Shown here piece after piece: positions 1 to 64,000 of a stretch of 64,000 bases of DNA; the first letter of the stretch is position 1, and each line of letters opens with the position of its first letter. Origin of the DNA: Rhodococcus pseudokoreensis (GTDB taxonomy: Bacteria; Actinomycetota; Actinomycetes; Mycobacteriales; Mycobacteriaceae); assembly GCF_017068395.1 (NCBI RefSeq), contig NZ_CP070619.1, forward strand, positions 5,580,001 to 5,644,000, read 5' to 3'. The translations under genes and the position numbers were made by a program. A model generated the notes under the pieces. That model made no database searches and was not told the origin of the DNA. It saw only the letters and a list, made by a program, of their open reading frames with translations.

Positions 1-723
1 CGTCCGCAGACGCTGATGGAAATCTCCGAGGCGCTGGTCGATGCCCGCGAGGACTCCTCGGTCGGTGTCATCGTGCTGACCGGCGAGGGCCCCGACGCGT
101 TCTGCTCGGGTGGCGATCAGCGGGTGCGCGGGGATACCGGCTACCTCACCGAACCGGGGAAGTCGGGCAGTGTCGGCCGTTTCCATGTCACCGACCTGCA
201 GATTCAGATCCGGCGCCTGCCGAAGCCGGTCGTGGCCATGGTCGCCGGCTACGCGATCGGTGGCGGCCACATTCTGCACCTGGTCTGCGACCTGTCCATC
301 GCCGCGGACAACGCCCGGTTCGGTCAGGTCGGCCCGAAGGTCGGCTCGTTCGACGGTGGCTACGGTGCGGGATTGCTCGCCGAACTCGTCGGGGTGAAGA
401 AGGCCAAGGAGATCTGGTTCCTGTGCCGTCAGTACGACGCACAGCAGGCGCGTGAGATGGGGCTGGTCAACACCGTCGTCCCGCTCGCCGACCTGGAACG
501 GGAAACCGTGCAGTGGTGCCGCGAGATGCTCCAGCTGTCGCCGTTCGCGCTGCGGCTCATGAAGGCGAGCTTCAATGCCGCGGAGGACGGGATGGCCGGC
601 ATTCAGCAGCTCGCCCACGACGCGAATCTGCTGTTCTACTCGACGGAGGAGGCGAAGGAAGGGCGCGAGGCGTACAAGGCGAAGCGGCGCCCCGAGTTCG
701 AGAAGTTCCCGCGTCGGCCCTGA
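1..723 (+). CDS. MenB/BadI-type crotonase (5' partial)
   Basis: Crotonase-fold acyl-CoA enzyme of the naphthoyl-CoA synthase (MenB) / 2-ketocyclohexanecarboxyl-CoA hydrolase (BadI) group. The reading frame is open to base 1, and the first residues (RPQTLMEI) fit the family just after its NAFRPQT motif, so the N-terminus lies outside the window. Visible signatures are [43 protein letters not shown] and a C-terminus ending KFPRRP. The wording is closer to E. coli MenB than to mycobacterial MenB, so it may not be the housekeeping menaquinone enzyme; a ring-cleavage role is possible. Family certain, exact reaction not. Confidence 0.85.
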
Positions 724-770
724 TCTTCCATTTCGGTCCAACAATTAGTATGGTTGGTGCAATACCTCAG

Positions 771-810
771 GTGAGTGGCACGGTGTGCCCGCGTGCACAT
801 TGCCACTCAC
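771..810. terminator. Long inverted repeat between two crotonase genes
   Basis: GTGAGTGGCA (771-780) is exactly repeated in inverse as TGCCACTCAC (801-810). The 20-base interior can pair further (TGTGC with GCACA). There is no T-tract. It lies between the stop at 723 and the ATG at 840, so it may be a terminator for the upstream gene or a leader structure for the downstream one. Confidence 0.5.
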
Positions 811-839
811 ATGGGACTGGACCGAGAAGGATGGTGTGC

Positions 840-1625
840 ATGTCGGAAACCGCAACGCCCGCAGTCACGTGGAGCGACGTCGACGCCGGCGTCATGACGA
901 TCACGCTGCAACGCAGGCCGGCGAACGCGCTCGGGTTGCCGATCATCGACGGCCTGAATGCGGCACTCGACGCAGCCGACGCCGACGGGTCGGTGAAGGT
1001 GGTCGTCGTTCGCTCGGACATTCCGGGCTTCTTCGCGGCAGGCGCGGACATCAAGCACATGTCGTCCGTGGACGCGGAGTCGTTCACCGCGTACGGGGAT
1101 CGACTCCGTGGGGCGCTCGACCGACTCGCGTCTGCGGACCGCATCTCGATCGCTGCGGTGGACGGCCTCGCGCTCGGCGGCGGCCTCGAACTGGCAATGG
1201 CCTGCACCCTCCGGGTCGGCGGGTCGGACGCGAAGTTCGGTCTGCCCGAGGTCAAGCTCGGCCTCATCCCCGGAGCAGGTGGTACGCAGCGCCTTCCGCG
1301 TCTCGTGGGCCGTGGCCGCGCCCTGGACATCATGCTGAGCGCCCGTCAGGTCCTCGCCGCCGAGGCGCATGCGATCGGCCTGATCGACCGGCTCGTCGAC
1401 GCGGGCACGGCCACGGACGCCGCGCAGGCGCTCGCGGCCGAGCTGTGCACGATGTCGCTGCCCGCGCAGCGCGCCGTCATCCGCACGGTCGACGCCTCGT
1501 TCGACACCCCGCTCGAGGAGGGCTTCCGGTTCGAGGTCACCCAGGAGCAGGACCTGTTCGAGAACGGAGAGGCGAAGGAGGGCATCACCGCCTTCCTCGA
1601 GAAGCGCGCTCCGCGATTCGCCTGA
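840..1625 (+). CDS. Enoyl-CoA hydratase (crotonase)
   Basis: 261-residue crotonase that should hydrate trans-2-enoyl-CoA in beta-oxidation. Both glutamates of the classical hydratase are present, in GGGLELAMAC and LPEVKLGLIPGAGGTQRL, and the oxyanion-hole segment FFAAGADIKHM is intact. The ATG at 840 (MSETATPAV) begins the conserved region; an in-frame upstream extension would overlap the hairpin and the previous gene. It is followed after 8 bases by the transporter gene and probably shares a transcript with it. Confidence 0.9.
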   Translation: MSETATPAVTWSDVDAGVMTITLQRRPANALGLPIIDGLNAALDAADADGSVKVVVVRSDIPGFFAAGADIKHMSSVDAESFTAYGDRLRGALDRLASADRISIAAVDGLALGGGLELAMACTLRVGGSDAKFGLPEVKLGLIPGAGGTQRLPRLVGRGRALDIMLSARQVLAAEAHAIGLIDRLVDAGTATDAAQALAAELCTMSLPAQRAVIRTVDASFDTPLEEGFRFEVTQEQDLFENGEAKEGITAFLEKRAPRFA

Positions 1626-1633
1626 GCGTCGTG

Positions 1634-2602
1634 ATGCCGGCGCGTGCCGGGCGGGGTGCGATCGCGCTGGCGCTGTTCCTCGTCTATGTGATCTGGGGAT
1701 CGATCTATCTCGCGATCCGGCTGGTGATCGACGAGGTCCCTCCGCTCGGCTCGATGGGTGCACGTTTCCTCCTTGCCGCTCTGTTGATGGCCGCCTTTCT
1801 GGCCTTTCGCGGCGGCTGGCGGCGGCTGCGCCTCTCTTGGCGGGAAACGGCAGGCGCGTCTTTCCTGGGTGTGCTGCTGCTCGCCTGCGGAAACGGCCTG
1901 ACCTCGGTCGGCCAGCTGCACGGCGTGCCCTCCGGGGTGACGGCGCTCCTCGTGGCCATGGTGCCGCTGTGGATCTGCATCTACCGCACGCTGTCCGGTG
2001 ACCGTCCACGGGTTCTCGAATTGGCCGGCGTCGGTGTGGGGCTGATCGGTCTCGCAGTCCTGGTGCTGCCGCACGGTCGTGAGCACGCAGGACTCCCGCT
2101 CGTCGGCGTGGCGGTCATCGTGTTGTCCAGCGTGTCCTGGTCGTTCGGGTCGTGGATCAAGCCCCGAATCTGGCTGCCTCGCGACGTGTATGTCAGTGCG
2201 ACGTACCAGCTTCTGGCGGCCGGCGCGGCCATGACGCTCGCGTCGGTTGCGACAGGGGAACGACTGCACGGCGAGATCGGACTCCGCGCGTGGGGCGCGT
2301 TCGGCTACCTCGTGGTCTTCGGCTCGATCGTCGGATTCACCGCGTACGCGTGGCTGCTGCACCACGCACCGTTGCCGCTGGTGGCCACCCATACGTATGT
2401 GAATCCGGTGGTGGCTGTTGCACTCGGGTCGGTAGTCCTGTCCGAGCCCGTCACGCCCGTCCTGGTCATCGGGGGAGCGGTCGTACTGCTCTCCGTCGTG
2501 CTGGTCGTCAGCGCGCACACCGGGCCTCGACGGCGGGGGGATTCCACCACGAACGATTTCAAGGTATTATTATCAGACCAAAAGCCGACGAGAGGCGGGT
2601 AG
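1634..2602 (+). CDS. EamA/DMT-family transporter
   Basis: 322-residue integral membrane protein with about ten hydrophobic segments in two EamA repeats. The first starts IALALFLVYVIWGSIYLAIR; the second carries the GFTAYAWLLHHAPLPLVAT segment followed by NPVVAVALGSVVLSE, typical of drug/metabolite exporters of the RhaT/YdcZ type. The start is ATG 1634 or the adjacent GTG 1631. Its stop codon directly abuts the next ATG, so translation is probably coupled to the CoA-transferase gene. Substrate unknown; the context suggests export of an acid or alcohol intermediate. Confidence 0.85.
   Translation: MPARAGRGAIALALFLVYVIWGSIYLAIRLVIDEVPPLGSMGARFLLAALLMAAFLAFRGGWRRLRLSWRETAGASFLGVLLLACGNGLTSVGQLHGVPSGVTALLVAMVPLWICIYRTLSGDRPRVLELAGVGVGLIGLAVLVLPHGREHAGLPLVGVAVIVLSSVSWSFGSWIKPRIWLPRDVYVSATYQLLAAGAAMTLASVATGERLHGEIGLRAWGAFGYLVVFGSIVGFTAYAWLLHHAPLPLVATHTYVNPVVAVALGSVVLSEPVTPVLVIGGAVVLLSVVLVVSAHTGPRRRGDSTTNDFKVLLSDQKPTRGG
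2574..2584 (+). promoter_or_regulatory. CAGACCAAAAG motif before the racemase-like gene
   Basis: CAGACCAAAAG occurs 19 bases before the ATG at 2603, inside the end of the transporter gene. The same 11-mer recurs at 16099-16109, and AAGACCAAAAG occurs on the minus strand at 10605-10615 before the BadI-like gene. It could be a half-site for a shared regulator; no binding evidence. Confidence 0.25.
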
Positions 2603-3793
2603 ATGGTGCAGGACACCATGAAACGCTCGTTCACCGGCCCATTGTCGGGCCTGAAGGTGGTCGAGATCGGCTCGATCGGGCCCGGCCCCTTCTGTGCCAT
2701 GCTCCTCGCCGACCTCGGCGCCGACGTGATTCGCGTGGACCGCGCCGCAGATCCAGGACTGGTCGGTCCGAACGCCGACTTTCGCACCGAACTGCTGCAC
2801 CGAGGTCGCCGCTCACTCGCAGTCGACCTCAAGCATCCGGACGGCGCCGCCGTGGTGCTCTCGCTCGTGGCGGACGCCGACATCTTGATCGAGGGCTTCC
2901 GGCCCGGGGTCGCCGAGCGACTCGGCATCGGACCGGACGACTGCGCCGCACGTAATCCCGGGCTGATCTACGGACGCATGACCGGTTTCGGTCAGGACGG
3001 ACCGCTCGCTCAGCACGTCGGCCACGACATCAATTACGTCGCGCTCAGCGGCGCCCTGTCGTTGATCGGACGGCAGGGCCAGCCGCCCACACCACCGCTC
3101 AGTCTGATCGGCGACTTCGGTGGCGGGGGAATGCTCCTCGCGTTCGGGTTGCTGTCGGCGCTGTTCGAACGGCAGCGGTCGGGACTCGGCCAGGTGGTCG
3201 ACGCCTCGATGGTCGAGGGGGCCGCACTCCTCGCGACGCCCTTCTTCGGCTTCGCGCAGACCGGAACGTGGAACCCCGAACGCGGCACCAACATCGTCGA
3301 CAGCGGTGCGCCCTACTACGACGCCTACGAGACCGCGGACGGGAAGTGGCTGGCCGTCGGAGCGATGGAACCGCACTTCTACGCCGACCTCGTTGCGCTG
3401 CTGGATCTCCCGGACGACCTCCCGGAGCAGAACGACCGATCGCAGTGGCCGCAGATGAAGAAGATCTTCGCGGACGCCGTGCGCGGCCGGACGCTCGCAG
3501 ACTGGCTCGAGGCGGGAGAGGGGCTCACGCCCTGCATATCGCCCGTCCTCGACGTCCACGAGGCGCCGACACACCCGCACCATGTCGCCCGTGATGCGTT
3601 CGTCGACGTCGACGGTCTCGTCCAACCCGCGCCGGCGCCGCGATTCAGCCGCACTGCGGCCGCAGTAGATCGCCGTCCGCCGTTGCCGGGCGAACACACC
3701 ACCGAGATTCTGACCGACTGGGGGATCGACCCTGGCCGCGCCGCAGACTGGCTGCGCTCGGGTGCGGTGCGCGAGGCCGCCGCGGGGACCTGA
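2603..3793 (+). CDS. Alpha-methylacyl-CoA racemase-like CoA-transferase family III protein
   Basis: 396-residue CaiB/BaiF family protein. The catalytic pair of alpha-methylacyl-CoA racemases can be seen: His-Asp in VGHDINYVALSGALS and the Asp in GQVVDASMVEGAALL. This favours racemisation of 2-methyl-branched acyl-CoA over CoA transfer. The N-terminal GLKVVEIGSIGPGPFCAMLLADLGADV is the family CoA-binding fold. Such an enzyme would prepare branched (for example isoprenoid-derived) acyl-CoAs for dehydrogenation. An alternative start is the ATG at 2618. Confidence 0.85.
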   Translation: MVQDTMKRSFTGPLSGLKVVEIGSIGPGPFCAMLLADLGADVIRVDRAADPGLVGPNADFRTELLHRGRRSLAVDLKHPDGAAVVLSLVADADILIEGFRPGVAERLGIGPDDCAARNPGLIYGRMTGFGQDGPLAQHVGHDINYVALSGALSLIGRQGQPPTPPLSLIGDFGGGGMLLAFGLLSALFERQRSGLGQVVDASMVEGAALLATPFFGFAQTGTWNPERGTNIVDSGAPYYDAYETADGKWLAVGAMEPHFYADLVALLDLPDDLPEQNDRSQWPQMKKIFADAVRGRTLADWLEAGEGLTPCISPVLDVHEAPTHPHHVARDAFVDVDGLVQPAPAPRFSRTAAAVDRRPPLPGEHTTEILTDWGIDPGRAADWLRSGAVREAAAGT

Positions 3794-3874
3794 CCCGGCC
3801 GGACGGGTGTCCGGACCACAACGAAAAGACTTGCGGCGACCACTGGGATCGTCGAATTGAGAAGGAGTGACCTC

Positions 3875-4684
3875 GTGACCGAGCCCACGACATGGGAAAC
3901 GTTCACGCTCGACCGGCCGGAACCCGGCATCGCCGTCGTGACGTTGAATCGCCCCGAACGAATGAACTCGATGACGAACACCATGTTCATCGAACTGGAG
4001 AGGGTTGCGCTGCAACTGGATCACGAACACGACCTCCGCGTCGTGATCCTCACCGGCGCAGGCAAGGCGTTCTGCGGCGGATTCGACCTCGACGACGCCG
4101 AAGGTTTGTCGTCGCTGACGCCGATGGGCATGCTGGACCAGCAGGAACTGGCGGCGCGCGCCCTCTCGGCGATCCGCAGCATCCGCGTCCCCGTGATCGC
4201 GGCGGTCAACGGCGCGGCCGCGGGCGGTGGACTGTCCCTGTCGCTCGCCGCCGACATCCGGATCGGTTCGCCGGCGGCACGGTTCAACGCGGCGTTCGTG
4301 CGGATCGGTCTGTCCGCAGGCGATCTGGGCGCGTCGTGGCACCTGCCCCGTCTCATCGGCCCGGCACGCGCAGCCGAATTCGCCTACACCGGCCGCTTCA
4401 TCGAGGCCGTGGAGGCCGAGTCCCTCGGACTGCTGAACGCGGTCGTTCCCGCCGAGTCGCTGCTCGACGAGGCGCTCGCGATGGCGCGGCTCATCAGTGC
4501 GAATTCCCCTGCCGGTGTGCAGCTGTCGAAGCGTGCGCTCCACGCGAACATGGAAGTGTCGTCGTACGCCGCCGCGCTCGAACTCGAGAATCGCGGGCAG
4601 GCATTGCTCACTCGCGGCGACGACATGCCCGAAGCCCTGGCCGCGTTCAAGGAAAAGCGCAGCCCTACGTTCACGGGACGGTGA
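3875..4684 (+). CDS. Crotonase (enoyl-CoA hydratase/isomerase family), tandem copy 1
   Basis: 269-residue crotonase. GTG 3875 is chosen because GAAGGAG sits 7 bases upstream. The FCGGFDLDD and AAAGGGLSLSLAADIRI segments form the CoA pocket. The two catalytic glutamates of true hydratases are replaced (Ser in GGGLSLSLAAD, Phe in FNAAFVRIGL), while an Asp lies in LSAGDLGASW, so an isomerase, hydrolase or lyase activity is possible. Its last 60 or so residues are nearly identical to the next gene, which it overlaps, indicating a tandem duplication. Confidence 0.85.
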   Translation: MTEPTTWETFTLDRPEPGIAVVTLNRPERMNSMTNTMFIELERVALQLDHEHDLRVVILTGAGKAFCGGFDLDDAEGLSSLTPMGMLDQQELAARALSAIRSIRVPVIAAVNGAAAGGGLSLSLAADIRIGSPAARFNAAFVRIGLSAGDLGASWHLPRLIGPARAAEFAYTGRFIEAVEAESLGLLNAVVPAESLLDEALAMARLISANSPAGVQLSKRALHANMEVSSYAAALELENRGQALLTRGDDMPEALAAFKEKRSPTFTGR

Positions 4685-4689
4685 TCCAG

Positions 4690-5541
4690 ATGACGCAGAC
4701 GGATACGCGCGAGAATACCGCGGTGCTGAGCAATTACGTGCCGCCGCAGCTGGAGACCCTCACCCTCGAGGTGCTGCAGGGCAAGATCGTCGTTCTCACG
4801 ATCAATCGGCCGGACCGGATGAACTCGATGGTCGTGAAGATGTTCGAGGAGTTCAACACCGTCGCATACGCGCTGCGCGACACGGACGCGCGGGCGCTGA
4901 TCATCCGCGGTGCGGGCGATCGCGTGTTCTGCGCGGGCTTCGACCTGGACGAGATCAGCGTGATCACCGAAATGGGTGTGCGGGAGTTCCTCAGGTTCCA
5001 GGAGACCGCGACCGGGGGCCTGGCGGCGCTGCACCACCTGCCGTTCCCGGTGATCGCCGCGATTCACGGTGCCGCGTCCGGGGGCGGGCTGGCGCTCGCG
5101 CTCGCCTGCGACATCCGGCTCGTGGCGCCCACCGCGAAGTTCAATGCGGCATTCGTCAAGGTCGGACTGTCCGTCGGCGAGCTCGGCACGTCGTGGCAGC
5201 TCACCCGGCTCGTCGGACCCGGCCGGGCCGCGGAGATCGCCTACACGGCGCGTTTCGTCGGCGCCGAGGAAGCCGCCCGGATCGGATTGGCTAACCGGGT
5301 GGTGCCGAGCGAGGACCTGTTCGACGAGGCTGTCGCGGTGGCCGAGGCGATCGCATCGAATTCGCCGGGCGGCGTCCGGATGTCGAAGCGGGCGCTGCAG
5401 CGGAACCAGGAAGTGACGTCGTATGCGGCGGCCCTGGAGTTGGAGAACCGGGGCCAGGCGCTGCTCACCAGGGGCGCCGACATGCCGGAGGCGCTTGCGG
5501 CGTTCAAGGAGAAGCGGGCGCCACGCTTCACCGGCCAGTAA
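4690..5541 (+). CDS. Crotonase (enoyl-CoA hydratase/isomerase family), tandem copy 2
   Basis: 283-residue paralogue of the preceding gene; both end with the block AALELENRGQALLTRG and a similar FKEKR tail. The hydratase glutamates are replaced here too (Ala in GGGLALALACD, Phe in FNAAFVKVGL), with a Glu in SVGELGTSW in place of the Asp of copy 1. The N-terminus is about 14 residues longer than in copy 1. The start is ATG 4690, or GTG 4681, which overlaps the upstream stop. The pair is almost certainly co-transcribed and may form a hetero-oligomer or act on successive intermediates. Confidence 0.85.
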   Translation: MTQTDTRENTAVLSNYVPPQLETLTLEVLQGKIVVLTINRPDRMNSMVVKMFEEFNTVAYALRDTDARALIIRGAGDRVFCAGFDLDEISVITEMGVREFLRFQETATGGLAALHHLPFPVIAAIHGAASGGGLALALACDIRLVAPTAKFNAAFVKVGLSVGELGTSWQLTRLVGPGRAAEIAYTARFVGAEEAARIGLANRVVPSEDLFDEAVAVAEAIASNSPGGVRMSKRALQRNQEVTSYAAALELENRGQALLTRGADMPEALAAFKEKRAPRFTGQ

Positions 5542-5577
5542 GGATCGATTGATGACGACATGGATGGAGGCGAGCGC

Positions 5578-6612
5578 ATGACCTGGGAATGGACGCCCGA
5601 CACGCTCGGTGCGCTGGAGTCGTTCCTGCGCGACCGCGGGATCACTGAGGGTCCGCTCACGACCGCGGGGATCGGCGACGGACATTCCAACCTGACGTTC
5701 CTCGTTTCGGACGGGGTCCGTCAGGTGATCGTCCGCCGCCCGCCTCCTCCGCCGATTCCACCGGGCGCCCACGACATGCTGCGGGAGGCCCGTCTCGTCG
5801 GCGGTCTCGCCGGGAGCGGCGTGCCGGTGGCGGACGTCCTCGCCGTCGGCCAGACCGGCGACGTGCTCGATGTCCCGTTTTATGTGATGGACTACGTCGC
5901 CGGGCCGGTGGTCACCACCGAGACCCCGTCCGCGCTGAGTGCGCCGGCGGATCGACGCCGGATCGGGGAGGCGTTGATCGACACGCTCGCCGCACTGCAC
6001 GCGGTGGACTGGCAGGCCGCCGGCCTGGGCGACCTGGGCCGCCCGGAAGGATTCAACGAACGTCACCTGCGCCGCATGGGCAGGCTGGTCGCGGCCGAGG
6101 ACGGGACGCCGCCGCCGGAGTTCGCAGACATCGACGCGTGGCTCGGCGCCAATGTGCCCGCCGAATCCGGTGCGGCGATCATCCACAACGACTACCGCAT
6201 CGGCAACGTCATCCTCGCTCCCGATTCACCGGGACGTATTGCCGCAGTGCTGGACTGGGAGCTCGCGACGATCGGCGACCCGCTGTTCGATCTCGGCTAC
6301 TTCCTCGCGTCGTATCCCGTCGTGGGGGAGGAACGCACACCGACCGAGGACCTCGGTACCGCCGTGCTCGAGGACGGGTACCCGACCCGGGACGAACTCG
6401 CCCAGCGGTACGCGGCGGCCACCGGCGCCGACCTGTCGAACCTGAACTGGTACACGGCGCTGGCCCTGTGGAAGCTGGCGGTGCTGTACGAATACGGGCG
6501 GCGCCGCGCCGTCGCCGGAGTCGGCGACCAGTACTACCGCGACGAGGCCCTCGTGCGGTCCTTCCTCGACGCCGCACACCGGACCGCGGAACTGGCGCCG
6601 TCGGTGGTGTGA
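5578..6612 (+). CDS. Aminoglycoside-phosphotransferase-fold kinase (ACAD10/11 N-domain type)
   Basis: 344-residue APH-family kinase. The ATG at 5578 has GGAGG upstream. The catalytic loop IIHNDYRIGNVI (about residues 200-211) and the metal-binding DWELATIGDPLFDLGY follow the usual spacing. Homologues are fused to acyl-CoA dehydrogenases in ACAD10/11 and act in 4-hydroxyacyl-CoA metabolism through a phosphorylated intermediate, so a hydroxyacyl-CoA kinase role is likelier here than antibiotic resistance. Last gene of the plus-strand run; a strong hairpin follows. Confidence 0.8.
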   Translation: MTWEWTPDTLGALESFLRDRGITEGPLTTAGIGDGHSNLTFLVSDGVRQVIVRRPPPPPIPPGAHDMLREARLVGGLAGSGVPVADVLAVGQTGDVLDVPFYVMDYVAGPVVTTETPSALSAPADRRRIGEALIDTLAALHAVDWQAAGLGDLGRPEGFNERHLRRMGRLVAAEDGTPPPEFADIDAWLGANVPAESGAAIIHNDYRIGNVILAPDSPGRIAAVLDWELATIGDPLFDLGYFLASYPVVGEERTPTEDLGTAVLEDGYPTRDELAQRYAAATGADLSNLNWYTALALWKLAVLYEYGRRRAVAGVGDQYYRDEALVRSFLDAAHRTAELAPSVV

Positions 6613-6622
6613 TCACGCGGCG

Positions 6623-6660
6623 ACACGGCCGGTAGCGAGTGACTTCGCTACCGGCCGTGT
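6623..6660. terminator. Bidirectional terminator hairpin
   Basis: A perfect 15-bp stem (6623-6637 with 6646-6660) encloses an 8-base loop. It sits between the converging ends of the kinase gene (plus) and the thioesterase gene (minus), where a two-way terminator is expected. T-rich sequence after it is weak. Confidence 0.8.
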
Positions 6661-6679
6661 TCGTGTGTTCGAAACAAAA

Positions 6680-7489
6680 TTAGGCTCGATGGCACGTGAC
6701 CGTCGCTGTGGTGCAGGTCTTTCCGTCTCGATTGCGCGCGACGACCTGGACGACGGCGAAGCTGCGGCCACGGTAGAGGACCCGGGGAGCGAAGGTGAGC
6801 GGCTCGGTCCCCGGGCAGGGGCGCACGAACGCCATGGCGATCGAGGTCGTCTGGAACTCGGCCTCCGGTGTCACCGCAGAGTGGCCGGCGATCTCGGAGG
6901 CGCACAGGAGTATGCCGCCGTGGACGTTGCCGAGCGGATTGCAGTGCGATTCGGCGGCCTCCAGTTCCAGCCCTGCGGCGGCATTGTCCCGTCGGTGGTG
7001 GGCGCCGAGCAGTTCGATGATCGAGGACGCGCTCGGCCCGATGGGTGGCACGTCGTCGGGAGCGGTTCCGGTCTGTACCTCCGCGGCGACGAACCGGAGG
7101 CGAGCGCTGGCGATGGCCACGACCTGCCCGGACTCGTCGACGACCCGGCCGGTTGCCAGGCCGCCATCCGCGTCGGATGAGACGACGCTGCTCGCCGCAT
7201 GGAGGATCGAACCGTCGACCGCCGGGTTTCGTGAGAAGTCGAGGTGAAGTTCCGTCGTGACGGCCCAATGTCCGGCCGGGATGCGGGCGGCGATCGGGTA
7301 TCCCGTGACGTCGTCCATCAGGACACCGAGAGCGCCGCGGCACGGAAGGCCGCGGTGGTCGGACATCCACGGTCCGGTCTGCATCTGAGACTTGCCGTGA
7401 GTGGCGTCGCCGATCACGGGAGCCACCCGGAACAGTGCTTCGGCACCCGCCGAGATGAACGGAAGTGCCTGGAAATTGTCGGTTGTCAT
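6680..7489 (-). CDS. PaaI-like acyl-CoA thioesterase (double hotdog)
   Basis: 269-residue protein with two hotdog-like halves. The C-terminal half holds the PaaI-type segment NPLGNVHGGILLCASEIAG; the N-terminal half holds CRGALGVLMDDVTGYPIAARIP. It probably hydrolyses acyl-CoA to release CoA or overflow acids. It is the last gene of the minus-strand operon that begins with the BadI-like gene, 103 bases after the dienoyl-CoA reductase stop. Substrate unknown. Confidence 0.75.
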   Translation of the reverse strand: MTTDNFQALPFISAGAEALFRVAPVIGDATHGKSQMQTGPWMSDHRGLPCRGALGVLMDDVTGYPIAARIPAGHWAVTTELHLDFSRNPAVDGSILHAASSVVSSDADGGLATGRVVDESGQVVAIASARLRFVAAEVQTGTAPDDVPPIGPSASSIIELLGAHHRRDNAAAGLELEAAESHCNPLGNVHGGILLCASEIAGHSAVTPEAEFQTTSIAMAFVRPCPGTEPLTFAPRVLYRGRSFAVVQVVARNRDGKTCTTATVTCHRA

Positions 7490-7535
7490 GTCTCTTCCGG
7501 CGAATAGGGCGCGGACTACGAGCGCACATGAGAAA

Positions 7536-7575
7536 GGCCTGCCGGCCGGGACGTGTCGTCACCGACTGGCAGGCC
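7536..7575. terminator. Stem-loop after the reductase gene
   Basis: GGCCTGCC (7536-7543) pairs with GGCAGGCC (7568-7575) across a 24-base loop, downstream of the stop at 7593 on the minus strand and before the thioesterase gene. It may be a weak terminator or a processing site that reduces thioesterase expression. Confidence 0.4.
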
Positions 7576-7592
7576 CGGTGTGTGATGAGGGG

Positions 7593-8489
7593 TCAGACTC
7601 CGCGCTGCGACTTGGCGGCTTCGCTGGCGGCCTTGCTCTTTTCCCGGGCGGTGGCCCAGTCCTCGTTGCTCATCGATGTCAGGCCGGCGAAAGTGCCGGG
7701 GCCGGCAAGCATCTGGCCGCCGTCCATGGCGATGGTCTGGCCGGTGAGGTAATCGCAGGCATCCGACAGCAGGAAGATGGTGAGGTTGGCCAGTTCCTCC
7801 ATCGTGCCCATCCGGCCCATCGGCACCTGGTCGGCCTGGGTCGCGCCGACGGCACTTTTTTCGGTCGGGTTGAGCATCTCCCACGCGTAGTCCGTCGGGA
7901 TGGGTCCCGGGGCCAGGGCGTTGAGGCGGATCCCGTACCGCGCCCATTCGACGGCGAGCGACATCGTCATCGAGTGCACGGCGGCTTTCGCCATCGCGGA
8001 CGGGACGACGAACGCGGATCCGCTCCAGACCCAGGTGGTGAGCGTCGACAGGACGACGCCCTTGGTCCCGCCTTCGATCCAGCGGCGGCCCGCGGCGTGA
8101 GTGGTATTGAACGACCCGTTCATCACGGTGGAGGTGACGGCTTCGAAGGCACGCGGGCTGAGTGATTCGGTGGGAGCGATGAAGTTCGCGGCGGCGTTGT
8201 TGATCACGCCGGTGAGCGGACCGTGGAGCGTCCAGATCTCGTCCATCGCGGCCGACACGAGATCTGCTTTGCGCACGTCGACGGTCTGCCAGTGGACCGA
8301 ACCGGGCCGGGACACGGACGCCTCCGCCGCGGCTTCCTCGAGTACGGCGGGACGGCGGCCCCACAGGTGGACTTCGGCGCCGTGGTCCACGAGGTGGCGC
8401 GCGACGCCGCGGCCGAGTCCGGTGCCCCCGCCGGTGATGAGGACGCGCTTGCCCGCGAGTGCGTCGGAGGTGAAGGGAGTGGTGGTCAT
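7593..8489 (-). CDS. 2,4-dienoyl-CoA reductase-like SDR (mitochondrial DECR1 type)
   Basis: 298-residue short-chain dehydrogenase with the NADP-binding glycine motif ITGGGTGLGRG near residue 20. The usual YxxxK is replaced by SAMAK in SAFVVPSAMAKAAV, and the text around it (EWARYGIRLNALAPGPIPT) closely follows animal mitochondrial 2,4-dienoyl-CoA reductase, which also lacks that Tyr. It should therefore reduce 2,4-dienoyl-CoA with NADPH rather than act as a 3-hydroxyacyl dehydrogenase. It lies 29 bases after the acyl-CoA dehydrogenase in the same operon. Confidence 0.8.
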   Translation of the reverse strand: MTTTPFTSDALAGKRVLITGGGTGLGRGVARHLVDHGAEVHLWGRRPAVLEEAAAEASVSRPGSVHWQTVDVRKADLVSAAMDEIWTLHGPLTGVINNAAANFIAPTESLSPRAFEAVTSTVMNGSFNTTHAAGRRWIEGGTKGVVLSTLTTWVWSGSAFVVPSAMAKAAVHSMTMSLAVEWARYGIRLNALAPGPIPTDYAWEMLNPTEKSAVGATQADQVPMGRMGTMEELANLTIFLLSDACDYLTGQTIAMDGGQMLAGPGTFAGLTSMSNEDWATAREKSKAASEAAKSQRGV

Positions 8490-8518
8490 GCGATGGTCCT
8501 TACGATGGGGAACGAGGG

Positions 8519-9655
8519 CTACAGGCCCAGGCTCTTGCTGATGATCTCACGCTGAATCTCGTTGGTACCGCCGTAGATCGGTGGCGCCAGAGAACGGCGA
8601 ACCTGCTCCTCCATGCCGTACTCGCGGGTGTAGCCGTAGCCGCCCATCATCTGCATCGCCTCGAGTGCGGTCTTCTTCGCGATCTCGGTGCATCTCAGCT
8701 TGGCCATCGAGCCCTCGCGGTTGAGATTGTCCTCCTCGCCCGCGTCGATCCGCTCGGCGACCTCGTACACGAAGGACTTCGCGAAGGCGATATCGGTGGC
8801 GAGGTCCGCGATCCGGTGCCGGATGGCCTGGAAGCTGCTGATCTTCTGGCCGAACTGTTCACGCTCGGTGACGAACGCGATCAGGTCGTCGAGCGAACGC
8901 TGGGCGCCGCCCAGTGCCATCGTCGCGATGATGAGACGTTCGACGCTCAGTCCGCGCATGAGGTGGCGCCACGCCTGGTTCGGTGTGCCGACGACTGCGC
9001 TCGCCGGGACCGCGACGTCGGTGAAGTACAGGTCGTTGCAGGTCCGGGCTTCCATGGTCTGGATTTCGCGGATCTCGAGGCCCGGGACGTCGGCAGGCAC
9101 CATGAACAGGGTCAGACCCTGGTGCTTGTTGCCGGAGGAGTCGGTCCGGGCCAGGAGCAGGATGTGCTCGGCTACGTGGGCCGCGGAGATCCACGTCTTC
9201 TGCCCGTTGATGACGTAGTGGTCGTCGACTAGTTCCGCCTTGATCCGGACGCCGCCGAGATCGGAGCCTGCGCCAGGCTCGCTGAGGGCGATCGCCTCGA
9301 GCTTGCCGGCGGCCATGTTGCCGACGATGGTGCGCTTCTGCTCCTCGGTGCCGTAGCGAAGATAGGTCTGCGCGGCCGTGAGACCGGTGGAGTAGGCGGT
9401 GATGGGTGCGAGGCCGCGGGCGGATTCCTCCAGGAAGATGCATTCCTCGACCATTCCGGCGCCGCCCCCGCCGAACTCCTCCGGCAGCGAGACGGCGAGC
9501 CAGCCGAGGCCGGCGAACTTCTCGAGGATGAGGGGGCTGTTCGCCAGTGTGCCGCCCTCGGTCAGCGCATCCCGTTGCTGGAGAGTCTTGCATTCGGCGG
9601 CGCAGAACTCGCGGACGGCGACCGCGAACTCCTGTTGCTCTCGGGTGAAACGCAT
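8519..9655 (-). CDS. Acyl-CoA dehydrogenase
   Basis: 378-residue flavoprotein with the usual helical-barrel-helical layout: ALSEPGAGSDLGG and NGQKTWISAAHVAEH (FAD and substrate contacts), then QMMGGYGYTREYGMEEQVRR and IYGGTNEIQREIISKSLGL at the end. The position of the MCAD catalytic Glu (YEGT) is Gly here, so the base must come from elsewhere, as in IVD/LCAD-like enzymes. Second gene of the 10551-6680 operon. Electrons presumably go to ETF, which is not in the window. Confidence 0.9.
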   Translation of the reverse strand: MRFTREQQEFAVAVREFCAAECKTLQQRDALTEGGTLANSPLILEKFAGLGWLAVSLPEEFGGGGAGMVEECIFLEESARGLAPITAYSTGLTAAQTYLRYGTEEQKRTIVGNMAAGKLEAIALSEPGAGSDLGGVRIKAELVDDHYVINGQKTWISAAHVAEHILLLARTDSSGNKHQGLTLFMVPADVPGLEIREIQTMEARTCNDLYFTDVAVPASAVVGTPNQAWRHLMRGLSVERLIIATMALGGAQRSLDDLIAFVTEREQFGQKISSFQAIRHRIADLATDIAFAKSFVYEVAERIDAGEEDNLNREGSMAKLRCTEIAKKTALEAMQMMGGYGYTREYGMEEQVRRSLAPPIYGGTNEIQREIISKSLGL

Positions 9656-9707
9656 AGCGGCGGATGCTCTCTCGCTAAGGGGGAGGGTTTCGATCAGCGC
9701 GGCCGAC

Positions 9708-9737
9708 GGGAGGCGAGGCGTGTACGCCCCGCCTCCC
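9708..9737. terminator. GC-rich hairpin between BadI-like and dehydrogenase genes
   Basis: GGGAGGCGAGGCG (9708-9720) pairs with CGCCCCGCCTCCC (9725-9737) with one mismatch and a 4-base loop. It lies in the 89-base gap between the crotonase stop and the dehydrogenase start. It could attenuate read-through within the operon. Confidence 0.5.
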
Positions 9738-9744
9738 CGAACGG

Positions 9745-10551
9745 TCAGGCCCCGCGGAACTTCGAGAAGTCGGGCTTGCGCTTCTCGTTGAACGCGCTGA
9801 TTCCCTCGATGGCCTCGGCCGACTCACCGAACAACTTGAGCGTCGAATAGGCCATGTTGCCCTGTGCGATGAAGTGCTCGGTGTCGGCGTTGAGCGACTG
9901 CTTGAGTACCTTCAGCGCCGTCGGCGAGAGCTGCAGAATCTCGTCGGCCCACGCACGGACCTCGGCCCGCAACTGGTCACCGGGCACCACCTTGTTGACC
10001 AGACCCCAGTCGAGGGCCTGCTCGGCACTGTAGCGGCGGCACAGGAACCAGATCTCCCGCGCACGCTTCTCGCCGATGGCCCGCGCCAGGTAGCCGGTGC
10101 CGAGGCCGGCGTCGAACGATCCCACGCGCGGCCCGTTCTGCCCGAAGATCGCGTGGTCGGCGGCGATGGACAGATCACACAGCAGGTGCAGCACGTGGCC
10201 GCCACCGACCGCGACACCGTTGACCGCGGCGATCACGGGCTTGGGCACGTCGCGGAGTACGCGGTGCAGAGCCTCGACCTCGAACAAACCGCTGTCGGAC
10301 GGGCCGTAGTCGCCGGTCTCCATCCGCTGCTTCTGGTCGCCACCCGAGCAGAACGCCTTCTCCCCGGCGCCGGTGAGCGCGATCGCCCCGACCTCGGAGC
10401 TGCCCCAAGCCTTCTTGAACGACTTCACCAACTCGTCGACCGTCCGCGCACGGAACGCGTTGTACCGCTCGGGCCGGTTGATCGTGATCCAGGCAAGTCC
10501 GTTCTCGACCTCGTACGTCACATCCGTGAAGTCACTCGTGAAGTCACTCAT
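9745..10551 (-). CDS. badI: BadI-like 2-ketocyclohexanecarboxyl-CoA hydrolase (ring opening)
   Basis: 268-residue crotonase resembling Rhodopseudomonas BadI along its length: [60 protein letters not shown] and a KRKPDFSKF tail. BadI opens the ring of 2-ketocyclohexane-1-carboxyl-CoA to give pimelyl-CoA. The ATG at 10551 is preceded by AAAGGA; upstream in-frame sequence is non-coding promoter DNA. It heads an operon with an acyl-CoA dehydrogenase, a dienoyl-CoA reductase and a thioesterase, which suits degradation of an alicyclic acid. MenB activity is the alternative. Confidence 0.75.
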   Translation of the reverse strand: MSDFTSDFTDVTYEVENGLAWITINRPERYNAFRARTVDELVKSFKKAWGSSEVGAIALTGAGEKAFCSGGDQKQRMETGDYGPSDSGLFEVEALHRVLRDVPKPVIAAVNGVAVGGGHVLHLLCDLSIAADHAIFGQNGPRVGSFDAGLGTGYLARAIGEKRAREIWFLCRRYSAEQALDWGLVNKVVPGDQLRAEVRAWADEILQLSPTALKVLKQSLNADTEHFIAQGNMAYSTLKLFGESAEAIEGISAFNEKRKPDFSKFRGA

Positions 10552-10905
10552 CGACCTGTTGGTCCTTTCCTGTTGCCCGCGGAGCGTGAGCCGCCCGCGA
10601 AGTTCTTTTGGTCTTACCTTATGACGAAGGTAGCGCTGATAACGAGCGTTTTCAAGGGGGAGTGCGAAAAACGCTTCTACCTGCGGTGATGGGTTCGTGC
10701 TTTTCTGCACAAAGTGGGATTTGACGAAATCGACTCGCACGGAGCCCGTGTGACGAGCCGTAGTGGGCTGCCGGGGCTTCGGGACATGCTTGCCTGCTGA
10801 ATTCGGTTGGTCACGAACATAATTGGATAAATACAGGTGGTGCACGCACTACTTCTGCGCTCCCGCACCCCCTGTCGGCACCCACACGGAAGTTGTCAAC
10901 CTGTC
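10552..10905. other. Promoter region upstream of the BadI-like operon, to the IS end
   Basis: No gene is seen here. It contains the operon promoter (10627-10655), a TetR-type operator and the AAGACCAAAAG element on the minus strand. The stretch 10660-10890 shows nothing further I can name, apart from the end of the IS reading frame. Confidence 0.5.
10605..10655 (-). promoter_or_regulatory. Promoter and TetR-like operator of the BadI-like operon
   Basis: Read on the minus strand, TTGAAA (10655-10650) and TACCTT (10632-10627) are spaced by 17 bases, a plausible -35/-10 pair. The spacer region holds TAACGAGCGTTT (10640-10651 on the plus strand), a 10/12 match to the perfect palindrome TAACGATCGTTA beside the TetR gene at 13.05 kb. 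AAGACCAAAAG follows at 10615-10605. Confidence 0.5.
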
Positions 10906-11804
10906 TGAGACACGTTGGTGTTGATTCCCGTCGGTCCGGGAAGGGCTGGTGCTACCGGTCTGGCCCGGAACCGTTCGGGATGCTGCGACCAGTAGCGGTC
11001 GAGCGCTTGCTGGCGCCGTTGCCGGTCGAGGGCAGCGGTGCCGGCATGGATGGCCGCCGGGGTGTGGCGGCCGAGTCCGCTGTGGCGGTGTTCGGTGGCG
11101 TAGCGGTGGAGAAACTCGGCGGTCCAGTCGCGGGCATGGTCGATGCTGTCGAACACGAGCGGGCAGCTCAGGTCGTATTTGATGGTCTTGAACAGCGACT
11201 CCGAGAACGGGTTGTCGTCACTGACCCGCGGCCGGGCATACGAGGTGAGCACACCGTCGCCCGCAAGCGCATCGACGAGGGTGTGGGCACGCATGATCGA
11301 TCCGTTGTCGGCGTGCACCACCCCCGGCGCCCCGTGTTCGGCGATGGCGGTCGCGAACATCTGCACCGCCAGGTCGGTGTTCTCGGTGTACTCGATCCTC
11401 CAGGCCACCGGATACCGAGAGAACACGTCGATCACCAGATACAGGTCGATCACCAGATACAGCTTGTAGCGGTCCTGTGTGCGGGGGCCGCGTAGCTCGG
11501 TGACATCCCAGGACCACAAGTCCCCGACCCGCCCGCAGTGCACGATCGGCTTGTGCCGAGGAGTTGAGCCACCACCGTATTTCCTGCGTCGGCGATCGCC
11601 GACCATGTTCTGTTCGGTCGCGACCCGGTAGAAGGTCCGCTCCGAGCAACCGACCCTTCCCGCGTCGAACGCCCGCCAATACGTCTGCACCACAGACAGT
11701 TCGGCGTACTCGTCGGATTCGAGCACAGCGATGATGGCGGTGAGTTCATCGGCGGTCAGCGCGGCCGGTTGCCGTCGCTTCTTCTGCGGTATCGGGTCGG
11801 TCAC
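10896..11804 (-). CDS. IS3-family transposase OrfB (integrase core)
   Basis: 302 residues from GTG 11804. The DDE residues are visible as Asp in WSWDVTELRG, Asp in HADNGSIM and Glu in NPFSESLFKTIKYD. OrfB-like sequence (VRAACGLVGLPRSTYYRLT) continues upstream in the same frame to about 11937 without a start codon, overlapping the end of OrfA in the -1 phase, so the active product is probably an OrfAB fusion made by frameshifting. An 18-base duplication inserts an extra LYLVID next to the first catalytic region and may impair activity. Confidence 0.85.
   Translation of the reverse strand: MTDPIPQKKRRQPAALTADELTAIIAVLESDEYAELSVVQTYWRAFDAGRVGCSERTFYRVATEQNMVGDRRRRKYGGGSTPRHKPIVHCGRVGDLWSWDVTELRGPRTQDRYKLYLVIDLYLVIDVFSRYPVAWRIEYTENTDLAVQMFATAIAEHGAPGVVHADNGSIMRAHTLVDALAGDGVLTSYARPRVSDDNPFSESLFKTIKYDLSCPLVFDSIDHARDWTAEFLHRYATEHRHSGLGRHTPAAIHAGTAALDRQRRQQALDRYWSQHPERFRARPVAPALPGPTGINTNVSQTG
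11428..11463. repeat. 18-bp tandem duplication inside the transposase
   Basis: TCGATCACCAGATACAGG (11428-11445) is followed directly by the same sequence with one final base changed (11446-11463). In frame it doubles LYLVID to give LYLVIDLYLVIDVFSRY, whereas related transposases have a single copy. Confidence 0.85.
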
Positions 11805-11923
11805 CGGCCGGTAGTGCCGGTAGTTGCGGGTGAGCCGGTAGTACGTCGAGCGTGGCAGCCCGACCAGCCCACACGCGGCGCGGACCCCGATCCCGTTTGC
11901 GGCGAGCTCGTCGACGAACTCGA

Positions 11924-12385
11924 TCAGTACAGTTTGTTGCGTTCGAGCCAGTTCGCGTACTCGGTGGCGCTCAGCAGCGCCGGCGGGATCTCGGGTTCGT
12001 CGTCGGTCGTCGAGCTCGTGGTAATCCCCTCCAAGAGCTCGTACGCTTTTCCCAGAATTTCCTGCACGGCCTCACCCTGGGCGACCTTGTGTTTGAGTGC
12101 CGCATTCTCCTTGCGTAGTCGTGCAAGTTCGGCACGGTCGGCGTTCTCCATTCGGCGCAGCGACCTCTCTTCTCGGGTGACCGACGTCAGTCCCGTGAAT
12201 TCTCCCTCGTCACGGCTGCGCAGCCAACGCCGCACGGTGGCCCGGTTGAGGTTGTGCTCGCGCAGCAACCTGGTCCTGGCGCCCCGGGCGGTCGCAGCAT
12301 CCCATTGGTGGATGAACTCGAGCCGAAAGGCAATCGGGAATTGCCTCCCGCCGGTCGGGGTGCGTCCGATCTCGATGTCGATCAT
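11924..12385 (-). CDS. IS3-family transposase OrfA (helix-turn-helix)
   Basis: 153 residues. The N-terminal half reads as a DNA-binding helix-turn-helix (FRLEFIHQWDAATARGARTRLLREHNLNRATVRRWLRSR), followed by a leucine-zipper-like region rich in heptad leucines (ENADRAELARLRKENAALKHK). It ends at RNKLY, where OrfB continues in the -1 frame. Typical OrfA size is about 100 residues, so this one carries an extra N- and C-terminal stretch. Confidence 0.8.
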   Translation of the reverse strand: MIDIEIGRTPTGGRQFPIAFRLEFIHQWDAATARGARTRLLREHNLNRATVRRWLRSRDEGEFTGLTSVTREERSLRRMENADRAELARLRKENAALKHKVAQGEAVQEILGKAYELLEGITTSSTTDDEPEIPPALLSATEYANWLERNKLY

Positions 12386-12514
12386 GCATCACTCGCTTCC
12401 CCGCGCCCTTGCCACGATGTGTCTCACGACCACCCTGGCAACAAACGCACAGCGAGTGCGAGAACCGAGAAGGTGAGCGTCGATGCAGGGTGGGAGGCCG
12501 CCAACCCTGCGCCG

Positions 12515-13036
12515 TCACCGCGCGGCCCTGGCGCGGACGCCCATCGCGCCGCACACGGGGGCGGGCCAGTCGACGTCGGTGCCTGCCAGTTCCCGGTCGA
12601 CGGCGTCCGCGACGTCGGCGGCGAACGGGACCACTCGGCGGCTGGTGAGATCGACGTGAGTCGCGATGACCTCGAGGGTGCTGGCGAGGCGTTCGGTGGT
12701 GTCGTCGACGAGAAACGCCATCGCGTGGACAACCTTGTCCGAGCGTTCGACGATCTGTGCGTGCACCGACATGCGATCGCCGACGTGGACTTCCGCGTAG
12801 TAGCGGATGTGATGCTCCGCGGTGAAGAACCCCTGGCCACGAGTGGTGCGGTAGTCGTCGGTGATGCCCATCCGATCGAACACTTCCGCGATCGCCTGCG
12901 CCTCGAGATCGAAATAGTGGCGGATGTTCATGTGGCCGTTCTCGTCCTCGTAGGCGGACGGAACGAGCACGGGCCCGCACTCGCGGGGCAGTGCAACCAC
13001 CTGGTGGTATGAGGGGATTCCGGCTGGTGACGTCAT
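12515..13036 (-). CDS. Hotdog-fold acyl-CoA thioesterase (4HBT type)
   Basis: 173 residues from ATG 13036. The family start is YEDENGHMNIRHYFDLEAQAI, with the Asn-Gly-His-Met-Asn signature of 4-hydroxybenzoyl-CoA thioesterase-like proteins, followed by the hotdog strands GQGFFTAEHHIRYYAEVHVGDRM. It is probably a CoA-thioester hydrolase. It is divergent from the TetR gene across a 45-base intergenic region holding a perfect palindrome, so is likely controlled by that regulator. The IS lies 89 bases past its stop. Confidence 0.8.
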   Translation of the reverse strand: MTSPAGIPSYHQVVALPRECGPVLVPSAYEDENGHMNIRHYFDLEAQAIAEVFDRMGITDDYRTTRGQGFFTAEHHIRYYAEVHVGDRMSVHAQIVERSDKVVHAMAFLVDDTTERLASTLEVIATHVDLTSRRVVPFAADVADAVDRELAGTDVDWPAPVCGAMGVRARAAR

Positions 13037-13046
13037 CGGTCCATAA

Positions 13047-13058
13047 TAACGATCGTTA
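13047..13058. promoter_or_regulatory. Perfect palindrome, TetR operator candidate
   Basis: TAACGATCGTTA is a perfect 12-bp palindrome centred in the 45-base gap between the divergent thioesterase and TetR genes, the usual place for an autoregulatory TetR-family operator. A 10/12 copy lies in the promoter of the BadI-like operon at 10640-10651. Confidence 0.65.
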
Positions 13059-13081
13059 ACAACGAGTGCTAGAATGCAGCT

Positions 13082-13633
13082 GTGGACCGGAACAGGAAGA
13101 TTCTCGACACCGCCGCAGAGCTGTTCTACGAAAAAGGCTTTCACGGAACGAGCGTCGATGAGCTGGGCTCTCGTGCCGGCCTGAGTGGTCCTGCCATCTA
13201 TCGTCATTTCTCGGGCAAGGACGAGATTCTGGCCACGCTGTTCGACGAGGCGATGGACGAGTTGATCGGCGCCACCGAACCCGTGCACGAGGATGCGGAT
13301 CTAGATCTCCAGCGGATGATCCGCCACCACGCTCTCTATGCTGCCCGGCACCGCCATCTCGTGAACGTCAGCCAGCGTGAAGACCGGTCGCTGGTCGACC
13401 CGTGGCGGAAGGCGATCAACCGCAGGCGCAAGCAGTACGTCCAGGGGTGGGAGGCCGCGGTTGCGCGGTCGATTCCCGCCGCGTCACCGGCGGAGGTTTC
13501 GGTGGCAACCCAGTCCTGCCTGGGCATGATCTTCTCGATCGCGTATTGGCCCGCCAAGGTGACCCGCACCGCCGGGCTGGCCGACCACATGGTGCGGATG
13601 GCCAGCGAGGGCCTGGACGCGTTCCGGCAATAG
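13082..13633 (+). CDS. TetR-family transcriptional regulator
   Basis: 183 residues from GTG 13082. The helix-turn-helix is clear (KILDTAAELFYEKGFHGTSVDELGSRAGLSGPAIYRHFSGKDEIL, residues 6-50). The C-terminal ligand domain (residues 60-183) resembles regulators of fatty-acid and sterol catabolism that sense acyl-CoA. It is divergent from a thioesterase and probably represses it; an additional target is suggested by the matching operator at 10640. A strong terminator follows. Confidence 0.9.
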   Translation: MDRNRKILDTAAELFYEKGFHGTSVDELGSRAGLSGPAIYRHFSGKDEILATLFDEAMDELIGATEPVHEDADLDLQRMIRHHALYAARHRHLVNVSQREDRSLVDPWRKAINRRRKQYVQGWEAAVARSIPAASPAEVSVATQSCLGMIFSIAYWPAKVTRTAGLADHMVRMASEGLDAFRQ

Positions 13634-13649
13634 CGCAGTACGAATAGCA

Positions 13650-13687
13650 CTCTGCCCCTGCATCTATCGGTAGATGCAGGGGCAGAG
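13650..13687. terminator. Strong bidirectional terminator
   Basis: A perfect 17-bp stem (13650-13666 with 13671-13687) closes a TCGG tetraloop. It lies between the converging TetR gene (stop 13633) and the hypothetical gene (stop 13699). One of the strongest hairpins in the window. Confidence 0.9.
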
Positions 13688-13698
13688 TCGGATTCGGA

Positions 13699-14715
13699 CT
13701 ATGTCGCGATGCTGGAGCGGTACGTGTAGGACGACGACCGCGACAGGGCGAACTCGAAGATCCCGTAGCCGGTCTGCCCGTTCCACTCGAACGAGCAGCA
13801 CCGGTCGGTCAGGGCCGAGTCGAGGGTTGTCGGCCCCACGGATCCGTCGAGCGGATAGACGTCGAACTCCTGGAAGTCGCGGCCACGGACCTTGCCGTGG
13901 TGTCCGCCGTAGCCGCCGCCTGCCATGTACCCACCGCCGGCGGAGGCGTCCGCGCCGATGCGGTAGGTTGCGCCGCCGGCCGTCACGACCTCGATCGTCC
14001 CCCCGGTGAGGTCGTTGCCCGCGGTGAACGCCAGGTCGTGCCGGACGTCGGTGATGTCGTCGAGTCGGCCGTCGTCGTGCATGACGGCGCCTTCCAGCAG
14101 AATTCGGCCACCTCGGCGGTCCTCGACGAGCAGGAACCCGAACGTGCGGTCCGGGAACTGCGCCTGGTACCAGATGTGCAGGCCCTGTCCGCCGGACATG
14201 GTGCGCACCCCGCGGGAGCGGTCCCGCAGGCCATACCACCCGCCGACGTCGGTGGTGGTTCCGTCGAGGGTGAGGGTGCCTTCGTAGCGCCCGGGCTGGA
14301 AGAGATGGTCGAACGACGTGACGTTGCCGTCGGTGTTCTCCACGTCCACCGATCCGAGCCAATACGGTGCCCGGGCGCGCCAGACCAGGTCCAGTTCGAG
14401 TCCGGTTTTGTTCTCACCCAGCTGGATTCGCCAGGTCGTGTTGTCCTCGAGCGTCTCCCACTTCAGCGGCCCGACGGAGGCGGCGTCGGTCGCGTCGTGC
14501 TCGGTGGACAAGCGCAGGTTACGCTGCTCGGTCTCCGTGGTGAGGACGACGAAACCGTCCACGACGTTCCGCGGTGGATAGACCCCGGCGCCGAGGATCA
14601 CCGACGGCGCGGTGCCGCCGTCAGGATGAAGGTTGAACATGAACCGGTCGAAGAACCTCTCCGGCATGTCATCGGTGGCCCCGGTTACCAGGGCGTCGTG
14701 GAATGCGTCGGTCAT
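13699..14715 (-). CDS. Hypothetical protein linked to an MFS transporter
   Basis: 338 residues from ATG 14715, with GAAGGAG upstream. I do not recognise a named family with certainty. The protein is soluble, rich in beta-prone stretches, with paired segments (DGFVVLTTETEQRNLRLS, WRIQLGENKTGLELDLVW, GTLTLDGTTTDVGGWYGLRDRSRGVR) and a glycine-rich loop GGGYMAGGGYGGHHG near the end. The pattern suggests a lipocalin-like or AttH/CrtC-type beta-barrel, which is only a guess. It overlaps the MFS stop by 4 bases (ATGA), so the two are translationally coupled and may serve the same compound. Confidence 0.7.
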   Translation of the reverse strand: MTDAFHDALVTGATDDMPERFFDRFMFNLHPDGGTAPSVILGAGVYPPRNVVDGFVVLTTETEQRNLRLSTEHDATDAASVGPLKWETLEDNTTWRIQLGENKTGLELDLVWRARAPYWLGSVDVENTDGNVTSFDHLFQPGRYEGTLTLDGTTTDVGGWYGLRDRSRGVRTMSGGQGLHIWYQAQFPDRTFGFLLVEDRRGGRILLEGAVMHDDGRLDDITDVRHDLAFTAGNDLTGGTIEVVTAGGATYRIGADASAGGGYMAGGGYGGHHGKVRGRDFQEFDVYPLDGSVGPTTLDSALTDRCCSFEWNGQTGYGIFEFALSRSSSYTYRSSIAT

Positions 14716-15983
14716 ACGTGCTCCTTCTGTTCTATGGTCACATTGTCGGCGCCGATTTCGCGGTGGTCCAGCGTGAAGCGGTAGGAACCCATCATCAGCA
14801 GGCACGCGATGGCGATGCCGACCAGGGCGATGATCGGAAGCGCGCCGGCACTGTAGGAACCGGTGGCGCCGTATACCTGCCCGAGCAGGAAGATGCCGAA
14901 CGCCGACCCCTGCGCGTACAGGAAGTAGATGAATCCGAGCACCCGGCCGTAGGAGTGCTTGGGGAAGTACCGGCTCACCATGTAGGCGGCGAGATCGCCC
15001 TCGGACCCCAGGCCGAGGCCGATCAGGGCGGCGCCGAGGAACAACATGCCGACCTGCGACGACGTGATCATCAGGAAGACGCCGACCGCGCACAATGCGA
15101 AGATGACCGAGCCGATGGCGGGGGCGTAGAACCGGTCAAGCAGGTAGCCGGCCAGCAGGCGGGCGGAAACCGACGCCAGGCTGAGGACGGACAGGATCGA
15201 GACGGCGGTGCCCTGGCTGATGCCCTTGTCGGTGGTCATGGGCACGATCTGCGACATCAGCCCGAACGTTGCCGACGACACGAAGAAGATGGCGATGGAG
15301 AGCAGCCAGAACTGCCGGTACTTCCTCGCCACGGTGAGCAGCGATTCCCCGGCCATCCGGCCCTGCTGACGCGCGGCCATGCGCTCGGCCTCGTGTTCGG
15401 CCGGCATGCGGGTGACGAAGGCGTAAACGGCGGCCGGGATGACCGTGCACAAGGCGCCGATGACCAGGAAAGCCAGGCGCCATCCGCCGATGCCGAGCAT
15501 CCAGTTGGCCAGATACGGCATCAGCACACCGCACGAGCCGAGGCCGGCCATGAGGATGCCCAGCGCCATGCCGCGACGGTCCTGGAACCACGCACTCACC
15601 ACGGTCGAGTGCGCGACCGGGTTCACGGCGCCCGCCCCGGCGCCGATCACCACACAGAGCAGGTAGAAGGCGAGTTGATTGTTCGGGAGTACGGACATCA
15701 GCATCAGGCCGATTCCGAACGCCAGCGACATCGGAACCGAGGGGATCTTGGGCCCGTACCGGTCGATGAGGAAGCCCAGGATGACGATGCTGATACCCAC
15801 CAGCACCGTTTCGATGGACAGACCGTTGCTTATAACGCTTCGTTCCCAGCCGAACTCCTGGGTCATGGGCTTGCCCAGGATGTTGAACAGAACGTTGACC
15901 GCCGTCGTGCCGAACAGCAGAGTCATAAAGCCTGTGACGACGTACCACCAGCGGTTCAAATGCCGCGTGGACGCTGTGCTCAT
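14712..15983 (-). CDS. MFS transporter (monocarboxylate/oxalate-formate type)
   Basis: 423 residues with about twelve membrane segments. It begins WWYVVTGFMTLLFGTTAVNVLFN and holds the MFS loop signature FLIDRYGPKIP between segments 2 and 3 and GRVLGFIYFLYAQGSAFG in the second half. This layout matches uptake permeases for organic acids (OFA/MCP group). Translationally coupled to the downstream hypothetical gene. Its upstream region holds two copies of an 11-bp palindromic motif. Confidence 0.85.
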   Translation of the reverse strand: MSTASTRHLNRWWYVVTGFMTLLFGTTAVNVLFNILGKPMTQEFGWERSVISNGLSIETVLVGISIVILGFLIDRYGPKIPSVPMSLAFGIGLMLMSVLPNNQLAFYLLCVVIGAGAGAVNPVAHSTVVSAWFQDRRGMALGILMAGLGSCGVLMPYLANWMLGIGGWRLAFLVIGALCTVIPAAVYAFVTRMPAEHEAERMAARQQGRMAGESLLTVARKYRQFWLLSIAIFFVSSATFGLMSQIVPMTTDKGISQGTAVSILSVLSLASVSARLLAGYLLDRFYAPAIGSVIFALCAVGVFLMITSSQVGMLFLGAALIGLGLGSEGDLAAYMVSRYFPKHSYGRVLGFIYFLYAQGSAFGIFLLGQVYGATGSYSAGALPIIALVGIAIACLLMMGSYRFTLDHREIGADNVTIEQKEHV

Positions 15984-16076
15984 GGGAGCTCCTGTCGATC
16001 GATGTCGATGGTCGAACAGTGGACGTGGGGTGCGGGCGAGTCACATGAGTGGCGCTCGTCACAGCATGAGAGCATA

Positions 16077-16109
16077 TGGACAGTCCAAATGTAAAGGACA
16101 GACCAAAAG
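16077..16109. promoter_or_regulatory. Two 11-bp operator-like motifs upstream of the MFS gene
   Basis: TGGACAGTCCA (16077-16087, a perfect palindrome) and AGGACAGACCA (16095-16105) lie 18 bases apart centre to centre, about 100 bases upstream of the MFS start. TGGACTGACCA at 24027-24037 fits the same pattern TGGACWGWCCA, which recalls GntR/FadR-type sites. The second copy overlaps CAGACCAAAAG. Confidence 0.4.
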
Positions 16110-16112
16110 ACG

Positions 16113-17375
16113 CTACGTGGTTCCCACAGCCGTTCCTCTCGGTGACCCGAAATCGAACATCCTGCTCGCGATGCGACGCAGCTGGAGCTCGTCGGTGCCC
16201 TCGGTGATGCGGTACCGCCGGTGGTGGCGGTAGATGTGCTCGAACTGCTTGTGGCGGGTGTAACCGACGCCGCCGTGGATCTGGATGGCGCGGTCGGCCG
16301 CGCGGCACGCGAGCTGGTTGCTGCGCAGGTTCACCATCGCGACCTTGTCGGTGACGGCCGTCTTCCCGAGTTCGTCCATCATGGCCGCGGTCTTGTAGAT
16401 GGTGTTGCGGATCAGCTCGGCGTCGGTCTGCAGCTCCACCAGCTGCCACTGGATGCCCTGGTGTTCGTGCAGCGGCTTGCCGAAGACGACCCGCTCCTGC
16501 GCGTACCGGACACTCTCGTCGATGCAGTACTGCGCTGCGCCGAGCGACGACGCCGCCTGCCGGATGCGGTTCTCGTGGACGAACAGCTGCGCGCAGTCGA
16601 GACCGCGGCCGACCTCGCCGACCACTGCGCCCGCCGGGACCCGCACGTCGTCGAGATGGACTTCCGAATGGTCGCTGGGCATGTTGAACGTCCAGTGGTT
16701 GAACGGCACGGAGAACCCGGGCGCGTCCGTCGGCACCAGGAACGCGGTGATCCCGTCCGCCTTGCCGGCCTGTCCCGACGTGCGCGCGAACACGAGGTCG
16801 ACCTCGGAGCAGTCGACGAGACTGTTGAAGCGCTTCGCCCCGTTGATGATCCAGTCGTCGCCGTCACGGCGGGCCGTCGTCTCCAGGTACGTCGCGTCGC
16901 TGCCGTGCCCGGGCTCGGTGAGACCGAACGCGATCTCGATGTCGCCGCGGATCAGCGGTTCGAGGTACCGCTCCCGCTGCTCGGCGGTGCCGTATTCGTG
17001 CAACACGAGCGCGAGGGGGAGGTTCGCGACCACCGATGCCTCGTCGGCGTGCGGGAAGTGCAGACCGGAGCCTCGGGTGAGGAGGTGCTCGCGCACGACT
17101 GCCATCGCGAGGTTGCTCCCGTCGTTGCCGCCGAGCGCCCGGGGCAACGGGAACCGGAAGAACCCGGCGGCGTCGGATCTGCGCCGCGCCTCGAGCAGCA
17201 ACTCACGCCACTCCTGCTTGGGGAACCCGTCCCGTTCCCAGTCCGTGCGAGCGTACTCGCGGCGGTGGTCGAAGAACTGCGGGTGTTTGGCCTCGAGCGG
17301 GGTGATCTCGCGATCGATGAACGCGTCGAGGTCGGTGACGAACTGCTGCACATCGTCGGGAATGGTCCAGTCCAT
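16113..17375 (-). CDS. Acyl-CoA dehydrogenase
   Basis: 420 residues from ATG 17375 with GGAGG upstream. The flavin/substrate motifs are FGLTEPGHGSDATYLETTARR and NGAKRFNSL; the catalytic Glu is present in ITEGTDELQLRR, and IHGGVGYTRHKQFEHIYRHHRRYR precedes it. The 420-residue size, longer than short-chain ACADs, and the N-terminal DREITPLEAKHPQFFDHRRE suit FadE enzymes for bulky substrates. It is divergent from the MaoC gene, 151 bases away. Confidence 0.9.
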   Translation of the reverse strand: MDWTIPDDVQQFVTDLDAFIDREITPLEAKHPQFFDHRREYARTDWERDGFPKQEWRELLLEARRRSDAAGFFRFPLPRALGGNDGSNLAMAVVREHLLTRGSGLHFPHADEASVVANLPLALVLHEYGTAEQRERYLEPLIRGDIEIAFGLTEPGHGSDATYLETTARRDGDDWIINGAKRFNSLVDCSEVDLVFARTSGQAGKADGITAFLVPTDAPGFSVPFNHWTFNMPSDHSEVHLDDVRVPAGAVVGEVGRGLDCAQLFVHENRIRQAASSLGAAQYCIDESVRYAQERVVFGKPLHEHQGIQWQLVELQTDAELIRNTIYKTAAMMDELGKTAVTDKVAMVNLRSNQLACRAADRAIQIHGGVGYTRHKQFEHIYRHHRRYRITEGTDELQLRRIASRMFDFGSPRGTAVGTT

Positions 17376-17526
17376 GGGGCGTCCTCCGCTTCGGTTTCCT
17401 GATGTATCGGACGGTAGGGAGCGGCGGCACCCACGGCCACGAGGCTGCCGCGCCGCACTGTTGATTTCTCCAGTGCCGGATCGACGGTTCCTGCGGTGCG
17501 CGTCGTCGCCGTGGTTGCATGCGGCC

Positions 17527-17979
17527 ATGCTGAAGCTGAACGGGATCGACGAGTTGGTCGCGCGGGTCGGCACCGACCTCGGCACGACGGACTGGTACGA
17601 CGTGACCCAGGACCGCATCACCGCGTTCGCGCACGACACCGAGGACTTCGAGCGGATCCACGTCGACCCCGAGCGGGGCCGGGAGGCCGGATTCGGCGGC
17701 ACGATCGCCCACGGAATGTACACACTCTCGCTCGGGCCGAGGTTTCTCTACGAGGTCTTCGAGATGAACGGGCATTCGCTGGGGCTCAACTACGGGTTCG
17801 ACACGGTGCGGTTCCTGAACCCGGTCCGCGTCGGTTCGCGGATCCGCATGTCGGCGCGATTGCAGGATGCGCGGCCGATCGACGGCGGATATCGGTTCAC
17901 GATCCGGCAGACCTTCCAGATCGAGGGTCACGACAAACCCGCCTGCGTCGCGGACGCGGTCGTGGCCTACTTCCACTGA
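17527..17979 (+). CDS. MaoC-like (R)-specific enoyl-CoA hydratase
   Basis: 150-residue hotdog hydratase. The hydratase-2 catalytic pair is visible in ITAFAHDTEDFERIHVDPERG (Asp and His, about residues 38-48), followed by GGTIAHGMYTLSLGPR. It adds water to 2-enoyl-CoA. ATG 17527 is the start that precedes the conserved region. The next gene begins 20 bases later, after GAGGAG, so the two form an operon, with the product of the divergent dehydrogenase as its plausible substrate. Confidence 0.85.
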   Translation: MLKLNGIDELVARVGTDLGTTDWYDVTQDRITAFAHDTEDFERIHVDPERGREAGFGGTIAHGMYTLSLGPRFLYEVFEMNGHSLGLNYGFDTVRFLNPVRVGSRIRMSARLQDARPIDGGYRFTIRQTFQIEGHDKPACVADAVVAYFH

Positions 17980-17999
17980 ACACGAGGAGAGTGACGTTC

Positions 18000-19076
18000 A
18001 TGCGAGCAGTCGTCGTCGAGGAACTGACCGGCCCGGAGGGCGTGACGTTGGCAGAGGTACCCGAACCGCAGGGTGCCCACCCCCGGGCGGACGGTCAGCG
18101 ACTACTCGTCGACGTGCACGCCGCCGGACTGTCGTTCATCGACCCCCTGCAGACCTGGGGGAAATACCAGAACGGCGTGCCCACACCATACGTATGTGGC
18201 AGTGAGTTCGCGGGTGTCGTGGTCGAGGCACCGGTCGGCACCGACTTCCGGCCGGGCGACCGGGTCGGCGGAATCGTGTGGCACGGTGCGCTCGCCGAGC
18301 AAGCCCTGGCGTTACCCGACTACACGGTGAAGATCCCGCCGTCGATGTCGTTCGTCGAAGGCGCGGCGCTCTACATGAACTACTCGACGTCCTGGTACGC
18401 GCTGCACCGGGCGCAGGTCCGGCCGGGCGAGTACGTGCTCGTCCACGGCGCGGCGGGTGGGGTCGGCACCGCGGCGCTCGACCTCGCGGACACGTTCGGG
18501 GTAAAAGCGATCGCGGTCGTGTCCAGCGACCGGAAGGAAGAGGTCGCGCGCCGGCACCGCGCGCACGCGGTGGTGCGGTCGGACGGGCCGTGGCTCGACG
18601 AGGTGCGCGGGCTCACCGACGGGCGCGGTGTGCACGTGGTGATCGACCCGGTGGGCGGCGACCGGTTCACCGACTCGCTCCGTGCGCTGCGTCAGGGCGG
18701 GCGACTCGTCGTCGTCGGATTCACCGGCGGCTCGATTCCCACCGTCAAGGTCAACCGCCTGCTCCACCGCAATCTCACCGTCACGGGAATCACCATGGAC
18801 AACATGGAAACCGAGTATCCCGGCACGCTACGGATGGTCCGGGACGCCGTCGAGACGCTGGCCGCCGAGGGGCGGATCCGTCCGTACGTCGGGGCCACGT
18901 TCCCGCTCGACCAGGCGGCGACCGCACTGCGTACGCTCGACGACCGCGCCGCGATCGGGAAGATCGTGGTCGAGGTGGTACCGAGCGGTGTCACGGAGGT
19001 GGTACCGAGCGGTGTCACGGAGGTGGTACCTCGCGGTGTTACGCCTGAGGTGCCACCGGTGCGCCGAGGACGGTAA
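18000..19076 (+). CDS. Quinone oxidoreductase-like MDR protein with repeat tail
   Basis: 358 residues. Zinc-free MDR of the NADPH:quinone oxidoreductase type: CGSEFAGVVVEAPVGTDFRPGDRVGG, the NADPH loop VLVHGAAGGVGTAALDLA, and LRQGGRLVVVGFTGGSIPTVKVN. It would reduce an activated double bond or quinone. The core ends near IGKIVVEVV; the C-terminus is then extended by three 8-residue repeats (EVVPSGVT) from a 24-bp tandem repeat. The last 38 bases overlap the converging phosphotransferase gene. Confidence 0.85.
   Translation: MRAVVVEELTGPEGVTLAEVPEPQGAHPRADGQRLLVDVHAAGLSFIDPLQTWGKYQNGVPTPYVCGSEFAGVVVEAPVGTDFRPGDRVGGIVWHGALAEQALALPDYTVKIPPSMSFVEGAALYMNYSTSWYALHRAQVRPGEYVLVHGAAGGVGTAALDLADTFGVKAIAVVSSDRKEEVARRHRAHAVVRSDGPWLDEVRGLTDGRGVHVVIDPVGGDRFTDSLRALRQGGRLVVVGFTGGSIPTVKVNRLLHRNLTVTGITMDNMETEYPGTLRMVRDAVETLAAEGRIRPYVGATFPLDQAATALRTLDDRAAIGKIVVEVVPSGVTEVVPSGVTEVVPRGVTPEVPPVRRGR
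18972..19043. repeat. Three 24-bp direct repeats at the end of the MDR gene
   Basis: Units start at 18972, 18996 and 19020. The first two are identical and the third differs at a few positions. They encode EVVPSGVT, EVVPSGVT, EVVPRGVT in frame. The last unit reaches the end of the converging gene. Being a multiple of three, the copy number can vary without breaking the frame. Confidence 0.9.
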
Positions 19077-20085
19077 GGCCGCGCTCGACCACCTCGGCGA
19101 GGCTGTCGGCTGCGACGACCAGGGATGCGTCGGGGTCGGCGCGCCGCCGGTTGCGTTTGACGAACACCGAGATCGTCGACGCCGTCTTGTAGTGGCAGTA
19201 GGCCAGGAACCAGTCCAGGTCGGGAATCGGACCGTCCAGCTCGGCGCTATAGGCCGCCAGGAGTTCGCCGCGCGACGGCATCCCGGTCCCTGCCGCAACG
19301 TCGGCCGCCGACCGCGAGCGCCGGAACCGGTGGACCGGGTCGGTGTGCATCAGCAACCACGCCAGATCGGTGCGGGGGTCGCCGACGGACCAGATCTCCC
19401 AGTCGATGATCGCGGCGAGGTTTTCGCCGGCGAACAGCATGTTCGCGAGTCGGTAGTCGCCGTGGAGCAGGGTGGGTGCGACCGGCGCCGGGATGCGGTC
19501 CGCCAGCGCGGCGTGCAGTTCGGCGTGACGAGGCGCGATGTCGGCATCGACGGTATCGAGCAGGCGCTGCCAGCGCGCAAGTTCCTCCGCGACGGTGACG
19601 ACCGGTTCGTCCCCGACTCCCAGCGCGCCGGGGTCGAGGTTCTGCATCCGCGCGAGCATCCCGGCGGCTTCGAGGGCGCGGACGGCAACCGTGTCGGCGG
19701 ACGGCGGGGAGTCGGCTTCGTCGAGGAGCGGTTCGTAGGACTGTCCGTCGACGAGGGTCATGCCGAAGAACGGTGGCCGTTCGGGTGTTCCGTTCTCCTC
19801 GAAGAGGATCGACGGCACCCGGACGCCAGGCGCCGCGCCGAGGAGACGGATGATCCGCGCCTGCCGGAGGACGTCGCGGTTGCGGACCGGTTCCAGTCCG
19901 GGGGGTGCCATCTTGAGGACGATGCCCGCGTCGGGCAGGCCGGGGCGCGTAAGTACGGCCCGGTAGGTCAGGCTCGACACGCCACCAGGCAGCGCCGAGG
20001 GCGCCGATATCGCGGATCCCGGCCATCGGCGACCGGCCGCCTCGGTCGCGCGGGCGGTCAGAGTGCTTACGTCGAATTCCGTCAC
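19039..20085 (-). CDS. Aminoglycoside-phosphotransferase-fold kinase (ACAD10/11 N-domain type)
   Basis: 348 residues from GTG 20085 (VTEFDVSTLTARATE); a longer frame reaches ATG 20184 but would run through a nested inverted repeat. Kinase signatures are TLLHGDYRLANMLF (catalytic Asp) and IIDWEIWSVGDPRTDLAWLL. It belongs to the same broad family as the 5578 gene but is divergent in sequence. The likely role is phosphorylation of a hydroxyacyl-CoA intermediate; choline kinase-like activity is an alternative. Divergent from an SDR gene. Confidence 0.8.
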   Translation of the reverse strand: MTEFDVSTLTARATEAAGRRWPGSAISAPSALPGGVSSLTYRAVLTRPGLPDAGIVLKMAPPGLEPVRNRDVLRQARIIRLLGAAPGVRVPSILFEENGTPERPPFFGMTLVDGQSYEPLLDEADSPPSADTVAVRALEAAGMLARMQNLDPGALGVGDEPVVTVAEELARWQRLLDTVDADIAPRHAELHAALADRIPAPVAPTLLHGDYRLANMLFAGENLAAIIDWEIWSVGDPRTDLAWLLMHTDPVHRFRRSRSAADVAAGTGMPSRGELLAAYSAELDGPIPDLDWFLAYCHYKTASTISVFVKRNRRRADPDASLVVAADSLAEVVERGLTVLGAPVAPQA

Positions 20086-20118
20086 GAGTCCACAATCGGT
20101 CCGGTCCGGCGGTGCCGC

Positions 20119-20170
20119 AAGCACGAAAGCGATCGCCGCTGAAGAAACCCACAGCGGCTCCTTCGTGCTT
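20119..20170. repeat. Nested inverted repeats between divergent genes
   Basis: AAGCACGAA (20119-20127) and TTCGTGCTT (20162-20170) form a perfect outer 9-bp pair. Inside, GCCGCTG (20135-20141) and CAGCGGC (20152-20158) form a perfect 7-bp pair. The structure lies between the phosphotransferase and SDR starts and could be an operator pair or a leader hairpin. Confidence 0.65.
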
Positions 20171-20207
20171 ACTTCGGCTGCCATGAGGTGCGTGGTAGAG
20201 CTTTCGT

Positions 20208-20993
20208 ATGTCGAATACCGCCCGCAACCGAAACACGCTGGAGCGATTCTCCTTGCACGGCAAGGTGGCGATCGTGACCGGGGCGTCGTCCGGACTCGGT
20301 GTGGCATACGCCCTCGCGCTCGCACAGGCGGGCGCGGACGTCGTCCTCGGCGCCCGGCGCGGCGACAAACTCGCGGCGACCGCGGACCAGGTGCGAAAGT
20401 ACAACCCCCGCGTGATCACGGTGCACACCGACGTGACGGAGGCGGACCAATGTAATCGCCTGGTCGAGGCCGCCGTCGAGGCGTTCGGGAGGGTGGATGT
20501 CCTCGTGAACAACGCGGGCACCGGCGGCGAATACCATCACGTGACGCAGGACCCGCCCGACCACTTCCGGTCCGTCGTCGACGTCAACCTGCACGGCTCC
20601 TACTGGATGATCCAGGCGTGTGCGCGGGTGATGGGCCGGGGAAGTTCGATCGTGAATGTCTCCAGCGTCATGGCTCTCACGACGGCGAAGATGCCCGCCG
20701 CCGCGTACAGCGCGAGCAAGGCGGCCGTTCTCGGATTGACCCGCGACCTCGCCGCTCAACTCGGGCCGAGCGGAATCCGTGTCAATGCCATTCTGCCGGG
20801 GGTGTTTCCGTCCGAGGCGACAGCGCACTACAGCGAGAACTACAAGCGAAAGATCATCGACGCGCGGATACCGCTCGGCCGGATCGGCGATCCCGAGGAC
20901 ATCGCGGCGGTGGTGGTGTTCCTGGCGAGCGACGCATCGGGATATCTGACCGGGGTGAGCCTTCCCGTCGACGGCGGCGTGCTGGTGAACTGA
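20208..20993 (+). CDS. SDR-family oxidoreductase
   Basis: 261 residues. The complete classical SDR set is present: VTGASSGLGVAYA (cofactor), NNAGTGG, the serine in IVNVSSVMAL and YSASK (Tyr/Lys), then PVDGGVLVN at the end. The R-rich beta2 end (LGARRGDKL) favours NADP(H). Probable role: interconversion of a 3-hydroxyacyl-CoA or secondary alcohol and its ketone. Its stop converges with the next SDR 9 bases away. Confidence 0.85.
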   Translation: MSNTARNRNTLERFSLHGKVAIVTGASSGLGVAYALALAQAGADVVLGARRGDKLAATADQVRKYNPRVITVHTDVTEADQCNRLVEAAVEAFGRVDVLVNNAGTGGEYHHVTQDPPDHFRSVVDVNLHGSYWMIQACARVMGRGSSIVNVSSVMALTTAKMPAAAYSASKAAVLGLTRDLAAQLGPSGIRVNAILPGVFPSEATAHYSENYKRKIIDARIPLGRIGDPEDIAAVVVFLASDASGYLTGVSLPVDGGVLVN

Positions 20994-21002
20994 ACGCCGT
21001 GA

Positions 21003-21713
21003 TCAGCGCTGTACCACCGAGGAGGTGACGGTGCGGGTGTTGAGGCCGTCGCCGCCGTCGACGGTGAGGAACTGGCCGGTGACGCTGCGGGCGGTGGGGG
21101 AGGCGAAGAAGGCGACGGCGTCCGCGATGTCGGACGGGTCGACGAATCCGTTGGGCATCGACGCGAGCCACGCGTCCTGGATGTCCTGTGGCATCGACAG
21201 AATGCCGGAACTCGCGGTCATCCCGGGCAGGACCGCGTTGGCGGTGATGCCGAGGGAGACGTTCTCGGCCGCCACCGTCTTGACCAGACCGAGCAGGCCG
21301 GCCTTCGTGGTGCTGTACGAGACCTGCGCCGGCATGCCCTGCGTGCCTGCGGTGCTGGAGATGACGACGACACGCCCGTACCGTCGTTCGCGCATCCCCG
21401 GCAGGCACTGCTGAAGCACCCGGAACGTCCCGGTGAGATTGACGTCGAGATCCTTCCGCCACTTGTCGATCGACATGCTGTGTGCGGCGCCGAACATCGT
21501 CGTCAGCCCGGCGTTGGCCACGTAGACGTCGATGTCGTCGAGGGCCGGCAACTCGTCGGAGGCGATGTCGGCCCGGTAGGTGCACCCGGGTGCACGGTCG
21601 AGGGTGACGACGTCCATCCCGTCGGCCTCGAGCCGGGCCACGATGGCCTTGCCGATACTGCCGTCGCGTGCGGCGCCCGTCACGAGTGCCTTGCGGCGGC
21701 GCGGGTCGGTCAT
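21003..21713 (-). CDS. SDR-family oxidoreductase
   Basis: 236 residues. The glycine motif is ALVTGAARDGSIGKAI, with an Asp at the end of beta2 (TLDRAPG) pointing to NAD. The active site is intact (VVVISSTAGTQG and YSTTK), and FLTVDGGDGLN closes the fold. Compared with a standard SDR, the stretch after beta2 is short. Its ATG overlaps the stop of the PucR-type regulator (ATGA), so both are made from one transcript, and the regulator probably controls this or neighbouring alcohol metabolism. Confidence 0.85.
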   Translation of the reverse strand: MTDPRRRKALVTGAARDGSIGKAIVARLEADGMDVVTLDRAPGCTYRADIASDELPALDDIDVYVANAGLTTMFGAAHSMSIDKWRKDLDVNLTGTFRVLQQCLPGMRERRYGRVVVISSTAGTQGMPAQVSYSTTKAGLLGLVKTVAAENVSLGITANAVLPGMTASSGILSMPQDIQDAWLASMPNGFVDPSDIADAVAFFASPTARSVTGQFLTVDGGDGLNTRTVTSSVVQR

Positions 21714-23050
21714 GCGGATCTCCGTTCGTCGGGGAGCGCGTCTGCGCGCACGGTGTTGTCGTCCCGCGCTTCGGCGCAACGGCTTTCGAGGTGGAAGGCC
21801 GGGTGGTCGCGCAATCGGAGGACGAGAAGTGCGGTCTGGATGCTCAATTGATGGGACGCGTCTCCGGTGACGTCGAGTCCCGTGAGGGTGTGAACCCGCG
21901 ACAGCCGGAGGCGGACGGTGTTCTCGTGCACACCCAACCGGGCGGCGGTGCGGCGCATCCCGCGATTCTGCTCGAACCAGACGGCCAGCGTGCGAATCAG
22001 TTCGGTCGCCGCTGCCGCGTCGTCGTCGAGGAGTGGGCCGAGCATGTCGTCGATGAAGTGCCGGATCGCCGAGACCTCGCCGTTCGCGAGGAAGAGCCGG
22101 GCCGGTCCCAGGTCGTCGACCGCGAGAACGCGGTGCCGCGCGCCGTGAGTGAAGCGGTCGATGCAGCGCACGACCTCCCGCGCCTCCCGGTACGCCCGGG
22201 CGAAGGAATCGGGTTCGTACACCGACGACACTCCGGCGATCAGTCCGCTCGCCGGGCTCAATTCGGCGGCCGCGGCCTCGAGGGTCGACGTGATGCGCCC
22301 GACGACCGCCGGGGACGCCGCCCCCGCGGGTGCCTCGATCAGCAGGAGGATCCCCTCGGAACCCCGGGTCGACAGCACCTCCTGGCCGAGTGCGCGCTCG
22401 GTGTATTCGGCGAGGGAACGGTCGAGATCCTCGGGGGCGCCCTCGGAATCGCGCACGTACACCAGGGCGCGGCGTGCGTAGACGTTCACGCCGAGGTACT
22501 CGGCGCCGGCCGCGAGGTCTTTCCAGGCGCCGGAACCCCGGACGAGTTGCCGGGCGAGGTTCGATCTCGCGTTCCACGCGACCCGGGTGATGCGGCGCTG
22601 GGTGAGGAACTGGGCTCCGATGCGGCGGGCGCAGCGCAACGTCACGTACTCGTCCGTGGGATGGAACGGCGTCGGCTGTTCGTCCACGACGAGCCACCCG
22701 AGGTGCTCTCCGCGCTCGACGACGGCGCTGAGGATCTTCCGGCGAGACAACCCGGTGCCGAGTTCGGCGGGCAGCAGCACCGGGTCCGCACTGGGCGGGG
22801 TCGTCGTGGTGTGCCCGCGCACGATGTCGCGTAACGGCGGGAAGGTGGTCTGCCTGCCGGCCTCCGGGCGGGTGGACGCGACGACGTGTCCCTGGCGATC
22901 GAACAGGGTCACCGCCTTGCCGGTGGCCTCCGAGCAGACCCGGACGATCGCGGACAGGCAGTCGATCGCGACCGCGGCATCGTCGAGAAGTTCGTCGAAC
23001 ACGCTGAGCGGCAGCCGCTTACGGCCGGTATCGGCGTCGGAGGTGGACAT
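21710..23050 (-). CDS. PucR/CdaR-type transcriptional regulator
   Basis: 446 residues from ATG 23050. The N-terminal half looks like a GAF-type sensory segment (ATGKAVTLFDRQGHVVAST). The C-terminal half is the PucR domain ending in the helix-turn-helix RRTAARLGVHENTVRLRLSRV (near residues 380-400), which places DNA binding at the C-terminus as in PucR/CdaR activators. Upstream of and coupled to an SDR gene; the luciferase-like oxidoreductase gene ends 34 bases before it on the same strand. Confidence 0.85.
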   Translation of the reverse strand: MSTSDADTGRKRLPLSVFDELLDDAAVAIDCLSAIVRVCSEATGKAVTLFDRQGHVVASTRPEAGRQTTFPPLRDIVRGHTTTTPPSADPVLLPAELGTGLSRRKILSAVVERGEHLGWLVVDEQPTPFHPTDEYVTLRCARRIGAQFLTQRRITRVAWNARSNLARQLVRGSGAWKDLAAGAEYLGVNVYARRALVYVRDSEGAPEDLDRSLAEYTERALGQEVLSTRGSEGILLLIEAPAGAASPAVVGRITSTLEAAAAELSPASGLIAGVSSVYEPDSFARAYREAREVVRCIDRFTHGARHRVLAVDDLGPARLFLANGEVSAIRHFIDDMLGPLLDDDAAAATELIRTLAVWFEQNRGMRRTAARLGVHENTVRLRLSRVHTLTGLDVTGDASHQLSIQTALLVLRLRDHPAFHLESRCAEARDDNTVRADALPDERRSA

Positions 23051-23084
23051 CGTGGTCCTCGCTTCCGTCTCTACCGGGCCATGG

Positions 23085-24005
23085 TCAGCTGTGATGGGCG
23101 AGCAGAAGTGTGCGGACGGACGCCGCGTGCTCGATGGCCGCCTCCATCGACGTGGTTGCCGGTACCAGCGTGATGTTGTCCGCACCTGCCTCGACGAACG
23201 AGTTCAGCCACTCGGCCACCTGCTCGGGTGTTCCGGCGGGTGCCAGATGGCGGAACTTGTCGCGCGGTAACTGATACAACGCCTGCATCTTCTCGCCGAC
23301 GAGCCGGTCCGCGACCGCGGCATCCTTGTCGAGCCCGCACCAGACGTTGACGCCGAACGAGGCGGGTGCCCGGTCTTCCTTCGCTGCCGCATCGAGAATG
23401 GCGGTACGGGTCTCGGCGAACCGGCGCGGAGTGCAGAAGATGCCCAGCCAGCCGTCGCCGTAGCGGGCGGTGCGGCGGATGGCGGATTCGCCCCGGCCGC
23501 CGATGAGGATCGGCACCGCCGGCTGCGGCGCAGGCAGGATGCGTGCCCGGTCCAGGGTGAAGAACTCGCCGTGATGGGTCACTTCCTCGCCGCTGAGGAC
23601 GGCGCGCAGCACCTCGAGGGTTTCGTCGAGGCGACGGCCGCGGGTGCTGGGGTCGACCCCGCTGTTCGAGATCTCGGAGCGGTCCTCACCACCGACGCCG
23701 GCGCCGAGGACCAATCGGCCGGGCGCGATCTGCGACAGCGTCGCGATCTGACGGGCGGCGAGCATCGGGTGTCGCAGTCCGAGCAGGTACACGCCGATGA
23801 CCACCGACAACGTGTCGTGGGTCGACAGCACCGACGTCGCGGACACCATGCCGTCGAACCCGGTTCCGCCGTGGAAGCTGATGTGGTCCCCGACGGTGAT
23901 GTGGTCGAGACCCGCCTCCGCGGCGGAATCGAGGAGCAGTCGCCGATCTGCGGGTTTCGGGACGAGGAGTGCATCCGTGACCGACAATCCCACTCTGATC
24001 GGCAT
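23085..24005 (-). CDS. Luciferase-like (LLM) flavin/F420-dependent oxidoreductase
   Basis: 306 residues. Bacterial luciferase fold: AAEAGLDHITVGDHISFHGG at the N-terminus, LRHPMLAARQIATLSQIAPGRLVLGAGVGG in the middle and APQPAVPILIGGRGESAIRRTARYGDGWLG later. The family uses reduced FMN or F420; actinobacterial members of this shape are often F420-dependent. The start at 24005 has GAGGAG before it. A TGGACTGACCA operator-like motif lies 22 bases upstream. Confidence 0.85.
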   Translation of the reverse strand: MPIRVGLSVTDALLVPKPADRRLLLDSAAEAGLDHITVGDHISFHGGTGFDGMVSATSVLSTHDTLSVVIGVYLLGLRHPMLAARQIATLSQIAPGRLVLGAGVGGEDRSEISNSGVDPSTRGRRLDETLEVLRAVLSGEEVTHHGEFFTLDRARILPAPQPAVPILIGGRGESAIRRTARYGDGWLGIFCTPRRFAETRTAILDAAAKEDRAPASFGVNVWCGLDKDAAVADRLVGEKMQALYQLPRDKFRHLAPAGTPEQVAEWLNSFVEAGADNITLVPATTSMEAAIEHAASVRTLLLAHHS

Positions 24006-24026
24006 CCTGATCTCCTCTCATGCTAA

Positions 24027-24037
24027 TGGACTGACCA
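24027..24037. promoter_or_regulatory. Operator-like motif TGGACTGACCA
   Basis: Near-palindromic 11-mer just upstream of the luciferase-like gene start, matching the two motifs upstream of the MFS gene at 16.08 kb. It would overlap the core promoter of the minus-strand gene. Confidence 0.35.
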
Positions 24038-24562
24038 TAAACTTCTCACCCCGTGGATGGCAAGGCCGGACGGCGGCATTCTGTGGTCACAGCATCGAAC
24101 TGCCACCGTTGACACATCCCCTGGGACCCGAACACAGCCATGCGCTGCACGCCTCGAGGCCGTGGGCCTCGCGGTCTATCGAGAAATCGCGGCTGGTCAG
24201 TCCCTGTGTTCGACCGAGCAGAATACGAGGACATCCTCTGCTTCGCCAAAGTCTGGAGTCGACCGCGTATCAAATCGTGGCAGAACGGTGATTATGCCAA
24301 GTGCGGGGGTTCGCGACTCGCTGCAGCGAGTCCTTGATACTACCGAGGACGTGAGCTGGCCCGAGCGGCCTTTGTCGGGTGCAGTCACTCGACTGGCTCG
24401 ATCAACTCGGACACTGGAGCAATGGAAACAGCGCCAGGTAGACCTTGTCGACAGTATGAGCAAGCGCGACGCGAGCACCCCTGACGGAAGCCGCGGCACA
24501 CTACGTCGCCAAGCCTTGGGTGACCCGACGCGAGAAGAAGACCTCGTCAGGAGCCGCTGCAG
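24038..24562. other. Gene-free stretch
   Basis: Open frames here are short, overlap each other on both strands and resemble no family I know. Composition is less GC-rich than the flanks. No repeats or hairpins of note were found. Confidence 0.4.
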
Positions 24563-24813
24563 ATGGGTAATCCTGATCGCGACTGGTCGTCGAACGAGCT
24601 GCGGTGGGGAATGAAGCGTTCCTTCATCGACTACATTCGGTCCTTGCCCGACGGTGTCGTCGTCCGCTCGACGGTGCTGCCAATTGCGGCGCGAACGAGA
24701 ACGAGTCTTCGGACGGTGGCTGCGTCGTCGACCGCCTCTCGTTTGAGGTAGTCGTCCAATCCCAGCACACGCATCATCTCGAGATCGGCAGTCAGACGCT
24801 TCGAATGGCGTGA
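24563..24813 (+). pseudogene. Frameshifted fragment resembling an HtaA domain
   Basis: From ATG 24563, with CAGGAG 9 bases upstream, the frame reads DWSSNELRWGMKRSFIDYIRSLPDGVVVRS. Then the match moves to another frame: DGAANCGANENE and FEVVVQSQHTHHLEIG, ending at 24813. A single lost G near 24665 (CGCTCG-GACGG to CGCTCGACGG) would restore one frame. The combined text looks like the start of an HtaA (haem/cell-surface) domain, which normally is about twice this length. No continuation was recognised. The assignment is tentative. Confidence 0.4.
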
Positions 24814-25049
24814 AAAATGTTGCTCCGCAGTGCTGTTGCGGCGAGCTTGCTTGTAGTAGCTCACGAGGCCGATGTCGCCGCCTCAGCGAGGTCCAATGGC
24901 ATCACGACAATCGCGACTCCGAGGTCGAGAACATTCTGAGCGGCGGATCCGGAAAGGTAGATCGACTCGAATCGGGCGCGGCGGGCGAGTACGGCTGAGG
25001 GCGCGTCATATGCTCCCGGTACGACGACAAGGGGTTACGCCGCCGCAAT

Positions 25050-28000
25050 TCACGGAGGTGGACCTTGCGTGCCGTTCACGTAGTCGCCAAGGATGCCGAG
25101 GAGGAGAGGTTCGGTCAGGTCGGGCCATCGCTGTATCCAGGGTTCACCCGCACGTATGTCAGCGAGCAATATTGACAGAATCTCCAGGACCGCTGGCCCG
25201 CCGTCGAGAAGGATGCGAGGCAAGCGGAGTGCAGCGCATTGCGAAACCAACGGTGCAAGGGTCTGTTTGGCTTCGTCGATCCGTCCTGCCGAAGCAAGGC
25301 AGCACACTTCCAACACTGTCAATACGACCAAAGCCCGAGGTCTCTTCTGATTTGCGACCCGCGCCGCCAGCACACGGCTCCGCCTCAACGCCTGTTGCGC
25401 TGCGGCGTCCGATCGGTCTGAAAGAAGTAGCCGTATCGACGACTCCTCGTCGAGTTGAGAGCAGACCTCTGCGATGCCGCCCTGCTCTACCGGGAGGCTG
25501 GAGTGTCTGAGACTCGCGCTCGTCACGGGATCGACTGGGAGTCCGGCACGGATTCGTTCATTGACAATATGTTTGCTCAACCGCGAAACCCCAAGCCGTG
25601 CAGCGACTGCCGCTCCCTCCTCCAAGCGCTGCTCTGTAGCCGCGCGATCACCGCGAAGCGCCTTGATCCGGGAGCCCACCCCGTAGGTCGCGAGCAGGAT
25701 ATCGACGATGCCCCCCTCGGAGCCGAGCTCATTGCTGCGATCGAGCAACTCCTCGGCGGTATCGACATCGCCCATGTCGTAGAGCAGGGAACCCAGGAGT
25801 GCGCCTGCGAGGCGAGCGGCGTAGCTGTGCGCACCCGTCTGTCGGGCTAGATCCAATGCGGTACGGAACTTGCGCTCGGCCTCGCCGACCTCGAGAACCT
25901 CGTAGGCCGCCACTCCGGCCATGCAATGTCCGTACATGACACTGAACGGTCCGACTGTCCGTTCGTGGTAATCGCGTGCCCAGTCCTGCCATCGGCGCGC
26001 GGCTGCAAAGTCGAAACTGTGCACCGCCAGGAAGGACGCCACACCGCTCGCGCCGGAGGTCACGAATGGACGCACTTCGTCCGGATGCTGCAGGATATCG
26101 TCGATCAGATCCCACACGCCTTCAACCTGATCCGCGAAGATCCTCCCCACCGCGCGTATCAGGTCAGCCTCGCGTCGGACCATACGTTGCTCCTCAGCGG
26201 ATCTCAACTCCGTATCAAGGGCGGAAGTGAGGCAGTCGAGGGCGGAGTGCGTGGCAGCTGGGCGCTGCAACAGCACGTTTCCCCACCCGACCAGGAGTTG
26301 GAGCTCCGAGTGCAGACGGGCTTCGGCAGGTGGAATTTTCGCGATCAAGCCGAGCAGAGTCGCCATCCGCGAGTTTTCGATCAGTTCCCGTCCGTCTGAT
26401 TCGACCAAGTGGATCGCACGTTCGGAATCCTCGCCGGCCATTGCATGATCGACAGCCTCGCTGAGCATTCCGTGCAGCTCGAACCACTGCGACGCGACAT
26501 GATGTAATCGTCGAACCCTGGTCGGATTGTCCCGCTCGAGTCGGCGTTGAAGGAACTCGGCAAACAGGTGGTGATATCGAAACCACTCTTTGTCATCGTC
26601 GAGGCTGGTCAAGAATAGATCTCGACTTTCGACTTCCTCGAGCAACGCCTGGCCGGACCGGACGCCCGACAGCTGGGTCGCCAGATCACCGCAGACCTTC
26701 GCGGTGATCGCTGTACACATGATGAAGTCGAGGAGATCAGGCTCTAGTGTGCACAGGACGTTGTCCACCAAGTATTCGCCGATCGCATGATGCCGTCCGG
26801 ACAGATGTCTGATGAACTCTGCCGGATCATCCCTGCCGCGCAGCGACAACGACGCCAACTGCAGGGCGGCAGCCCAACCATCTGTCGAATCCACCAGGTC
26901 CGCAACCTCCGATCCGCTCAATTGCAGGGCGTTGACATCGAGGAGGAACGCCTTTGCCTCGTCGGCGTCGAAACGCATCGCTTCAGCATCGATTTCGACC
27001 AACTCGTCGCGCACTCGCATCCTGCTCAGCGATAGCCCCGCCTGGCTGCGGCTGGTAACCACGAGCTGCAGATGGTGACATCCATTGTCGAGGAGGAAAC
27101 CCATGGCGCTGATCGTTTCGGCGGCGTTCACGCGATGCCAGTCATCGACGACGATCGCCAACCGCTCGCCGCAGTTGTGTATCTCGTCGACCAATGAACT
27201 GAGGACATAACGGGCCGCATCCGGGGGATGATCCTCGAGAATCTGCCCCAGTTCGTGTGCGAGGGCGGGTCGAATACGGCGGACCGCCTCCAGCAGATGC
27301 GCGAGAAACCAGACAACGGTGTTGTCGTCATGATCGACACTCAACCAGGCGACGGATACGCCGGTTGTCTCGAGCTCAGTCCGCCACTGTGCTGCCAGGG
27401 TGCTCTTGCCGAACCCGGCGGGCGCATGAATCAAGACGAGTCTGCGGCGCCCGCCGGCGCGCAGAGTGTCGAGCAGTCTGCTGCGTCCAACCAGTGGCCG
27501 ACTGGGGGTCGGCGGCCGGAACTTCGTGGCGGCGCTCGGCGGGGTCAATACGGTCGACCGTCTGGCATCACTCACCTCCTTCCTCGGTTGTTCGAGAGAC
27601 GGTTGCGCGGACCCGGTGGACTTAGCAAGGGGACGCACGATCGCCGTCCCCGTGAACCCATGCATCTCGCAGACCGCGCGTAGTTCGTCACCCAATGCTG
27701 TAGCGGTCGGGGGCCGATCAGCCGGCAATTTGGCCATCGCATGCTCAATCGCGGTCACCACATCGCGTGGAAAGTCCTGTACTCGGAGATCGGGCACCGA
27801 CACGCTGGTTATTCGGATGAACTGGGCGACCATGCCCTCACCGGCTCGGCGTTCGAAGGCAGCGTGCCCAGAAATCAGCGTGAATAGTGTCGATCCGAGA
27901 CCGTAGATGTCGGATGCCGGTGCGGGCGCCTGCCCGTGCAGCAGCTCGGGGGCGGTGTAGGCGGGCGAACCCGCGACATTTCCGGTGGAGGTTTTGAAGG

Positions 28001-28523
28001 CCCCACCGACCCGCGCGATACCGAAATCAGCTAATTGAGGCTCGCCGTAGTCGGTGATCAGAATGTTGGCAGGCTTCACGTCTCGGTGCAGGATTGCGAG
28101 GGCGTGAGCAGTTTGCAGGGCACCGGCGAGCTTGATTGCGATCAGGAAAGCGTCGGGCCACGGCAAGGGCCCGTGACAGCGAACCCACGCTTCCAGCGAG
28201 TCCCGGGCGTGGTAGGGCATCGCAATGTATGGACGTCCCCCGGCCAGCACGCCCACCTGCAAGATTTGGACGATGTTCGGATGCCCGGACAGCCGGCCCA
28301 TAGCGCGTTGCTCTCGGACGAAGCGTTCGCGGTCGGTACGCTCGACACCCTCGAGAACTTTGATCGCGACTGTGCGATCCAGTGAGGTCTGCACGCACCG
28401 GTACACCGCGCCGAAGCCGCCCCGACCTACCTCGTGGGCGTCGTCGAACCCCTCGGCTTCCAGTTCGGAGACGACCGAGGCAGCGACGTCGCGTTCAGTG
28501 CCCGCCGGGTCTACATCCGCCAT
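25050..28523 (-). CDS. pknK: PknK-like Ser/Thr kinase fused to a MalT-type STAND ATPase regulator
   Basis: 1157 residues. A Ser/Thr kinase occupies roughly residues 25-290: GRGGFGAVYRC loop, Lys55 in AIKVLEG, HRDVKPANI at 146-154, DFG at 166-168 and the APE segment near 191. A STAND-type ATPase follows, with Walker A HAPAGFGKSTLAAQW near 366-380 and the aspartates of IVVDDW. The rest is helical repeats like MalT/PknK. No LuxR helix-turn-helix is visible at the C-terminus (GDYVNGTQGPPP), so its output may be phosphorylation of a partner regulator. An 18-bp perfect palindrome lies 116 bases upstream. Confidence 0.88.
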   Translation of the reverse strand: MADVDPAGTERDVAASVVSELEAEGFDDAHEVGRGGFGAVYRCVQTSLDRTVAIKVLEGVERTDRERFVREQRAMGRLSGHPNIVQILQVGVLAGGRPYIAMPYHARDSLEAWVRCHGPLPWPDAFLIAIKLAGALQTAHALAILHRDVKPANILITDYGEPQLADFGIARVGGAFKTSTGNVAGSPAYTAPELLHGQAPAPASDIYGLGSTLFTLISGHAAFERRAGEGMVAQFIRITSVSVPDLRVQDFPRDVVTAIEHAMAKLPADRPPTATALGDELRAVCEMHGFTGTAIVRPLAKSTGSAQPSLEQPRKEVSDARRSTVLTPPSAATKFRPPTPSRPLVGRSRLLDTLRAGGRRRLVLIHAPAGFGKSTLAAQWRTELETTGVSVAWLSVDHDDNTVVWFLAHLLEAVRRIRPALAHELGQILEDHPPDAARYVLSSLVDEIHNCGERLAIVVDDWHRVNAAETISAMGFLLDNGCHHLQLVVTSRSQAGLSLSRMRVRDELVEIDAEAMRFDADEAKAFLLDVNALQLSGSEVADLVDSTDGWAAALQLASLSLRGRDDPAEFIRHLSGRHHAIGEYLVDNVLCTLEPDLLDFIMCTAITAKVCGDLATQLSGVRSGQALLEEVESRDLFLTSLDDDKEWFRYHHLFAEFLQRRLERDNPTRVRRLHHVASQWFELHGMLSEAVDHAMAGEDSERAIHLVESDGRELIENSRMATLLGLIAKIPPAEARLHSELQLLVGWGNVLLQRPAATHSALDCLTSALDTELRSAEEQRMVRREADLIRAVGRIFADQVEGVWDLIDDILQHPDEVRPFVTSGASGVASFLAVHSFDFAAARRWQDWARDYHERTVGPFSVMYGHCMAGVAAYEVLEVGEAERKFRTALDLARQTGAHSYAARLAGALLGSLLYDMGDVDTAEELLDRSNELGSEGGIVDILLATYGVGSRIKALRGDRAATEQRLEEGAAVAARLGVSRLSKHIVNERIRAGLPVDPVTSASLRHSSLPVEQGGIAEVCSQLDEESSIRLLLSDRSDAAAQQALRRSRVLAARVANQKRPRALVVLTVLEVCCLASAGRIDEAKQTLAPLVSQCAALRLPRILLDGGPAVLEILSILLADIRAGEPWIQRWPDLTEPLLLGILGDYVNGTQGPPP

Positions 28524-28908
28524 CTCCGAAGCCTGACTCCATTGACGCGCCTCTGCTGAAGGGAACTGCTACCGGAAAATGTGATCAGAGCGTGCCGACC
28601 ACCGTGGAGCGGGTTCCCAGAAGTTCAGCGTACTCGGTGCACCGTTCCGGAACGGTGAGTTACCCATCTCTGTCTCCCACGCCCGCGATAACGCGGACAA
28701 TTTCAGCACTCATGGCATGTTTCTCCCGCGAACTGGCTGGTATCGGCGGATGGGATTGGAACCGGGCGCCGCCGGGGAGCGACCCCGACGGCGCCTTGTT
28801 GATTCCTCGGCGACCTCGGCGCGGGAGATCCACCGGTCGGTGTGTCGTCTCAGACAGCACCGACCCCGGCGGCATCCGCGGGCCCGTGTGGCCGAGGGTG
28901 GTGAGGGC
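28524..28908. other. Upstream region of the kinase gene
   Basis: No gene recognised. It holds the palindrome at 28639-28656 and otherwise unassignable sequence running into a transposase fragment. Confidence 0.4.
28639..28656. promoter_or_regulatory. 18-bp perfect palindrome upstream of the PknK-like gene
   Basis: CACCGTTCCGGAACGGTG is self-complementary over all 18 bases, without a spacer. Its position 116-133 bases upstream of the kinase start fits a dimeric regulator site. Confidence 0.6.
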
Positions 28909-29107
28909 GCCCGCGACCAGTGCGGTCAACTTCCGGCCAGCATGTGCGCCCTTGTCGGTGGGCACCGACAGATGCTCGTCCGCCAGGTGAGCGAGGCCGC
29001 AGTGCTGCGCCAACCCGAGTACCGGGATCAGCCCAGCCGCGGTGAGGAGGTTGCGGTCGTCGAACGCCGCGGCCGTCACCGGGCGGGTGTGGGAATAGTT
29101 GCGGCCT
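28909..29107 (-). pseudogene. IS1380-type transposase N-terminal fragment
   Basis: On the minus strand the peptide SHTRPVTAAAFDDRNLL, then GLAQHCGLAHLADEHLSVP and KGAHAGRKLTALVAG, is the typical N-terminus of actinobacterial IS1380-family transposases. Similarity stops abruptly at about 28909, where the normal protein would continue for some 380 residues. No catalytic region remains. The junction marks an old deletion or recombination next to the kinase gene. Confidence 0.75.
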
Positions 29108-29304
29108 AGAGATGCCCTTCGTGTCGATCGAACTGGTTCTGTGAGAAGTCCAATTCTTTCCGCACGCAAGGCCATCTCGCCGTTTCGACTCACCCAACCC
29201 CACCCGGCATCGATGGTCGGACCTCGTGGCGACCGACGTCTTCAGCTCCAACAAAGCATTTGCCGTGTACTCGTAGTGCCGGTCAGGGCCGAGGCAGATC
29301 GGAC

Positions 29305-30102
29305 TCAGGCTGCGGATATTCCGCCGTTGACGCTGATCGCCTGCCCGGTGAGTCGGCGTGCCGCGGGGGAGGCGAGGAAGACCGCCAGCGCAGCGAGGTC
29401 TTCGGATTCGGGAACGCCGAGGTGCGCTTGCTGGGCTGCTTTGGCGAACAATTTGGCGCTGAATCCGTCGGAGGTGATCCGCTCGGTCGACCCGGTCCCG
29501 TTGACGAGCGAGGGAGTCAGGACGTTGGCGCGAATTCCGCTTCGTTTGGCTTCGATGGCGAGCGTGCGAGTGAACATGATGATTGCCGCCTTCGCTGCAC
29601 CGATCACCGATTCGCCCGGCGTCGCGGTCTTTCCCGCATCCGAAGCGACATTGATGATCACGCCACCCTTCCTCGCCGTCATGTGCGGCACGATCTCGCT
29701 CGCGAGATACATGCACGGCAAAGCCAATTGGTTGAATGTCCTTGCGATATCGTCCGTGGGTATGTTCGCGAAGAGTTCCGGCCGGACGTCGGCGGCCGTT
29801 GTGGACACCAGAATGTCCACGCCGTCGAGGATCCGCTCCGCCTCGGATGCGACATACGCCGCGCCCTCAACCGTGGTCGCATCGGCGGAGAGGAAGGTCA
29901 CCTCACAGGCCGAGTTGACGGACGAAATGCGCTCTCGCGCAGCTTCTCCGCGTTCCGCCCCGCGTCCGACGATTACGACGCCCGGAGCGCCGGCCTGGGC
30001 GAGGCCGACCGCGGTCGCGAGACCGATCCCGGCCGTGCCGCCCACGACCAGGGCACTGCTTTCCTTCAGTTCCTTCGGCGGCGCGATTTCATGCGTACCC
30101 AT
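29305..30102 (-). CDS. SDR-family protein without the catalytic tyrosine (BadH-like region)
   Basis: 265 residues from ATG 30102. The cofactor loop VVGGTAGIGLATAVGL and the serine region VIINVASDAG are present, and the surroundings resemble BadH-type hydroxyacyl-CoA dehydrogenases. The position of the active Tyr in YxxxK is Ile, in GESVIGAAKAAI; the Lys is kept. It may therefore be a reductase of the enoyl or dienoyl type, or catalytically altered. It follows the acyl-CoA dehydrogenase by 26 bases and is surely co-transcribed. Confidence 0.82.
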   Translation of the reverse strand: MGTHEIAPPKELKESSALVVGGTAGIGLATAVGLAQAGAPGVVIVGRGAERGEAARERISSVNSACEVTFLSADATTVEGAAYVASEAERILDGVDILVSTTAADVRPELFANIPTDDIARTFNQLALPCMYLASEIVPHMTARKGGVIINVASDAGKTATPGESVIGAAKAAIIMFTRTLAIEAKRSGIRANVLTPSLVNGTGSTERITSDGFSAKLFAKAAQQAHLGVPESEDLAALAVFLASPAARRLTGQAISVNGGISAA

Positions 30103-30128
30103 TCGTGTACTCCGTTCAGGGGGTGATG

Positions 30129-31283
30129 TCAGAGGGAAACTGTGCCGCGAGCGAAGATGTCCTTCGCAATGATGCGCTTCTGGATCTCTGCGGTGCCGTC
30201 CGCGACGAGGTAAGCGGTGACGTCGCGGTAGCGTTGCTGCAGCGGTGATTCCGTGGAGTACCCGAGATTTCCGTGTACGCGCATCGCGAACTCGATGGCG
30301 TTCTTCGCAACGACGGGCGGCCACCACTTGCTCATCGAGGCCAGAGCGGTGTGCGGCTGGGAGGTCTCACGCAGCCACAATGCGCGGTAGCAAATCCAGC
30401 GTGCACCTTCCAGATAGGTTGCGTGTTCGGAGAACTGGAACGCAAGCCCCTGGTGCTCGGAAAGTGGCTGACCGAACGTTTCCCGCTGCTGGGCGTACGC
30501 GGCGGCTTCCTCCAGGCTCTGCTTTGCGGCGCCCAAACACATCAGGCCGAGGGCAGCTCGACTGAAGTCGAAGTGGTCCATGACCGAGTGGAAGCCCTTG
30601 CCGAGTTCGCCGACGAGGTGAGAATCGGAAACAAAGACGTCCGACAGGTGGATACTTCCCCAGCCCAGAGGCAGGCAGCCCATACCGGGCATGTGGCTGA
30701 CGCTGACGCCTTCCGCATCGAGCGGGACGACGAAGCAGCTGACGCCTCGGGAACGGCTGGAGCCGGGCTCTCGCGCGTAGACGAGCGCCGCGGTGGCATT
30801 CATTGCCCAGGAAATTGCAGTCTTCTCGCCGTTGAGACGCCAGCCGCCCTCGACTGCCGTTGCGGTGGTGGTCAGTGCACTCGCGTCGGACCCCGACCCG
30901 GGTTCGGTCAGGGCGATGGCGATGGTCTGCTCACCGCTGATGAGGGGAGGAAGGTAGCGCTCCTGAATCTCGGCCCGGCACAGCGCCAGTTGGGAGGCGA
31001 CAAGCCCGATCTGGACGGGCGCCGACGCCATGTTCACGTCGCCGTAGGCGAGGGTTTCGGTGGCCATTCCGAGCAGAACGGGATCTTCGGTACCGGTACC
31101 GCCGTACTGCTCGGGCAGGCCGATACCCAGCAGACCCAGGTCGCCGATTTTCTTCATGATGTCGAAAGGGAATTCGGTTGATGCTGCCCGGTCGCGATAA
31201 CCCGGGAGGAGAACTCGATCACTGAACGCTGCCAGCGTCTTCCGAAACTCTTCCTGCTCGTCGGTGAATGCAAATGAAACCAT
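30129..31283 (-). CDS. Acyl-CoA dehydrogenase (AliB-like)
   Basis: 384 residues from ATG 31283, with AGGAG upstream. Motifs are IALTEPGSGSDASAL, NGEKTAISWAM, RVHGNLGYSTESPLQQRYRD and VADGTAEIQKRIIAKDIF. An Asp stands where MCAD has its catalytic Glu, as reported for some alicyclic acyl-CoA dehydrogenases. With a BadH-like SDR next to it and an acyl-CoA ligase at 39.2 kb, oxidation of a cyclohexanecarboxyl-CoA-like compound is plausible. An inverted repeat about 100 bases upstream may be the MarR site. Confidence 0.85.
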   Translation of the reverse strand: MVSFAFTDEQEEFRKTLAAFSDRVLLPGYRDRAASTEFPFDIMKKIGDLGLLGIGLPEQYGGTGTEDPVLLGMATETLAYGDVNMASAPVQIGLVASQLALCRAEIQERYLPPLISGEQTIAIALTEPGSGSDASALTTTATAVEGGWRLNGEKTAISWAMNATAALVYAREPGSSRSRGVSCFVVPLDAEGVSVSHMPGMGCLPLGWGSIHLSDVFVSDSHLVGELGKGFHSVMDHFDFSRAALGLMCLGAAKQSLEEAAAYAQQRETFGQPLSEHQGLAFQFSEHATYLEGARWICYRALWLRETSQPHTALASMSKWWPPVVAKNAIEFAMRVHGNLGYSTESPLQQRYRDVTAYLVADGTAEIQKRIIAKDIFARGTVSL

Positions 31284-31380
31284 GGGGATTGCTCCTGTGC
31301 GTGACTCGGCTGGGGGATCACGGCGAGGGAGCGTTGTCGTTCGTTGAGAAGCTGGACTGCCCGGTCCTCGCCAAGTAAGA

Positions 31381-31401
31381 ACTATTCTAGGTTTGAATAG
31401 T
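31381..31401. promoter_or_regulatory. Inverted repeat, candidate MarR operator
   Basis: ACTATTC (31381-31387) and GAATAGT (31395-31401) are perfect 7-bp arms around a 7-base spacer, in the promoter region of the acyl-CoA dehydrogenase and just past the MarR gene stop. AT-rich in a GC-rich setting. Confidence 0.55.
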
Positions 31402-31480
31402 AGGACGTAAAACTTGATAGGGCAAGGGGTGCAGGGCTGGTCTCGCCGCCGCATGTAGGCCGCCGAAAGTGCGTGTTGAC

Positions 31481-32032
31481 TCAGTGTCCGGTTTCGACAT
31501 CGCCGACGGCACGACGCACAAGTTGCAATTGCTCGATCAGCGCTTCCAGGGTTTCGGCGTCGACCGAATCAAGGCCGAAGCGGCCCCCGGCGAGCCGGTT
31601 GTTTGCTTCCTCAACCACTTTCATGCCGGCCGGGGTGAGAGTGGCGAGAACGGTCCGGCGGTCCGTCGTATGTGCGCGGCGTTCGACGAGTCCCGCCTTG
31701 ACGAGTTGCTCGACCGCCATCGACACGGTGGTGGGGTGGACCATGAGGTACTTGCTCAACTTGCCGAGCGGACGAGTTCGTCCCTCCGAGAGTTGTAGCG
31801 AGGTCAGGATCAGATAGGCATTGCGCGACAGCCGGAGTGAGCGCAACTCCTGGTCCATCGCACGGACGACCCATTGGTGGGTGCGCAGCAACGCCATCGT
31901 GGTGACGAACTCCAGTTCGGCCGAATCCTGCCGTTCCACCCATTCGGCGCGCATCCAGTCGATCACGTCGGGCTGATCGTCGTCGGAAGACGTCGGAAAT
32001 TCACTCGCCACTGCGCGGCCTCTCGTCGTCAC
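31481..32032 (-). CDS. MarR-family transcriptional regulator
   Basis: 183 residues from GTG 32032 (an alternative GTG is at 32011). The winged helix is visible in LRLSRNAYLILTSLQLSEGRTRPLGKLSKYLMVHPTTVSMAVEQLVKAGLVERR, with the wing HTTDRRTVLATLTPAG. Such proteins usually repress catabolic genes and are released by an aromatic or acyl-CoA ligand. It lies just upstream of the acyl-CoA dehydrogenase/SDR pair on the same strand, its probable target. The N-terminal 30 residues are acidic and not conserved. Confidence 0.88.
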   Translation of the reverse strand: MTTRGRAVASEFPTSSDDDQPDVIDWMRAEWVERQDSAELEFVTTMALLRTHQWVVRAMDQELRSLRLSRNAYLILTSLQLSEGRTRPLGKLSKYLMVHPTTVSMAVEQLVKAGLVERRAHTTDRRTVLATLTPAGMKVVEEANNRLAGGRFGLDSVDAETLEALIEQLQLVRRAVGDVETGH

Positions 32033-32119
32033 CGAATCGTGTCGCGGTAGTCGTCACCGAACCGCGTCGCGGTAAATGATAGACCGCATGCGTACCAGCC
32101 CAGTGCGCGAGAATCACTG

Positions 32120-33100
32120 TCAACGATGCGAGAGAACGACCTTCCCGAACCCGCTTCCCTGTTCGAGATGCTTGTGTGCGGCCGCCGCCTCTGCGAGCGG
32201 GAACACGGTATCGATGGGCACCGGTGGAATGGTGGCCGCATCGATCAGTTCCAAAAGGCCGGTGAAGTCTTGCGGGCTCCCCATCGTGGTGCCGATCAAT
32301 TCATACTGGCCGAAGTAGAAGGGTCTGACATTCAGAGTGGCGAGTTCGCTCCGAGATGCGCCCAGCACGACTAATCGGCCCCCCGGACGCAAAGCCGCGA
32401 TGGACTGTTCCCACGTCCCCACGGAATCGAGGACGAGATCGAAGCCCTGACCGTCGGGCGAGTGGTGACGAGCGGCTTCGGGCCACTCGGGGTCGCTGTA
32501 GAGCACCCCGTTCGCGGCACCGAGTTCTACTGCCTGCGCGATCTTGGACGGGGAGGAGGACGTGACTGTAACGTTTGCCCCCACGGCAGACGCCAGCATG
32601 ACGGCCATGGTCGCAACTCCCCCGCCTGCGCCCAGGACGAGGACATTCTCGCCGGCGCGGAGGCGTCCGCGGGTGAACAGCGCCCGATAGGTGGTCAGTC
32701 CGACGAGGGGGAGGGCAGCGGCCTGCTCCCAGCTGAGCCCGCGCGGTTTCGGGGCAACGCAGACCTCCGGCACCCGTACCAACTCGGCGTAGGTGCCCCG
32801 CTGGCGATCGCCGAGGATCTCCCACTGCGCGCTCGGGGCTGCTTCGCGGTCGCCCCACCACAGTGAGGGAAGGACGAGAACCTCCTCACCCGTGTCTGCG
32901 CGGATGCCCGCACCGTCCGCGCCGAGAACGTGCGGCAGTGGCGACGAGTACTTACCCTGTCGCACGAGAACATCGTGCCAGTTGAGGGCCGCAGCCTTCA
33001 ATTGGACAGTCACCCAGCCCGGGCTCGCCACCGGATCGGCGATCGACTCGATCTTCAGGACGTTCGGCTCCCCGAACTCTCGCAAAACTACGGCATCCAT
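32120..33100 (-). CDS. Zinc-free MDR oxidoreductase (quinone/enoyl reductase type)
   Basis: 326 residues. Begins MDAVVLREFGEPNVLKIE like quinone oxidoreductases, with ALNWHDVLVRQGKY and an NADPH loop VLVLGAGGGVATMAVMLAS. The zinc ligands of alcohol dehydrogenases are absent. It may reduce an alpha,beta-unsaturated ketone or acyl-CoA. Its start at 33100 faces the LuxR-type regulator pair, with an imperfect palindrome between them. Confidence 0.85.
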   Translation of the reverse strand: MDAVVLREFGEPNVLKIESIADPVASPGWVTVQLKAAALNWHDVLVRQGKYSSPLPHVLGADGAGIRADTGEEVLVLPSLWWGDREAAPSAQWEILGDRQRGTYAELVRVPEVCVAPKPRGLSWEQAAALPLVGLTTYRALFTRGRLRAGENVLVLGAGGGVATMAVMLASAVGANVTVTSSSPSKIAQAVELGAANGVLYSDPEWPEAARHHSPDGQGFDLVLDSVGTWEQSIAALRPGGRLVVLGASRSELATLNVRPFYFGQYELIGTTMGSPQDFTGLLELIDAATIPPVPIDTVFPLAEAAAAHKHLEQGSGFGKVVLSHR

Positions 33101-33125
33101 GACGCTCCATTCGGTCGTACCTTTT

Positions 33126-33139
33126 CAATGGTATCATTG
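33126..33139. promoter_or_regulatory. Palindromic element CAATGGTATCATTG
   Basis: Arms CAATG and CATTG flank GTAT, about 26 bases upstream of the MDR gene start, where a repressor would block its promoter. Confidence 0.35.
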
Positions 33140-33380
33140 TTTCGACGTCGGGTGTCGTACTGCCGGTCATCGGCGTCACTGGACGCTGTGAATTCCAGAA
33201 TCACCACTTCGCCAACGTGATTGGCCGCAACACAGTTCGTAAGTCGTGTCTGCTCGACGCTTGCCCGTCGCGTGCGATTCGTGTTTAGTGATGCCAGTCA
33301 CATACACTGTATGTTTGGGTGAGGAACGTCTGCCCCGTGGCGCAATCAGCGTCGGCGAGGTGACCGAACTACGGAGCGCA

Positions 33381-34520
33381 ATGATTCGGAGAGAGCAATC
33401 AGTCGAAGTGCGGGATGAGGGTCTTGTTCAGGACGCGCACGAATGCACAGACCTCGTTTCGAAGATCCTCGGGGCCGCATACCAGGCGTCCGGGCCAGAG
33501 GATGCGTATGCCGCACTCGCGGGAGCCCGACATCAACTCGGGAACGCACTGACCGAGGGTCTATTGCCAGAGACCGACATCGAGGAGGCCTGTGTTCTCC
33601 TGGTCCGGATGGAAGATCTTCGGGAGCAATGCGCCGAGAGCGCGGCGATCCGCCGGGCCGCCGAGTTGGCGGCTGTACACGATGCCGCTGCCGGACTGCG
33701 TGATCTCGCATCCGGCGACATCGTCCAATCGGCACCAGAGGCGATTTGTTCGACGCTTCCCTTCGCGCGCGCCATGATCTCGGCGATCAGCGGATCGCTC
33801 TGGCAACCGCAGCGACTTCACGTCCGGCCGGAATTCGACGGGTCACCGATGGACTTCTCGGACTTCGTGAACTCCGCGGAGTTTCCGTTGTCCGAAGCGC
33901 GACTGGAGACCGAACTGGTTCGCCGTCGTGTGCCTGCCCTGGTCGCAGCGCCAGCGCAAGACGAACGCACGATGAAGGAAATAGTGGTCGCGTCACGCTC
34001 CTCGGGCTATGTCGCTGCACCGATCGTCTCGAGAGGCCGGGTAATCGGACTGATCCATGCCGATCGTCCCGGCGCGCGGGACCCTCTCGATCCGGACGAT
34101 CGCGACCGACTGGACGCGTTCGCGACCTTCTTCGCTCTCGTGTACGAGCAAGCGATATTGAGGGAGCGAATCAGCGCGCAGAGATCACGATTGGCGGCAT
34201 CCTTCGATTCCACCGATGTGCTGCTCGAACGCATTCAGAAGGCGGAGCTGGGCCTGCGTCCCCAGCCTGACGAGCATCCTCACATCGCTCGGCCCACAGT
34301 CGACCAGACGTCCGCGGTAGAGGTCAGCGCGGTGTTGACGTTCCGTGAGCGCGAGATTCTTTCCCATATCGCCACCGGCGCCACCAACAGTCAAATCGCA
34401 CAGACACTGGTGATCTCCGAGGGAACCGTGAAGTCGCACGTCAAGCACATTCTGAAGAAGCTGCGCGTCCCGACCCGGGCTGCAGCGGCGGTACTCTATT
34501 CCCACCAGATCCGACGATGA
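33381..34520 (+). CDS. GAF-domain LuxR-type transcriptional regulator, copy 1
   Basis: 379 residues if ATG 33381, which has CGGAG upstream, is used; an in-frame ATG at 33291 would add 30. The middle is a GAF-like sensor (residues about 110-260, including [24 protein letters not shown]). The C-terminus is a LuxR/FixJ helix-turn-helix: [45 protein letters not shown]. The following gene, a paralogue, overlaps it by 4 bases. The two probably sense a metabolite and activate the nearby P450/ferredoxin genes. Confidence 0.85.
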
Positions 34521-35719
34521 TGGATATCAAAACCGTGAACGATGGCCAATCTCGTATACAGGGCTCGGCTCAGGCGCGAGGCGACGCCGAGGCCATGAAG
34601 GCGGCCGTGTCCCTGCTCGGTCGTTTGCGGAACGACTTCGGACTGGGGCCCGAACCTCCGAGTGACACCCGGAAGGTGTCTCCCGGTCTTGTCCTCGCCC
34701 TGCTCGACGAGGCGACCGAAGCGGCGCTCAGTGCACTGTCGACGATCGTGTCGGACAAGAAGGTGTCGTTCGGAAGGCTTCTCGTCGAAATCCGCGATGT
34801 CCGCCACCGTCTGCACTCGTCACCGTCCTCGTCGGCAGTCGTCGGTGCCGCCGACTTCGCAGGCGCTGTTCGACGTCTTCGGGGTGCTGAGACAGTGGCC
34901 GGCCTGTCGAGGAGCGTGTGCGCCGAGGCCGCCGCGATGACTGGTCTTGACCGAGTGCTGCTCTCTGAGGTCCACAGCAATGCCTGGACTATCGTGGAGA
35001 CCCAGTTCGAGAGAGGCGCTGCGCCCGAAATCGATTCACTCGCCACGGCACCGATTGAGCCTGACTCACCGGAGGGACGGGCCGTGCAGAAGCGCACCGC
35101 AGTCCTCGTGCTACCGGATCGGCAGTCGCCTGCGGCGAACCCCATCAACCTCGCGAGTGCATCGTACTTCGGCGCCGGAGGGTATGTTGTAGCCCCGATT
35201 GCCGTCTCCACCGGCGTGATCGGCTTGATCCACGCGAGTCGTGCAGACGACCGAAATCCGAGTATCGCCGAACGCGACCTGCTCGATGCGTTCGCCGGCA
35301 GCTTCGGAACTCTTTTCGAACGAGCAATGGTGTCCGAACGATTGACCAAGCAGAAGCGGTTGATCGTCGAACGCCTGGAGCAGGAGAGTCGCGAGGCGGA
35401 AGTGCTCTCGAATTCAGAAGTTGCGCTCGGAAAGCCGCGTGCCGCCGGTGCCGCATCATTCTCACCGGCGGCGCTGCCCTCACACTGCAACGCACCGGGC
35501 TTGGAAGAACTTACCGGGCGTGAACGCGAAGTGTTCCAGCTCCTGGCGGCAGGCAAATCCAACACGGAAATTGCAGATGTACTTGTGATCAGTGTCTTCA
35601 CAGTGAAATCGCATGTCAAAAAGATCCTGCGAAAGCTGGGAGCGATGAACCGGTCCGAGGCGATCTACCGATACTTGGAGATGGCCAAGTCTGACGCCTC
35701 GTCCGGCCGCACCACCTAG
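34517..35719 (+). CDS. GAF-domain LuxR-type transcriptional regulator, copy 2
   Basis: 400 residues, same architecture as the upstream gene: helical N-terminus, GAF-like sensor ([24 protein letters not shown]) and a C-terminal helix-turn-helix ([45 protein letters not shown]). The two paralogues are coupled by an ATGA overlap, suggesting a stoichiometric pair or heterodimer. Its 3' end faces the ferredoxin gene stop only one base away, with no room for a terminator. Confidence 0.88.
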
Positions 35720-35720
35720 A

Positions 35721-36041
35721 TCAACCGTTCGTGTCGGGTACGACGACTCGGAGTCCATTGCATCGATCGTTGACGATCAACTGGCACGACAAGCGTGAGT
35801 GTGCCTGCACCCCATCGAGGTACTCGAGTAGATCACGCTCCTCGTCCGTGGCCTCGTCGAACAGCCCCTGGGAGTCCTCGTCGAGGAAAACATGACAAGT
35901 TGCGCACGAGCAGCTTCCACCGCATTCGGCGACGATCCCCGGGAGATTGTTGCGGACCGAGCCGTCCATGATGCTCTGACCGGACGGGACGTCGATAGTC
36001 GACTCACTTCCATCGGGCAGTACGTAGGTGATCTCGCTCAT
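35721..36041 (-). CDS. 2Fe-2S ferredoxin (putidaredoxin/terpredoxin type)
   Basis: 106 residues. Cluster ligands are Cys40, Cys46, Cys49 and Cys86 (CGGSCSCATC then LSC), exactly the spacing of putidaredoxin; an extra Cys44 lies inside the loop. It carries electrons from an NADH-dependent ferredoxin reductase to a class I P450. It lies 16 bases after the P450 stop and is its obvious partner. No reductase gene is found in the window, so that component must come from elsewhere in the genome. Confidence 0.95.
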   Translation of the reverse strand: MSEITYVLPDGSESTIDVPSGQSIMDGSVRNNLPGIVAECGGSCSCATCHVFLDEDSQGLFDEATDEERDLLEYLDGVQAHSRLSCQLIVNDRCNGLRVVVPDTNG

Positions 36042-36057
36042 TTGCGTTTCCTTCAAG

Positions 36058-37380
36058 TCAGTGAAGTTCCAGTCGGACGGGCAGATTCTTGAGGCCGCCG
36101 ACGAAGTTCGTCTGGAGCACGCGTGCGTCACCGATCTGCTCCAACTTGGCGATCTTCGGCAGCAGCTCTTCGAACATGATTCGAAGTTCGATCTTCGCAA
36201 GGTGCTGTCCGATGCACATGTGCGGTCCGTACCCGAAAGCGATGTGCTTGTTGGGCTTCCGGTCGAAGCGAAAAGTGTCGGGTGAGTCGAACACGTCGCT
36301 GTCGCGGTTCGCTGACTGGTAGAGAAGCACCAGTCGATCACCCTTCTTGATCTGCTGTCCACGGAGGGTGTAGTCGACGGACGCCTGGCGGGTGAACTGC
36401 TTCACCGGCGATGCCCAGCGCAAGGACTCGTTCACCAGATCGGGGATCAGAGAGGGGTCGGCCTGTACCCGGGCGAGCTGGTCAGGGTTCTCGATCAACG
36501 CATGCAGACCGGTCGCCAAGGTGGTAGACGTGGTGTCGTGACCAGCGGTTGCGATGGCGATGAACCAGCCGTAGGCGAAGGTTTTCGGGTAGTAGTCGCC
36601 GTTCTCGTCCTTCCCGGCCGCGATCAGAGTCGCGAGGTCGTCGCGGGGATTCGCGCGACGGTCTTCGACGAGTGCGTCGAAGTAGGCGTAGAAATCCGCG
36701 ATGGCAGCCGAAAATTGTTGTGCTGCCGCTTCCGGGGTCAGGGGTTCGACGTCGTCACGCTGCTCGTCGGGATCTGCGACTCCGAAGAAGTCCTGAGTCA
36801 ACGCCATCATCCGCGGCTCGTCTTCTTCCGGGACACCGAAGAGGCTCATGATCACGTGGAGCGGAAAGGACTTGGTGAAGTTCTCGACGAGGTCGATCTC
36901 GGTTCCCGATCGGCGAAGCTCCGCAACCGATTCCTGTGCCAGCTCCCGAATGATGCCTTCCCATTTCTTCAGGTTCGCCGGCCGGAACCAGTCCGCGGCG
37001 AGATCCTTCACTGCGGTGTGCTCAGGTGGGTCCAGATAGGTGATCGTGTCGAGGATCCGGAGACTGCCGCCGGTCAGGCTCTTGGTGAAGGCATCACCCG
37101 CCTGATTCGTGAGAATCGGATTATGGGAGCCCTTGTCCTCTCCGCCGCCGCTGTTGAAAATCTGGGGTTGTTTTTCGATTTCCATGATGTCGGCGTGCTT
37201 GGTCACCAGCCACAGAGGATCGTAGCCCTCGACCTCCACCTTCCCGAGCGGGTTGTTGGTTCGCAACCACTCGTAGGCCGCGTAAAGTGAAACTTCGTCT
37301 CTATGGCCCTCAGGTAGGACGATCTGCTCGGCGATGCTTTTCGGGATCGGAACGCTCGATACGTGTTCGACGGTAGTCAC
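36058..37380 (-). CDS. Cytochrome P450, CYP108 (P450terp)-like
   Basis: 440 residues from GTG 37380, with GAGGAGA upstream. I-helix AGHDTTSTT, ExxR in NESLRW, and the haem loop [17 protein letters not shown] with Cys near residue 389. The protein follows P450terp (CYP108A1, alpha-terpineol hydroxylase) through most of its length: [56 protein letters not shown] and [13 protein letters not shown]. It probably hydroxylates a methyl or ring carbon of a terpenoid or alicyclic alcohol. The ferredoxin follows in the same operon. Confidence 0.93.
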
Positions 37381-37457
37381 ACTGTCTCCTCGCAGTTTTG
37401 AATTCTCTACATCTTCGCTGTGATCCAAGTCTCGCGTAGGCCGCCCGATGAAACGTC

Positions 37458-37492
37458 ATCTCTACGAGAGATATTCGTACGCCCTTAGGGCG
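37458..37492. promoter_or_regulatory. Two palindromes upstream of the P450 gene
   Basis: ATCTCTACGAGAGAT (37458-37472, perfect 6-bp arms, 3-base spacer) and CGCCCTTAGGGCG (37480-37492, perfect 6-bp arms, one central base) lie 78-112 bases upstream of the P450 start. These are good candidate sites for the GAF-LuxR pair. Confidence 0.55.
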
Positions 37493-37524
37493 AAATCGCT
37501 TCGTGATCATGTAGCTGGCATCAG

Positions 37525-37568
37525 CGAAACAGGGGCTGCTGCAACATTGTTGCGCAGCCCCTGTTTCG
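37525..37568. terminator. Terminator hairpin after the CoA ligase gene
   Basis: A perfect 15-bp stem (37525-37539 with 37554-37568); the 14-base interior can pair further (GCAACA with TGTTGC). It lies just past the ligase stop (37583, minus strand) and before the P450 promoter, isolating the two units. Confidence 0.85.
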
Positions 37569-37582
37569 GGTAGCTTGTGGTC

Positions 37583-39250
37583 TTACTCGTTGCCGGTCAG
37601 TTCGGCCGCCTGCTTGCGAAGCAAGAACTTCTGGATCTTCCCGGTGGCGGTGGTGGGAAGTTGGTCGACGACGACCACTTTCTCGGGGATCTTCTGCATC
37701 ATTGCTTTGCGTTCGTTCCGGAGGAAGTCCGCCAAGTCCTCGAGTGTCGGCGCGGGACCGTCGACGACAATGAAGGCGCACACCTTCTCGCCGAGGCGGG
37801 GATCGGGCATGGACACCGCGGCCGCTCCCATGATCTGCGGATGCGCCAGTAGGTGTTCTTCCACCTCGCGTGCCGAGATGTTCATTCCACCACGGATGAT
37901 CAGGTCCTTGATCCGGCCGGTGACCCGCAGATATCCATCTGCGTCGACGCGGCCCAAATCACCTGAGGAGAGGAACCCTCGATCGTCGACCGATGCAGCC
38001 GTGCGCTCGGGGTCGCGCCAGTATCCGAGGAAGATCCCCGGTCCTCCGTAGAAGATCTGGCCTTCCTCGCCGGCCGTTACGATGGCACCTTCCTCGTCCC
38101 GAATCTCGAGATCGACACCATCGAAGGCGCGCCCGTCGGAGGAGAGCACCTTTTCGATGGGGTCGTCGACACGCACCGCCGTCACCAGTAGCCCTTCGCT
38201 GCTGCCATAGACCGGGAGCAACGTACAGTCGGGCAGAGCCGTCTTCCACTCTGTCAGAAGGATTTCAGGAATAGGTGCGCCGGCGCTGACCCAGAGTCGC
38301 ATCGAGGTCACGTCGTGGTCGGCACCATCTTCGATGGCCCCGAGTGCCATCTGGAGGAACGGTGTCGCGGCCATGCTGACCGTGGTCTTGAACTCCGCGA
38401 TACGCCGGAGGCCTTCGTTCGGCTCCCACACGTCGAGGAGATGGATCCCACTGCCGAGGATCAACGGCGTCGCCACGCCCACGGCCAGCCCGGTCGCATG
38501 CGTGACGGGCGAGGGCATGAACATCACATCGTCAGGATTCAGACCCATCACCTGCCCACCCAGTCCGTAGACGGTGAAAGAGAGCGTGTTGAAGGTGTGC
38601 TGGCACCCTTTCGGTCGCGACTCTGTCCCCGATGTGTAGATGATGGCATGGGCCGCATCGGCAGATGGGGGTGGCCCGAGTTCGTCGTCACCGGGGACGC
38701 CTTCACCGGCGGTCAGTGAATCGAACGCGATCTCGTCGGCGCCCGCATTTCCGCGCACGACGACGACGTGCTCGAGTCCGGGAACCTCCGGGCGGACCTC
38801 GGCCAGCATGTCGGTGTACCGGAACTTCCGGAATTCCTCTGTGACAAAGGAGATCTTGGCACCGGAGTGCTCGAGAACGTATCGGACCTCATCGTGCCGG
38901 TACACGGGCATCGTCGGCACGAGTACGGCGCCGATCCTGGCGAGCGCCACATAGATGACGACGAATTCGTTCCAGTTCGGTAACTGGACCTGGACGCGGT
39001 CACCCCGCTCGATTCCAAGCTTTTTCAAAGAGGCCGCAAGGCGGTATGCCTGCCCGCGAAGCTCTCCTCGGGTGAGGACGCCGTAGCCATCGGTGACAGC
39101 GACGAAGTCCGGGTCGATCGTGGCCCAGCGGTCCACATGTTCGGCCAGGCTCTCGTCACGCCAGTAGCCGTTCGATCGGAACGCCGCGAGGGTGCTGGCA
39201 CTGTAGCGGTCCTCGGGGAGAATGGCTCCCGCGTGTTCCATGACATCCAT
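37583..39250 (-). CDS. Acyl-CoA ligase (AliA-like, AMP-forming)
   Basis: 555 residues from ATG 39250 with AAGGA upstream. ANL superfamily motifs: AIIYTSGTESRPKG (P-loop), LLPVYGSSEGL, SSGDLGRVDADGYLRVTGRIKDLIIRGGMNIS and the C-terminal TTATGKIQKFLLR with its catalytic Lys. It activates a carboxylic acid to its CoA thioester. With the neighbouring aldehyde dehydrogenase and P450, the acid could come from an oxidised terpenoid or alicyclic compound. A cyclohexanecarboxylate ligase (AliA) role is an inference from context. Confidence 0.9.
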   Translation of the reverse strand: MDVMEHAGAILPEDRYSASTLAAFRSNGYWRDESLAEHVDRWATIDPDFVAVTDGYGVLTRGELRGQAYRLAASLKKLGIERGDRVQVQLPNWNEFVVIYVALARIGAVLVPTMPVYRHDEVRYVLEHSGAKISFVTEEFRKFRYTDMLAEVRPEVPGLEHVVVVRGNAGADEIAFDSLTAGEGVPGDDELGPPPSADAAHAIIYTSGTESRPKGCQHTFNTLSFTVYGLGGQVMGLNPDDVMFMPSPVTHATGLAVGVATPLILGSGIHLLDVWEPNEGLRRIAEFKTTVSMAATPFLQMALGAIEDGADHDVTSMRLWVSAGAPIPEILLTEWKTALPDCTLLPVYGSSEGLLVTAVRVDDPIEKVLSSDGRAFDGVDLEIRDEEGAIVTAGEEGQIFYGGPGIFLGYWRDPERTAASVDDRGFLSSGDLGRVDADGYLRVTGRIKDLIIRGGMNISAREVEEHLLAHPQIMGAAAVSMPDPRLGEKVCAFIVVDGPAPTLEDLADFLRNERKAMMQKIPEKVVVVDQLPTTATGKIQKFLLRKQAAELTGNE

Positions 39251-39412
39251 GTGCGGATCCTTGCTTTCAGGTGCCTCTCCTCGACAGGAGACAGGCCCGG
39301 GAGTAATTGGCCTAACCATAATACCGATCTAAGGGGGGAGGGAAGGTATAAAACGGACACCTTCTCGTCCTCGGGGGTGAGGGAGATACCCCGTGGGGAT
39401 GAGTGGTCTGTC

Positions 39413-39446
39413 GGTGCGGGTGCGCCCCGAGCGCCGCACCCGCACC
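39413..39446. terminator. GC-rich hairpin past the aldehyde dehydrogenase gene
   Basis: A perfect 12-bp stem (39413-39424 with 39435-39446) with a 10-base loop, followed on the plus strand by AAATTTTT. It lies downstream of the aldehyde dehydrogenase stop (39453, minus). The T-tract has the polarity of a plus-strand terminator. Confidence 0.65.
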
Positions 39447-39452
39447 AAATTT

Positions 39453-40898
39453 TTACAGGTAGATCGACTTCGGCACGAGGTAGGCGGACAGGGCTTCCGG
39501 ACCCAGTTCGCGACCGAGGCCGCTGGCCTTGACACCACCGAAGGGTGCCGTCGGGTCGGGGAGGTAGCCGTTGATACCGACCGTTCCGGTCTGGATGCGC
39601 CGAGCAACAGCGACCCCGTGGTCGTGATCGGCGGTGAAGACGGTGCCACCGAGGCCGAAGTCGCTGTCGTTCGCGATGCGGACGGCGTCCTCGTCGTCGC
39701 GGTACGAAATGATCGACAGCACCGGGCCGAAGATCTCTTCCTGGGCGATGCTGTAGTTGTTGTCGACGTCCGCAAAAATGGTCGGTTCGACGAACCATCC
39801 CTTGTCGAGGTCGGTGGGGCGCCCACCACCGACCGTGATGCGGGCGCCGTCGCCCTTGCCCTTCGCGATGTAGGACTCCACCCGCTCGCGCTGCCGGGCG
39901 CTCGCCATCGGCCCGATCATCGTGGCGGGGTCGAGGGAACTTCCTACGGTCAGTGACCCGGCGAGGGCGCTGAACGTGTCGACCACTTCCTGGTAACGCG
40001 ATTGCGGTGCCAGAATTCGGGTGCCGAGGTAGCAGACTTGCCCATTGTTCAACATGGTTGCACCGAACAGCTGTTCCCCGACGGTGGCGAGATCCAGATT
40101 CGCGTCGTCAAGGATGATTGCCGCCGATTTTCCACCCAGTTCCAGCGTGACCGGGCGAAGTAGCCGACCGCACGCCTCGGCGATGTTACGACCGGCAGCC
40201 GACGACCCGGTGAACGCCACCTTGTCGATGCCCGGGTGTGAGACCAGATACGCGCCCAGTTCGCGACCGCCGGGAACGATGTTGATCACGCCGGCCGGCA
40301 GGTCCGCCTCTTCGATTGCTTCCGCGAGGACGTAGCTGTCGAGGACTGTTTCGGGGGACGGCTTGATGACGATCGTGCACCCTGCAGCGAGAGCCGGAGC
40401 GTATTTGAAGGCGGCGAGAGCCTGCGGGAAGTTCCACGGGACGATGGCGCCGACGACGCCGATCGGGGTCTTGGTGACGAGCGTCGATCCGCCGAGGAGA
40501 CCCGGCCGCGTCTCCTCGAAACTGTCGTTTTCGATCAGTCCGGCGTAGTAGCGGAGGAGGATTTGCGGGAAGACCGCCTCCAACTTCTCGGCGACGGCGA
40601 CGGGCATGCCGTTCTGGGAGCTCACCGCCTGGACCATTTCGACTGCGCGCTTGTCCAGCGCATCGGCCAGGCGCCCCAGCGCCTGTGCTCGCCGCGCCGG
40701 CTCCCACTGCGACCATCCGGCCGGGTCGTCGAATGCGCGGCGTGCGGCGCCGACGGCGGCATCCATGTCAGCTTCAACGCCGTCGGGAGCGTGGCCGACC
40801 ACCTGTTCGTCGTTGGGTGAGACCACCGTGATCACGCCACTCGAGGTGGGCGCATGCCATTCGCCTCCGATGAAGAAGGCATTGTTGTTCGTGGTCAT
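39453..40898 (-). CDS. Aldehyde dehydrogenase (NAD(P)-dependent)
   Basis: 481 residues. The nucleophile Cys is in NNGQVCYLG, the general base Glu in TLELGGKSA, and the cofactor segments are VGAIVPWNFPQALAAFKYAPALAAGCTIVIKPSPET and FTGSSAAGRNI. It should oxidise an aldehyde from the P450/alcohol dehydrogenase route to the acid used by the ligase 202 bases downstream. It is followed upstream on the same strand by the MceG gene, whose stop lies 66 bases before its start. Confidence 0.93.
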   Translation of the reverse strand: MTTNNNAFFIGGEWHAPTSSGVITVVSPNDEQVVGHAPDGVEADMDAAVGAARRAFDDPAGWSQWEPARRAQALGRLADALDKRAVEMVQAVSSQNGMPVAVAEKLEAVFPQILLRYYAGLIENDSFEETRPGLLGGSTLVTKTPIGVVGAIVPWNFPQALAAFKYAPALAAGCTIVIKPSPETVLDSYVLAEAIEEADLPAGVINIVPGGRELGAYLVSHPGIDKVAFTGSSAAGRNIAEACGRLLRPVTLELGGKSAAIILDDANLDLATVGEQLFGATMLNNGQVCYLGTRILAPQSRYQEVVDTFSALAGSLTVGSSLDPATMIGPMASARQRERVESYIAKGKGDGARITVGGGRPTDLDKGWFVEPTIFADVDNNYSIAQEEIFGPVLSIISYRDDEDAVRIANDSDFGLGGTVFTADHDHGVAVARRIQTGTVGINGYLPDPTAPFGGVKASGLGRELGPEALSAYLVPKSIYL

Positions 40899-40964
40899 GA
40901 CTGGTTCCTCTCGTCTATCTGGGTTGCGGTGCTTTGTTGCCGAGTCGTGAATTCGGACGGTGGC

Positions 40965-42005
40965 TTACACGGATTCGAGCGGCTCCTCGTAGAGCGGGAA
41001 TTCCTCGGTGTCGTCGTAGGAGCCGAGGCTCTCCTCGAAACTTTCGTGGATCGCGATTTGGGCGTTCTCGGGGAGGGTGTGCATGATGTGCCGGACGCGT
41101 TCCTGGCGGCGGGCGACGGCTTGTCGGAACGGCATGCCGGGTGTGGCTTTCATCTGCGGGACGATGCCTTCGACATCGTCGACGCCGCCGGCGTGGTGGC
41201 CGGCGTCGACCATCGCCTGTTCGGCGGCCATGGTGGCTTCGTCTTTTTCCTCGGACATTCCGATCGGGCCGATCATGGTGCCGTTGAGGAATTGTTTGAC
41301 GACCGGCTGGTCGCTGGTGAGCAGCACTTCGCGGGGTCCGAACATCACCAGTTCCCGGCGGAAGAGCATGCCGATGTTGTCGGGCACCGTGCGTGCGAGG
41401 TTGATGTTGTGCGAGACGATCAGGATCGTTGCGTCGATTTCGGCGTTGATGTCGATCAGCGTCTGGGAAATGTAGGTGGTGCGGACCGGGTCCAGGCCGG
41501 AGTCGGGCTCGTCGACGAGGATGATCTGCGGGTCGAGGACCAGGGCGCGTGCCAGGCCGGCGCGTTTGCGCATACCGCCGGAGATTTCGCCGGGCAGTTT
41601 GTCCTCGGCCCCGAGGAGGCCGACGAGTTCCATCTTCTCCATGACGGTCTTGCGGACGTCGGATTCGGACTTTTTGGTGTGTTCGCGCAACGGGAACGCG
41701 ACGTTGTCGTAGAGATTCATCGATCCGAACAACGCACCGTCCTGAAACAGCACCCCGAACAGTTTGCGGATCTCGTAGAGCTCCTTGCTCGAGCACTCGA
41801 GAATGTTGGTGCCGTCGATCACGATCGAGCCCTGCTCCGGACGGAGCAGACCGATAAGCGACTTCAGGAACACCGATTTTCCCGTACCGGACGGTCCGAG
41901 CAACGCGCTGACCTCGCCGGTGGGGAGGGTCAACGACACGTCCTGCCAGATTCTCTGCGAGCCGAACGACTTGGTCAGTCCTTCGACGGATACCTCGACA
42001 CCCAC
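40965..42005 (-). CDS. mceG: MceG (Mkl) ATPase of the Mce lipid importer
   Basis: ABC ATPase, about 347 residues. Walker A LGPSGTGKSVFLKSL, signature PGEISGGMRKRAGLARAL, Walker B IILVDEPDSGLDP and the switch His in IVSHNINLAR. Past residue 240 it has the long acidic C-terminal extension known from MceG. AGGAGG favours the second of two consecutive GTG codons (42005, the first is 42008). It energises MceA-F/YrbE uptake. In mycobacteria the gene is normally unlinked to mce operons; here it closes one. Confidence 0.93.
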   Translation of the reverse strand: MGVEVSVEGLTKSFGSQRIWQDVSLTLPTGEVSALLGPSGTGKSVFLKSLIGLLRPEQGSIVIDGTNILECSSKELYEIRKLFGVLFQDGALFGSMNLYDNVAFPLREHTKKSESDVRKTVMEKMELVGLLGAEDKLPGEISGGMRKRAGLARALVLDPQIILVDEPDSGLDPVRTTYISQTLIDINAEIDATILIVSHNINLARTVPDNIGMLFRRELVMFGPREVLLTSDQPVVKQFLNGTMIGPIGMSEEKDEATMAAEQAMVDAGHHAGGVDDVEGIVPQMKATPGMPFRQAVARRQERVRHIMHTLPENAQIAIHESFEESLGSYDDTEEFPLYEEPLESV

Positions 42006-42061
42006 CACTACCTCCTACGATTGCGAAAACATCGACTGATCCCCGTGTTTCGGGGAATTGG

Positions 42062-42592
42062 TCAGACCGGGGTCATCTCCGTCATGACCCATGTCCCGTC
42101 CTGCTCGGTCATGCCGACTCGGACGCGGCTGCCGTCCAATTTCGGTGCGGCGCTGTCGGTGCTGGTGGTCGACTGGTTGACGAAGAACAGCAGTGTCACT
42201 GCGTCTTCCGACGCGGAGACGACGGAGGATTCGACTACGGTCGCCGACGTGACGACCTGGCGTTGTTTCGCCGAGGGGATGATGACCTCCTTGCCGACGC
42301 TGTCGAACTGGCCGCGAAGGTCGCCGCCGAGACTGGGAAGTATGTCGGCGAAGTGCGCGTCGATGGTGTTGAAGTCGTACGACAACACGTCGCCGAGCAG
42401 TTGGGTGGCGCGGTCGCGCGCCTGTGTCTGCGCGGCGTCGACCTGGCGGTGGTCGTGCACCTGGAGGGTGATGGCGGCGGCCACCGCGACGAGGCCACCG
42501 GCGACGAGCACGGCGAGATAGCGGGTGGCCCGCCGACGTGCGAGGGACCAGGTTGCGACTGCCTGGGGTATTTGGGCGAGTGTGTTTCTCAT
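42062..42592 (-). CDS. Mce-associated membrane protein
   Basis: 176 residues with one N-terminal membrane helix (RRATRYLAVLVAGGLVAVAAAITLQV), then an extracytoplasmic domain of the Mas/DUF-type seen at the end of mce operons (LLGDVLSYDFNTIDAHFADILPSLGGDLRGQF, then VESSVVSASEDAVTLLFFVNQ). Its likely role is stabilisation or accessory assembly of the MceA-F complex. The start overlaps the stop of the previous gene by 4 bases. Confidence 0.85.
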   Translation of the reverse strand: MRNTLAQIPQAVATWSLARRRATRYLAVLVAGGLVAVAAAITLQVHDHRQVDAAQTQARDRATQLLGDVLSYDFNTIDAHFADILPSLGGDLRGQFDSVGKEVIIPSAKQRQVVTSATVVESSVVSASEDAVTLLFFVNQSTTSTDSAAPKLDGSRVRVGMTEQDGTWVMTEMTPV

Positions 42593-43170
42593 GCCACGAA
42601 CTCCACATCTGAGACGAGCCAGCGGCCGTCCACCGAATCGAGGGAGACCTTCATGCGGTACACCCGGATCTCCCCGTCGGGTGCCTCGGTGTTTTTCACC
42701 GTGGATGTCACGGCGGCGAGGACGACGGCGTGGTCGTCGTCCGCCTTGACGAGGCCGGCTTCCTTCACTTCGCCGGTCGACTCCACCTGGCCCTGGTTGA
42801 GCACGTCACCGAAACTTCCCGATGCGCTGGTGAACTGGTCTCGGAACGGCCCGGTGGTGCCGTCGGCGACGCGCTGGATGTCTTCGTCCACGCTCTGATG
42901 CCGCAGCGTGACCAGATTGACTACCACCTGGCGGGCCGTCTCGAGGACCTGTTGGTCTCGGGACTGTGCGGTCTGTTCGGCGCGCAGGTTCGTCCACGAG
43001 ATCCCGCCGACGACCAGGGCGGCGACGGCGACGAGTACGACTGCCGCCGTCGTCACGATGAACCCTCGGGCACTCTTACGCACCTCGGAGTCGGCTATCG
43101 CGGCCGCGGCATCGTTCCCGGCTTGATCGAGGTCTGGTTCGACCTCTACCGGAGCAGTAGTGCCTGCCAT
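42589..43170 (-). CDS. Mce-associated membrane protein
   Basis: 193 residues, a paralogue of the next gene in layout: acidic N-terminus, single membrane helix (GFIVTTAAVVLVAVAALVVGGISW) and periplasmic domain (LRHQSVDEDIQRVADGTTGPFRDQFTS). ATG 43170 lies inside the end of mceF (25-base overlap), showing tight coupling. Accessory factor of the Mce transporter. Confidence 0.85.
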   Translation of the reverse strand: MAGTTAPVEVEPDLDQAGNDAAAAIADSEVRKSARGFIVTTAAVVLVAVAALVVGGISWTNLRAEQTAQSRDQQVLETARQVVVNLVTLRHQSVDEDIQRVADGTTGPFRDQFTSASGSFGDVLNQGQVESTGEVKEAGLVKADDDHAVVLAAVTSTVKNTEAPDGEIRVYRMKVSLDSVDGRWLVSDVEFVA

Positions 43171-44633
43171 GTCAATTCCTCCTCTAACTTTGGTGCAGAA
43201 ACGCTGGCGATCGAGTACAGATCGCCGTTCGGTGCCCGGAAGTTCCCGGTGATCGGGTCGTACGGGACGCTGGTGTTGCCGTTGCCGCCGGTGAAGTCCT
43301 GCGGGTTCGACCATGAGGCCGGTGTGACGGTCAGGGGTTCGGGACCGCCGGGAGCGGGTTGGCTCGCGATCGGGCCCGCGTTCGGTGCGCCGGTGTCCGT
43401 CGGCGGCGGCGAATACGGTTGTCCGGGCCGGGCCAGCATTCCCGGCCAAGTGGACGGCAGACCGCCCGGGCAGTTCTCGATCTCGGCTGTTCGCACGGTG
43501 GGATCGGTCGCACAGGGGATGTTGCGTGCCCCTCGGGCGACCCGGGGGTCGGCCGGCGGGAGTTTGCAGTAGGAATTTTCCGGTGCCGGGACCGCGCTGA
43601 GATCGCTGGGGTCGCGGCGCTGCGTTTCCTGGTACCCCTCGGTGCAGGGGAGCGGGTTCGCGGAGTTGCCGAGTTTGACGTCGAGGGCGCCCTGACCGTA
43701 CACCCGGTCGTCGGTCTGGACTCCTCGGTGCATGTAGTTGATCGACGCCGACACAGCCGGGTAGATCACCAGGATCTGCTGGATCCCGGGGATGTTGACG
43801 CGAGCGACCTCACCAACCGTCTGGAGGTTTGCCAGCAGCAGCGGAACGGTGGGGCGGACGTCGTCGAGAGTGCCGCTGACCGTGTCGAAGAACTGTGACC
43901 CATTGTCGAGGACGCCGCGGACCTGTGCGTCGCTCATCACCAACTGCTCGGAGAACGAGGACAGATCGTGGGAGAAGCTCGCGATGTCGGCGCGGGAGTC
44001 GACACCGGCAGCGAGGACCGGTTCGGCGTCGTCGAGCAGGGTTCGGGTTGTCCCGATCTTCGCCTGCGCGAGTTCGATGAGTGGACGGGAGGAGTCGATG
44101 AGCCGCGACAGCGCCGGTCCCGCCCCGTTGAAGGCAGTGTAGGCCTCGTCGACGGTGACGCGGAGGTCGTCCTTGGGCAGCTCGGACAGGAGAACGTTCA
44201 CCTTGTCGACGACCTCGGAGGCGGGCACCGGGATTTCGGTGTTCGCCTCGGTGATCACGTCACCGTCCGCGAGGAAGGGGCCTTCGGACGACGCCGGAAC
44301 CATGTCCAGATATTGCTCGCCGATGGCCGAGACGCTGCGGACGAACGCCCGGCTGTCGGCTGGAATCGCGAAGTCCGAATCGAGCTGTAATTCTGCGGAC
44401 GCTCGATCGGGGCCGACGTCGATCGATTTCACGACGCCGACGTCGACGCCGCGATAGGTCACCAGTGAGTTCACATAGAGGCCTCCCGCGCGGTCGAATT
44501 CCGCCGTGACCGTGTACATCCCGATCCCGGTGACCCGCTCGAGCCCGAGGTAGTTGACCGCGGCGTTGCCGACGGCGAGAACAGCCACCACTGTGAAGAC
44601 GATGAGCTGGAAGCGGACGAGTTTCGATCTCAT
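43146..44633 (-). CDS. mceF: MceF, Mce-family protein
   Basis: 495 residues. One N-terminal membrane anchor (FQLIVFTVVAVLAVGNAAVNYLGL), then the MCE/MlaD domain (TAEFDRAGGLYVNSLVTYRGVDVGVVKSIDV) and the long helical needle region, ending in a Pro/Gly-rich tail from about residue 340 (PPPTDTGAPNAGPIASQPAP). It forms part of the hetero-hexameric tunnel that moves lipids or sterols across the periplasm. Start overlaps the mceE stop by one base. Confidence 0.93.
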   Translation of the reverse strand: MRSKLVRFQLIVFTVVAVLAVGNAAVNYLGLERVTGIGMYTVTAEFDRAGGLYVNSLVTYRGVDVGVVKSIDVGPDRASAELQLDSDFAIPADSRAFVRSVSAIGEQYLDMVPASSEGPFLADGDVITEANTEIPVPASEVVDKVNVLLSELPKDDLRVTVDEAYTAFNGAGPALSRLIDSSRPLIELAQAKIGTTRTLLDDAEPVLAAGVDSRADIASFSHDLSSFSEQLVMSDAQVRGVLDNGSQFFDTVSGTLDDVRPTVPLLLANLQTVGEVARVNIPGIQQILVIYPAVSASINYMHRGVQTDDRVYGQGALDVKLGNSANPLPCTEGYQETQRRDPSDLSAVPAPENSYCKLPPADPRVARGARNIPCATDPTVRTAEIENCPGGLPSTWPGMLARPGQPYSPPPTDTGAPNAGPIASQPAPGGPEPLTVTPASWSNPQDFTGGNGNTSVPYDPITGNFRAPNGDLYSIASVSAPKLEEELTWQALLLR

Positions 44634-45772
44634 CAGCGCGGTGCTCCGTTCTGCGGTGCGGACGTCGCTGGTCCGCCGGATGTTGTTGCGCCTGTGGGTG
44701 CCAACAGAGGATTCACCGCTTGGCGGGCCGGGTTCAGTCCTGCCAACTCGTCGAGCGGGATACTGCCGAGAACCTTGCCGCCGACCGTCTCGGCGCTGAC
44801 GTCGAGGGTGAGGAAGAGATTCATGTAGTCACCCCGGACGGCGCGCTGGGTGGTCGTGACCGGGAACGGTATGGTTCCGGCGATCTTCAGCGCTTCCGGC
44901 AGGTGATCACCGGCCGCAGCGAGCTGCGAAAGCACCGGCTGCAATGACCGCAGATTCGCATCGAGATCCTCGCGGCTGCTCTCGAGCACCTCGGTGGCGA
45001 CCTCACCGAACCGCCCCACGTCGTCGAGCATCGTGGTGAGTTGCTTCTGCTGTTCGTCGAGGATCTGCATAGCCGGCTCGATCGAGGTGATCCCTCGGTC
45101 GATCGTCTGATTCTGACTGGCGAGTTCCGCACCGAGGCGATCGAGCCCGTCGATGGCCCGGACGATGTCCTCGCGTTGTTGGTCGACGCCGCCGACGAAC
45201 TCCTCGAGGTTGCCGAACAGGCTTCGCAGCGATTCCTCCCGGCCACCGAGTACGCGGTTGAGCTCGGAGGTCACGGTGCGGATCTGCTGCAACCCACTGC
45301 CGTTGAGCACGAGAGCGAGCGCCGAGAGCACCTCCTCGGTTGACGGATATTGACTGGTGCGGTCGAGGGGAATCACGTCACCGTCGGCGAGGAGGCCGAC
45401 TGCGTCGTCGCCGGGCGGCACGGTGAGCTCGAGGTACTGGGAGCCGAGCACACTGGTTTGCGCGAGCTTGGCGCCGACATTCGCTGGGATCTCGGCCTGT
45501 GGGTCGAGTTCGAGTGTCAGTTTGGCACCCCAGTTGTCGCCGGTGATGTGGCTGATGTTTCCCACGATGACGTTATTGGCCTTCACCGGTGAGTTGCCCA
45601 CCAGATTCTGGATGTCCGCCAGCTCGACGGTCACCTCGTGCGTGTCACCGCCGACCGCGTTGCCGGGCAGTCCGATCGAATTGATCCCGTCGAATCGGCA
45701 CCCGGCCGCCGCGGCCACGACGCCGACGAGCATGGTCGCCGTGAGCGCCGACCTCCGAATAGAGTTCGTCAT
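44633..45772 (-). CDS. mceE: MceE lipoprotein
   Basis: 379 residues. The N-terminus is a lipoprotein signal (MTNSIRRSALTATMLVGVVA, then AAAGC as lipobox), as is typical of the E subunit. The MCE domain follows (VTVELADIQNLVGNSPVKANNVIVGNISHIT), then coiled-helical region and a Ser/Gly/Ala-rich tail. Member of the A-F hexamer, anchored by its lipid. ATGA overlap with mceD. Confidence 0.93.
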   Translation of the reverse strand: MTNSIRRSALTATMLVGVVAAAAGCRFDGINSIGLPGNAVGGDTHEVTVELADIQNLVGNSPVKANNVIVGNISHITGDNWGAKLTLELDPQAEIPANVGAKLAQTSVLGSQYLELTVPPGDDAVGLLADGDVIPLDRTSQYPSTEEVLSALALVLNGSGLQQIRTVTSELNRVLGGREESLRSLFGNLEEFVGGVDQQREDIVRAIDGLDRLGAELASQNQTIDRGITSIEPAMQILDEQQKQLTTMLDDVGRFGEVATEVLESSREDLDANLRSLQPVLSQLAAAGDHLPEALKIAGTIPFPVTTTQRAVRGDYMNLFLTLDVSAETVGGKVLGSIPLDELAGLNPARQAVNPLLAPTGATTSGGPATSAPQNGAPR

Positions 45773-46983
45773 CGTGGTCCCTCCGGAAGGATGAGGTTCT
45801 GGAGACTTTGGGTGATGGAGGCGACGGGATCGGTCGGTGCAGGTGCGCCCGGCATACCCCCCGGCGCAGCCGGGGTGGTGGCAGGAGTAGGTACCGCCTG
45901 CCGCACGGCGGCATTGGCCAACGGTGCGGCAAAAGCTCTTGCAGCCGTAGCACATTCATTTGCGGGTGCGTCGACCGTGGTCAAGAGTGCGCAGATCAGC
46001 GAGCGCGGGTCCGGCATCTCGGGCACGGCGAGGGCACCGGTGAGCGAGTTGGCGTCGGCATCGTAGATGTTGTAGAAGTCCGACAGCGCCGTCGGTCCCG
46101 AGTGCAGGATCGACATCAGGGTGTCCTGGCGGTCGACGAGCAACCGGGTAATGTCCTCGAGCTGTCCGACGTTCTCGACCAGCGCCCCACGGTTGTCTTC
46201 GATGAACTTCGTCACTTCCTGGAACGTGGTCAGCATGCTGCTCAGCATCGCGTCGAGTTCGGTCCGGTTGGCGTTGAGCAGCCCCGATACGTTCGCGAAT
46301 TCGCTGCTGAACGCCCGGATCTGCTGGTCACTGGCAGCGAGGGCGGTCGTGAACTTCTGCAGGTTTTCAACAGTGCCGAACAGGTCCTCGCCGCTTGCGT
46401 TCAGCGTGGTGGCGGCGTCAGAGAGATGGGTGAGGGAGTCGTGCAGCGCCGTGCCCGTCCCGTCTAGGGTCCTGGCGGTGCTGCTCACGAAGCGATTGAG
46501 CGAACCGTCCGGGTGCTCCGGGGTGCGGCCGGCGTCCTCGGCGAGCTTGACCACCTGCTTCTTGATCTCGTCGAACTCGACCGGGACGGCGGTGCGGTCG
46601 AGGGGGATTTCGTCGCCGTCGGACAGGGTCGGTCCGCCCGAGTATGCCGGTGCCAGCTGGATGTAGCGGCCGGTCACCAAGGTCGGGGCGACGACCGCAG
46701 CCTTCGCGTCCGCGGGAACGTCGTAATCGTTGTCGTAGTCGAATTCCACCCGGACCCGCTCGCCGTCCGGTTCGATCGTCGTGATGCGGCCTACCTCGAC
46801 ACCGAGGATCATCACTCGGTCTCCGACGTACATGCCGGTGGTGTTCCGGAAGTAGGCCGTGACGTGGTTGACGGAGTGGTTTTCGATCCAGGCGGCGGTC
46901 ACCAGCCCGACGAGGGCGACCGCGATCACCACGGCGAGCAGTTTCGCCGGCAGTGCGCGTGCCATTTCCCGTACCGATGCCAT
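45769..46983 (-). CDS. mceD: MceD, Mce-family protein
   Basis: 404 residues. Membrane helix KLLAVVIAVALVGLVTAAWI, MCE domain TAYFRNTTGMYVGDRVMILGVEVGRITTIEP and a helical shaft (ALAASDQQIRAFSSEFANVSGLLNANRTELD). C-terminal Pro/Ala/Thr-rich tail. Fourth Mce subunit; its start shares one base with the mceC stop. Confidence 0.93.
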   Translation of the reverse strand: MASVREMARALPAKLLAVVIAVALVGLVTAAWIENHSVNHVTAYFRNTTGMYVGDRVMILGVEVGRITTIEPDGERVRVEFDYDNDYDVPADAKAAVVAPTLVTGRYIQLAPAYSGGPTLSDGDEIPLDRTAVPVEFDEIKKQVVKLAEDAGRTPEHPDGSLNRFVSSTARTLDGTGTALHDSLTHLSDAATTLNASGEDLFGTVENLQKFTTALAASDQQIRAFSSEFANVSGLLNANRTELDAMLSSMLTTFQEVTKFIEDNRGALVENVGQLEDITRLLVDRQDTLMSILHSGPTALSDFYNIYDADANSLTGALAVPEMPDPRSLICALLTTVDAPANECATAARAFAAPLANAAVRQAVPTPATTPAAPGGMPGAPAPTDPVASITQSLQNLILPEGPR

Positions 46984-47984
46984 CAGCGCGGCCCTCCGAA
47001 ACTGCCCGGAAGCTGCCCGGAGAGATTGGCCGGGACGATGTTGTGGAGCAGCACCCCGAAGAACGGTCCGCTGCCCACCGCCTCGCCGACCTGCTTCGTG
47101 AAATGTTCGAGGCCGGTCAGCGAGGCGTTGATGTTGTCGTAATTGCTGTTCAATGTCGCCACCAGGGTCTTCAACTGTTCGAGAGTGGGTCCGAGTGTGG
47201 ATGCGTTGTCGCGGGACAGGCCGGTGAGCGCATCGGCCACCTGACGTGACTGCACGAGCACCCGATGGATGGTGTCCGCCCGGCTGTTCAGCGCGGCGAA
47301 GAGCGACTGGCCCTGGCCGAACAGCGCGGAGACCTGGGTGTCCCGGTCCGCGAGAATCTGAGACACGTTGGCCGCCCCGGCGAGCAACTGACGCAGTTCC
47401 TCGTCCCGGCTCGCCACTGTGTCGGACAGGCGGGAGAGGCCGTCGAGGGAGGACCGCAGGTCCGGCGGAAGCTCGTCCTCGACCGAGGAGATCTGCTCGA
47501 GTGCGCCGGAGAGGTTGACGGTGTCGGTCTCCGACACTTTGTCGGTGACTTCCTCGAGCGCGCGGGTGATGTCGTATCCCGAGCTGGTCTGGGCAAGGGG
47601 GATGGTCGCGCCGTCGGCGAGCTCGCCGTGTCGTCCGGGAGTGATCTCCACGTACCGCCGACCGAGAGCAGTTTCGACCTTGATCGCGGCGGTCGTGTCC
47701 TCGCCGAGCCCAACCGCACCGCTGTCCGCGTCGAATTCGACGTCAACCTTTCCCCCGGAAATGGACAGCCCCTTTACTTTGCCGACCTCTACACCCGCAA
47801 TCTGCGTGGTGTCACCGACCGCGAGGCCACTGGCGTCGGCGAACTCGGCGTGATATGTGGTTGCCCTGTTGATACCGGGAATGGAGTTGAAGTTGAGCGC
47901 GAGGAACAGGATCCCGATCAACACCGCTGTTCCGATCAGGCCCATGCGGAACGAATCCCGCTCGAGGAAGGACTTCTGAGCCAT
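46983..47984 (-). CDS. mceC: MceC, Mce-family protein
   Basis: 333 residues from ATG 47984, which overlaps the mceB stop as TGATG; an upstream GTG at 47993 is possible but less well placed. Helix FRMGLIGTAVLIGILFLALNF, MCE domain AEFADASGLAVGDTTQIAGVEVGKVKGLSI, helical region, and the common ending LSGQLPGSFGGPR. Third Mce subunit. Confidence 0.92.
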   Translation of the reverse strand: MAQKSFLERDSFRMGLIGTAVLIGILFLALNFNSIPGINRATTYHAEFADASGLAVGDTTQIAGVEVGKVKGLSISGGKVDVEFDADSGAVGLGEDTTAAIKVETALGRRYVEITPGRHGELADGATIPLAQTSSGYDITRALEEVTDKVSETDTVNLSGALEQISSVEDELPPDLRSSLDGLSRLSDTVASRDEELRQLLAGAANVSQILADRDTQVSALFGQGQSLFAALNSRADTIHRVLVQSRQVADALTGLSRDNASTLGPTLEQLKTLVATLNSNYDNINASLTGLEHFTKQVGEAVGSGPFFGVLLHNIVPANLSGQLPGSFGGPR

Positions 47985-48991
47985 CACTGACACCTTTCTG
48001 CGGGAGCCTTGAACATCGGTGTGACGCCGCCGGGACCTGGGCCGGACGCGTACTTGATAGCGAGACCACAGACGAAGAAGTTCACGAAGCTGCCGTAACC
48101 CGCGACGCGGCCGATGAGTCGGTAGTTCTCGGGCAGAGTGGACAGCACCATGTTCAGCGTGTCGGTATTCGCGTTGAGGTTGCCCGCGAGATCACCCAGC
48201 GCGACGACATCCTGCGCGATTGCCGGCCGATTCTGATCGAGAACACTTGCGAGGCTGTTCGTGACACGATCGATGTTCCCCAAGGAATTGGTGATCAGAT
48301 CACGGTCACCGTCGAGGCCCGCGACCAGTCGCTGCAATTGGTCGATCAATGCCGAGAACTGGTCACCGCGATTGTTCACCGTCCCGACTACCGTATTGAA
48401 GTTGCTCACCACCTGACCGATCGCCTGATCACGGTCCGCCAACGTGTTGCTCAAGGACCCGATTTGAGTCACCAGACGCCCGATACTCGCTTCCTGGCCG
48501 TTCAGTACCTCGATCAGCGAGGCGGACAACTGATTGGTCTGATCCGGGTCAAGCCCCTGCAGCAGTGGCCGGAAACCGTTGACCACCTGGTCGAGGTCGA
48601 GCGCCGGAGTGGTCTGCGCGAGTGGAATCGGACCGTCGAGCGCGCCGATGGCACCTGGCCCGTTCGACAGCTCCACATAGCGGTCACCGATCAGGTTCTT
48701 GTACTTGATCCGGGCCGTGGTCCCCTCAGTCAGGGGACGTTCGGTGGAGAGAGAGAACGACACGACTGCCGTGCCGTCCGAGGCCAACTCCACCCCCTTC
48801 ACCTTGCCCAACGGCACGCCGCCGACTTTGACGTCTTCGCCGTTGCCCAGCCCGGACGCGTTCGAAAAAACGGCTTGATAGGTGTGTGTGCTGCCGAAGC
48901 GCATATTTCCCACCACCGTCGCCACACCGAACCCCGTCAACGAGGTGACCAGCACGAAGATCAGCAACTTGATACCCGGTGCCTTCGTCAT
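47984..48991 (-). CDS. mceB: MceB, Mce-family protein
   Basis: 335 residues. Helix KLLIFVLVTSLTGFGVATVVG, MCE domain AVFSNASGLGNGEDVKVGGVPLGKVKGVEL and a long helical part ending GGVTPMFKAPAERC. Second Mce subunit; start shares one base with the mceA stop. Confidence 0.93.
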   Translation of the reverse strand: MTKAPGIKLLIFVLVTSLTGFGVATVVGNMRFGSTHTYQAVFSNASGLGNGEDVKVGGVPLGKVKGVELASDGTAVVSFSLSTERPLTEGTTARIKYKNLIGDRYVELSNGPGAIGALDGPIPLAQTTPALDLDQVVNGFRPLLQGLDPDQTNQLSASLIEVLNGQEASIGRLVTQIGSLSNTLADRDQAIGQVVSNFNTVVGTVNNRGDQFSALIDQLQRLVAGLDGDRDLITNSLGNIDRVTNSLASVLDQNRPAIAQDVVALGDLAGNLNANTDTLNMVLSTLPENYRLIGRVAGYGSFVNFFVCGLAIKYASGPGPGGVTPMFKAPAERCQ

Positions 48992-50154
48992 CAGCGAACA
49001 CCTCCGAACATGAACTGCGCGAACGGGTTACCGATCAGATCCTCGATACCGTGCGCCGTCTGGTAGGCCTTGCTGCCGTCGTCGAAATCGGTATGCCCGG
49101 GAGCCTGGGCGGGGTCGTAACACCGCGGTGCGCCGTCCGCACCGTTCTTCGGCGCGTTCTCCGGGTACGTGTACGGCGGATCACCCATCAGCAGAGTGCC
49201 GAGAATGTTCAGGCCTGCCTGATCACTTCCACCGACGGTGCGCTCGAGGTACTTGTTTGTCTGATCCATACTCGCAAGGAAGCACGGGTACATCGGCGCA
49301 TTCTGTGCAAGGAGTGCCGTCGTCGGTTCCAACGCATCCAACGACTTTTCCAACGGGTCACCGGAGGCTTCGAAGAAGCTGCGCCCGCTGTTGCCGAAAC
49401 CGCTGAAACTGAGCAGGAAGGCGCTCAATTGCTGCTCCTTCTCGGTCACCGTGTCACCCGTGGTGCTGACATGGTCGACGGTCCGGAGGAGATCCGGAGC
49501 GGCGTCGGCGAGGATGTCGGAGACCTCCGCGCCCTTGACCAGGTCGCGCTGCAACGTGGGAAGGCTGCCGTTGAATTCGGACAGGTAGGTGTCGAGTTCG
49601 ACCATCATGTCGCCGAGTTGGTCGCCGCGGCCCTGCAGCGAGGTGGACAGCGCACTCAACGTCGCGTTGACCTTCTGTGGTTCCACGGTCCGCAGCACCG
49701 TCACCAAGGAGTCGAGGAGATCGTTCACCTCGGTGGCCACGGCGGTGCCCTGAACCACGGATCCCGCCGACACGGTGGTCGCCGAGGGATGCTCCGGTTG
49801 CACGAGGGTCACGAACTTGCGTCCGAACAGCGTGGTCGGATCGATCACGGCCGTGATGTTCTCCGGTATCGCCGAAGTCCGGCTCCCGTCGATGTCCATG
49901 GTGATTTCGGCCTGGTCGTCCACCAACTGCACCTTCGCCACCCTGCCGACGACGACATCTCGCATTTTGATGTCGGACCCGGGTTCGAGCATCAGGCCCG
50001 ACCGCGCCGAGTACAGCTTGACCGGGACGGTCGAGTGGAACGATCCGCGGTAGATGCCGACGGAGACGGCCGTTGCGATCGCGATCAGCGTCACCAGACA
50101 CACACCCAGGAGCACATAGACCAGGCGGCTCCGCTCTTCGATATGGCCACCCAT
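48991..50154 (-). CDS. mceA: MceA, Mce-family protein
   Basis: 387 residues. Helix LVYVLLGVCLVTLIAIATAVSVGI, MCE domain LYSARSGLMLEPGSDIKMRDVVVGRVAKVQL, then a helical shaft with paired cysteines near the end (MYPCFLAS, APRCYDP) and the typical GNPFAQFMFGGVR tail. First Mce subunit, starting 1 base after the YrbE B stop. Confidence 0.93.
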   Translation of the reverse strand: MGGHIEERSRLVYVLLGVCLVTLIAIATAVSVGIYRGSFHSTVPVKLYSARSGLMLEPGSDIKMRDVVVGRVAKVQLVDDQAEITMDIDGSRTSAIPENITAVIDPTTLFGRKFVTLVQPEHPSATTVSAGSVVQGTAVATEVNDLLDSLVTVLRTVEPQKVNATLSALSTSLQGRGDQLGDMMVELDTYLSEFNGSLPTLQRDLVKGAEVSDILADAAPDLLRTVDHVSTTGDTVTEKEQQLSAFLLSFSGFGNSGRSFFEASGDPLEKSLDALEPTTALLAQNAPMYPCFLASMDQTNKYLERTVGGSDQAGLNILGTLLMGDPPYTYPENAPKNGADGAPRCYDPAQAPGHTDFDDGSKAYQTAHGIEDLIGNPFAQFMFGGVR

Positions 50155-50155
50155 G

Positions 50156-51025
50156 TCAGCCCGACACTTTCACGGCGCCGGCCGAGCCACCGTAGACGGC
50201 GATTCCGACGAGAAGGTCGATCACCATGATCGCGATCAAGGAGGTACGCACCGCACGTCCAACCGCGACCCCGACTCCTGCAGGCCCGCCCTTCGCGTTG
50301 TAGCCGTGGTAGCAGTGCACACACATCACGACCACGGACATCGCGAGGACTTTCACCATCGACCATGCGACGTCACTCGGCACGAGGAAGACGTTGAAAT
50401 AGTGCTGGTAGGTTCCGCTCGCCTCACCGAGGTACTCGGTAACCAGCTGCGTGGCGACATACCCGACGAACAACGCCACGGCGTAGAGCGGAATCACCGC
50501 GATGACTCCGGCGGTGACGCGAGTCGTCACCAGGTAGGGCAGCGACGGAATCGACATCGTCTCCATGGCATCGATTTCCTCGCTCACTCGCATCGCCCCG
50601 AGTTGCGCAGTGAAACCCGCACCGACCGTCGCGGTCAGCGCGATTCCCGCGATGACGGGGATCGCTTCCCGGGTGTTGAAGAATGCCGAGATGAACCCCG
50701 ACAGCGCGCCGATTCCGATGCGGCCGAGCGAGGTCACGCCCTGCTGGCCCACCTCGTACCCCACTGCGGTAGTGAGCAGTGAAATGACGACAAGGGTTCC
50801 ACCGATCACCGCCAGGGCGCCGGTGCCCATACTGACCTCGGCGAGCAGCCGGATCGTTTCCTTCCGGTACCGCCGGAAGGTGCGCGGAATGGCGGTGACA
50901 GCATGAGTGTAGAAATGGAGCTGCCTGCCCATCTCCTCCATGTGGCCGACCGGTGCATCGACCACGCGGAGCGCGATCGTGGCAACCCTGGGTCTCGCGC
51001 CGGTGGCCCGAGTAGCTTTCGACAC
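50156..51025 (-). CDS. yrbEB: YrbE B permease of the Mce importer
   Basis: 289 residues from GTG 51025, preceded by GGGAGA. MlaE-type permease: MGTGALAVIGGTLVVISLLTTAVGYEVGQQG, the EEIDAMETMSIPSLPYLVTTRV coupling helix that contacts the ATPase, and several further membrane segments. Pairs with YrbE A as the inner-membrane channel. Confidence 0.93.
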   Translation of the reverse strand: MSKATRATGARPRVATIALRVVDAPVGHMEEMGRQLHFYTHAVTAIPRTFRRYRKETIRLLAEVSMGTGALAVIGGTLVVISLLTTAVGYEVGQQGVTSLGRIGIGALSGFISAFFNTREAIPVIAGIALTATVGAGFTAQLGAMRVSEEIDAMETMSIPSLPYLVTTRVTAGVIAVIPLYAVALFVGYVATQLVTEYLGEASGTYQHYFNVFLVPSDVAWSMVKVLAMSVVVMCVHCYHGYNAKGGPAGVGVAVGRAVRTSLIAIMVIDLLVGIAVYGGSAGAVKVSG

Positions 51026-51073
51026 AGAATTCTCCCGTAGACAGCCGACTTCGCGGCTAATGGTGGAGCGCTG

Positions 51074-51868
51074 TCAGTGCAGCGCGAGAGTCGTGATAAC
51101 CGAATTGGCGAGGAAGAGAAGCAGGAAGCTGAACACGACGGTCTGGTTGACGGCGTCGCCGACTCCCTTGGGCCCGCCCTTGGCGTTGAGCCCCAGATGG
51201 CATGCGACAAGCCCTGCAAGCATCCCAAACACCGCCGCCTTCACCTCGCTGACGAGGAAATCAGGCAGTCCGGTCAAGATCGAGATCGCCGTGACGTACT
51301 GGCCGGGAGACGCACCCTGCATGTACACCGTCGCGATGTAACCGCCCACAAGGCCGACCGCGGACACGAGTCCGTTCAGAAACATCCCGATCAGAGTCGA
51401 CGCCAACACCCTCGGCACACACAGGCGTTGAATCGGATCGATCCCCAGCACCTTCATCGCGTCGATCTCTTCGCGAATCGTCCGGGAACCCAGGTCGGCG
51501 CAGATTGCGGTCGACCCGGCACCTGCAACGACGAGAACCGTGACCACCGGGCCGATTTCACGGATGATCGCCACACCCGCGCCTGCACCGCTGAGGTCGA
51601 CAGCGCCGATCTCCGCCAGCAGGATGTTGATCTGGTAGACGAACATCATGCAGAAGGGAATCGCCATGAGCAACGCGGGCATGATCGAGACGCCGGCGAT
51701 GAACCATGCCTGCTGAACGAACTCGCGAGCATGGAAGGGGCGCTTGAACATGCACCGGAACGTCTCCATCGACGTCGCGTAGAACGCCCCGACAGCCGTC
51801 GGCGCGACCTGAATGGCCTTCCGGACAGCGCTCGCCCTCGGCGGGCGGTCTTTCAGATCTACCGACAT
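51074..51868 (-). CDS. yrbEA: YrbE A permease of the Mce importer
   Basis: 264 residues. Same MlaE family as YrbE B: EFVQQAWFIAGVSIMPALLMAIPFCMMFVYQINILLAEIGAVDLSGAG, then IREEIDAMKVLGIDPIQRLCVPRVLA as the coupling helix. First permease gene of the operon, beginning 49 bases after the alcohol dehydrogenase stop. Confidence 0.93.
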   Translation of the reverse strand: MSVDLKDRPPRASAVRKAIQVAPTAVGAFYATSMETFRCMFKRPFHAREFVQQAWFIAGVSIMPALLMAIPFCMMFVYQINILLAEIGAVDLSGAGAGVAIIREIGPVVTVLVVAGAGSTAICADLGSRTIREEIDAMKVLGIDPIQRLCVPRVLASTLIGMFLNGLVSAVGLVGGYIATVYMQGASPGQYVTAISILTGLPDFLVSEVKAAVFGMLAGLVACHLGLNAKGGPKGVGDAVNQTVVFSFLLLFLANSVITTLALH

Positions 51869-51917
51869 CGAACAACCTTTCTCACTGTTTCCGGAGCATC
51901 CGAGGGGGAGCCGGCCA

Positions 51918-53021
51918 TCATTCGTGAACGAGGACGACCTTCACCGCCTCACCCCGATGCTGGACAGCCACAGCTTCATTGATCTGTGAGAACGGCATCG
52001 TCGTGATCAACTTGTCGAACGGGAATCTGCCCTGACGGTGCAGATCGAGGAGGTACGGAATGAACGTATCGGGGTCGGCATCCCCCTCGACGATCCCTCG
52101 GATCGTGAGACCGAACAGCTGGGTCGCCATCATTCCGATCGGAAGTGTGGCGGTGGGGTCGGCCGGGACACCGATGAGGCCGAGAGACCCCCGGACACCC
52201 AGTGACTGCAGGATCTGGTCCAGCACGGGAAGGAGCGCCGTCGTGTCGATCGCATAGTCGACGCCGTCGGGAACAATTGCCCGGATCTGCTCGGAGAGAA
52301 CGCCATCCGCGGGATCGACGACGTGTGTGGCGCCCAGGGAGAGCGCGAGTTCGCGCCGCGACTCGTGTGGTTCGACGACGATGATCACACCGACCTCACG
52401 GACTACGGCGGCGAGCACGGATGCCAGGCCGACCGAACCTGCTCCGACGACCACCAGTGACGAACCAGGATCGACGTCGAGTGAGTTGAACACCGCACCG
52501 GCGCCGGTCTGGATTCCGCAGCCGAGCGGGCCTACGAGTTCGAGCGGGGCGTCGTCCGCAACCTTCACGACATTGCGCTCATGAGCGATGGCATGTGTCG
52601 CGAGGGAGGACTGCCCGAAGAAGTTGCTGCCGAGCCCAGTGTCACCGGCGGTAATCGCGGAACTGCCGTCCGGGCGCACGCCCCCGAAGTTGTAGGCCAT
52701 GAAATTGTGGCAGTAGGCAGGCTCACCCTTCTCGCAGTGGGCGCACTGGCCGCAACTGTTGAAGCTGATGGCGACCTTGTCGCCTTCAGCGACCTTGGTG
52801 ACCCCGGATCCGACCTTCACGACCGTGCCGCTGCCTTCGTGGCCGAAAACACCCGGGAGGGGGAACGGGAGATGGCCCTCCTTGACTGCCAGGTCGGTGT
52901 GGCAGAGGCCGACGCCGGCGATCGCGACGAGGACTTCGTGTTCCGTGGGTTCGCTCAGGGACACGGTCTCGATGGCGAAGTCGCCCGAGACTTCGTGGAC
53001 TACGGCGGCGCTGATCTGCAC
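51918..53021 (-). CDS. Zinc-dependent alcohol dehydrogenase (aryl/terpenoid alcohol type)
   Basis: 367 residues from GTG 53021 with TAGGAG upstream. Catalytic zinc ligands Cys in GLCHTD and His in GHEGSG; structural zinc cysteines in SCGQCAHCEKGEPAYC; cofactor loop VVGAGSVGLASVLA. The sequence resembles benzyl- and perillyl-alcohol dehydrogenases (AdhB/XylB group), which would feed aldehydes to the dehydrogenase at 40.9 kb. It is the first gene in front of yrbEA and probably shares the promoter of the mce operon. Confidence 0.92.
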   Translation of the reverse strand: MQISAAVVHEVSGDFAIETVSLSEPTEHEVLVAIAGVGLCHTDLAVKEGHLPFPLPGVFGHEGSGTVVKVGSGVTKVAEGDKVAISFNSCGQCAHCEKGEPAYCHNFMAYNFGGVRPDGSSAITAGDTGLGSNFFGQSSLATHAIAHERNVVKVADDAPLELVGPLGCGIQTGAGAVFNSLDVDPGSSLVVVGAGSVGLASVLAAVVREVGVIIVVEPHESRRELALSLGATHVVDPADGVLSEQIRAIVPDGVDYAIDTTALLPVLDQILQSLGVRGSLGLIGVPADPTATLPIGMMATQLFGLTIRGIVEGDADPDTFIPYLLDLHRQGRFPFDKLITTMPFSQINEAVAVQHRGEAVKVVLVHE

Positions 53022-53326
53022 GATTGCTCCTAGCTTCGATTTGTTGCTGGCTCTACCCGTTGTCGGGCATCACTTGCTTAGGGGTGATGTTAGGTAGGTC
53101 ACAAGGCGAAAAATAGGGCTGACGGACAAGTTCGCTCCAATCTCCCTCTTCACCCCCCCGGTGGGGGGAGGTGGGGGGCAGCGGTCCAATCTCTGCCGAC
53201 CGGTCCGTACCTCCGAAGAAGTATCCGAACCACCATCTGGTGCGACGCGGCGAGGAAAGCAGACGCGAGAGACTCGAGTCACATCTCGGGGTCAAGTGGG
53301 TCTGGCTCACAATCAGGAGGAAGCGA
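53022..53326. other. Intergenic region with a C/G-run hairpin
   Basis: Divergent promoter region of the alcohol dehydrogenase/mce operon (minus) and the cell-wall hydrolase (plus). It contains the C6/G6 hairpin at 53154-53168. No other gene seen. Confidence 0.5.
53154..53177. promoter_or_regulatory. C-run/G-run hairpin with adjacent second G-run
   Basis: CCCCCC (53154-53159), loop GGT, GGGGGG (53163-53168), then AGGT and a second run of six G (53173-53178). Can fold as a hairpin in one strand, and the G-rich side could also form a G-quadruplex-like structure with flanking runs. Confidence 0.4.
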
Positions 53327-54685
53327 ATGTCTGTTGATCCTTCGGCGATCATCGTCGGGGTAGCCGCGGCAATCGGGGGCTTCGTGCATGGCGCCGATCT
53401 CCCGGAGCCCGCACAAGGCATTGCGACGCAACAGGTTCAATCGATCGTGGAAGCCGCACCGGCGCTCGGCGCGCAGATCGACGAGTCCATCGCGGGCTTA
53501 CCCCCCGAAGCTCAGGATCCGGCTCGTCGAGCCGTTGACGCTGCGGCCGTTGCCGTTCAGGACGCTGTAGCGCCGTTGTTGCCCCCGGTGCCCGACCAGG
53601 CGCCGCCTCAGAATCCGTTGCCACCCCGGGAGCCACAACCTCAGGACAACGCGAGTCCCCAGCCCTCTGAGCCGGTCGCGACGGAGCCGTATTCCCCGTC
53701 GTTGGGGCCGTCACAGACGACGGGGGACGCGCTCGCGAAGGGCGCGAGTGACGGCGCGTTGCCGAGGTTGGTGCCGTCGGTGCTCGATTCTCCCGCCGCA
53801 ACTTCGTCGGCCATCGGTTCCATCGCCGTCTTCGTTCCGTGGTTCCAGAAGGCGGGCGCCATCTGCGACGGCGTGAAGGCACCGGTTCTCGCTGCGCTGT
53901 ACGCCGCGGAGAACGGATTCCGCTATGGCGCAACCGCTCCGGTGTCACCGTCCGGTGCTCGCGGACCAGGGCAATTCATGCCTGCCACCTGGGCGGCGTA
54001 CGGCAAGGACGCCGACGGCGACGGGAAGGCCGACATCCTCGACGTCGCAGACTCGGTGATGGCCTCCGGCCACCTCCTCTGCGACACGTACAACCAGATC
54101 GAACAGTGGAAATCGCAGGGCGAGGTGGTTGGAGACACGCTGGACCTCACGATCGCGGGATACAACGCGGGCGTCGGCGCAGTTCGATCGCATCACGGTA
54201 TGCCCTCAGGCGAAGCGGATTACGAGAACCAGACGAAGCCCTACGTTGCGAAGATCCGCGCATCCGAATCGCGATACGCCTCGCTTCTCGGAGTCTTCGG
54301 AGGCGGGGCGGACGGGATCGGCGGCAAGATCGTCGAAGCCGCCATTCGGTACCTCGGTCTCCCGTACGTGTGGGGTGGCGGGAACGTGAATGGCCCCTCG
54401 GCAGGCGGTTTCGACTGTTCCGGGCTGACGTCCTATGCCGTCCACGCTGCCACATCGGGGTTGTCGCTTCCACGAACCTCCGAGATGCAATGGAATGTCG
54501 GTGTGGAGGTTCCACTCGCGGACGCGATGCCGGGAGATCTGCTGTTCGGGAACTGGGGGCCCGCAGGTCCCGGGCATGTCGCGATCTACGTGGGAAACGG
54601 GCAGATGGTGCACGCTCCGACGACCGGTGACGTGGTTCGTATCGCACCCGTCTTCGAGGGCATGAAGGCGCGGAGGGTGTTCTGA
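53327..54685 (+). CDS. Secreted peptidoglycan hydrolase: lytic transglycosylase plus NlpC/P60
   Basis: 452 residues from ATG 53327, with AGGAGG before it. N-terminal Pro/Gln/Ala-rich linker (residues 50-170), then a transglycosylase domain with catalytic Glu in LYAAENGFRYGA, GPGQFMPATWAAYG and an EF-hand-like DADGDGKADILD loop. The C-terminus is an NlpC/P60 peptidase: Cys in FDCSGLTSYAV, His in GPGHVAIYVG. The N-terminus lacks a clean signal peptide (VDPSAIIVGVAAAIGGFVHG). Cuts both glycan and stem peptides; typical of actinobacterial cell-division or growth hydrolases. Confidence 0.9.
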   Translation: MSVDPSAIIVGVAAAIGGFVHGADLPEPAQGIATQQVQSIVEAAPALGAQIDESIAGLPPEAQDPARRAVDAAAVAVQDAVAPLLPPVPDQAPPQNPLPPREPQPQDNASPQPSEPVATEPYSPSLGPSQTTGDALAKGASDGALPRLVPSVLDSPAATSSAIGSIAVFVPWFQKAGAICDGVKAPVLAALYAAENGFRYGATAPVSPSGARGPGQFMPATWAAYGKDADGDGKADILDVADSVMASGHLLCDTYNQIEQWKSQGEVVGDTLDLTIAGYNAGVGAVRSHHGMPSGEADYENQTKPYVAKIRASESRYASLLGVFGGGADGIGGKIVEAAIRYLGLPYVWGGGNVNGPSAGGFDCSGLTSYAVHAATSGLSLPRTSEMQWNVGVEVPLADAMPGDLLFGNWGPAGPGHVAIYVGNGQMVHAPTTGDVVRIAPVFEGMKARRVF

Positions 54686-54863
54686 GGAGCCGATTCCATC
54701 GCTGCCCTGCAAGATTAGGGCGCCACGGCGTCAAGGCAGTGGACTAGCGGACGTTTGGCTCACATTGCCGGGTAAGTGAGAACACGTATGCTTTTGCACA
54801 AGCGCCTAGTTCAACAGATCCCAAGATCGAGTGAATGGTCAGCGAGGGAGAGGCCGACGGGCA

Positions 54864-55220
54864 ATGTGGAACAAAGACATTGACAGCGATATTCTCGACT
54901 ATGCGCTCCTCTGGGAGCCGCTGGGAGGAGCGACTCCCAACGACGTTTCAATTGCCTTCTCAATTGAGTTCGCCGATTTCAGCCACCGACTCAAGGGCGC
55001 TGTGCGGCGCCAGGTAGATCGACTGCAGCACGGCGGCACCACTCCGGATATCGTTTATGGGTTGTCCGCAATTACAACGCTTGTTCGGGATCAGCTCGAG
55101 AGTAACCGTTTCGGCGTGTCCAGAACTTCCGGTGGATGCGTCAGGCGTGACCGTGAAACTGCATACGCCGTCGCACCAGGGTCACTCGACGGCAATCCAA
55201 TCAATCATCAGAGGGATTGA
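54864..55220 (+). CDS. Hypothetical protein, possibly truncated
   Basis: 118 residues from ATG 54864 (a GTG at 54831 would add 11). No family recognised. The acidic N-terminus (DIDSDILDYALLWEPLGGATPNDVSIAFSIEF) has the shape of a small helical domain; the basic C-terminus looks unstructured. It ends at the edge of a transposase remnant, so its natural 3' end may have been lost. Confidence 0.5.
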   Translation: MWNKDIDSDILDYALLWEPLGGATPNDVSIAFSIEFADFSHRLKGAVRRQVDRLQHGGTTPDIVYGLSAITTLVRDQLESNRFGVSRTSGGCVRRDRETAYAVAPGSLDGNPINHQRD

Positions 55221-55870
55221 TAGTTTGCCTCGGCGGATTTGGTCCGGATCGGGGGTCTGGGTTTCTCGTTCCACCCGATGATCCAGGCGTGGATGGCACG
55301 CTCGTGTCGTGGCCGCGTTGGAGAAGTTCGCGGTCACTTCGCCGAAACACCGTTCGGGCTGGTTGATCCAACTCGAACTTGTCGGGGTGATGTGGATGTG
55401 GAAACGAGGATGGGCGGTAAGCCGCCACTTCTTGTTGGCGGGGTCTCGTGCGTACCGTAATTTTCGCAGACCGATTGATGTCGAGTCCGTCGTGTGTTTA
55501 CTGGTACCTTTTGGAGAACGAGGTGCTTAGATTCGGTCGCCCGGCATCGGCGGCGCAGCGAGGCAGCCCGTTCCATCGGCGACGGTGAAGGCCGCGAAGA
55601 GGCTCGCGGTGCCGTGCTGCACGTAGTCGCGGGTGCGTCTCTCGGGCCACGCCGGCAATATCGGGAACGCCGATCGCGGCGCGCCAGCGCCTGTACTTTG
55701 AGCTTCTCGTCGCACTGCACCACCGCGAACTCGGGTGTGTTCCGATGGAGTTCGATAACGTCGTAGACCTTGTTGACGAACACTGGATCAGCGGACAGTT
55801 TGAACCGGTCCTGGAGGTGGGGTTTGAGCTTCAACTTGCGGGAGATCTGCCCGACCGTGGAGTTGACCAA
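55205..55870 (-). pseudogene. IS630-type transposase remnant
   Basis: On the minus strand, pieces of an IS630 transposase appear in different frames: KLKPHLQDRFKLSADPVFVNKVYDVIELHRN, then FAVVQCDEKLKVQALAR, WPERRTRDYVQHGTASLFAAFTV, ENYGTHETP and finally HAWIIGWNEKPRP ending near 55213. The order is correct but at least three frame changes break it, and the N-terminal helix-turn-helix part is missing. It abuts the start of the NRPS remnant and probably inserted there. Confidence 0.85.
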
Positions 55871-55924
55871 CCCCGACTTCTCCGCCGTCGACGCCCGCCA
55901 TTTTACCCACCGACGGCTGCGGCA

Positions 55925-58095
55925 CCCGGACAGTCACGGCCACAGCATCGACGCGCGCCTCTGTCGGCGCGGCATCCGGCGTACCTGATCTACACGTCGG
56001 GTTCGACGGGCCGTCCGAAGGGGTGGTCGTGACGCACGAGGGGATCGCGAACTTCGCCGCCGAACTGCGTGAGAGACGTGGTGTAACAGCCGAATCGACG
56101 ACCCTGCAATTTGCGTCCCCCAGCTTCGACGCCTCCGTGCTCGAATTGCTGCTGGCCTTCGGCGCGGGCGCCACCATGGTGCTCACTCCCGCGAACGTGT
56201 ACGGCGGTGAGGATCTCGCGAGGCTGCTGCGGCAATACCAGGTGACGCACGCCTTCGTGACCCCTGCGGCGTTGGCTTCCGTCGACCCGACCGGACTCGA
56301 CTGTGTTCGTACCGTGGTGGTCGGTGGCGACGCTTGCAGCACCGAACTCGTCGATCGGTGGGCGCCAGGGCGTCGAATGTTCAACGCGTACGGGCCCACC
56401 GAGGCGACCGTCGCGGTGACCATCAGCGACGCCCTCCACGTGGGGGAGGCAGTCACAGCCGGCGGACCGATTCGCGGCGTCGAGATCATGATCCTCGACG
56501 AACGCCTGCACCCAGTGCCCGAGGGTGTGCGCGGTGACCTGTACGTTGCCGGGCCGGGACTGGCACTCGGCTATGTCGGAAACGCGGCGCAGACCGCGGA
56601 CCGATTCGTGGCCAACCCATTCGGAGGCAGCGGGGCTCGCATGTACCGCACCGGTGACGTCGTGCGCCGCAGGGCGGATTTGGACCTCGAATACCTTGGG
56701 CGCTCCGACCACCAGGTGAAGGTTCGAGGCTTTCGCATCGAACTCGGCGAGATCGACACCGCGTTGACGAGTCACCCACAGGTGCGGTTCGCGGTGACGA
56801 TCGTGCACGGCGTCGGCGAGTAGGCGCGACCCGTGTCCTACGTGATCGCCGACGGCGCCACCGACCCCGCCTCAGTGCGGGCGCGCGTTGCCACCAAGGT
56901 CCCCAGGGTACATGGTGCCGTCCGCGATCTCGTTCCTGGATGAAATCCCGCTGACACCCGCCGGCCAACTCGACCGGACCGCACTACCCGAACCCGAGTT
57001 TCCCGGTACAGCGCAGCCGCGACTACCACGGACACCGGTCGAATCGACCATCTGCGCCGTTTTTGCAAAGGTGCTGGAGGTGCAGTCTGTAGGGGCCGAC
57101 GAGAACTTCTTCGACCTCGGCGGGAACTCGCTGCTCGGGACTCGTCTGGTCGCGGCGCTACGCAGCGAACTCGGAGTCGAGGTCGCGGTGCCGTGGCTGT
57201 TGACCGACCCCACGCCGGAACTTCTCGCCCACCGGATCGAGCACACACAGACTCGGGGAAACCAGCCTCACTGGACGAGTCGGCGCTCGCGGTGCTGCTG
57301 CCGATCCGCGCCCCCGGAACTCAATCGCCCCTCTTCTGCATTCACCCGGCGATCGGGCTGTCCTGGTGCTACGGCGGACTCGCGCAGCACCTGGACTCGC
57401 ATCGGCCAGTGTACGGCCTGCAATCGCCTGCGCTCACCGAAACCCTCGACGAGTCGACGTCGATCGAGGATCTCGCCGCGCGGTACGCCCGGGAGATCCG
57501 TACGGTTCAACCGGACGGGCTATACCACCTGCTGGGGTGGTCGCTCGGTGGGTTGATCGCGCATGCCGTCGCGATCGAAATGCAAAGGACAGGTCAAGAA
57601 GTCGCGCTGCTTGCCATGATGGACAGCTACGTGCTGACCGACCATGCGATGGCCGCTGCCGATCCGACACCGGCCGAACTGCTCGGCGAGTTCGGCATCG
57701 AGCTACCGGCGACCGATGGCGACTTCGACGAACTCACAGCCGAGGAGGTAGCCGAGCTCCTGCGGGCCGTGTCGAGCCCCTTCGGGTATCTCACTCCTCG
57801 ACAACTCGAGCGAATATACGAGGACTACCTCCATGCCACCGAGCGGGCACAGGGATACCGCCCTGCGATATACCACGGTGACCTGCTGTTCTTCTCGGCG
57901 CGCGTGGAGAAGTTCGATCCGAAACGGACAGCGTCGGCTTGGCGTCCATTCGTCAGCGGAACGATCACCGACTATCCAGTCGAATTCGCACACGCAGACA
58001 TGACGACCGCTGGTGCCCTGGCCTCGATCGGTCCAGTTCTGGACGATCGACTCAGGAACGCCCCGAGCGCTGCGATGGAGTTGATACTCACCTGA
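55925..58095 (+). pseudogene. Decayed NRPS terminal module (A-PCP-TE)
   Basis: Adenylation-domain motifs start with LIYTSGSTGRPKG near 55987 and continue VVVTHEGIANFAAELRER, FNAYGPTEATVAVT and YRTGDVVRR. The PCP follows (FFDLGGNSLLG), then a thioesterase (LLGWSLGGLIAHAVAIEM) to 58095. Breaks: one lost G at about 56023, an in-frame TAG at 56821, a frame change at about 56905 and another at about 57260. The upstream part of the synthetase is missing. The thioesterase frame alone is open and could still yield a stray protein, but without context. Confidence 0.88.
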
Positions 58096-58614
58096 AGTTG
58101 GCAAAACTTCTCAACCGAATGCTCGAGGCTGGGTCGCGTATGCGGTGGCGGAAAGGACCGGTAGACCCCGAAGCAGCGGGCTCGCCGGGAGTTGTGGAAG
58201 CGGATGGCCGAGGAGCGGCTCGCGTCTCCTCGATCGGACGCGGCCTCAGCGTGTTTCGGCTCGGGCGCGTTCGGCTCGCCACAGGACGAGAGGGACGTGT
58301 CGTTTCCCAGGTTCAAGAGCTCGAGATTGCTTGAGTGCCGTGCCAACTGGCTCGACGGCAGCTTCAGTGTGGCCCTGGCGACAGCCGCCACAACTTTGAT
58401 CACTGTCGGTGTGCTTATCGGGCGCCTGGGTGCCGAGGCGCTGCGCGAGTGAGGAGTGGGTGGGCGGCGGTGACGTGGGTGTTGGGGTGTCGTCAGCCGA
58501 GCTCGTAGCGTCCCTCGAAGTGTTCTGTTCCGAGAACAATTTTCGTCGATGCTGAGGATGCGAACCGGATCTTTCGCGCTCCAGCCGGTGGGGCCCGTCC
58601 AGAACTGGGTGATG
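58096..58614. other. Gene-free stretch after the NRPS remnant
   Basis: Only short overlapping frames. One plus-strand frame ends in a hydrophobic segment (SVALATAATTLITVGVLIGRLGAEAL) but has no start or homology I recognise. Probably decayed sequence. Confidence 0.4.
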
Positions 58615-59775
58615 TCAGTAGCTGCGGGGTAGACCGAGCATGTGATTGGCTATGTAATTGAGAATCATTTCGTTGTTCAGTGGTGCCACCCGCAGGATTC
58701 TTATCATCGGAAATAATGTAATGACATCACTGTCTTCGTCGAATGCGGAACCGCCGTGAGTTTGAATGGCGGCATCGACGGCAGCGTAAGACGCCTCCGA
58801 CGCCAGGTATTTGGCGATGTTAGCGTCATCACCGGCTTCTTCGCCGCGATCGAACCGTTCGGCCGCCCGATAGTTCATTGCGCGGGCGGCTTCCAGCTGA
58901 GCTTTCGCCCTGGCGAGCGGATGCGAGACTCCTTGATAGGACCCGATGGGAGCCCCCCACGGGGAACGCTCACGGGCGTAGGAAACTGCCTTGTTCAAGG
59001 CGAGGTATCCCAACCCGAGGGTCCAGGCAGCGATGACGACCCGTTCGGCGTTCAGGGAATCGAACATGCTCGACAATCCCTTGCCTTCGACTCCGATCAG
59101 CGAGTCGCTCGGCAGCACCACATTGTCGAACCAGACACTGAATTGTCTTTCCGGTGCCTTCCAATCGATGTTCATAGCGGTCATGGATACGCCCGGGGTA
59201 TCGCGCGGTAGCACGAAGATGGAAATGCCTTCGCTCTTCTTGGCGACCTCGCTGGCTGGTGTGGTTCGTGCCACGATCATGATGTGCGTTGCCTGGTCCG
59301 CTCCGGAGATAAAGATCTTCTGCCCGCTGAGGACGTAGGTGCCGTCATCCTGACGACGGGCGAGCGTCTGCATGGCGAAGCTGTTGGTCCCGGCATCCGG
59401 CTCGGTGATGGCGAAGCACATTGATTGTTGCGCGGTGAGGGTAGGCTCGACTAACCGGCGAATCTGCTCCGGTGTTCCGTGCCGAATGATCGACTGTCGA
59501 GCGAAGGACGTCAGCGAGAACAGCATCGGCGGTGTGCCGGCACGGCTCATCTCTTCCATCACGGCAGCGGTGGCGGTCAGTCCGCCACCTGCGCCTCCGA
59601 GGGCTTCGGGGACGCCGAGCGCGAACAAGCCTTGCTGGGCCATGGTCTCGTACATCTCAGTCGGAGCGACACCCCGGCGAGTGCAGTCCATGTAATAGGT
59701 GCGATCCCACTTCTTTGTCACGCCCGCGACGGCTTCGCGGACGGCGCTGAGCAGTTCTTCCGAGTCAGGCGACAT
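58615..59775 (-). CDS. Acyl-CoA dehydrogenase
   Basis: 386 residues. Motifs: CFAITEPDAGTNSFAM, SGQKIFISGADQATH, GLGYLALNKAVSYARERSPWG and the ending PLNNEMILNYIANHMLGLPRSY, typical of actinobacterial FadE enzymes that lack the canonical YEGT loop. An intact gene inside a zone of pseudogenes; forms an operon with the downstream-located hydratase, whose stop is 40 bases before its start. Confidence 0.9.
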   Translation of the reverse strand: MSPDSEELLSAVREAVAGVTKKWDRTYYMDCTRRGVAPTEMYETMAQQGLFALGVPEALGGAGGGLTATAAVMEEMSRAGTPPMLFSLTSFARQSIIRHGTPEQIRRLVEPTLTAQQSMCFAITEPDAGTNSFAMQTLARRQDDGTYVLSGQKIFISGADQATHIMIVARTTPASEVAKKSEGISIFVLPRDTPGVSMTAMNIDWKAPERQFSVWFDNVVLPSDSLIGVEGKGLSSMFDSLNAERVVIAAWTLGLGYLALNKAVSYARERSPWGAPIGSYQGVSHPLARAKAQLEAARAMNYRAAERFDRGEEAGDDANIAKYLASEASYAAVDAAIQTHGGSAFDEDSDVITLFPMIRILRVAPLNNEMILNYIANHMLGLPRSY

Positions 59776-59814
59776 TGGGAAATTCTCTTTCGTATGCGAA
59801 CAGTGAACTCTCGG

Positions 59815-60627
59815 TCATCTACCGGTGAACTGAGGGGTGCGCATTTCCTGGAAAGCTGCGACGCCCTCGCGAGCATCCTGAGAGCCGAGAACCCGGCTGT
59901 TTAAGGCATGTTCGAGCGCGAAGGCATCACCTGGCGACAAACTGCGTACGGCGATCTCCTTCGCCGTACGCACGGCGACCGGACCGTTCGAGGCAATGCG
60001 TCGTGCAATGTCCATAGCTGTCCTCAACACGTTTTCCGGCTCGACGGCTTGGTTGATCAGTCCCACTTGTGCCGCGCGGTCGGCGGAAATGGTGCTTCCC
60101 GTCAAGAGCAGTTCCATGGCTACCGCCCAGGGGAGCTGACGGGGGAGGCGCACATTAGTTCCCGACCCCGGAATCAATCCCCACTTCACCTCGGCCAGCG
60201 CGAATGAGGAGTCGGTCCCGGCGATGCGGATATCGGTGCCCAGCATGATCTCGAATCCGGCGCCGACACAGGCACCGCGGACCGCAGCAATCACCGGCGT
60301 GAAGACCGCACTCAAGAACCGGGCGGTGGGGTCGGGGTTGAGAATGTCCCAGCCGGCCTCGAGGGCAGCGGGCAGTAGTGACTTCAGGTCGCCGCCAGCG
60401 GAGAATGCCCGCTCCCCGGCACCAGTGAGGACAATAGCCCTGATCTCCGGATCCTCGTCGAGCCGTTTCGTCACTTCGAAAAACTCACGGATCATCGAGA
60501 GAGTCATCGCGTTCAGTTTGTCTGGACGACTGATCGTCACCACAGCGACCGGTCCGTCGGTGGAGACTTCGATCGTTCCGTCCCGCGGGACGCTATCGCC
60601 TACGGCGTGCGCGTGTGCCGTTGTCAC
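59815..60627 (-). CDS. Enoyl-CoA hydratase
   Basis: 270 residues from GTG 60627. Both hydratase glutamates are visible, in GAGFEIMLGTD and ALAEVKWGLIPGSG; FSAGGDLKSL is the oxyanion-hole loop. It precedes the acyl-CoA dehydrogenase on the same strand, so the two form a two-gene beta-oxidation operon. Confidence 0.9.
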   Translation of the reverse strand: MTTAHAHAVGDSVPRDGTIEVSTDGPVAVVTISRPDKLNAMTLSMIREFFEVTKRLDEDPEIRAIVLTGAGERAFSAGGDLKSLLPAALEAGWDILNPDPTARFLSAVFTPVIAAVRGACVGAGFEIMLGTDIRIAGTDSSFALAEVKWGLIPGSGTNVRLPRQLPWAVAMELLLTGSTISADRAAQVGLINQAVEPENVLRTAMDIARRIASNGPVAVRTAKEIAVRSLSPGDAFALEHALNSRVLGSQDAREGVAAFQEMRTPQFTGR

Positions 60628-60859
60628 TGGGCCTCTTTTCCGTGCTAATCGTGGTCACCTTCGGTACGCGGCGGCCGGATCCTTCTCATCATGCGCGCCG
60701 GGGTGTCAGATCGCGCTGAGGTGTTCTCTATTGCGACATAGTTGTCCGGCGAGGCGCTCATATCTTCGAATTAGACGGGGCGTACGCCCATCCCGCGTTT
60801 CGGCTTCGATCGATCGCACCGTGAGGGCTCGTCATAAACATCGGGGTCTCGTTCCCACA

Positions 60860-61600
60860 CGTGGCATCTGCGCGTTCGACGAAAGTCGCTTTGCACGACG
60901 ATGACACCACGCTGGCCTGCGGCGAACTAGACGACCTCTCGGCCGGTGGCCACATTCATGGTCGCGCAATCGATTACGCCCGGTGACCGGGTCGGCGTCT
61001 ACATGAACAATTGCGTCCAGTACATCGTTCTCGCGCTGGGGATCTGGAAGGCCGGGGCGGTTCTGGTCCCGTTCAAGATCGCCATCCCTCGCGCGCCGTT
61101 GCGCCACGCCGTGGAAGACTCCGGCGTACGTATCGTCTTCACGGACACCGCCGGAATCGGCCGGTTCAGCGGCGATTGCGACGGCCTCGACGTGGCCCGA
61201 CGGGTAGTGCACCTTCCCCGTACCGAGGTCCCGTCAGCCGGCGAGCGTCCGGCCGCGCGTTGGAGCTGAGAGGAAGTCGTCGCATCGGACGCACTTCGCG
61301 GATCGTCCCACGACTGGATGACGGGAACGCGTTGCTGATGTACACCAGCGGCTCCACGGGGAAGCCGAAGGGCGTCCAGCAGACCCACCGCAACATCTCC
61401 ACTGTTGTCGACGCGACGATCGATGTGTGGGGTGTCGGTGAGGCCGATCGTGCGGTGATCGACTACAGGGGGACGTACACCGCCTCGGTGCTTCCGACGG
61501 GTCCGGTCGAGCGCTTCGTCGCGGCAACCGGAATCACCACGGCAGTCGACATCTACGGACAGACCGAACAGATGGGTGTCGCCGTGCGCGGTGGATGTTT
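60860..61600 (+). pseudogene. Broken acyl-CoA ligase (AMP-binding)
   Basis: Fragments of an ANL ligase in shifting frames: STKVALHDDDTTLACGELDD near 60880, then AQSITPGDRVGVYMNNCVQY and ALGIWKAGAVLVPF (60970-61065), then ALLMYTSGSTGKPKGVQQTHRN (61330-61396) and DIYGQTEQMGVAV (near 61550). A stop at 61267, at least two frame changes and an internal deletion between the P-loop and the YGQTE motif disrupt it. The C-terminal domain is absent. Confidence 0.85.
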
Positions 61601-61787
61601 GTGCGTCGTAGCTCGTCGGATCGCGGCAGGAAATCACCCACGGTCGTGCTGCGTTGCATTGTGCGACATTCATGGAGGCCCCATTCTCGTACCGTCGACC
61701 ATGGGCAGGTTGGTCTACGTCGACTTCACCATCAGTTCGTTCGCATGATTCAGGCACAGCATCATTGACAGCAGGAGAGCGGCCAAC

Positions 61788-62828
61788 GTGAGAGCTCTGC
61801 AGTACACCGAATTCGGTGCTCCGCCCGAGATCGTCGACGTCCCCACTCCCGTCCCGGGAGCCGGTCAGGTGTTGCTCCGCGTAACCGCCGCTGGTGTGTG
61901 TCACTCCGACCTGCACATCATGTCGACGCCTGCGAGCGAGTACCACTATGGGCCCCTGCCGCTGACTCTCGGACATGAGGCCGTGGGGACGGTGGTTGCG
62001 AGGGGAGAGGGCGCCGACCACTTCCCCACAGGTACCTCTGTGCTGGTCTATGGGCCATGGGGGTGCGGGCTGTGTCGGAATTGCTCAGAAGGCCAGGAAA
62101 ACTATTGCACGCATCCGTCCGGGGTGAACCCCCCTGGGATTGCAGTCGATGGAGCAATCGCCGAGTATCTCTTGGTCGACCACGAGCGCCACCTCATCCC
62201 GTTGGGTGAGCTCGATGCCGTACAGGCGGTAGCCCTGACCGATGCGGGTCTGACTTCCTACCACGCCGTCAAGCGTGCAGTGACCAGGCTCGGTGCAGGA
62301 TGTGTCGCCGTGGTCATCGGGGTCGGCGGGCTCGGACACCTGGCCATACAGATCATCCGGGCACTCGGTGCAGCCCTGATCATCGCGGTCGACATCGCCG
62401 AAGACAAACTGCAGTTGGCGCGCAACGTCGGTGCGGATCACGCGGTTGTCGGTGATATACGCGCAAAAGACGTGATCACCGACCTCAGCCGGGGACGCGG
62501 CGCTGACGCAGTGTTCGACTTCGTCGGCTCGCCAGAGACCGTCACGCTTGCAGGTGCCGTGGCAGCCACGTACGCCGAGATCGCCATCGTCGGCGTGGGG
62601 CACGGCACTCTTCCCGTTGGCTATCGCCGTCTGGCATTCGAGGCGAGTGCTCGGAATACCTTTTGGGGAAGTAGATCTGAGCTATGGGAGGTAGTCGATC
62701 TGGCTCACTCGGGGCGCCTTCGCGTCGAGGTCGAGACGTACTCTCTCGATCAGGCACCTGACGTCTACGAGCGTCTCTCCCGAGGTGAGGTGTTGGGCCG
62801 GGCAGTGATCGTTCCTGACTGCGTGTAA
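61788..62828 (+). CDS. Zinc-dependent alcohol dehydrogenase, ADH-A type
   Basis: 346 residues from GTG 61788, preceded by CAGGAGAG. Zinc ligands Cys in VCHSDLH, His in GHEAVG and four Cys in GPWGCGLCRNCSEGQENYC; cofactor loop VVIGVGGLGHLAIQIIRA. The sequence follows the Rhodococcus ruber ADH-A secondary-alcohol dehydrogenase closely. It would interconvert secondary alcohols and ketones with NAD. Downstream it abuts a broken SDR gene on the other strand. Confidence 0.92.
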   Translation: MRALQYTEFGAPPEIVDVPTPVPGAGQVLLRVTAAGVCHSDLHIMSTPASEYHYGPLPLTLGHEAVGTVVARGEGADHFPTGTSVLVYGPWGCGLCRNCSEGQENYCTHPSGVNPPGIAVDGAIAEYLLVDHERHLIPLGELDAVQAVALTDAGLTSYHAVKRAVTRLGAGCVAVVIGVGGLGHLAIQIIRALGAALIIAVDIAEDKLQLARNVGADHAVVGDIRAKDVITDLSRGRGADAVFDFVGSPETVTLAGAVAATYAEIAIVGVGHGTLPVGYRRLAFEASARNTFWGSRSELWEVVDLAHSGRLRVEVETYSLDQAPDVYERLSRGEVLGRAVIVPDCV

Positions 62829-63545
62829 GCGCCCCGGGCCTGGCGCACGCTCACGCACGCCTCGACGTCGGGGGCCTCTTCCGAATGAGGAATCCGGTAC
62901 GGCGCGGACCCTCCGGCATCCAGCACATGCGTGGTGCCGGTGACGTAGCGCGCGTCGTCGGAAACCCGGTAGAGCACCGCATTGCTGACGTCGATCGGCT
63001 CCACCCACGGAACCCGGAGCCCGTTCATGTGGATGAACCCAGTGGCTACCTCTTCCTGGCTCAGGTTCTCGGCCTGCGGGAAGAACATGCTGTAGGTCGC
63101 ATCGTTGTTGATCATCGGAGTATTCACCATCGTGGGGTGACGGAGTTCACGCGGATGTTGTGCGGTGCGAGCTCGACCGCGAGAGCAAGCATCAGCCCGA
63201 CGACGCCATGTTTGGCAGCTGTGTAGTGAGCCGGATTCGCGTAGGCGACCAAGCCGGCAACGGAACTGGTCCGGACGATCGACCCGCGCTGTCCTCGCTC
63301 GATCATCGAGGGAATCGCTGCCTTTGTCGTCTTCCACACCCCGGTGAGGTTGACATCTGGCACCTCTTGTCACTGCTCTTCGGTCAGCTCCCAGGACTCT
63401 CCGAGCTCGCGACTCCAGCATTCGCGATGGCGATGTCGATGCCACCGAATTCGGTAACCGCGTCCCGGCTCACCTTATGCATATTGGGCAGCGGACACCG
63501 GTCCGCAAATACCTTGTTGTCTAGACGTCCCACTCGGGTCTCCTC
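62827..63545 (-). pseudogene. Broken mycofactocin-type SDR
   Basis: Minus-strand pieces in order: MGRLDNKVF at 63540, GGIDIAIANAGVASSESPG, a stop near 63370, [21 protein letters not shown] and [31 protein letters not shown], then after a frame change [19 protein letters not shown] to VTGTTHVLDAGG near 62905. The glycine-rich cofactor loop expected after residue 10 is missing, so it cannot be functional. The full-length version belongs to mycofactocin-coupled SDRs. Confidence 0.85.
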
Positions 63546-63866
63546 CTTCGTTTGCAGCACTGTTGGACCATGGCCCACACGGCCACGTGAATCTAAAACG
63601 ACGCCTGGCACTCGGTATGGAGCAAAACGAGACTTGTAGAAATCCGCACTCCGGACGTGTTGCTCGGGTCCGTGAACTGTAGCGGGATGGGACAACTCGG
63701 AGTGATTGTGAGCTGCGAATCTGAACACAGCAGCACATCCGGGTGATAGTGATCACCGTCAAACTTGGCATATCCACCTGAGGGCTGCACTCGCAGTGAC
63801 CGGCAGGTCACATCACCATCAGCAGAAAACTCGGCGCGCACCGCCGACCCGTGACAAGGAGTGCAC
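63546..63866. other. Intergenic region before the last gene
   Basis: No gene recognised. It contains the inverted repeat at 63742-63757 and the ribosome-binding site AAGGAG at 63856-63861 of the following gene. Confidence 0.45.
63742..63757. promoter_or_regulatory. Inverted repeat GGTGAT-AGTG-ATCACC
   Basis: Perfect 6-bp arms around a 4-base spacer, 110 bases upstream of the GTG at 63867; candidate operator for the last gene. Confidence 0.35.
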
Positions 63867-64000
63867 GTGAAAGTCCACATGACCAACCTCATCCAGAACT
63901 ACAACAACGCATCAACGGATTACGCGATCTTCAAGGATCAGATCGCGTTGTCTCTACGCGCCGACGAGGACGGATACGAGAGCATCGGGTGCGTGGAGCA
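63867..64000 (+). CDS. Luciferase-like (LLM) oxidoreductase, 3' truncated by window end
   Basis: The first 44 residues from GTG 63867, with AAGGAG 5 bases upstream, read VKVHMTNLIQNYNNASTDYAIF and QIALSLRADEDGYESIGCVE. The last part fits the N-terminal strand and helix of luciferase-like flavin monooxygenases (usually followed by HHF). The frame is open to the window end. Function beyond the family cannot be judged. Confidence 0.7.
   Translation, partial: MKVHMTNLIQNYNNASTDYAIFKDQIALSLRADEDGYESIGCVE

Follow-up and report, generated by a model that had tools for sequence, protein, structure and literature searches.

In actinobacteria, the Mce4/CYP125-CYP142 cholesterol island brings an Mce importer together with a cytochrome P450, dehydrogenases, a coenzyme A (CoA) ligase, and an acyl-CoA dehydrogenase (ACAD). 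For most Mce systems, we know of no assigned cargo. The P450terp (CYP108A1) operon of Pseudomonas contains a P450, a ferredoxin, an alcohol dehydrogenase (ADH), and an aldehyde dehydrogenase (ALDH), and to our knowledge it is linked to neither mce nor CoA ligase genes. Mce4 is reported to serve steroid uptake (PMC6498646), and sterols and fatty acids are the established cargoes of Mce systems (PMC9947336; PMC6498646). Published work describes P450tol as hydroxylating toluenes (PMC11219674), one R2-like oxidase (R2lox) as an alkane hydroxylase (PMC10867098), and CYP108J1 of Rhodococcus sp. P14 as oxidizing polycyclic aromatic hydrocarbons (PAHs), its cluster holding two LuxR genes, a ferredoxin, a ferredoxin reductase, an ADH, an ALDH, and a neighboring enoyl-CoA hydratase (PMC7037279). 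The substrates reported for CYP108 enzymes of known activity are monoterpenes, toluenes, and PAHs.

Here, we describe a locus of the soil bacterium Rhodococcus pseudokoreensis, within a window of 64,000 nucleotides (the whole stretch of DNA that was analyzed), which appears to be a variant of the island type in which Mce4 is paired with a P450. Both link Mce importer genes with a P450, dehydrogenases, a CoA ligase, and an ACAD; the present locus differs in having another mce locus (its MceA is 41% identical to the nearest other MceA in the genome, itself not established as Mce4), a CYP108 in place of CYP125, and the ADH and ALDH genes inside the mce run. It shares the P450-ferredoxin-ADH-ALDH logic of the P450terp operon. 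The LuxR pair, ferredoxin, CYP108, ADH, and ALDH also recall the CYP108J1 cluster; however, the gene list of that report names neither mce nor a CoA ligase (PMC7037279), both of which are present here. Two plasmids, pROB01 (R. opacus B4) and pRB11 (R. oxybenzonivorans), carry sister mce operons with MceA at 64 to 67% and YrbE at 84 to 88% identity. These modules share ADH, ALDH, CoA ligase, ferredoxin, and NlpC/P60 genes with the island, all grouped with mce and the oxidase, whereas they carry an R2-like oxidase, SCP2 sterol-carrier-like genes, and a two-component regulator where the island has CYP108 and LuxR.

Gene content of the locus

The ORF set comprised 264 mechanically listed ORFs, and the Pfam scan covered 40 window ORFs. 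Every gene that the first-pass annotation had named between 29305 and 53021 was recovered with the ORF list, Pfam, and NCBIfam, including its three regulators (MarR and two LuxR). A tightly packed run of yrbE, mceA to mceF, and an MceG-type ATPase gene is flanked by the ADH gene (first) and the ALDH gene (last), with gaps of ≤66 bp; then follow the CoA ligase, the P450 and its ferredoxin, two LuxR genes, MDR, MarR, ACAD, and SDR. The features are as follows (window coordinates, strand).

9745-10530, minus: BadI/MenB-like crotonase, loosely linked, possible ring-cleavage step (profile models, below cutoffs)
25050-28523, minus: Ser/Thr kinase with AAA and MalT-type TPR region (Pfam)
29305-30102, minus: SDR dehydrogenase (Pfam; 87 to 94% identity in five Rhodococcus orthologues)
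30129-31283, minus: ACAD, AliB-like (Pfam, TIGR03207; 95 to 97% in orthologues)
31481-32032, minus: MarR regulator (Pfam; kept in 5/5 orthologues)
32120-33100, minus: MDR-family quinone/enoyl reductase-like protein (Pfam; kept in 5/5 orthologues)
33246-34520, plus: GAF-LuxR regulator 1 (Pfam)
34517-35719, plus: GAF-LuxR regulator 2 (Pfam)
35721-36041, minus: 2Fe-2S ferredoxin (Pfam)
36058-37386, minus: CYP108-family P450 (Pfam, identity to CYP108 members)
37419-37433, minus: P450-promoter copy of cis element GAGACTYGRRTCACA, with GACG 24 nt upstream (motif search)
37525-37568, no strand: 15-bp inverted repeat without mismatch, downstream of the CoA ligase gene and likely its terminator (repeat search)
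37583-39250, minus: acyl-CoA ligase, AliA/FadD-like (Pfam, PDB matches, alignment of starts)
39413-39446, no strand: 12-bp inverted repeat without mismatch, downstream of ALDH and for the most part kept in the orthologues
39453-40898, minus: ALDH, last gene of the ADH-mce run, 66-bp gap
40965-42008, minus: MceG/Mkl-type ATPase
42062-42592 and 42589-43170, minus: two mce-associated proteins (position and conservation; the first without NCBIfam match)
43146-50154, minus: mceF, E, D, C, B, A (MlaD domains; 6/6 above the TIGR00996 cutoff)
50156-51868, minus: yrbEB and yrbEA permeases (MlaE domain)
51918-53021, minus: zinc ADH resembling benzyl alcohol dehydrogenase; opens the mce run
53269-53283, plus: second perfect cis-element copy, ADH/NlpC intergenic region, before NlpC/P60, GACG 25 nt upstream
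53327-54685, plus: lytic transglycosylase/NlpC-P60 peptidase (Pfam; homologue in the same place in 5/5 orthologues)

The importer has the actinobacterial Mce layout, with two YrbE (MlaE) proteins before six MCE-domain proteins. In the PDB, MceA scored 198 bits against 8fed_A, a full-length Mce protein, and 52 bits against a short Mce4A domain. The ATPase is 95% identical to two other MceG-like copies in the genome (E up to 1e-150). These data bear out the earlier description of a dedicated Mce importer with its own ATPase.

The unit appears to reach beyond the boundaries proposed earlier, to the NlpC/P60 gene and perhaps to the kinase, which we take to be PknK-like. An NlpC/P60 homologue lies immediately downstream of the mce ATPase gene on pROB01 and pRB11. 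A kinase homologue (73% identical) lies beside the sister module on pROB01, and another (56%) lies between the mce ATPase and P450 genes in Nocardia (G006/L031); none was found in the fetched stretches of the five Rhodococcus orthologue loci. The kinase may be a sensor of the unit.

The P450 and its redox partners

P450s with >40% identity are placed in one family and those with >55% in one subfamily. By this rule, the P450, at 48.1% identity to CYP108A1, is classified as a CYP108 member, as the earlier reading had it, but falls outside subfamily CYP108A, which we rejected. Among solved structures it is nearest overall to the toluene hydroxylase P450tol of R. coprophilus TC-2 (PDB 7v40; 69.1%), although 3 of the 11 toluene-contacting positions differ. 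Ten of the 11 pocket positions are the same as in CYP108A1, and positions 112, 114, and 223 fit CYP108A1 better than P450tol.

The Pfam scan of 40 window ORFs revealed no ferredoxin reductase, and in tblastn of three reductases from related loci against the window the best E value was 0.47. Hence, "self-contained," as the system had been called, is too strong. No enoyl-CoA hydratase adjoins the P450. The CYP108J1 NarL arm GAAAGTTG was not enriched (25 matches with ≤1 mismatch versus 24.2 expected), with 0/25 matches inside the P450 upstream region at 37387-37582, and arms GAAAGTTG and CAACTTTC were found neither together nor singly in the P450 promoter. A CYP108J1-type cluster was therefore rejected, as the gene set is incomplete (no ferredoxin reductase, no adjoining hydratase) and the P450 promoter lacks NarL arms.

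Conservation of the locus in Rhodococcus

The genome clusters with Rhodococcus. The cluster's MceA was found in 6 of 28 Rhodococcus genomes searched, its own included, and the other five copies are 93 to 95% identical. All five relatives keep ADH, mce, ATPase, ALDH, ligase, MDR, MarR, ACAD, SDR, and NlpC genes at the locus. The internal P450 is missing from every one of them, with four different junctions in its place (B4 and G033 share one), and the ferredoxin stands without its P450 in 4/5, in one of which it is shortened. Another CYP108 lies beyond NlpC, across the mce operon, in 4/5 relatives; R. jostii is the fifth: its contig stops within that region, and a P450 of this kind, preceded by the same motif, is found near the end of another contig. 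R. pseudokoreensis shows the reverse, an internal P450 and no CYP108 beyond NlpC in the window. Among these genomes, the two CYP108 copies are reciprocal in presence and absence around the same mce operon, and the importer and oxidation-chain genes seem to evolve together. The MceA of R. koreensis and the NlpC of R. wratislaviensis are each read in two frames. The Rhodococcus MAG L042 lacks the stretch that runs from inside NlpC to the mce ATPase and retains P450, ligase, and a two-frame ALDH; this genome is 74% complete, and the gap may be a misassembly.

Linkage of CYP108 and mce in other genomes

Strict linkage to mce within 10 kb was found for 13 of 80 CYP108 loci, against roughly 2% expected by chance from mce density (a rough estimate with no matched control). 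Two further loci were cut by contig ends, and around the other 65 no mce operon was seen in the examined DNA. The linked loci span six actinobacterial genera and two mce types. A hand count in four Rhodococcus genomes placed just 2 of 44, 2 of 34, 2 of 31, and 2 of 28 P450s at a distance of ≤10 kb from an mce operon. A LuxR match occurred near CYP108 in 51/80 loci.

A cis element shared by the P450 and NlpC/P60 genes

A 15-bp element was derived from the P450 promoters. The window holds exactly two perfect copies, versus none in 100 shuffles: one precedes the P450, and the other precedes the NlpC/P60 gene, which is divergent from ADH-mce. Eight genomes together contain 17 perfect copies, 15 of which map to this cluster or to its equivalent in Nocardia. 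Perfect copies precede 5/13 strictly mce-linked CYP108 loci (6/15 with the two contig-end-cut loci); the element was absent from the Gordonia, Nocardioides, Marmoricola, and Pseudonocardia CYP108 loci and was present with one mismatch at two Mycobacterium CYP108 loci that showed no mce in the DNA examined. The element ties the P450 to NlpC but does not extend this tie directly to the ADH-mce promoter; the best match upstream of ADH was just 10/15. The island is probably transcribed as three or more units (ADH to ALDH, the CoA ligase, and P450-ferredoxin); perfect inverted repeats lie at 39413-39446 and 37525-37568.

Coupling and substrate

Recurrent linkage across genera, the reciprocal CYP108 copies, and the element shared by P450 and NlpC support the earlier view of importer and P450 chain as one functional unit, which we consider quite probable. 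That an mce operon for envelope lipids merely adjoins an unrelated, independent P450 pathway would agree with the majority of CYP108 loci, which show no mce in the DNA examined, with the terminator-like repeats between the units, with MAG L042, and with the lack of the element upstream of ADH. Set against the evidence for one unit, and against the position of ADH and ALDH within the mce run, chance adjacency is very unlikely.

For a coupled unit, the proposed terpenoid or alicyclic substrate is hinted at by the pocket residues and by model ranks. The ACAD is the top match of 131 in the genome to the AliB model TIGR03207, and the BadI-like protein, encoded 20 kb away, is the top of 96 matches to the BadI model TIGR03210 (match at 9757-10530). 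Counting against it, the P450 is nearest to P450tol and all scores fall well below family cutoffs: 399.6 bits (cutoff, 792.3) for the ligase against AliA (TIGR03208), about 304.5 to 304.8 (575.35) for the ACAD, and 327.8 (467.6) for the BadI-like protein, which scores slightly higher against a MenB model. Volatile monoterpenes may also need no importer. We weakly favor a ring-methyl terpenoid or alicyclic substrate, and odds a little short of even seem appropriate for a monocyclic terpenoid or alicyclic compound. An alkyl-aromatic or PAH, converted by the P450 to a benzylic alcohol or phenol, by ADH and ALDH to an aromatic acid, and by the ligase to an aryl-CoA, would suit the likeness to P450tol, the CYP108J1 neighborhood, the similarity of the ADH to benzyl alcohol dehydrogenase, and the best PDB matches of the ligase, salicylate/DHB-AMP ligases. 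Aromatic acid degradation does not require an ACAD and an SDR; with the three CYP108A1-like pocket positions and the chance-level NarL arm, this makes an aromatic substrate unlikely. A larger lipid, for example the side chain of a sterol, a di- or triterpenoid, or a branched hydrocarbon, handled as by Mce4 with CYP125, would match the proven Mce cargoes and the SCP2 and R2-like oxidase genes of the sister operons, but the reported CYP108 activities lie elsewhere and Pfam, a weak test here, assigned no steroid-specific family to any of 40 window ORFs, so this substrate class is quite improbable.

Proposed model of a coupled import-and-oxidation island

We assign a probability of about 0.55 to the full model of a coupled import-and-oxidation island for a hydrophobic cyclic compound. 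Gene content, linkage, the reciprocal CYP108 copies, and the shared promoter element are read from the DNA itself; substrate transport and its direction, methyl hydroxylation, and the ring route are inferred. The Mce complex (YrbE pair, MceA to MceF, and its own MceG ATPase) would carry the compound over the mycolic-acid envelope, assisted by the peptidoglycan-cutting NlpC/P60 enzyme. The P450, with electrons supplied by its ferredoxin and by a reductase from another locus, would hydroxylate a ring-attached methyl group; ADH and ALDH, products of the first and last genes of the mce run, would convert the alcohol to the acid, which the CoA ligase would activate. Ring breakdown would then begin with the AliB-like ACAD and the SDR, and the BadI-like hydrolase may contribute to it.

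More tentatively, and with the odds leaning against it, this Mce family may be specialized as the front end of oxygenase-started cassettes, with fixed importer, ADH-ALDH-ligase, and NlpC parts, an exchangeable first oxygenase (one of two CYP108 types at this locus, an R2-like oxidase on the plasmids), and one private operator for P450 and NlpC/P60. If so, the operator would coordinate wall opening with substrate attack, and Mce cargo would include terpenoid, alicyclic, or hydrocarbon compounds in addition to sterols and fatty acids. With a defined mce locus tied to a single short enzyme chain, a shared operator, and natural strains that have lost one P450, the question of cargo can be put to a direct test. 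The locus also provides a candidate peptidoglycan-cutting partner for Mce complexes, whose path has to lead through the cell wall, and gives R2-like oxidases a metabolic setting.

Organization of the mce-P450 cluster

Pfam and NCBIfam scans recovered all of the genes that the first-pass annotation had named, and the mce operon carries its own MceG-type ATPase in the same minus-strand run. We consider it probable, at roughly three chances in four, that the mce importer and the P450 chain form one functional unit. The Mce-plus-P450 catabolic island is known as such; new here are the CYP108, the exchangeable oxygenase, the NlpC/P60 partner, and a putative P450/NlpC operator. The principal features are as follows:

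51918-53021, minus strand: alcohol dehydrogenase (ADH), first gene of the run ADH, yrbEA, yrbEB, mceA to mceF, two mce-associated genes, MceG-type ATPase, ALDH
39453-40898, minus strand: aldehyde dehydrogenase (ALDH), last gene of the ADH-mce run
39413-39446: perfect 12-bp inverted repeat, in the 202-bp gap between ALDH and the CoA ligase
37525-37568: perfect 15-bp inverted repeat, in the 196-bp gap between the CoA ligase and the P450
25050-28523: Ser/Thr kinase; a homologue (73%) adjoins the mce module of the R. opacus B4 plasmid pROB01

From ADH to ALDH, neighboring genes are separated by at most 66 bp, with overlaps between most mce genes, and the ferredoxin gene lies 16 bp from the P450 gene. 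The two GAF-LuxR genes are opposite in orientation, and beyond them the MDR, MarR, acyl-CoA dehydrogenase (ACAD), and SDR genes lie on the minus strand. The genome has three MceG-like copies at a strict threshold and five full mce loci. A simple sigma-70 scan was uninformative, with one promoter-like site versus 2.5 expected. No ferredoxin reductase was found in the 64-kb window; a ferredoxin-reductase-type flavoprotein adjoins the P450-ferredoxin pair in two Nocardia loci. A homologue of the kinase (56%) lies between the ATPase and the P450 in one Nocardia locus.

Recurrent linkage of CYP108 to mce operons

We compared CYP108 loci from the best 80 of 233 relatives, taking one genome per species and up to 10 kb of flank on each side, and scored an mce operon when two of YrbE, ATPase, and Mce were present. 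Under this strict rule, an mce operon accompanied CYP108 in 13 of 80 loci (12 of the 60 with full flanks), while chance linkage is about 2% by our own estimate, given five such operons per 9.87 Mb. The 13 loci belong to Rhodococcus, Nocardia, Gordonia, Nocardioides, Marmoricola, and Pseudonocardia; beyond them, two loci (L022 and L053) are cut by contig ends and another (L056) shows the ATPase only. The operons of Nocardioides, Marmoricola, and Pseudonocardia are of another mce type (YrbA permease, 44 to 48%; ATPase, 49 to 50%), so the association spans two mce types. Counting against linkage, 65 of the 80 loci had no mce operon in the fetched flanks. A hand count in four Rhodococcus genomes, with split hits merged, placed 2 of 44, 2 of 34, 2 of 31, and 2 of 28 P450 genes within 10 kb of an mce operon; in each genome, one of the two is this cluster's CYP108 and the other a further conserved case. 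Thus, linkage to mce is no general property of P450s in these four genomes. In the parts of the literature that our search reached, largely outside subscription journals, no description of CYP108-mce linkage was found.

Elsewhere in the window genome, another mce operon, equipped with a separate MceG-like ATPase, has a second P450 about 4.3 kb away (G000:C6:6519452-6529919), and corresponding pairs occur in G016 (R. opacus B4), G034, and G013, i.e., in 4/4 genomes compared.

Family and substrate pocket of the P450

The assignment of the P450 to CYP108 held, but CYP108A1, to which it had been likened, is a much poorer match (457.8 bits, 48.1%) than P450tol (PDB 7v40; 705.8 bits, 69.1% identity). 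At the 11 residues that are reported to surround toluene in P450tol (PMC11219674), the window P450 shows three changes relative to P450tol (A112T, P114T, and W223F) and a single one relative to CYP108A1 (position 112, T in place of S). It therefore resembles P450tol in overall sequence but P450terp in its pocket.

A FastTree tree was built from 91 sequences, with three duplicate regions and two fragmentary loci (L070 and L072) set aside, and was read for topology alone. The window P450 formed a lone branch, the mce-linked CYP108s of other Rhodococcus and of Nocardia grouped beside P450tol together with a few of undemonstrated linkage, and the mce-linked P450s of Gordonia, Nocardioides/Marmoricola, and Pseudonocardia were placed elsewhere. 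A seemingly close relative, P0001 (98%), was discarded as probably the window's own protein, being marked as window-encoded.

The genome encodes a second CYP108 18 kb left of the window (G000:C6:5560575-5561888), 68% identical to the window P450, the two genes being about 54 kb apart. In the tree, it clusters with Rhodococcus loci carrying LuxR, ferredoxin, ADH, and ALDH genes and no mce within 10 kb.

A cis element shared by the P450 and NlpC promoters

Alignment of P450 promoters, made before any window scan, yielded the 15-bp element GAGACTYGRRTCACA with GACG 24 nt upstream, or GACG-N20-GAGACTCGAGTCACA in bipartite form. The window contains exactly two perfect copies of the element, versus 0 in 100 shuffles:

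Upstream of the P450: cis-element copy 1
53269-53283: cis-element copy 2, 43 bp before the likely NlpC start (53327)

Eight genomes yielded 17 perfect copies; one genome, G005, had none. Fifteen of the 17 belong to this cluster or to the corresponding Nocardia cluster: nine precede a P450 or what is left of one, and six precede NlpC. Each of these 15 is accompanied by GACG, 24 nt away in the P450 copies and 25 nt away in the NlpC copies, whereas the other two lack GACG at that distance. One of those two, on R. koreensis contig 5, precedes another NlpC/P60 homologue; the other, the third copy in the window genome (G000:C6:5291281-5291295), has no recognized target gene. Allowing at most one mismatch, forward and reverse, we counted 43 matches versus 4 for a reversed control pattern. 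Upstream of 86 CYP108 genes, the perfect element appeared in 13 rows, or 10 after three duplicated genomes were dropped; it is present in only 5 of 13 strictly mce-linked loci (6 of 15 including truncated ones), all from Rhodococcus or Nocardia. Two Mycobacterium loci without mce in the fetched DNA have the element with one mismatch.

Upstream of ADH, FadD, LuxR1, MDR, MarR, ACAD, SDR, YrbA, and ALDH, the best match to the element was 10/15. The NlpC copy sits in the 305-bp ADH/NlpC intergenic region common to both genes. Given the 10/15 best match upstream of ADH, shared control would cover the P450 and NlpC and not demonstrably the mce operon. The NarL palindrome of CYP108J1 was not found in the P450 upstream region, whether searched contiguously with up to 3 mismatches, with gaps of 0 to 20, or one arm at a time with at most 1 mismatch. 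A bipartite copy with two mismatches (L064:6389-6403) lies about 230 bp before the ADH match of a CYP108 locus in Gordonia desulfuricans.

Reciprocal presence of P450 genes among orthologous clusters

The MceA of the cluster occurs in 6 of 28 genus genomes: the window's own and, at 93 to 95%, R. opacus B4, R. wratislaviensis NCTC13229, R. jostii NBRC 16295, R. koreensis DSM 44498, and G034. All five orthologous clusters keep NlpC, ADH, mce, the ATPase, ALDH, the ligase, MDR, MarR, ACAD, and SDR, and all five lack the internal P450. The breakpoints are identical in B4 and R. wratislaviensis, where homology passes directly from 36053 to 37419 and the ferredoxin now follows the former P450 promoter. 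The jump in R. jostii, between 35930 and 37524, truncates the ferredoxin. The P450 slot of G034 holds a 1.3-kb stretch with an IS605-type OrfB/TnpB gene by Pfam (L117:15464-16636), and R. koreensis lacks both P450 and ferredoxin and so gives no indication of an earlier P450. The R. koreensis cluster has MDR, MarR, ACAD, and SDR on the far side and its MceA reads in two frames, as does NlpC in R. wratislaviensis.

Beyond NlpC, a second CYP108 (69 to 70%) with its own ferredoxin is present in four of the five clusters; the R. jostii contig stops at this point, and a P450 of this kind (L034), together with the motif, lies near the end of another contig. The NlpC stop codon is the exact point at which homology of the window to B4, R. 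wratislaviensis, and G034 ends, and the window contains no second CYP108. Hence, no cluster is without a CYP108, though the side varies. From these alignments, we read the reciprocal pattern as differential loss of two ancestral CYP108 copies; acquisition by the window lineage is less probable, since the ferredoxin or promoter of the internal P450 persists in B4, R. wratislaviensis, R. jostii, and G034.

A Rhodococcus MAG locus (L042:12249-14001) lacks the stretch that starts inside NlpC and takes in the mce ATPase, and its ALDH reads in two frames, reflecting either deletion or misassembly.

The proposed NlpC/P60 partner and sister mce modules

A sister mce operon (MceA, 64 to 67%; YrbA, 86 to 88%), followed directly by NlpC/P60, is present on two plasmids. 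It is preceded by genes for an NDMA-dependent ADH, an R2-like ligand-binding oxidase, a flavoprotein reductase, ferredoxin, ALDH, SCP2, and a CoA ligase:

L130:6690-26554 (pROB01, R. opacus B4): R2-like oxidase plus mce module
L131:5695-28541 (pRB11, R. oxybenzonivorans): R2-like oxidase plus mce module

At the sequence level, the sister operons support NlpC/P60 as a likely mce companion and the oxygenase as an apparently exchangeable part. In a Mycobacterium tuberculosis MceG mutant, RipC, an NlpC/P60 protein, is reported as one of the few non-Mce proteins to be strongly reduced (PMC9947336). Close kinship with the sister operons was not accepted from high ATPase identity, as MceG-like proteins are about 90 to 97% identical across many mce copies of the genus; kinship rests on YrbE and MceA to MceF. 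The plasmid modules also place R2lox in a metabolic context; one such oxidase is reported as an alkane hydroxylase (PMC10867098).

Candidate substrate and route

The reported substrates of CYP108 enzymes are alpha-terpineol for CYP108A1, p-cymene and limonene, oxidized at their ring methyls, for CYP108N12 and N14, toluenes for P450tol (PMC11219674), and PAHs for CYP108J1 (PMC7037279). In the proposed route, the benzyl-alcohol-type ADH, ALDH, and CoA ligase would lead to a ring-carboxyl-CoA; no hydratase was assigned to it, and the SDR of the cluster is generic by curated models. The proposed AliA/AliB-like enzymes survive as model rankings, with cyclohexanecarboxylate-CoA ligase the second-best model for the ligase and cyclohexanecarboxyl-CoA dehydrogenase the best for the ACAD, but both score below cut-off. 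The window ACAD is the top AliB-model match of 131 in the genome (304.5 bits; next, 244.5), and the top BadI-model match of 96 lies at 9757-10530. Identity of the 9745-10530 gene as BadI was rejected, as the MenB model scored slightly higher and all cut-offs were missed. This BadI-like gene is present at ≥95% in 9 of 28 genus genomes, including 6/6 with this mce cluster, a co-presence that may reflect close kinship of those six genomes.

Together, the CYP108 substrates and the AliB- and BadI-model ranks weakly favor a ring-methylated substrate, either a monocyclic terpenoid or an alicyclic compound; we hold a terpenoid or alicyclic substrate as a tentative proposal, at somewhat less than even odds. 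On the minus strand at 7593-10530, an SDR, an acyl-CoA dehydrogenase, and the BadI/MenB-like crotonase stand in a row as a candidate ring-cleavage group.
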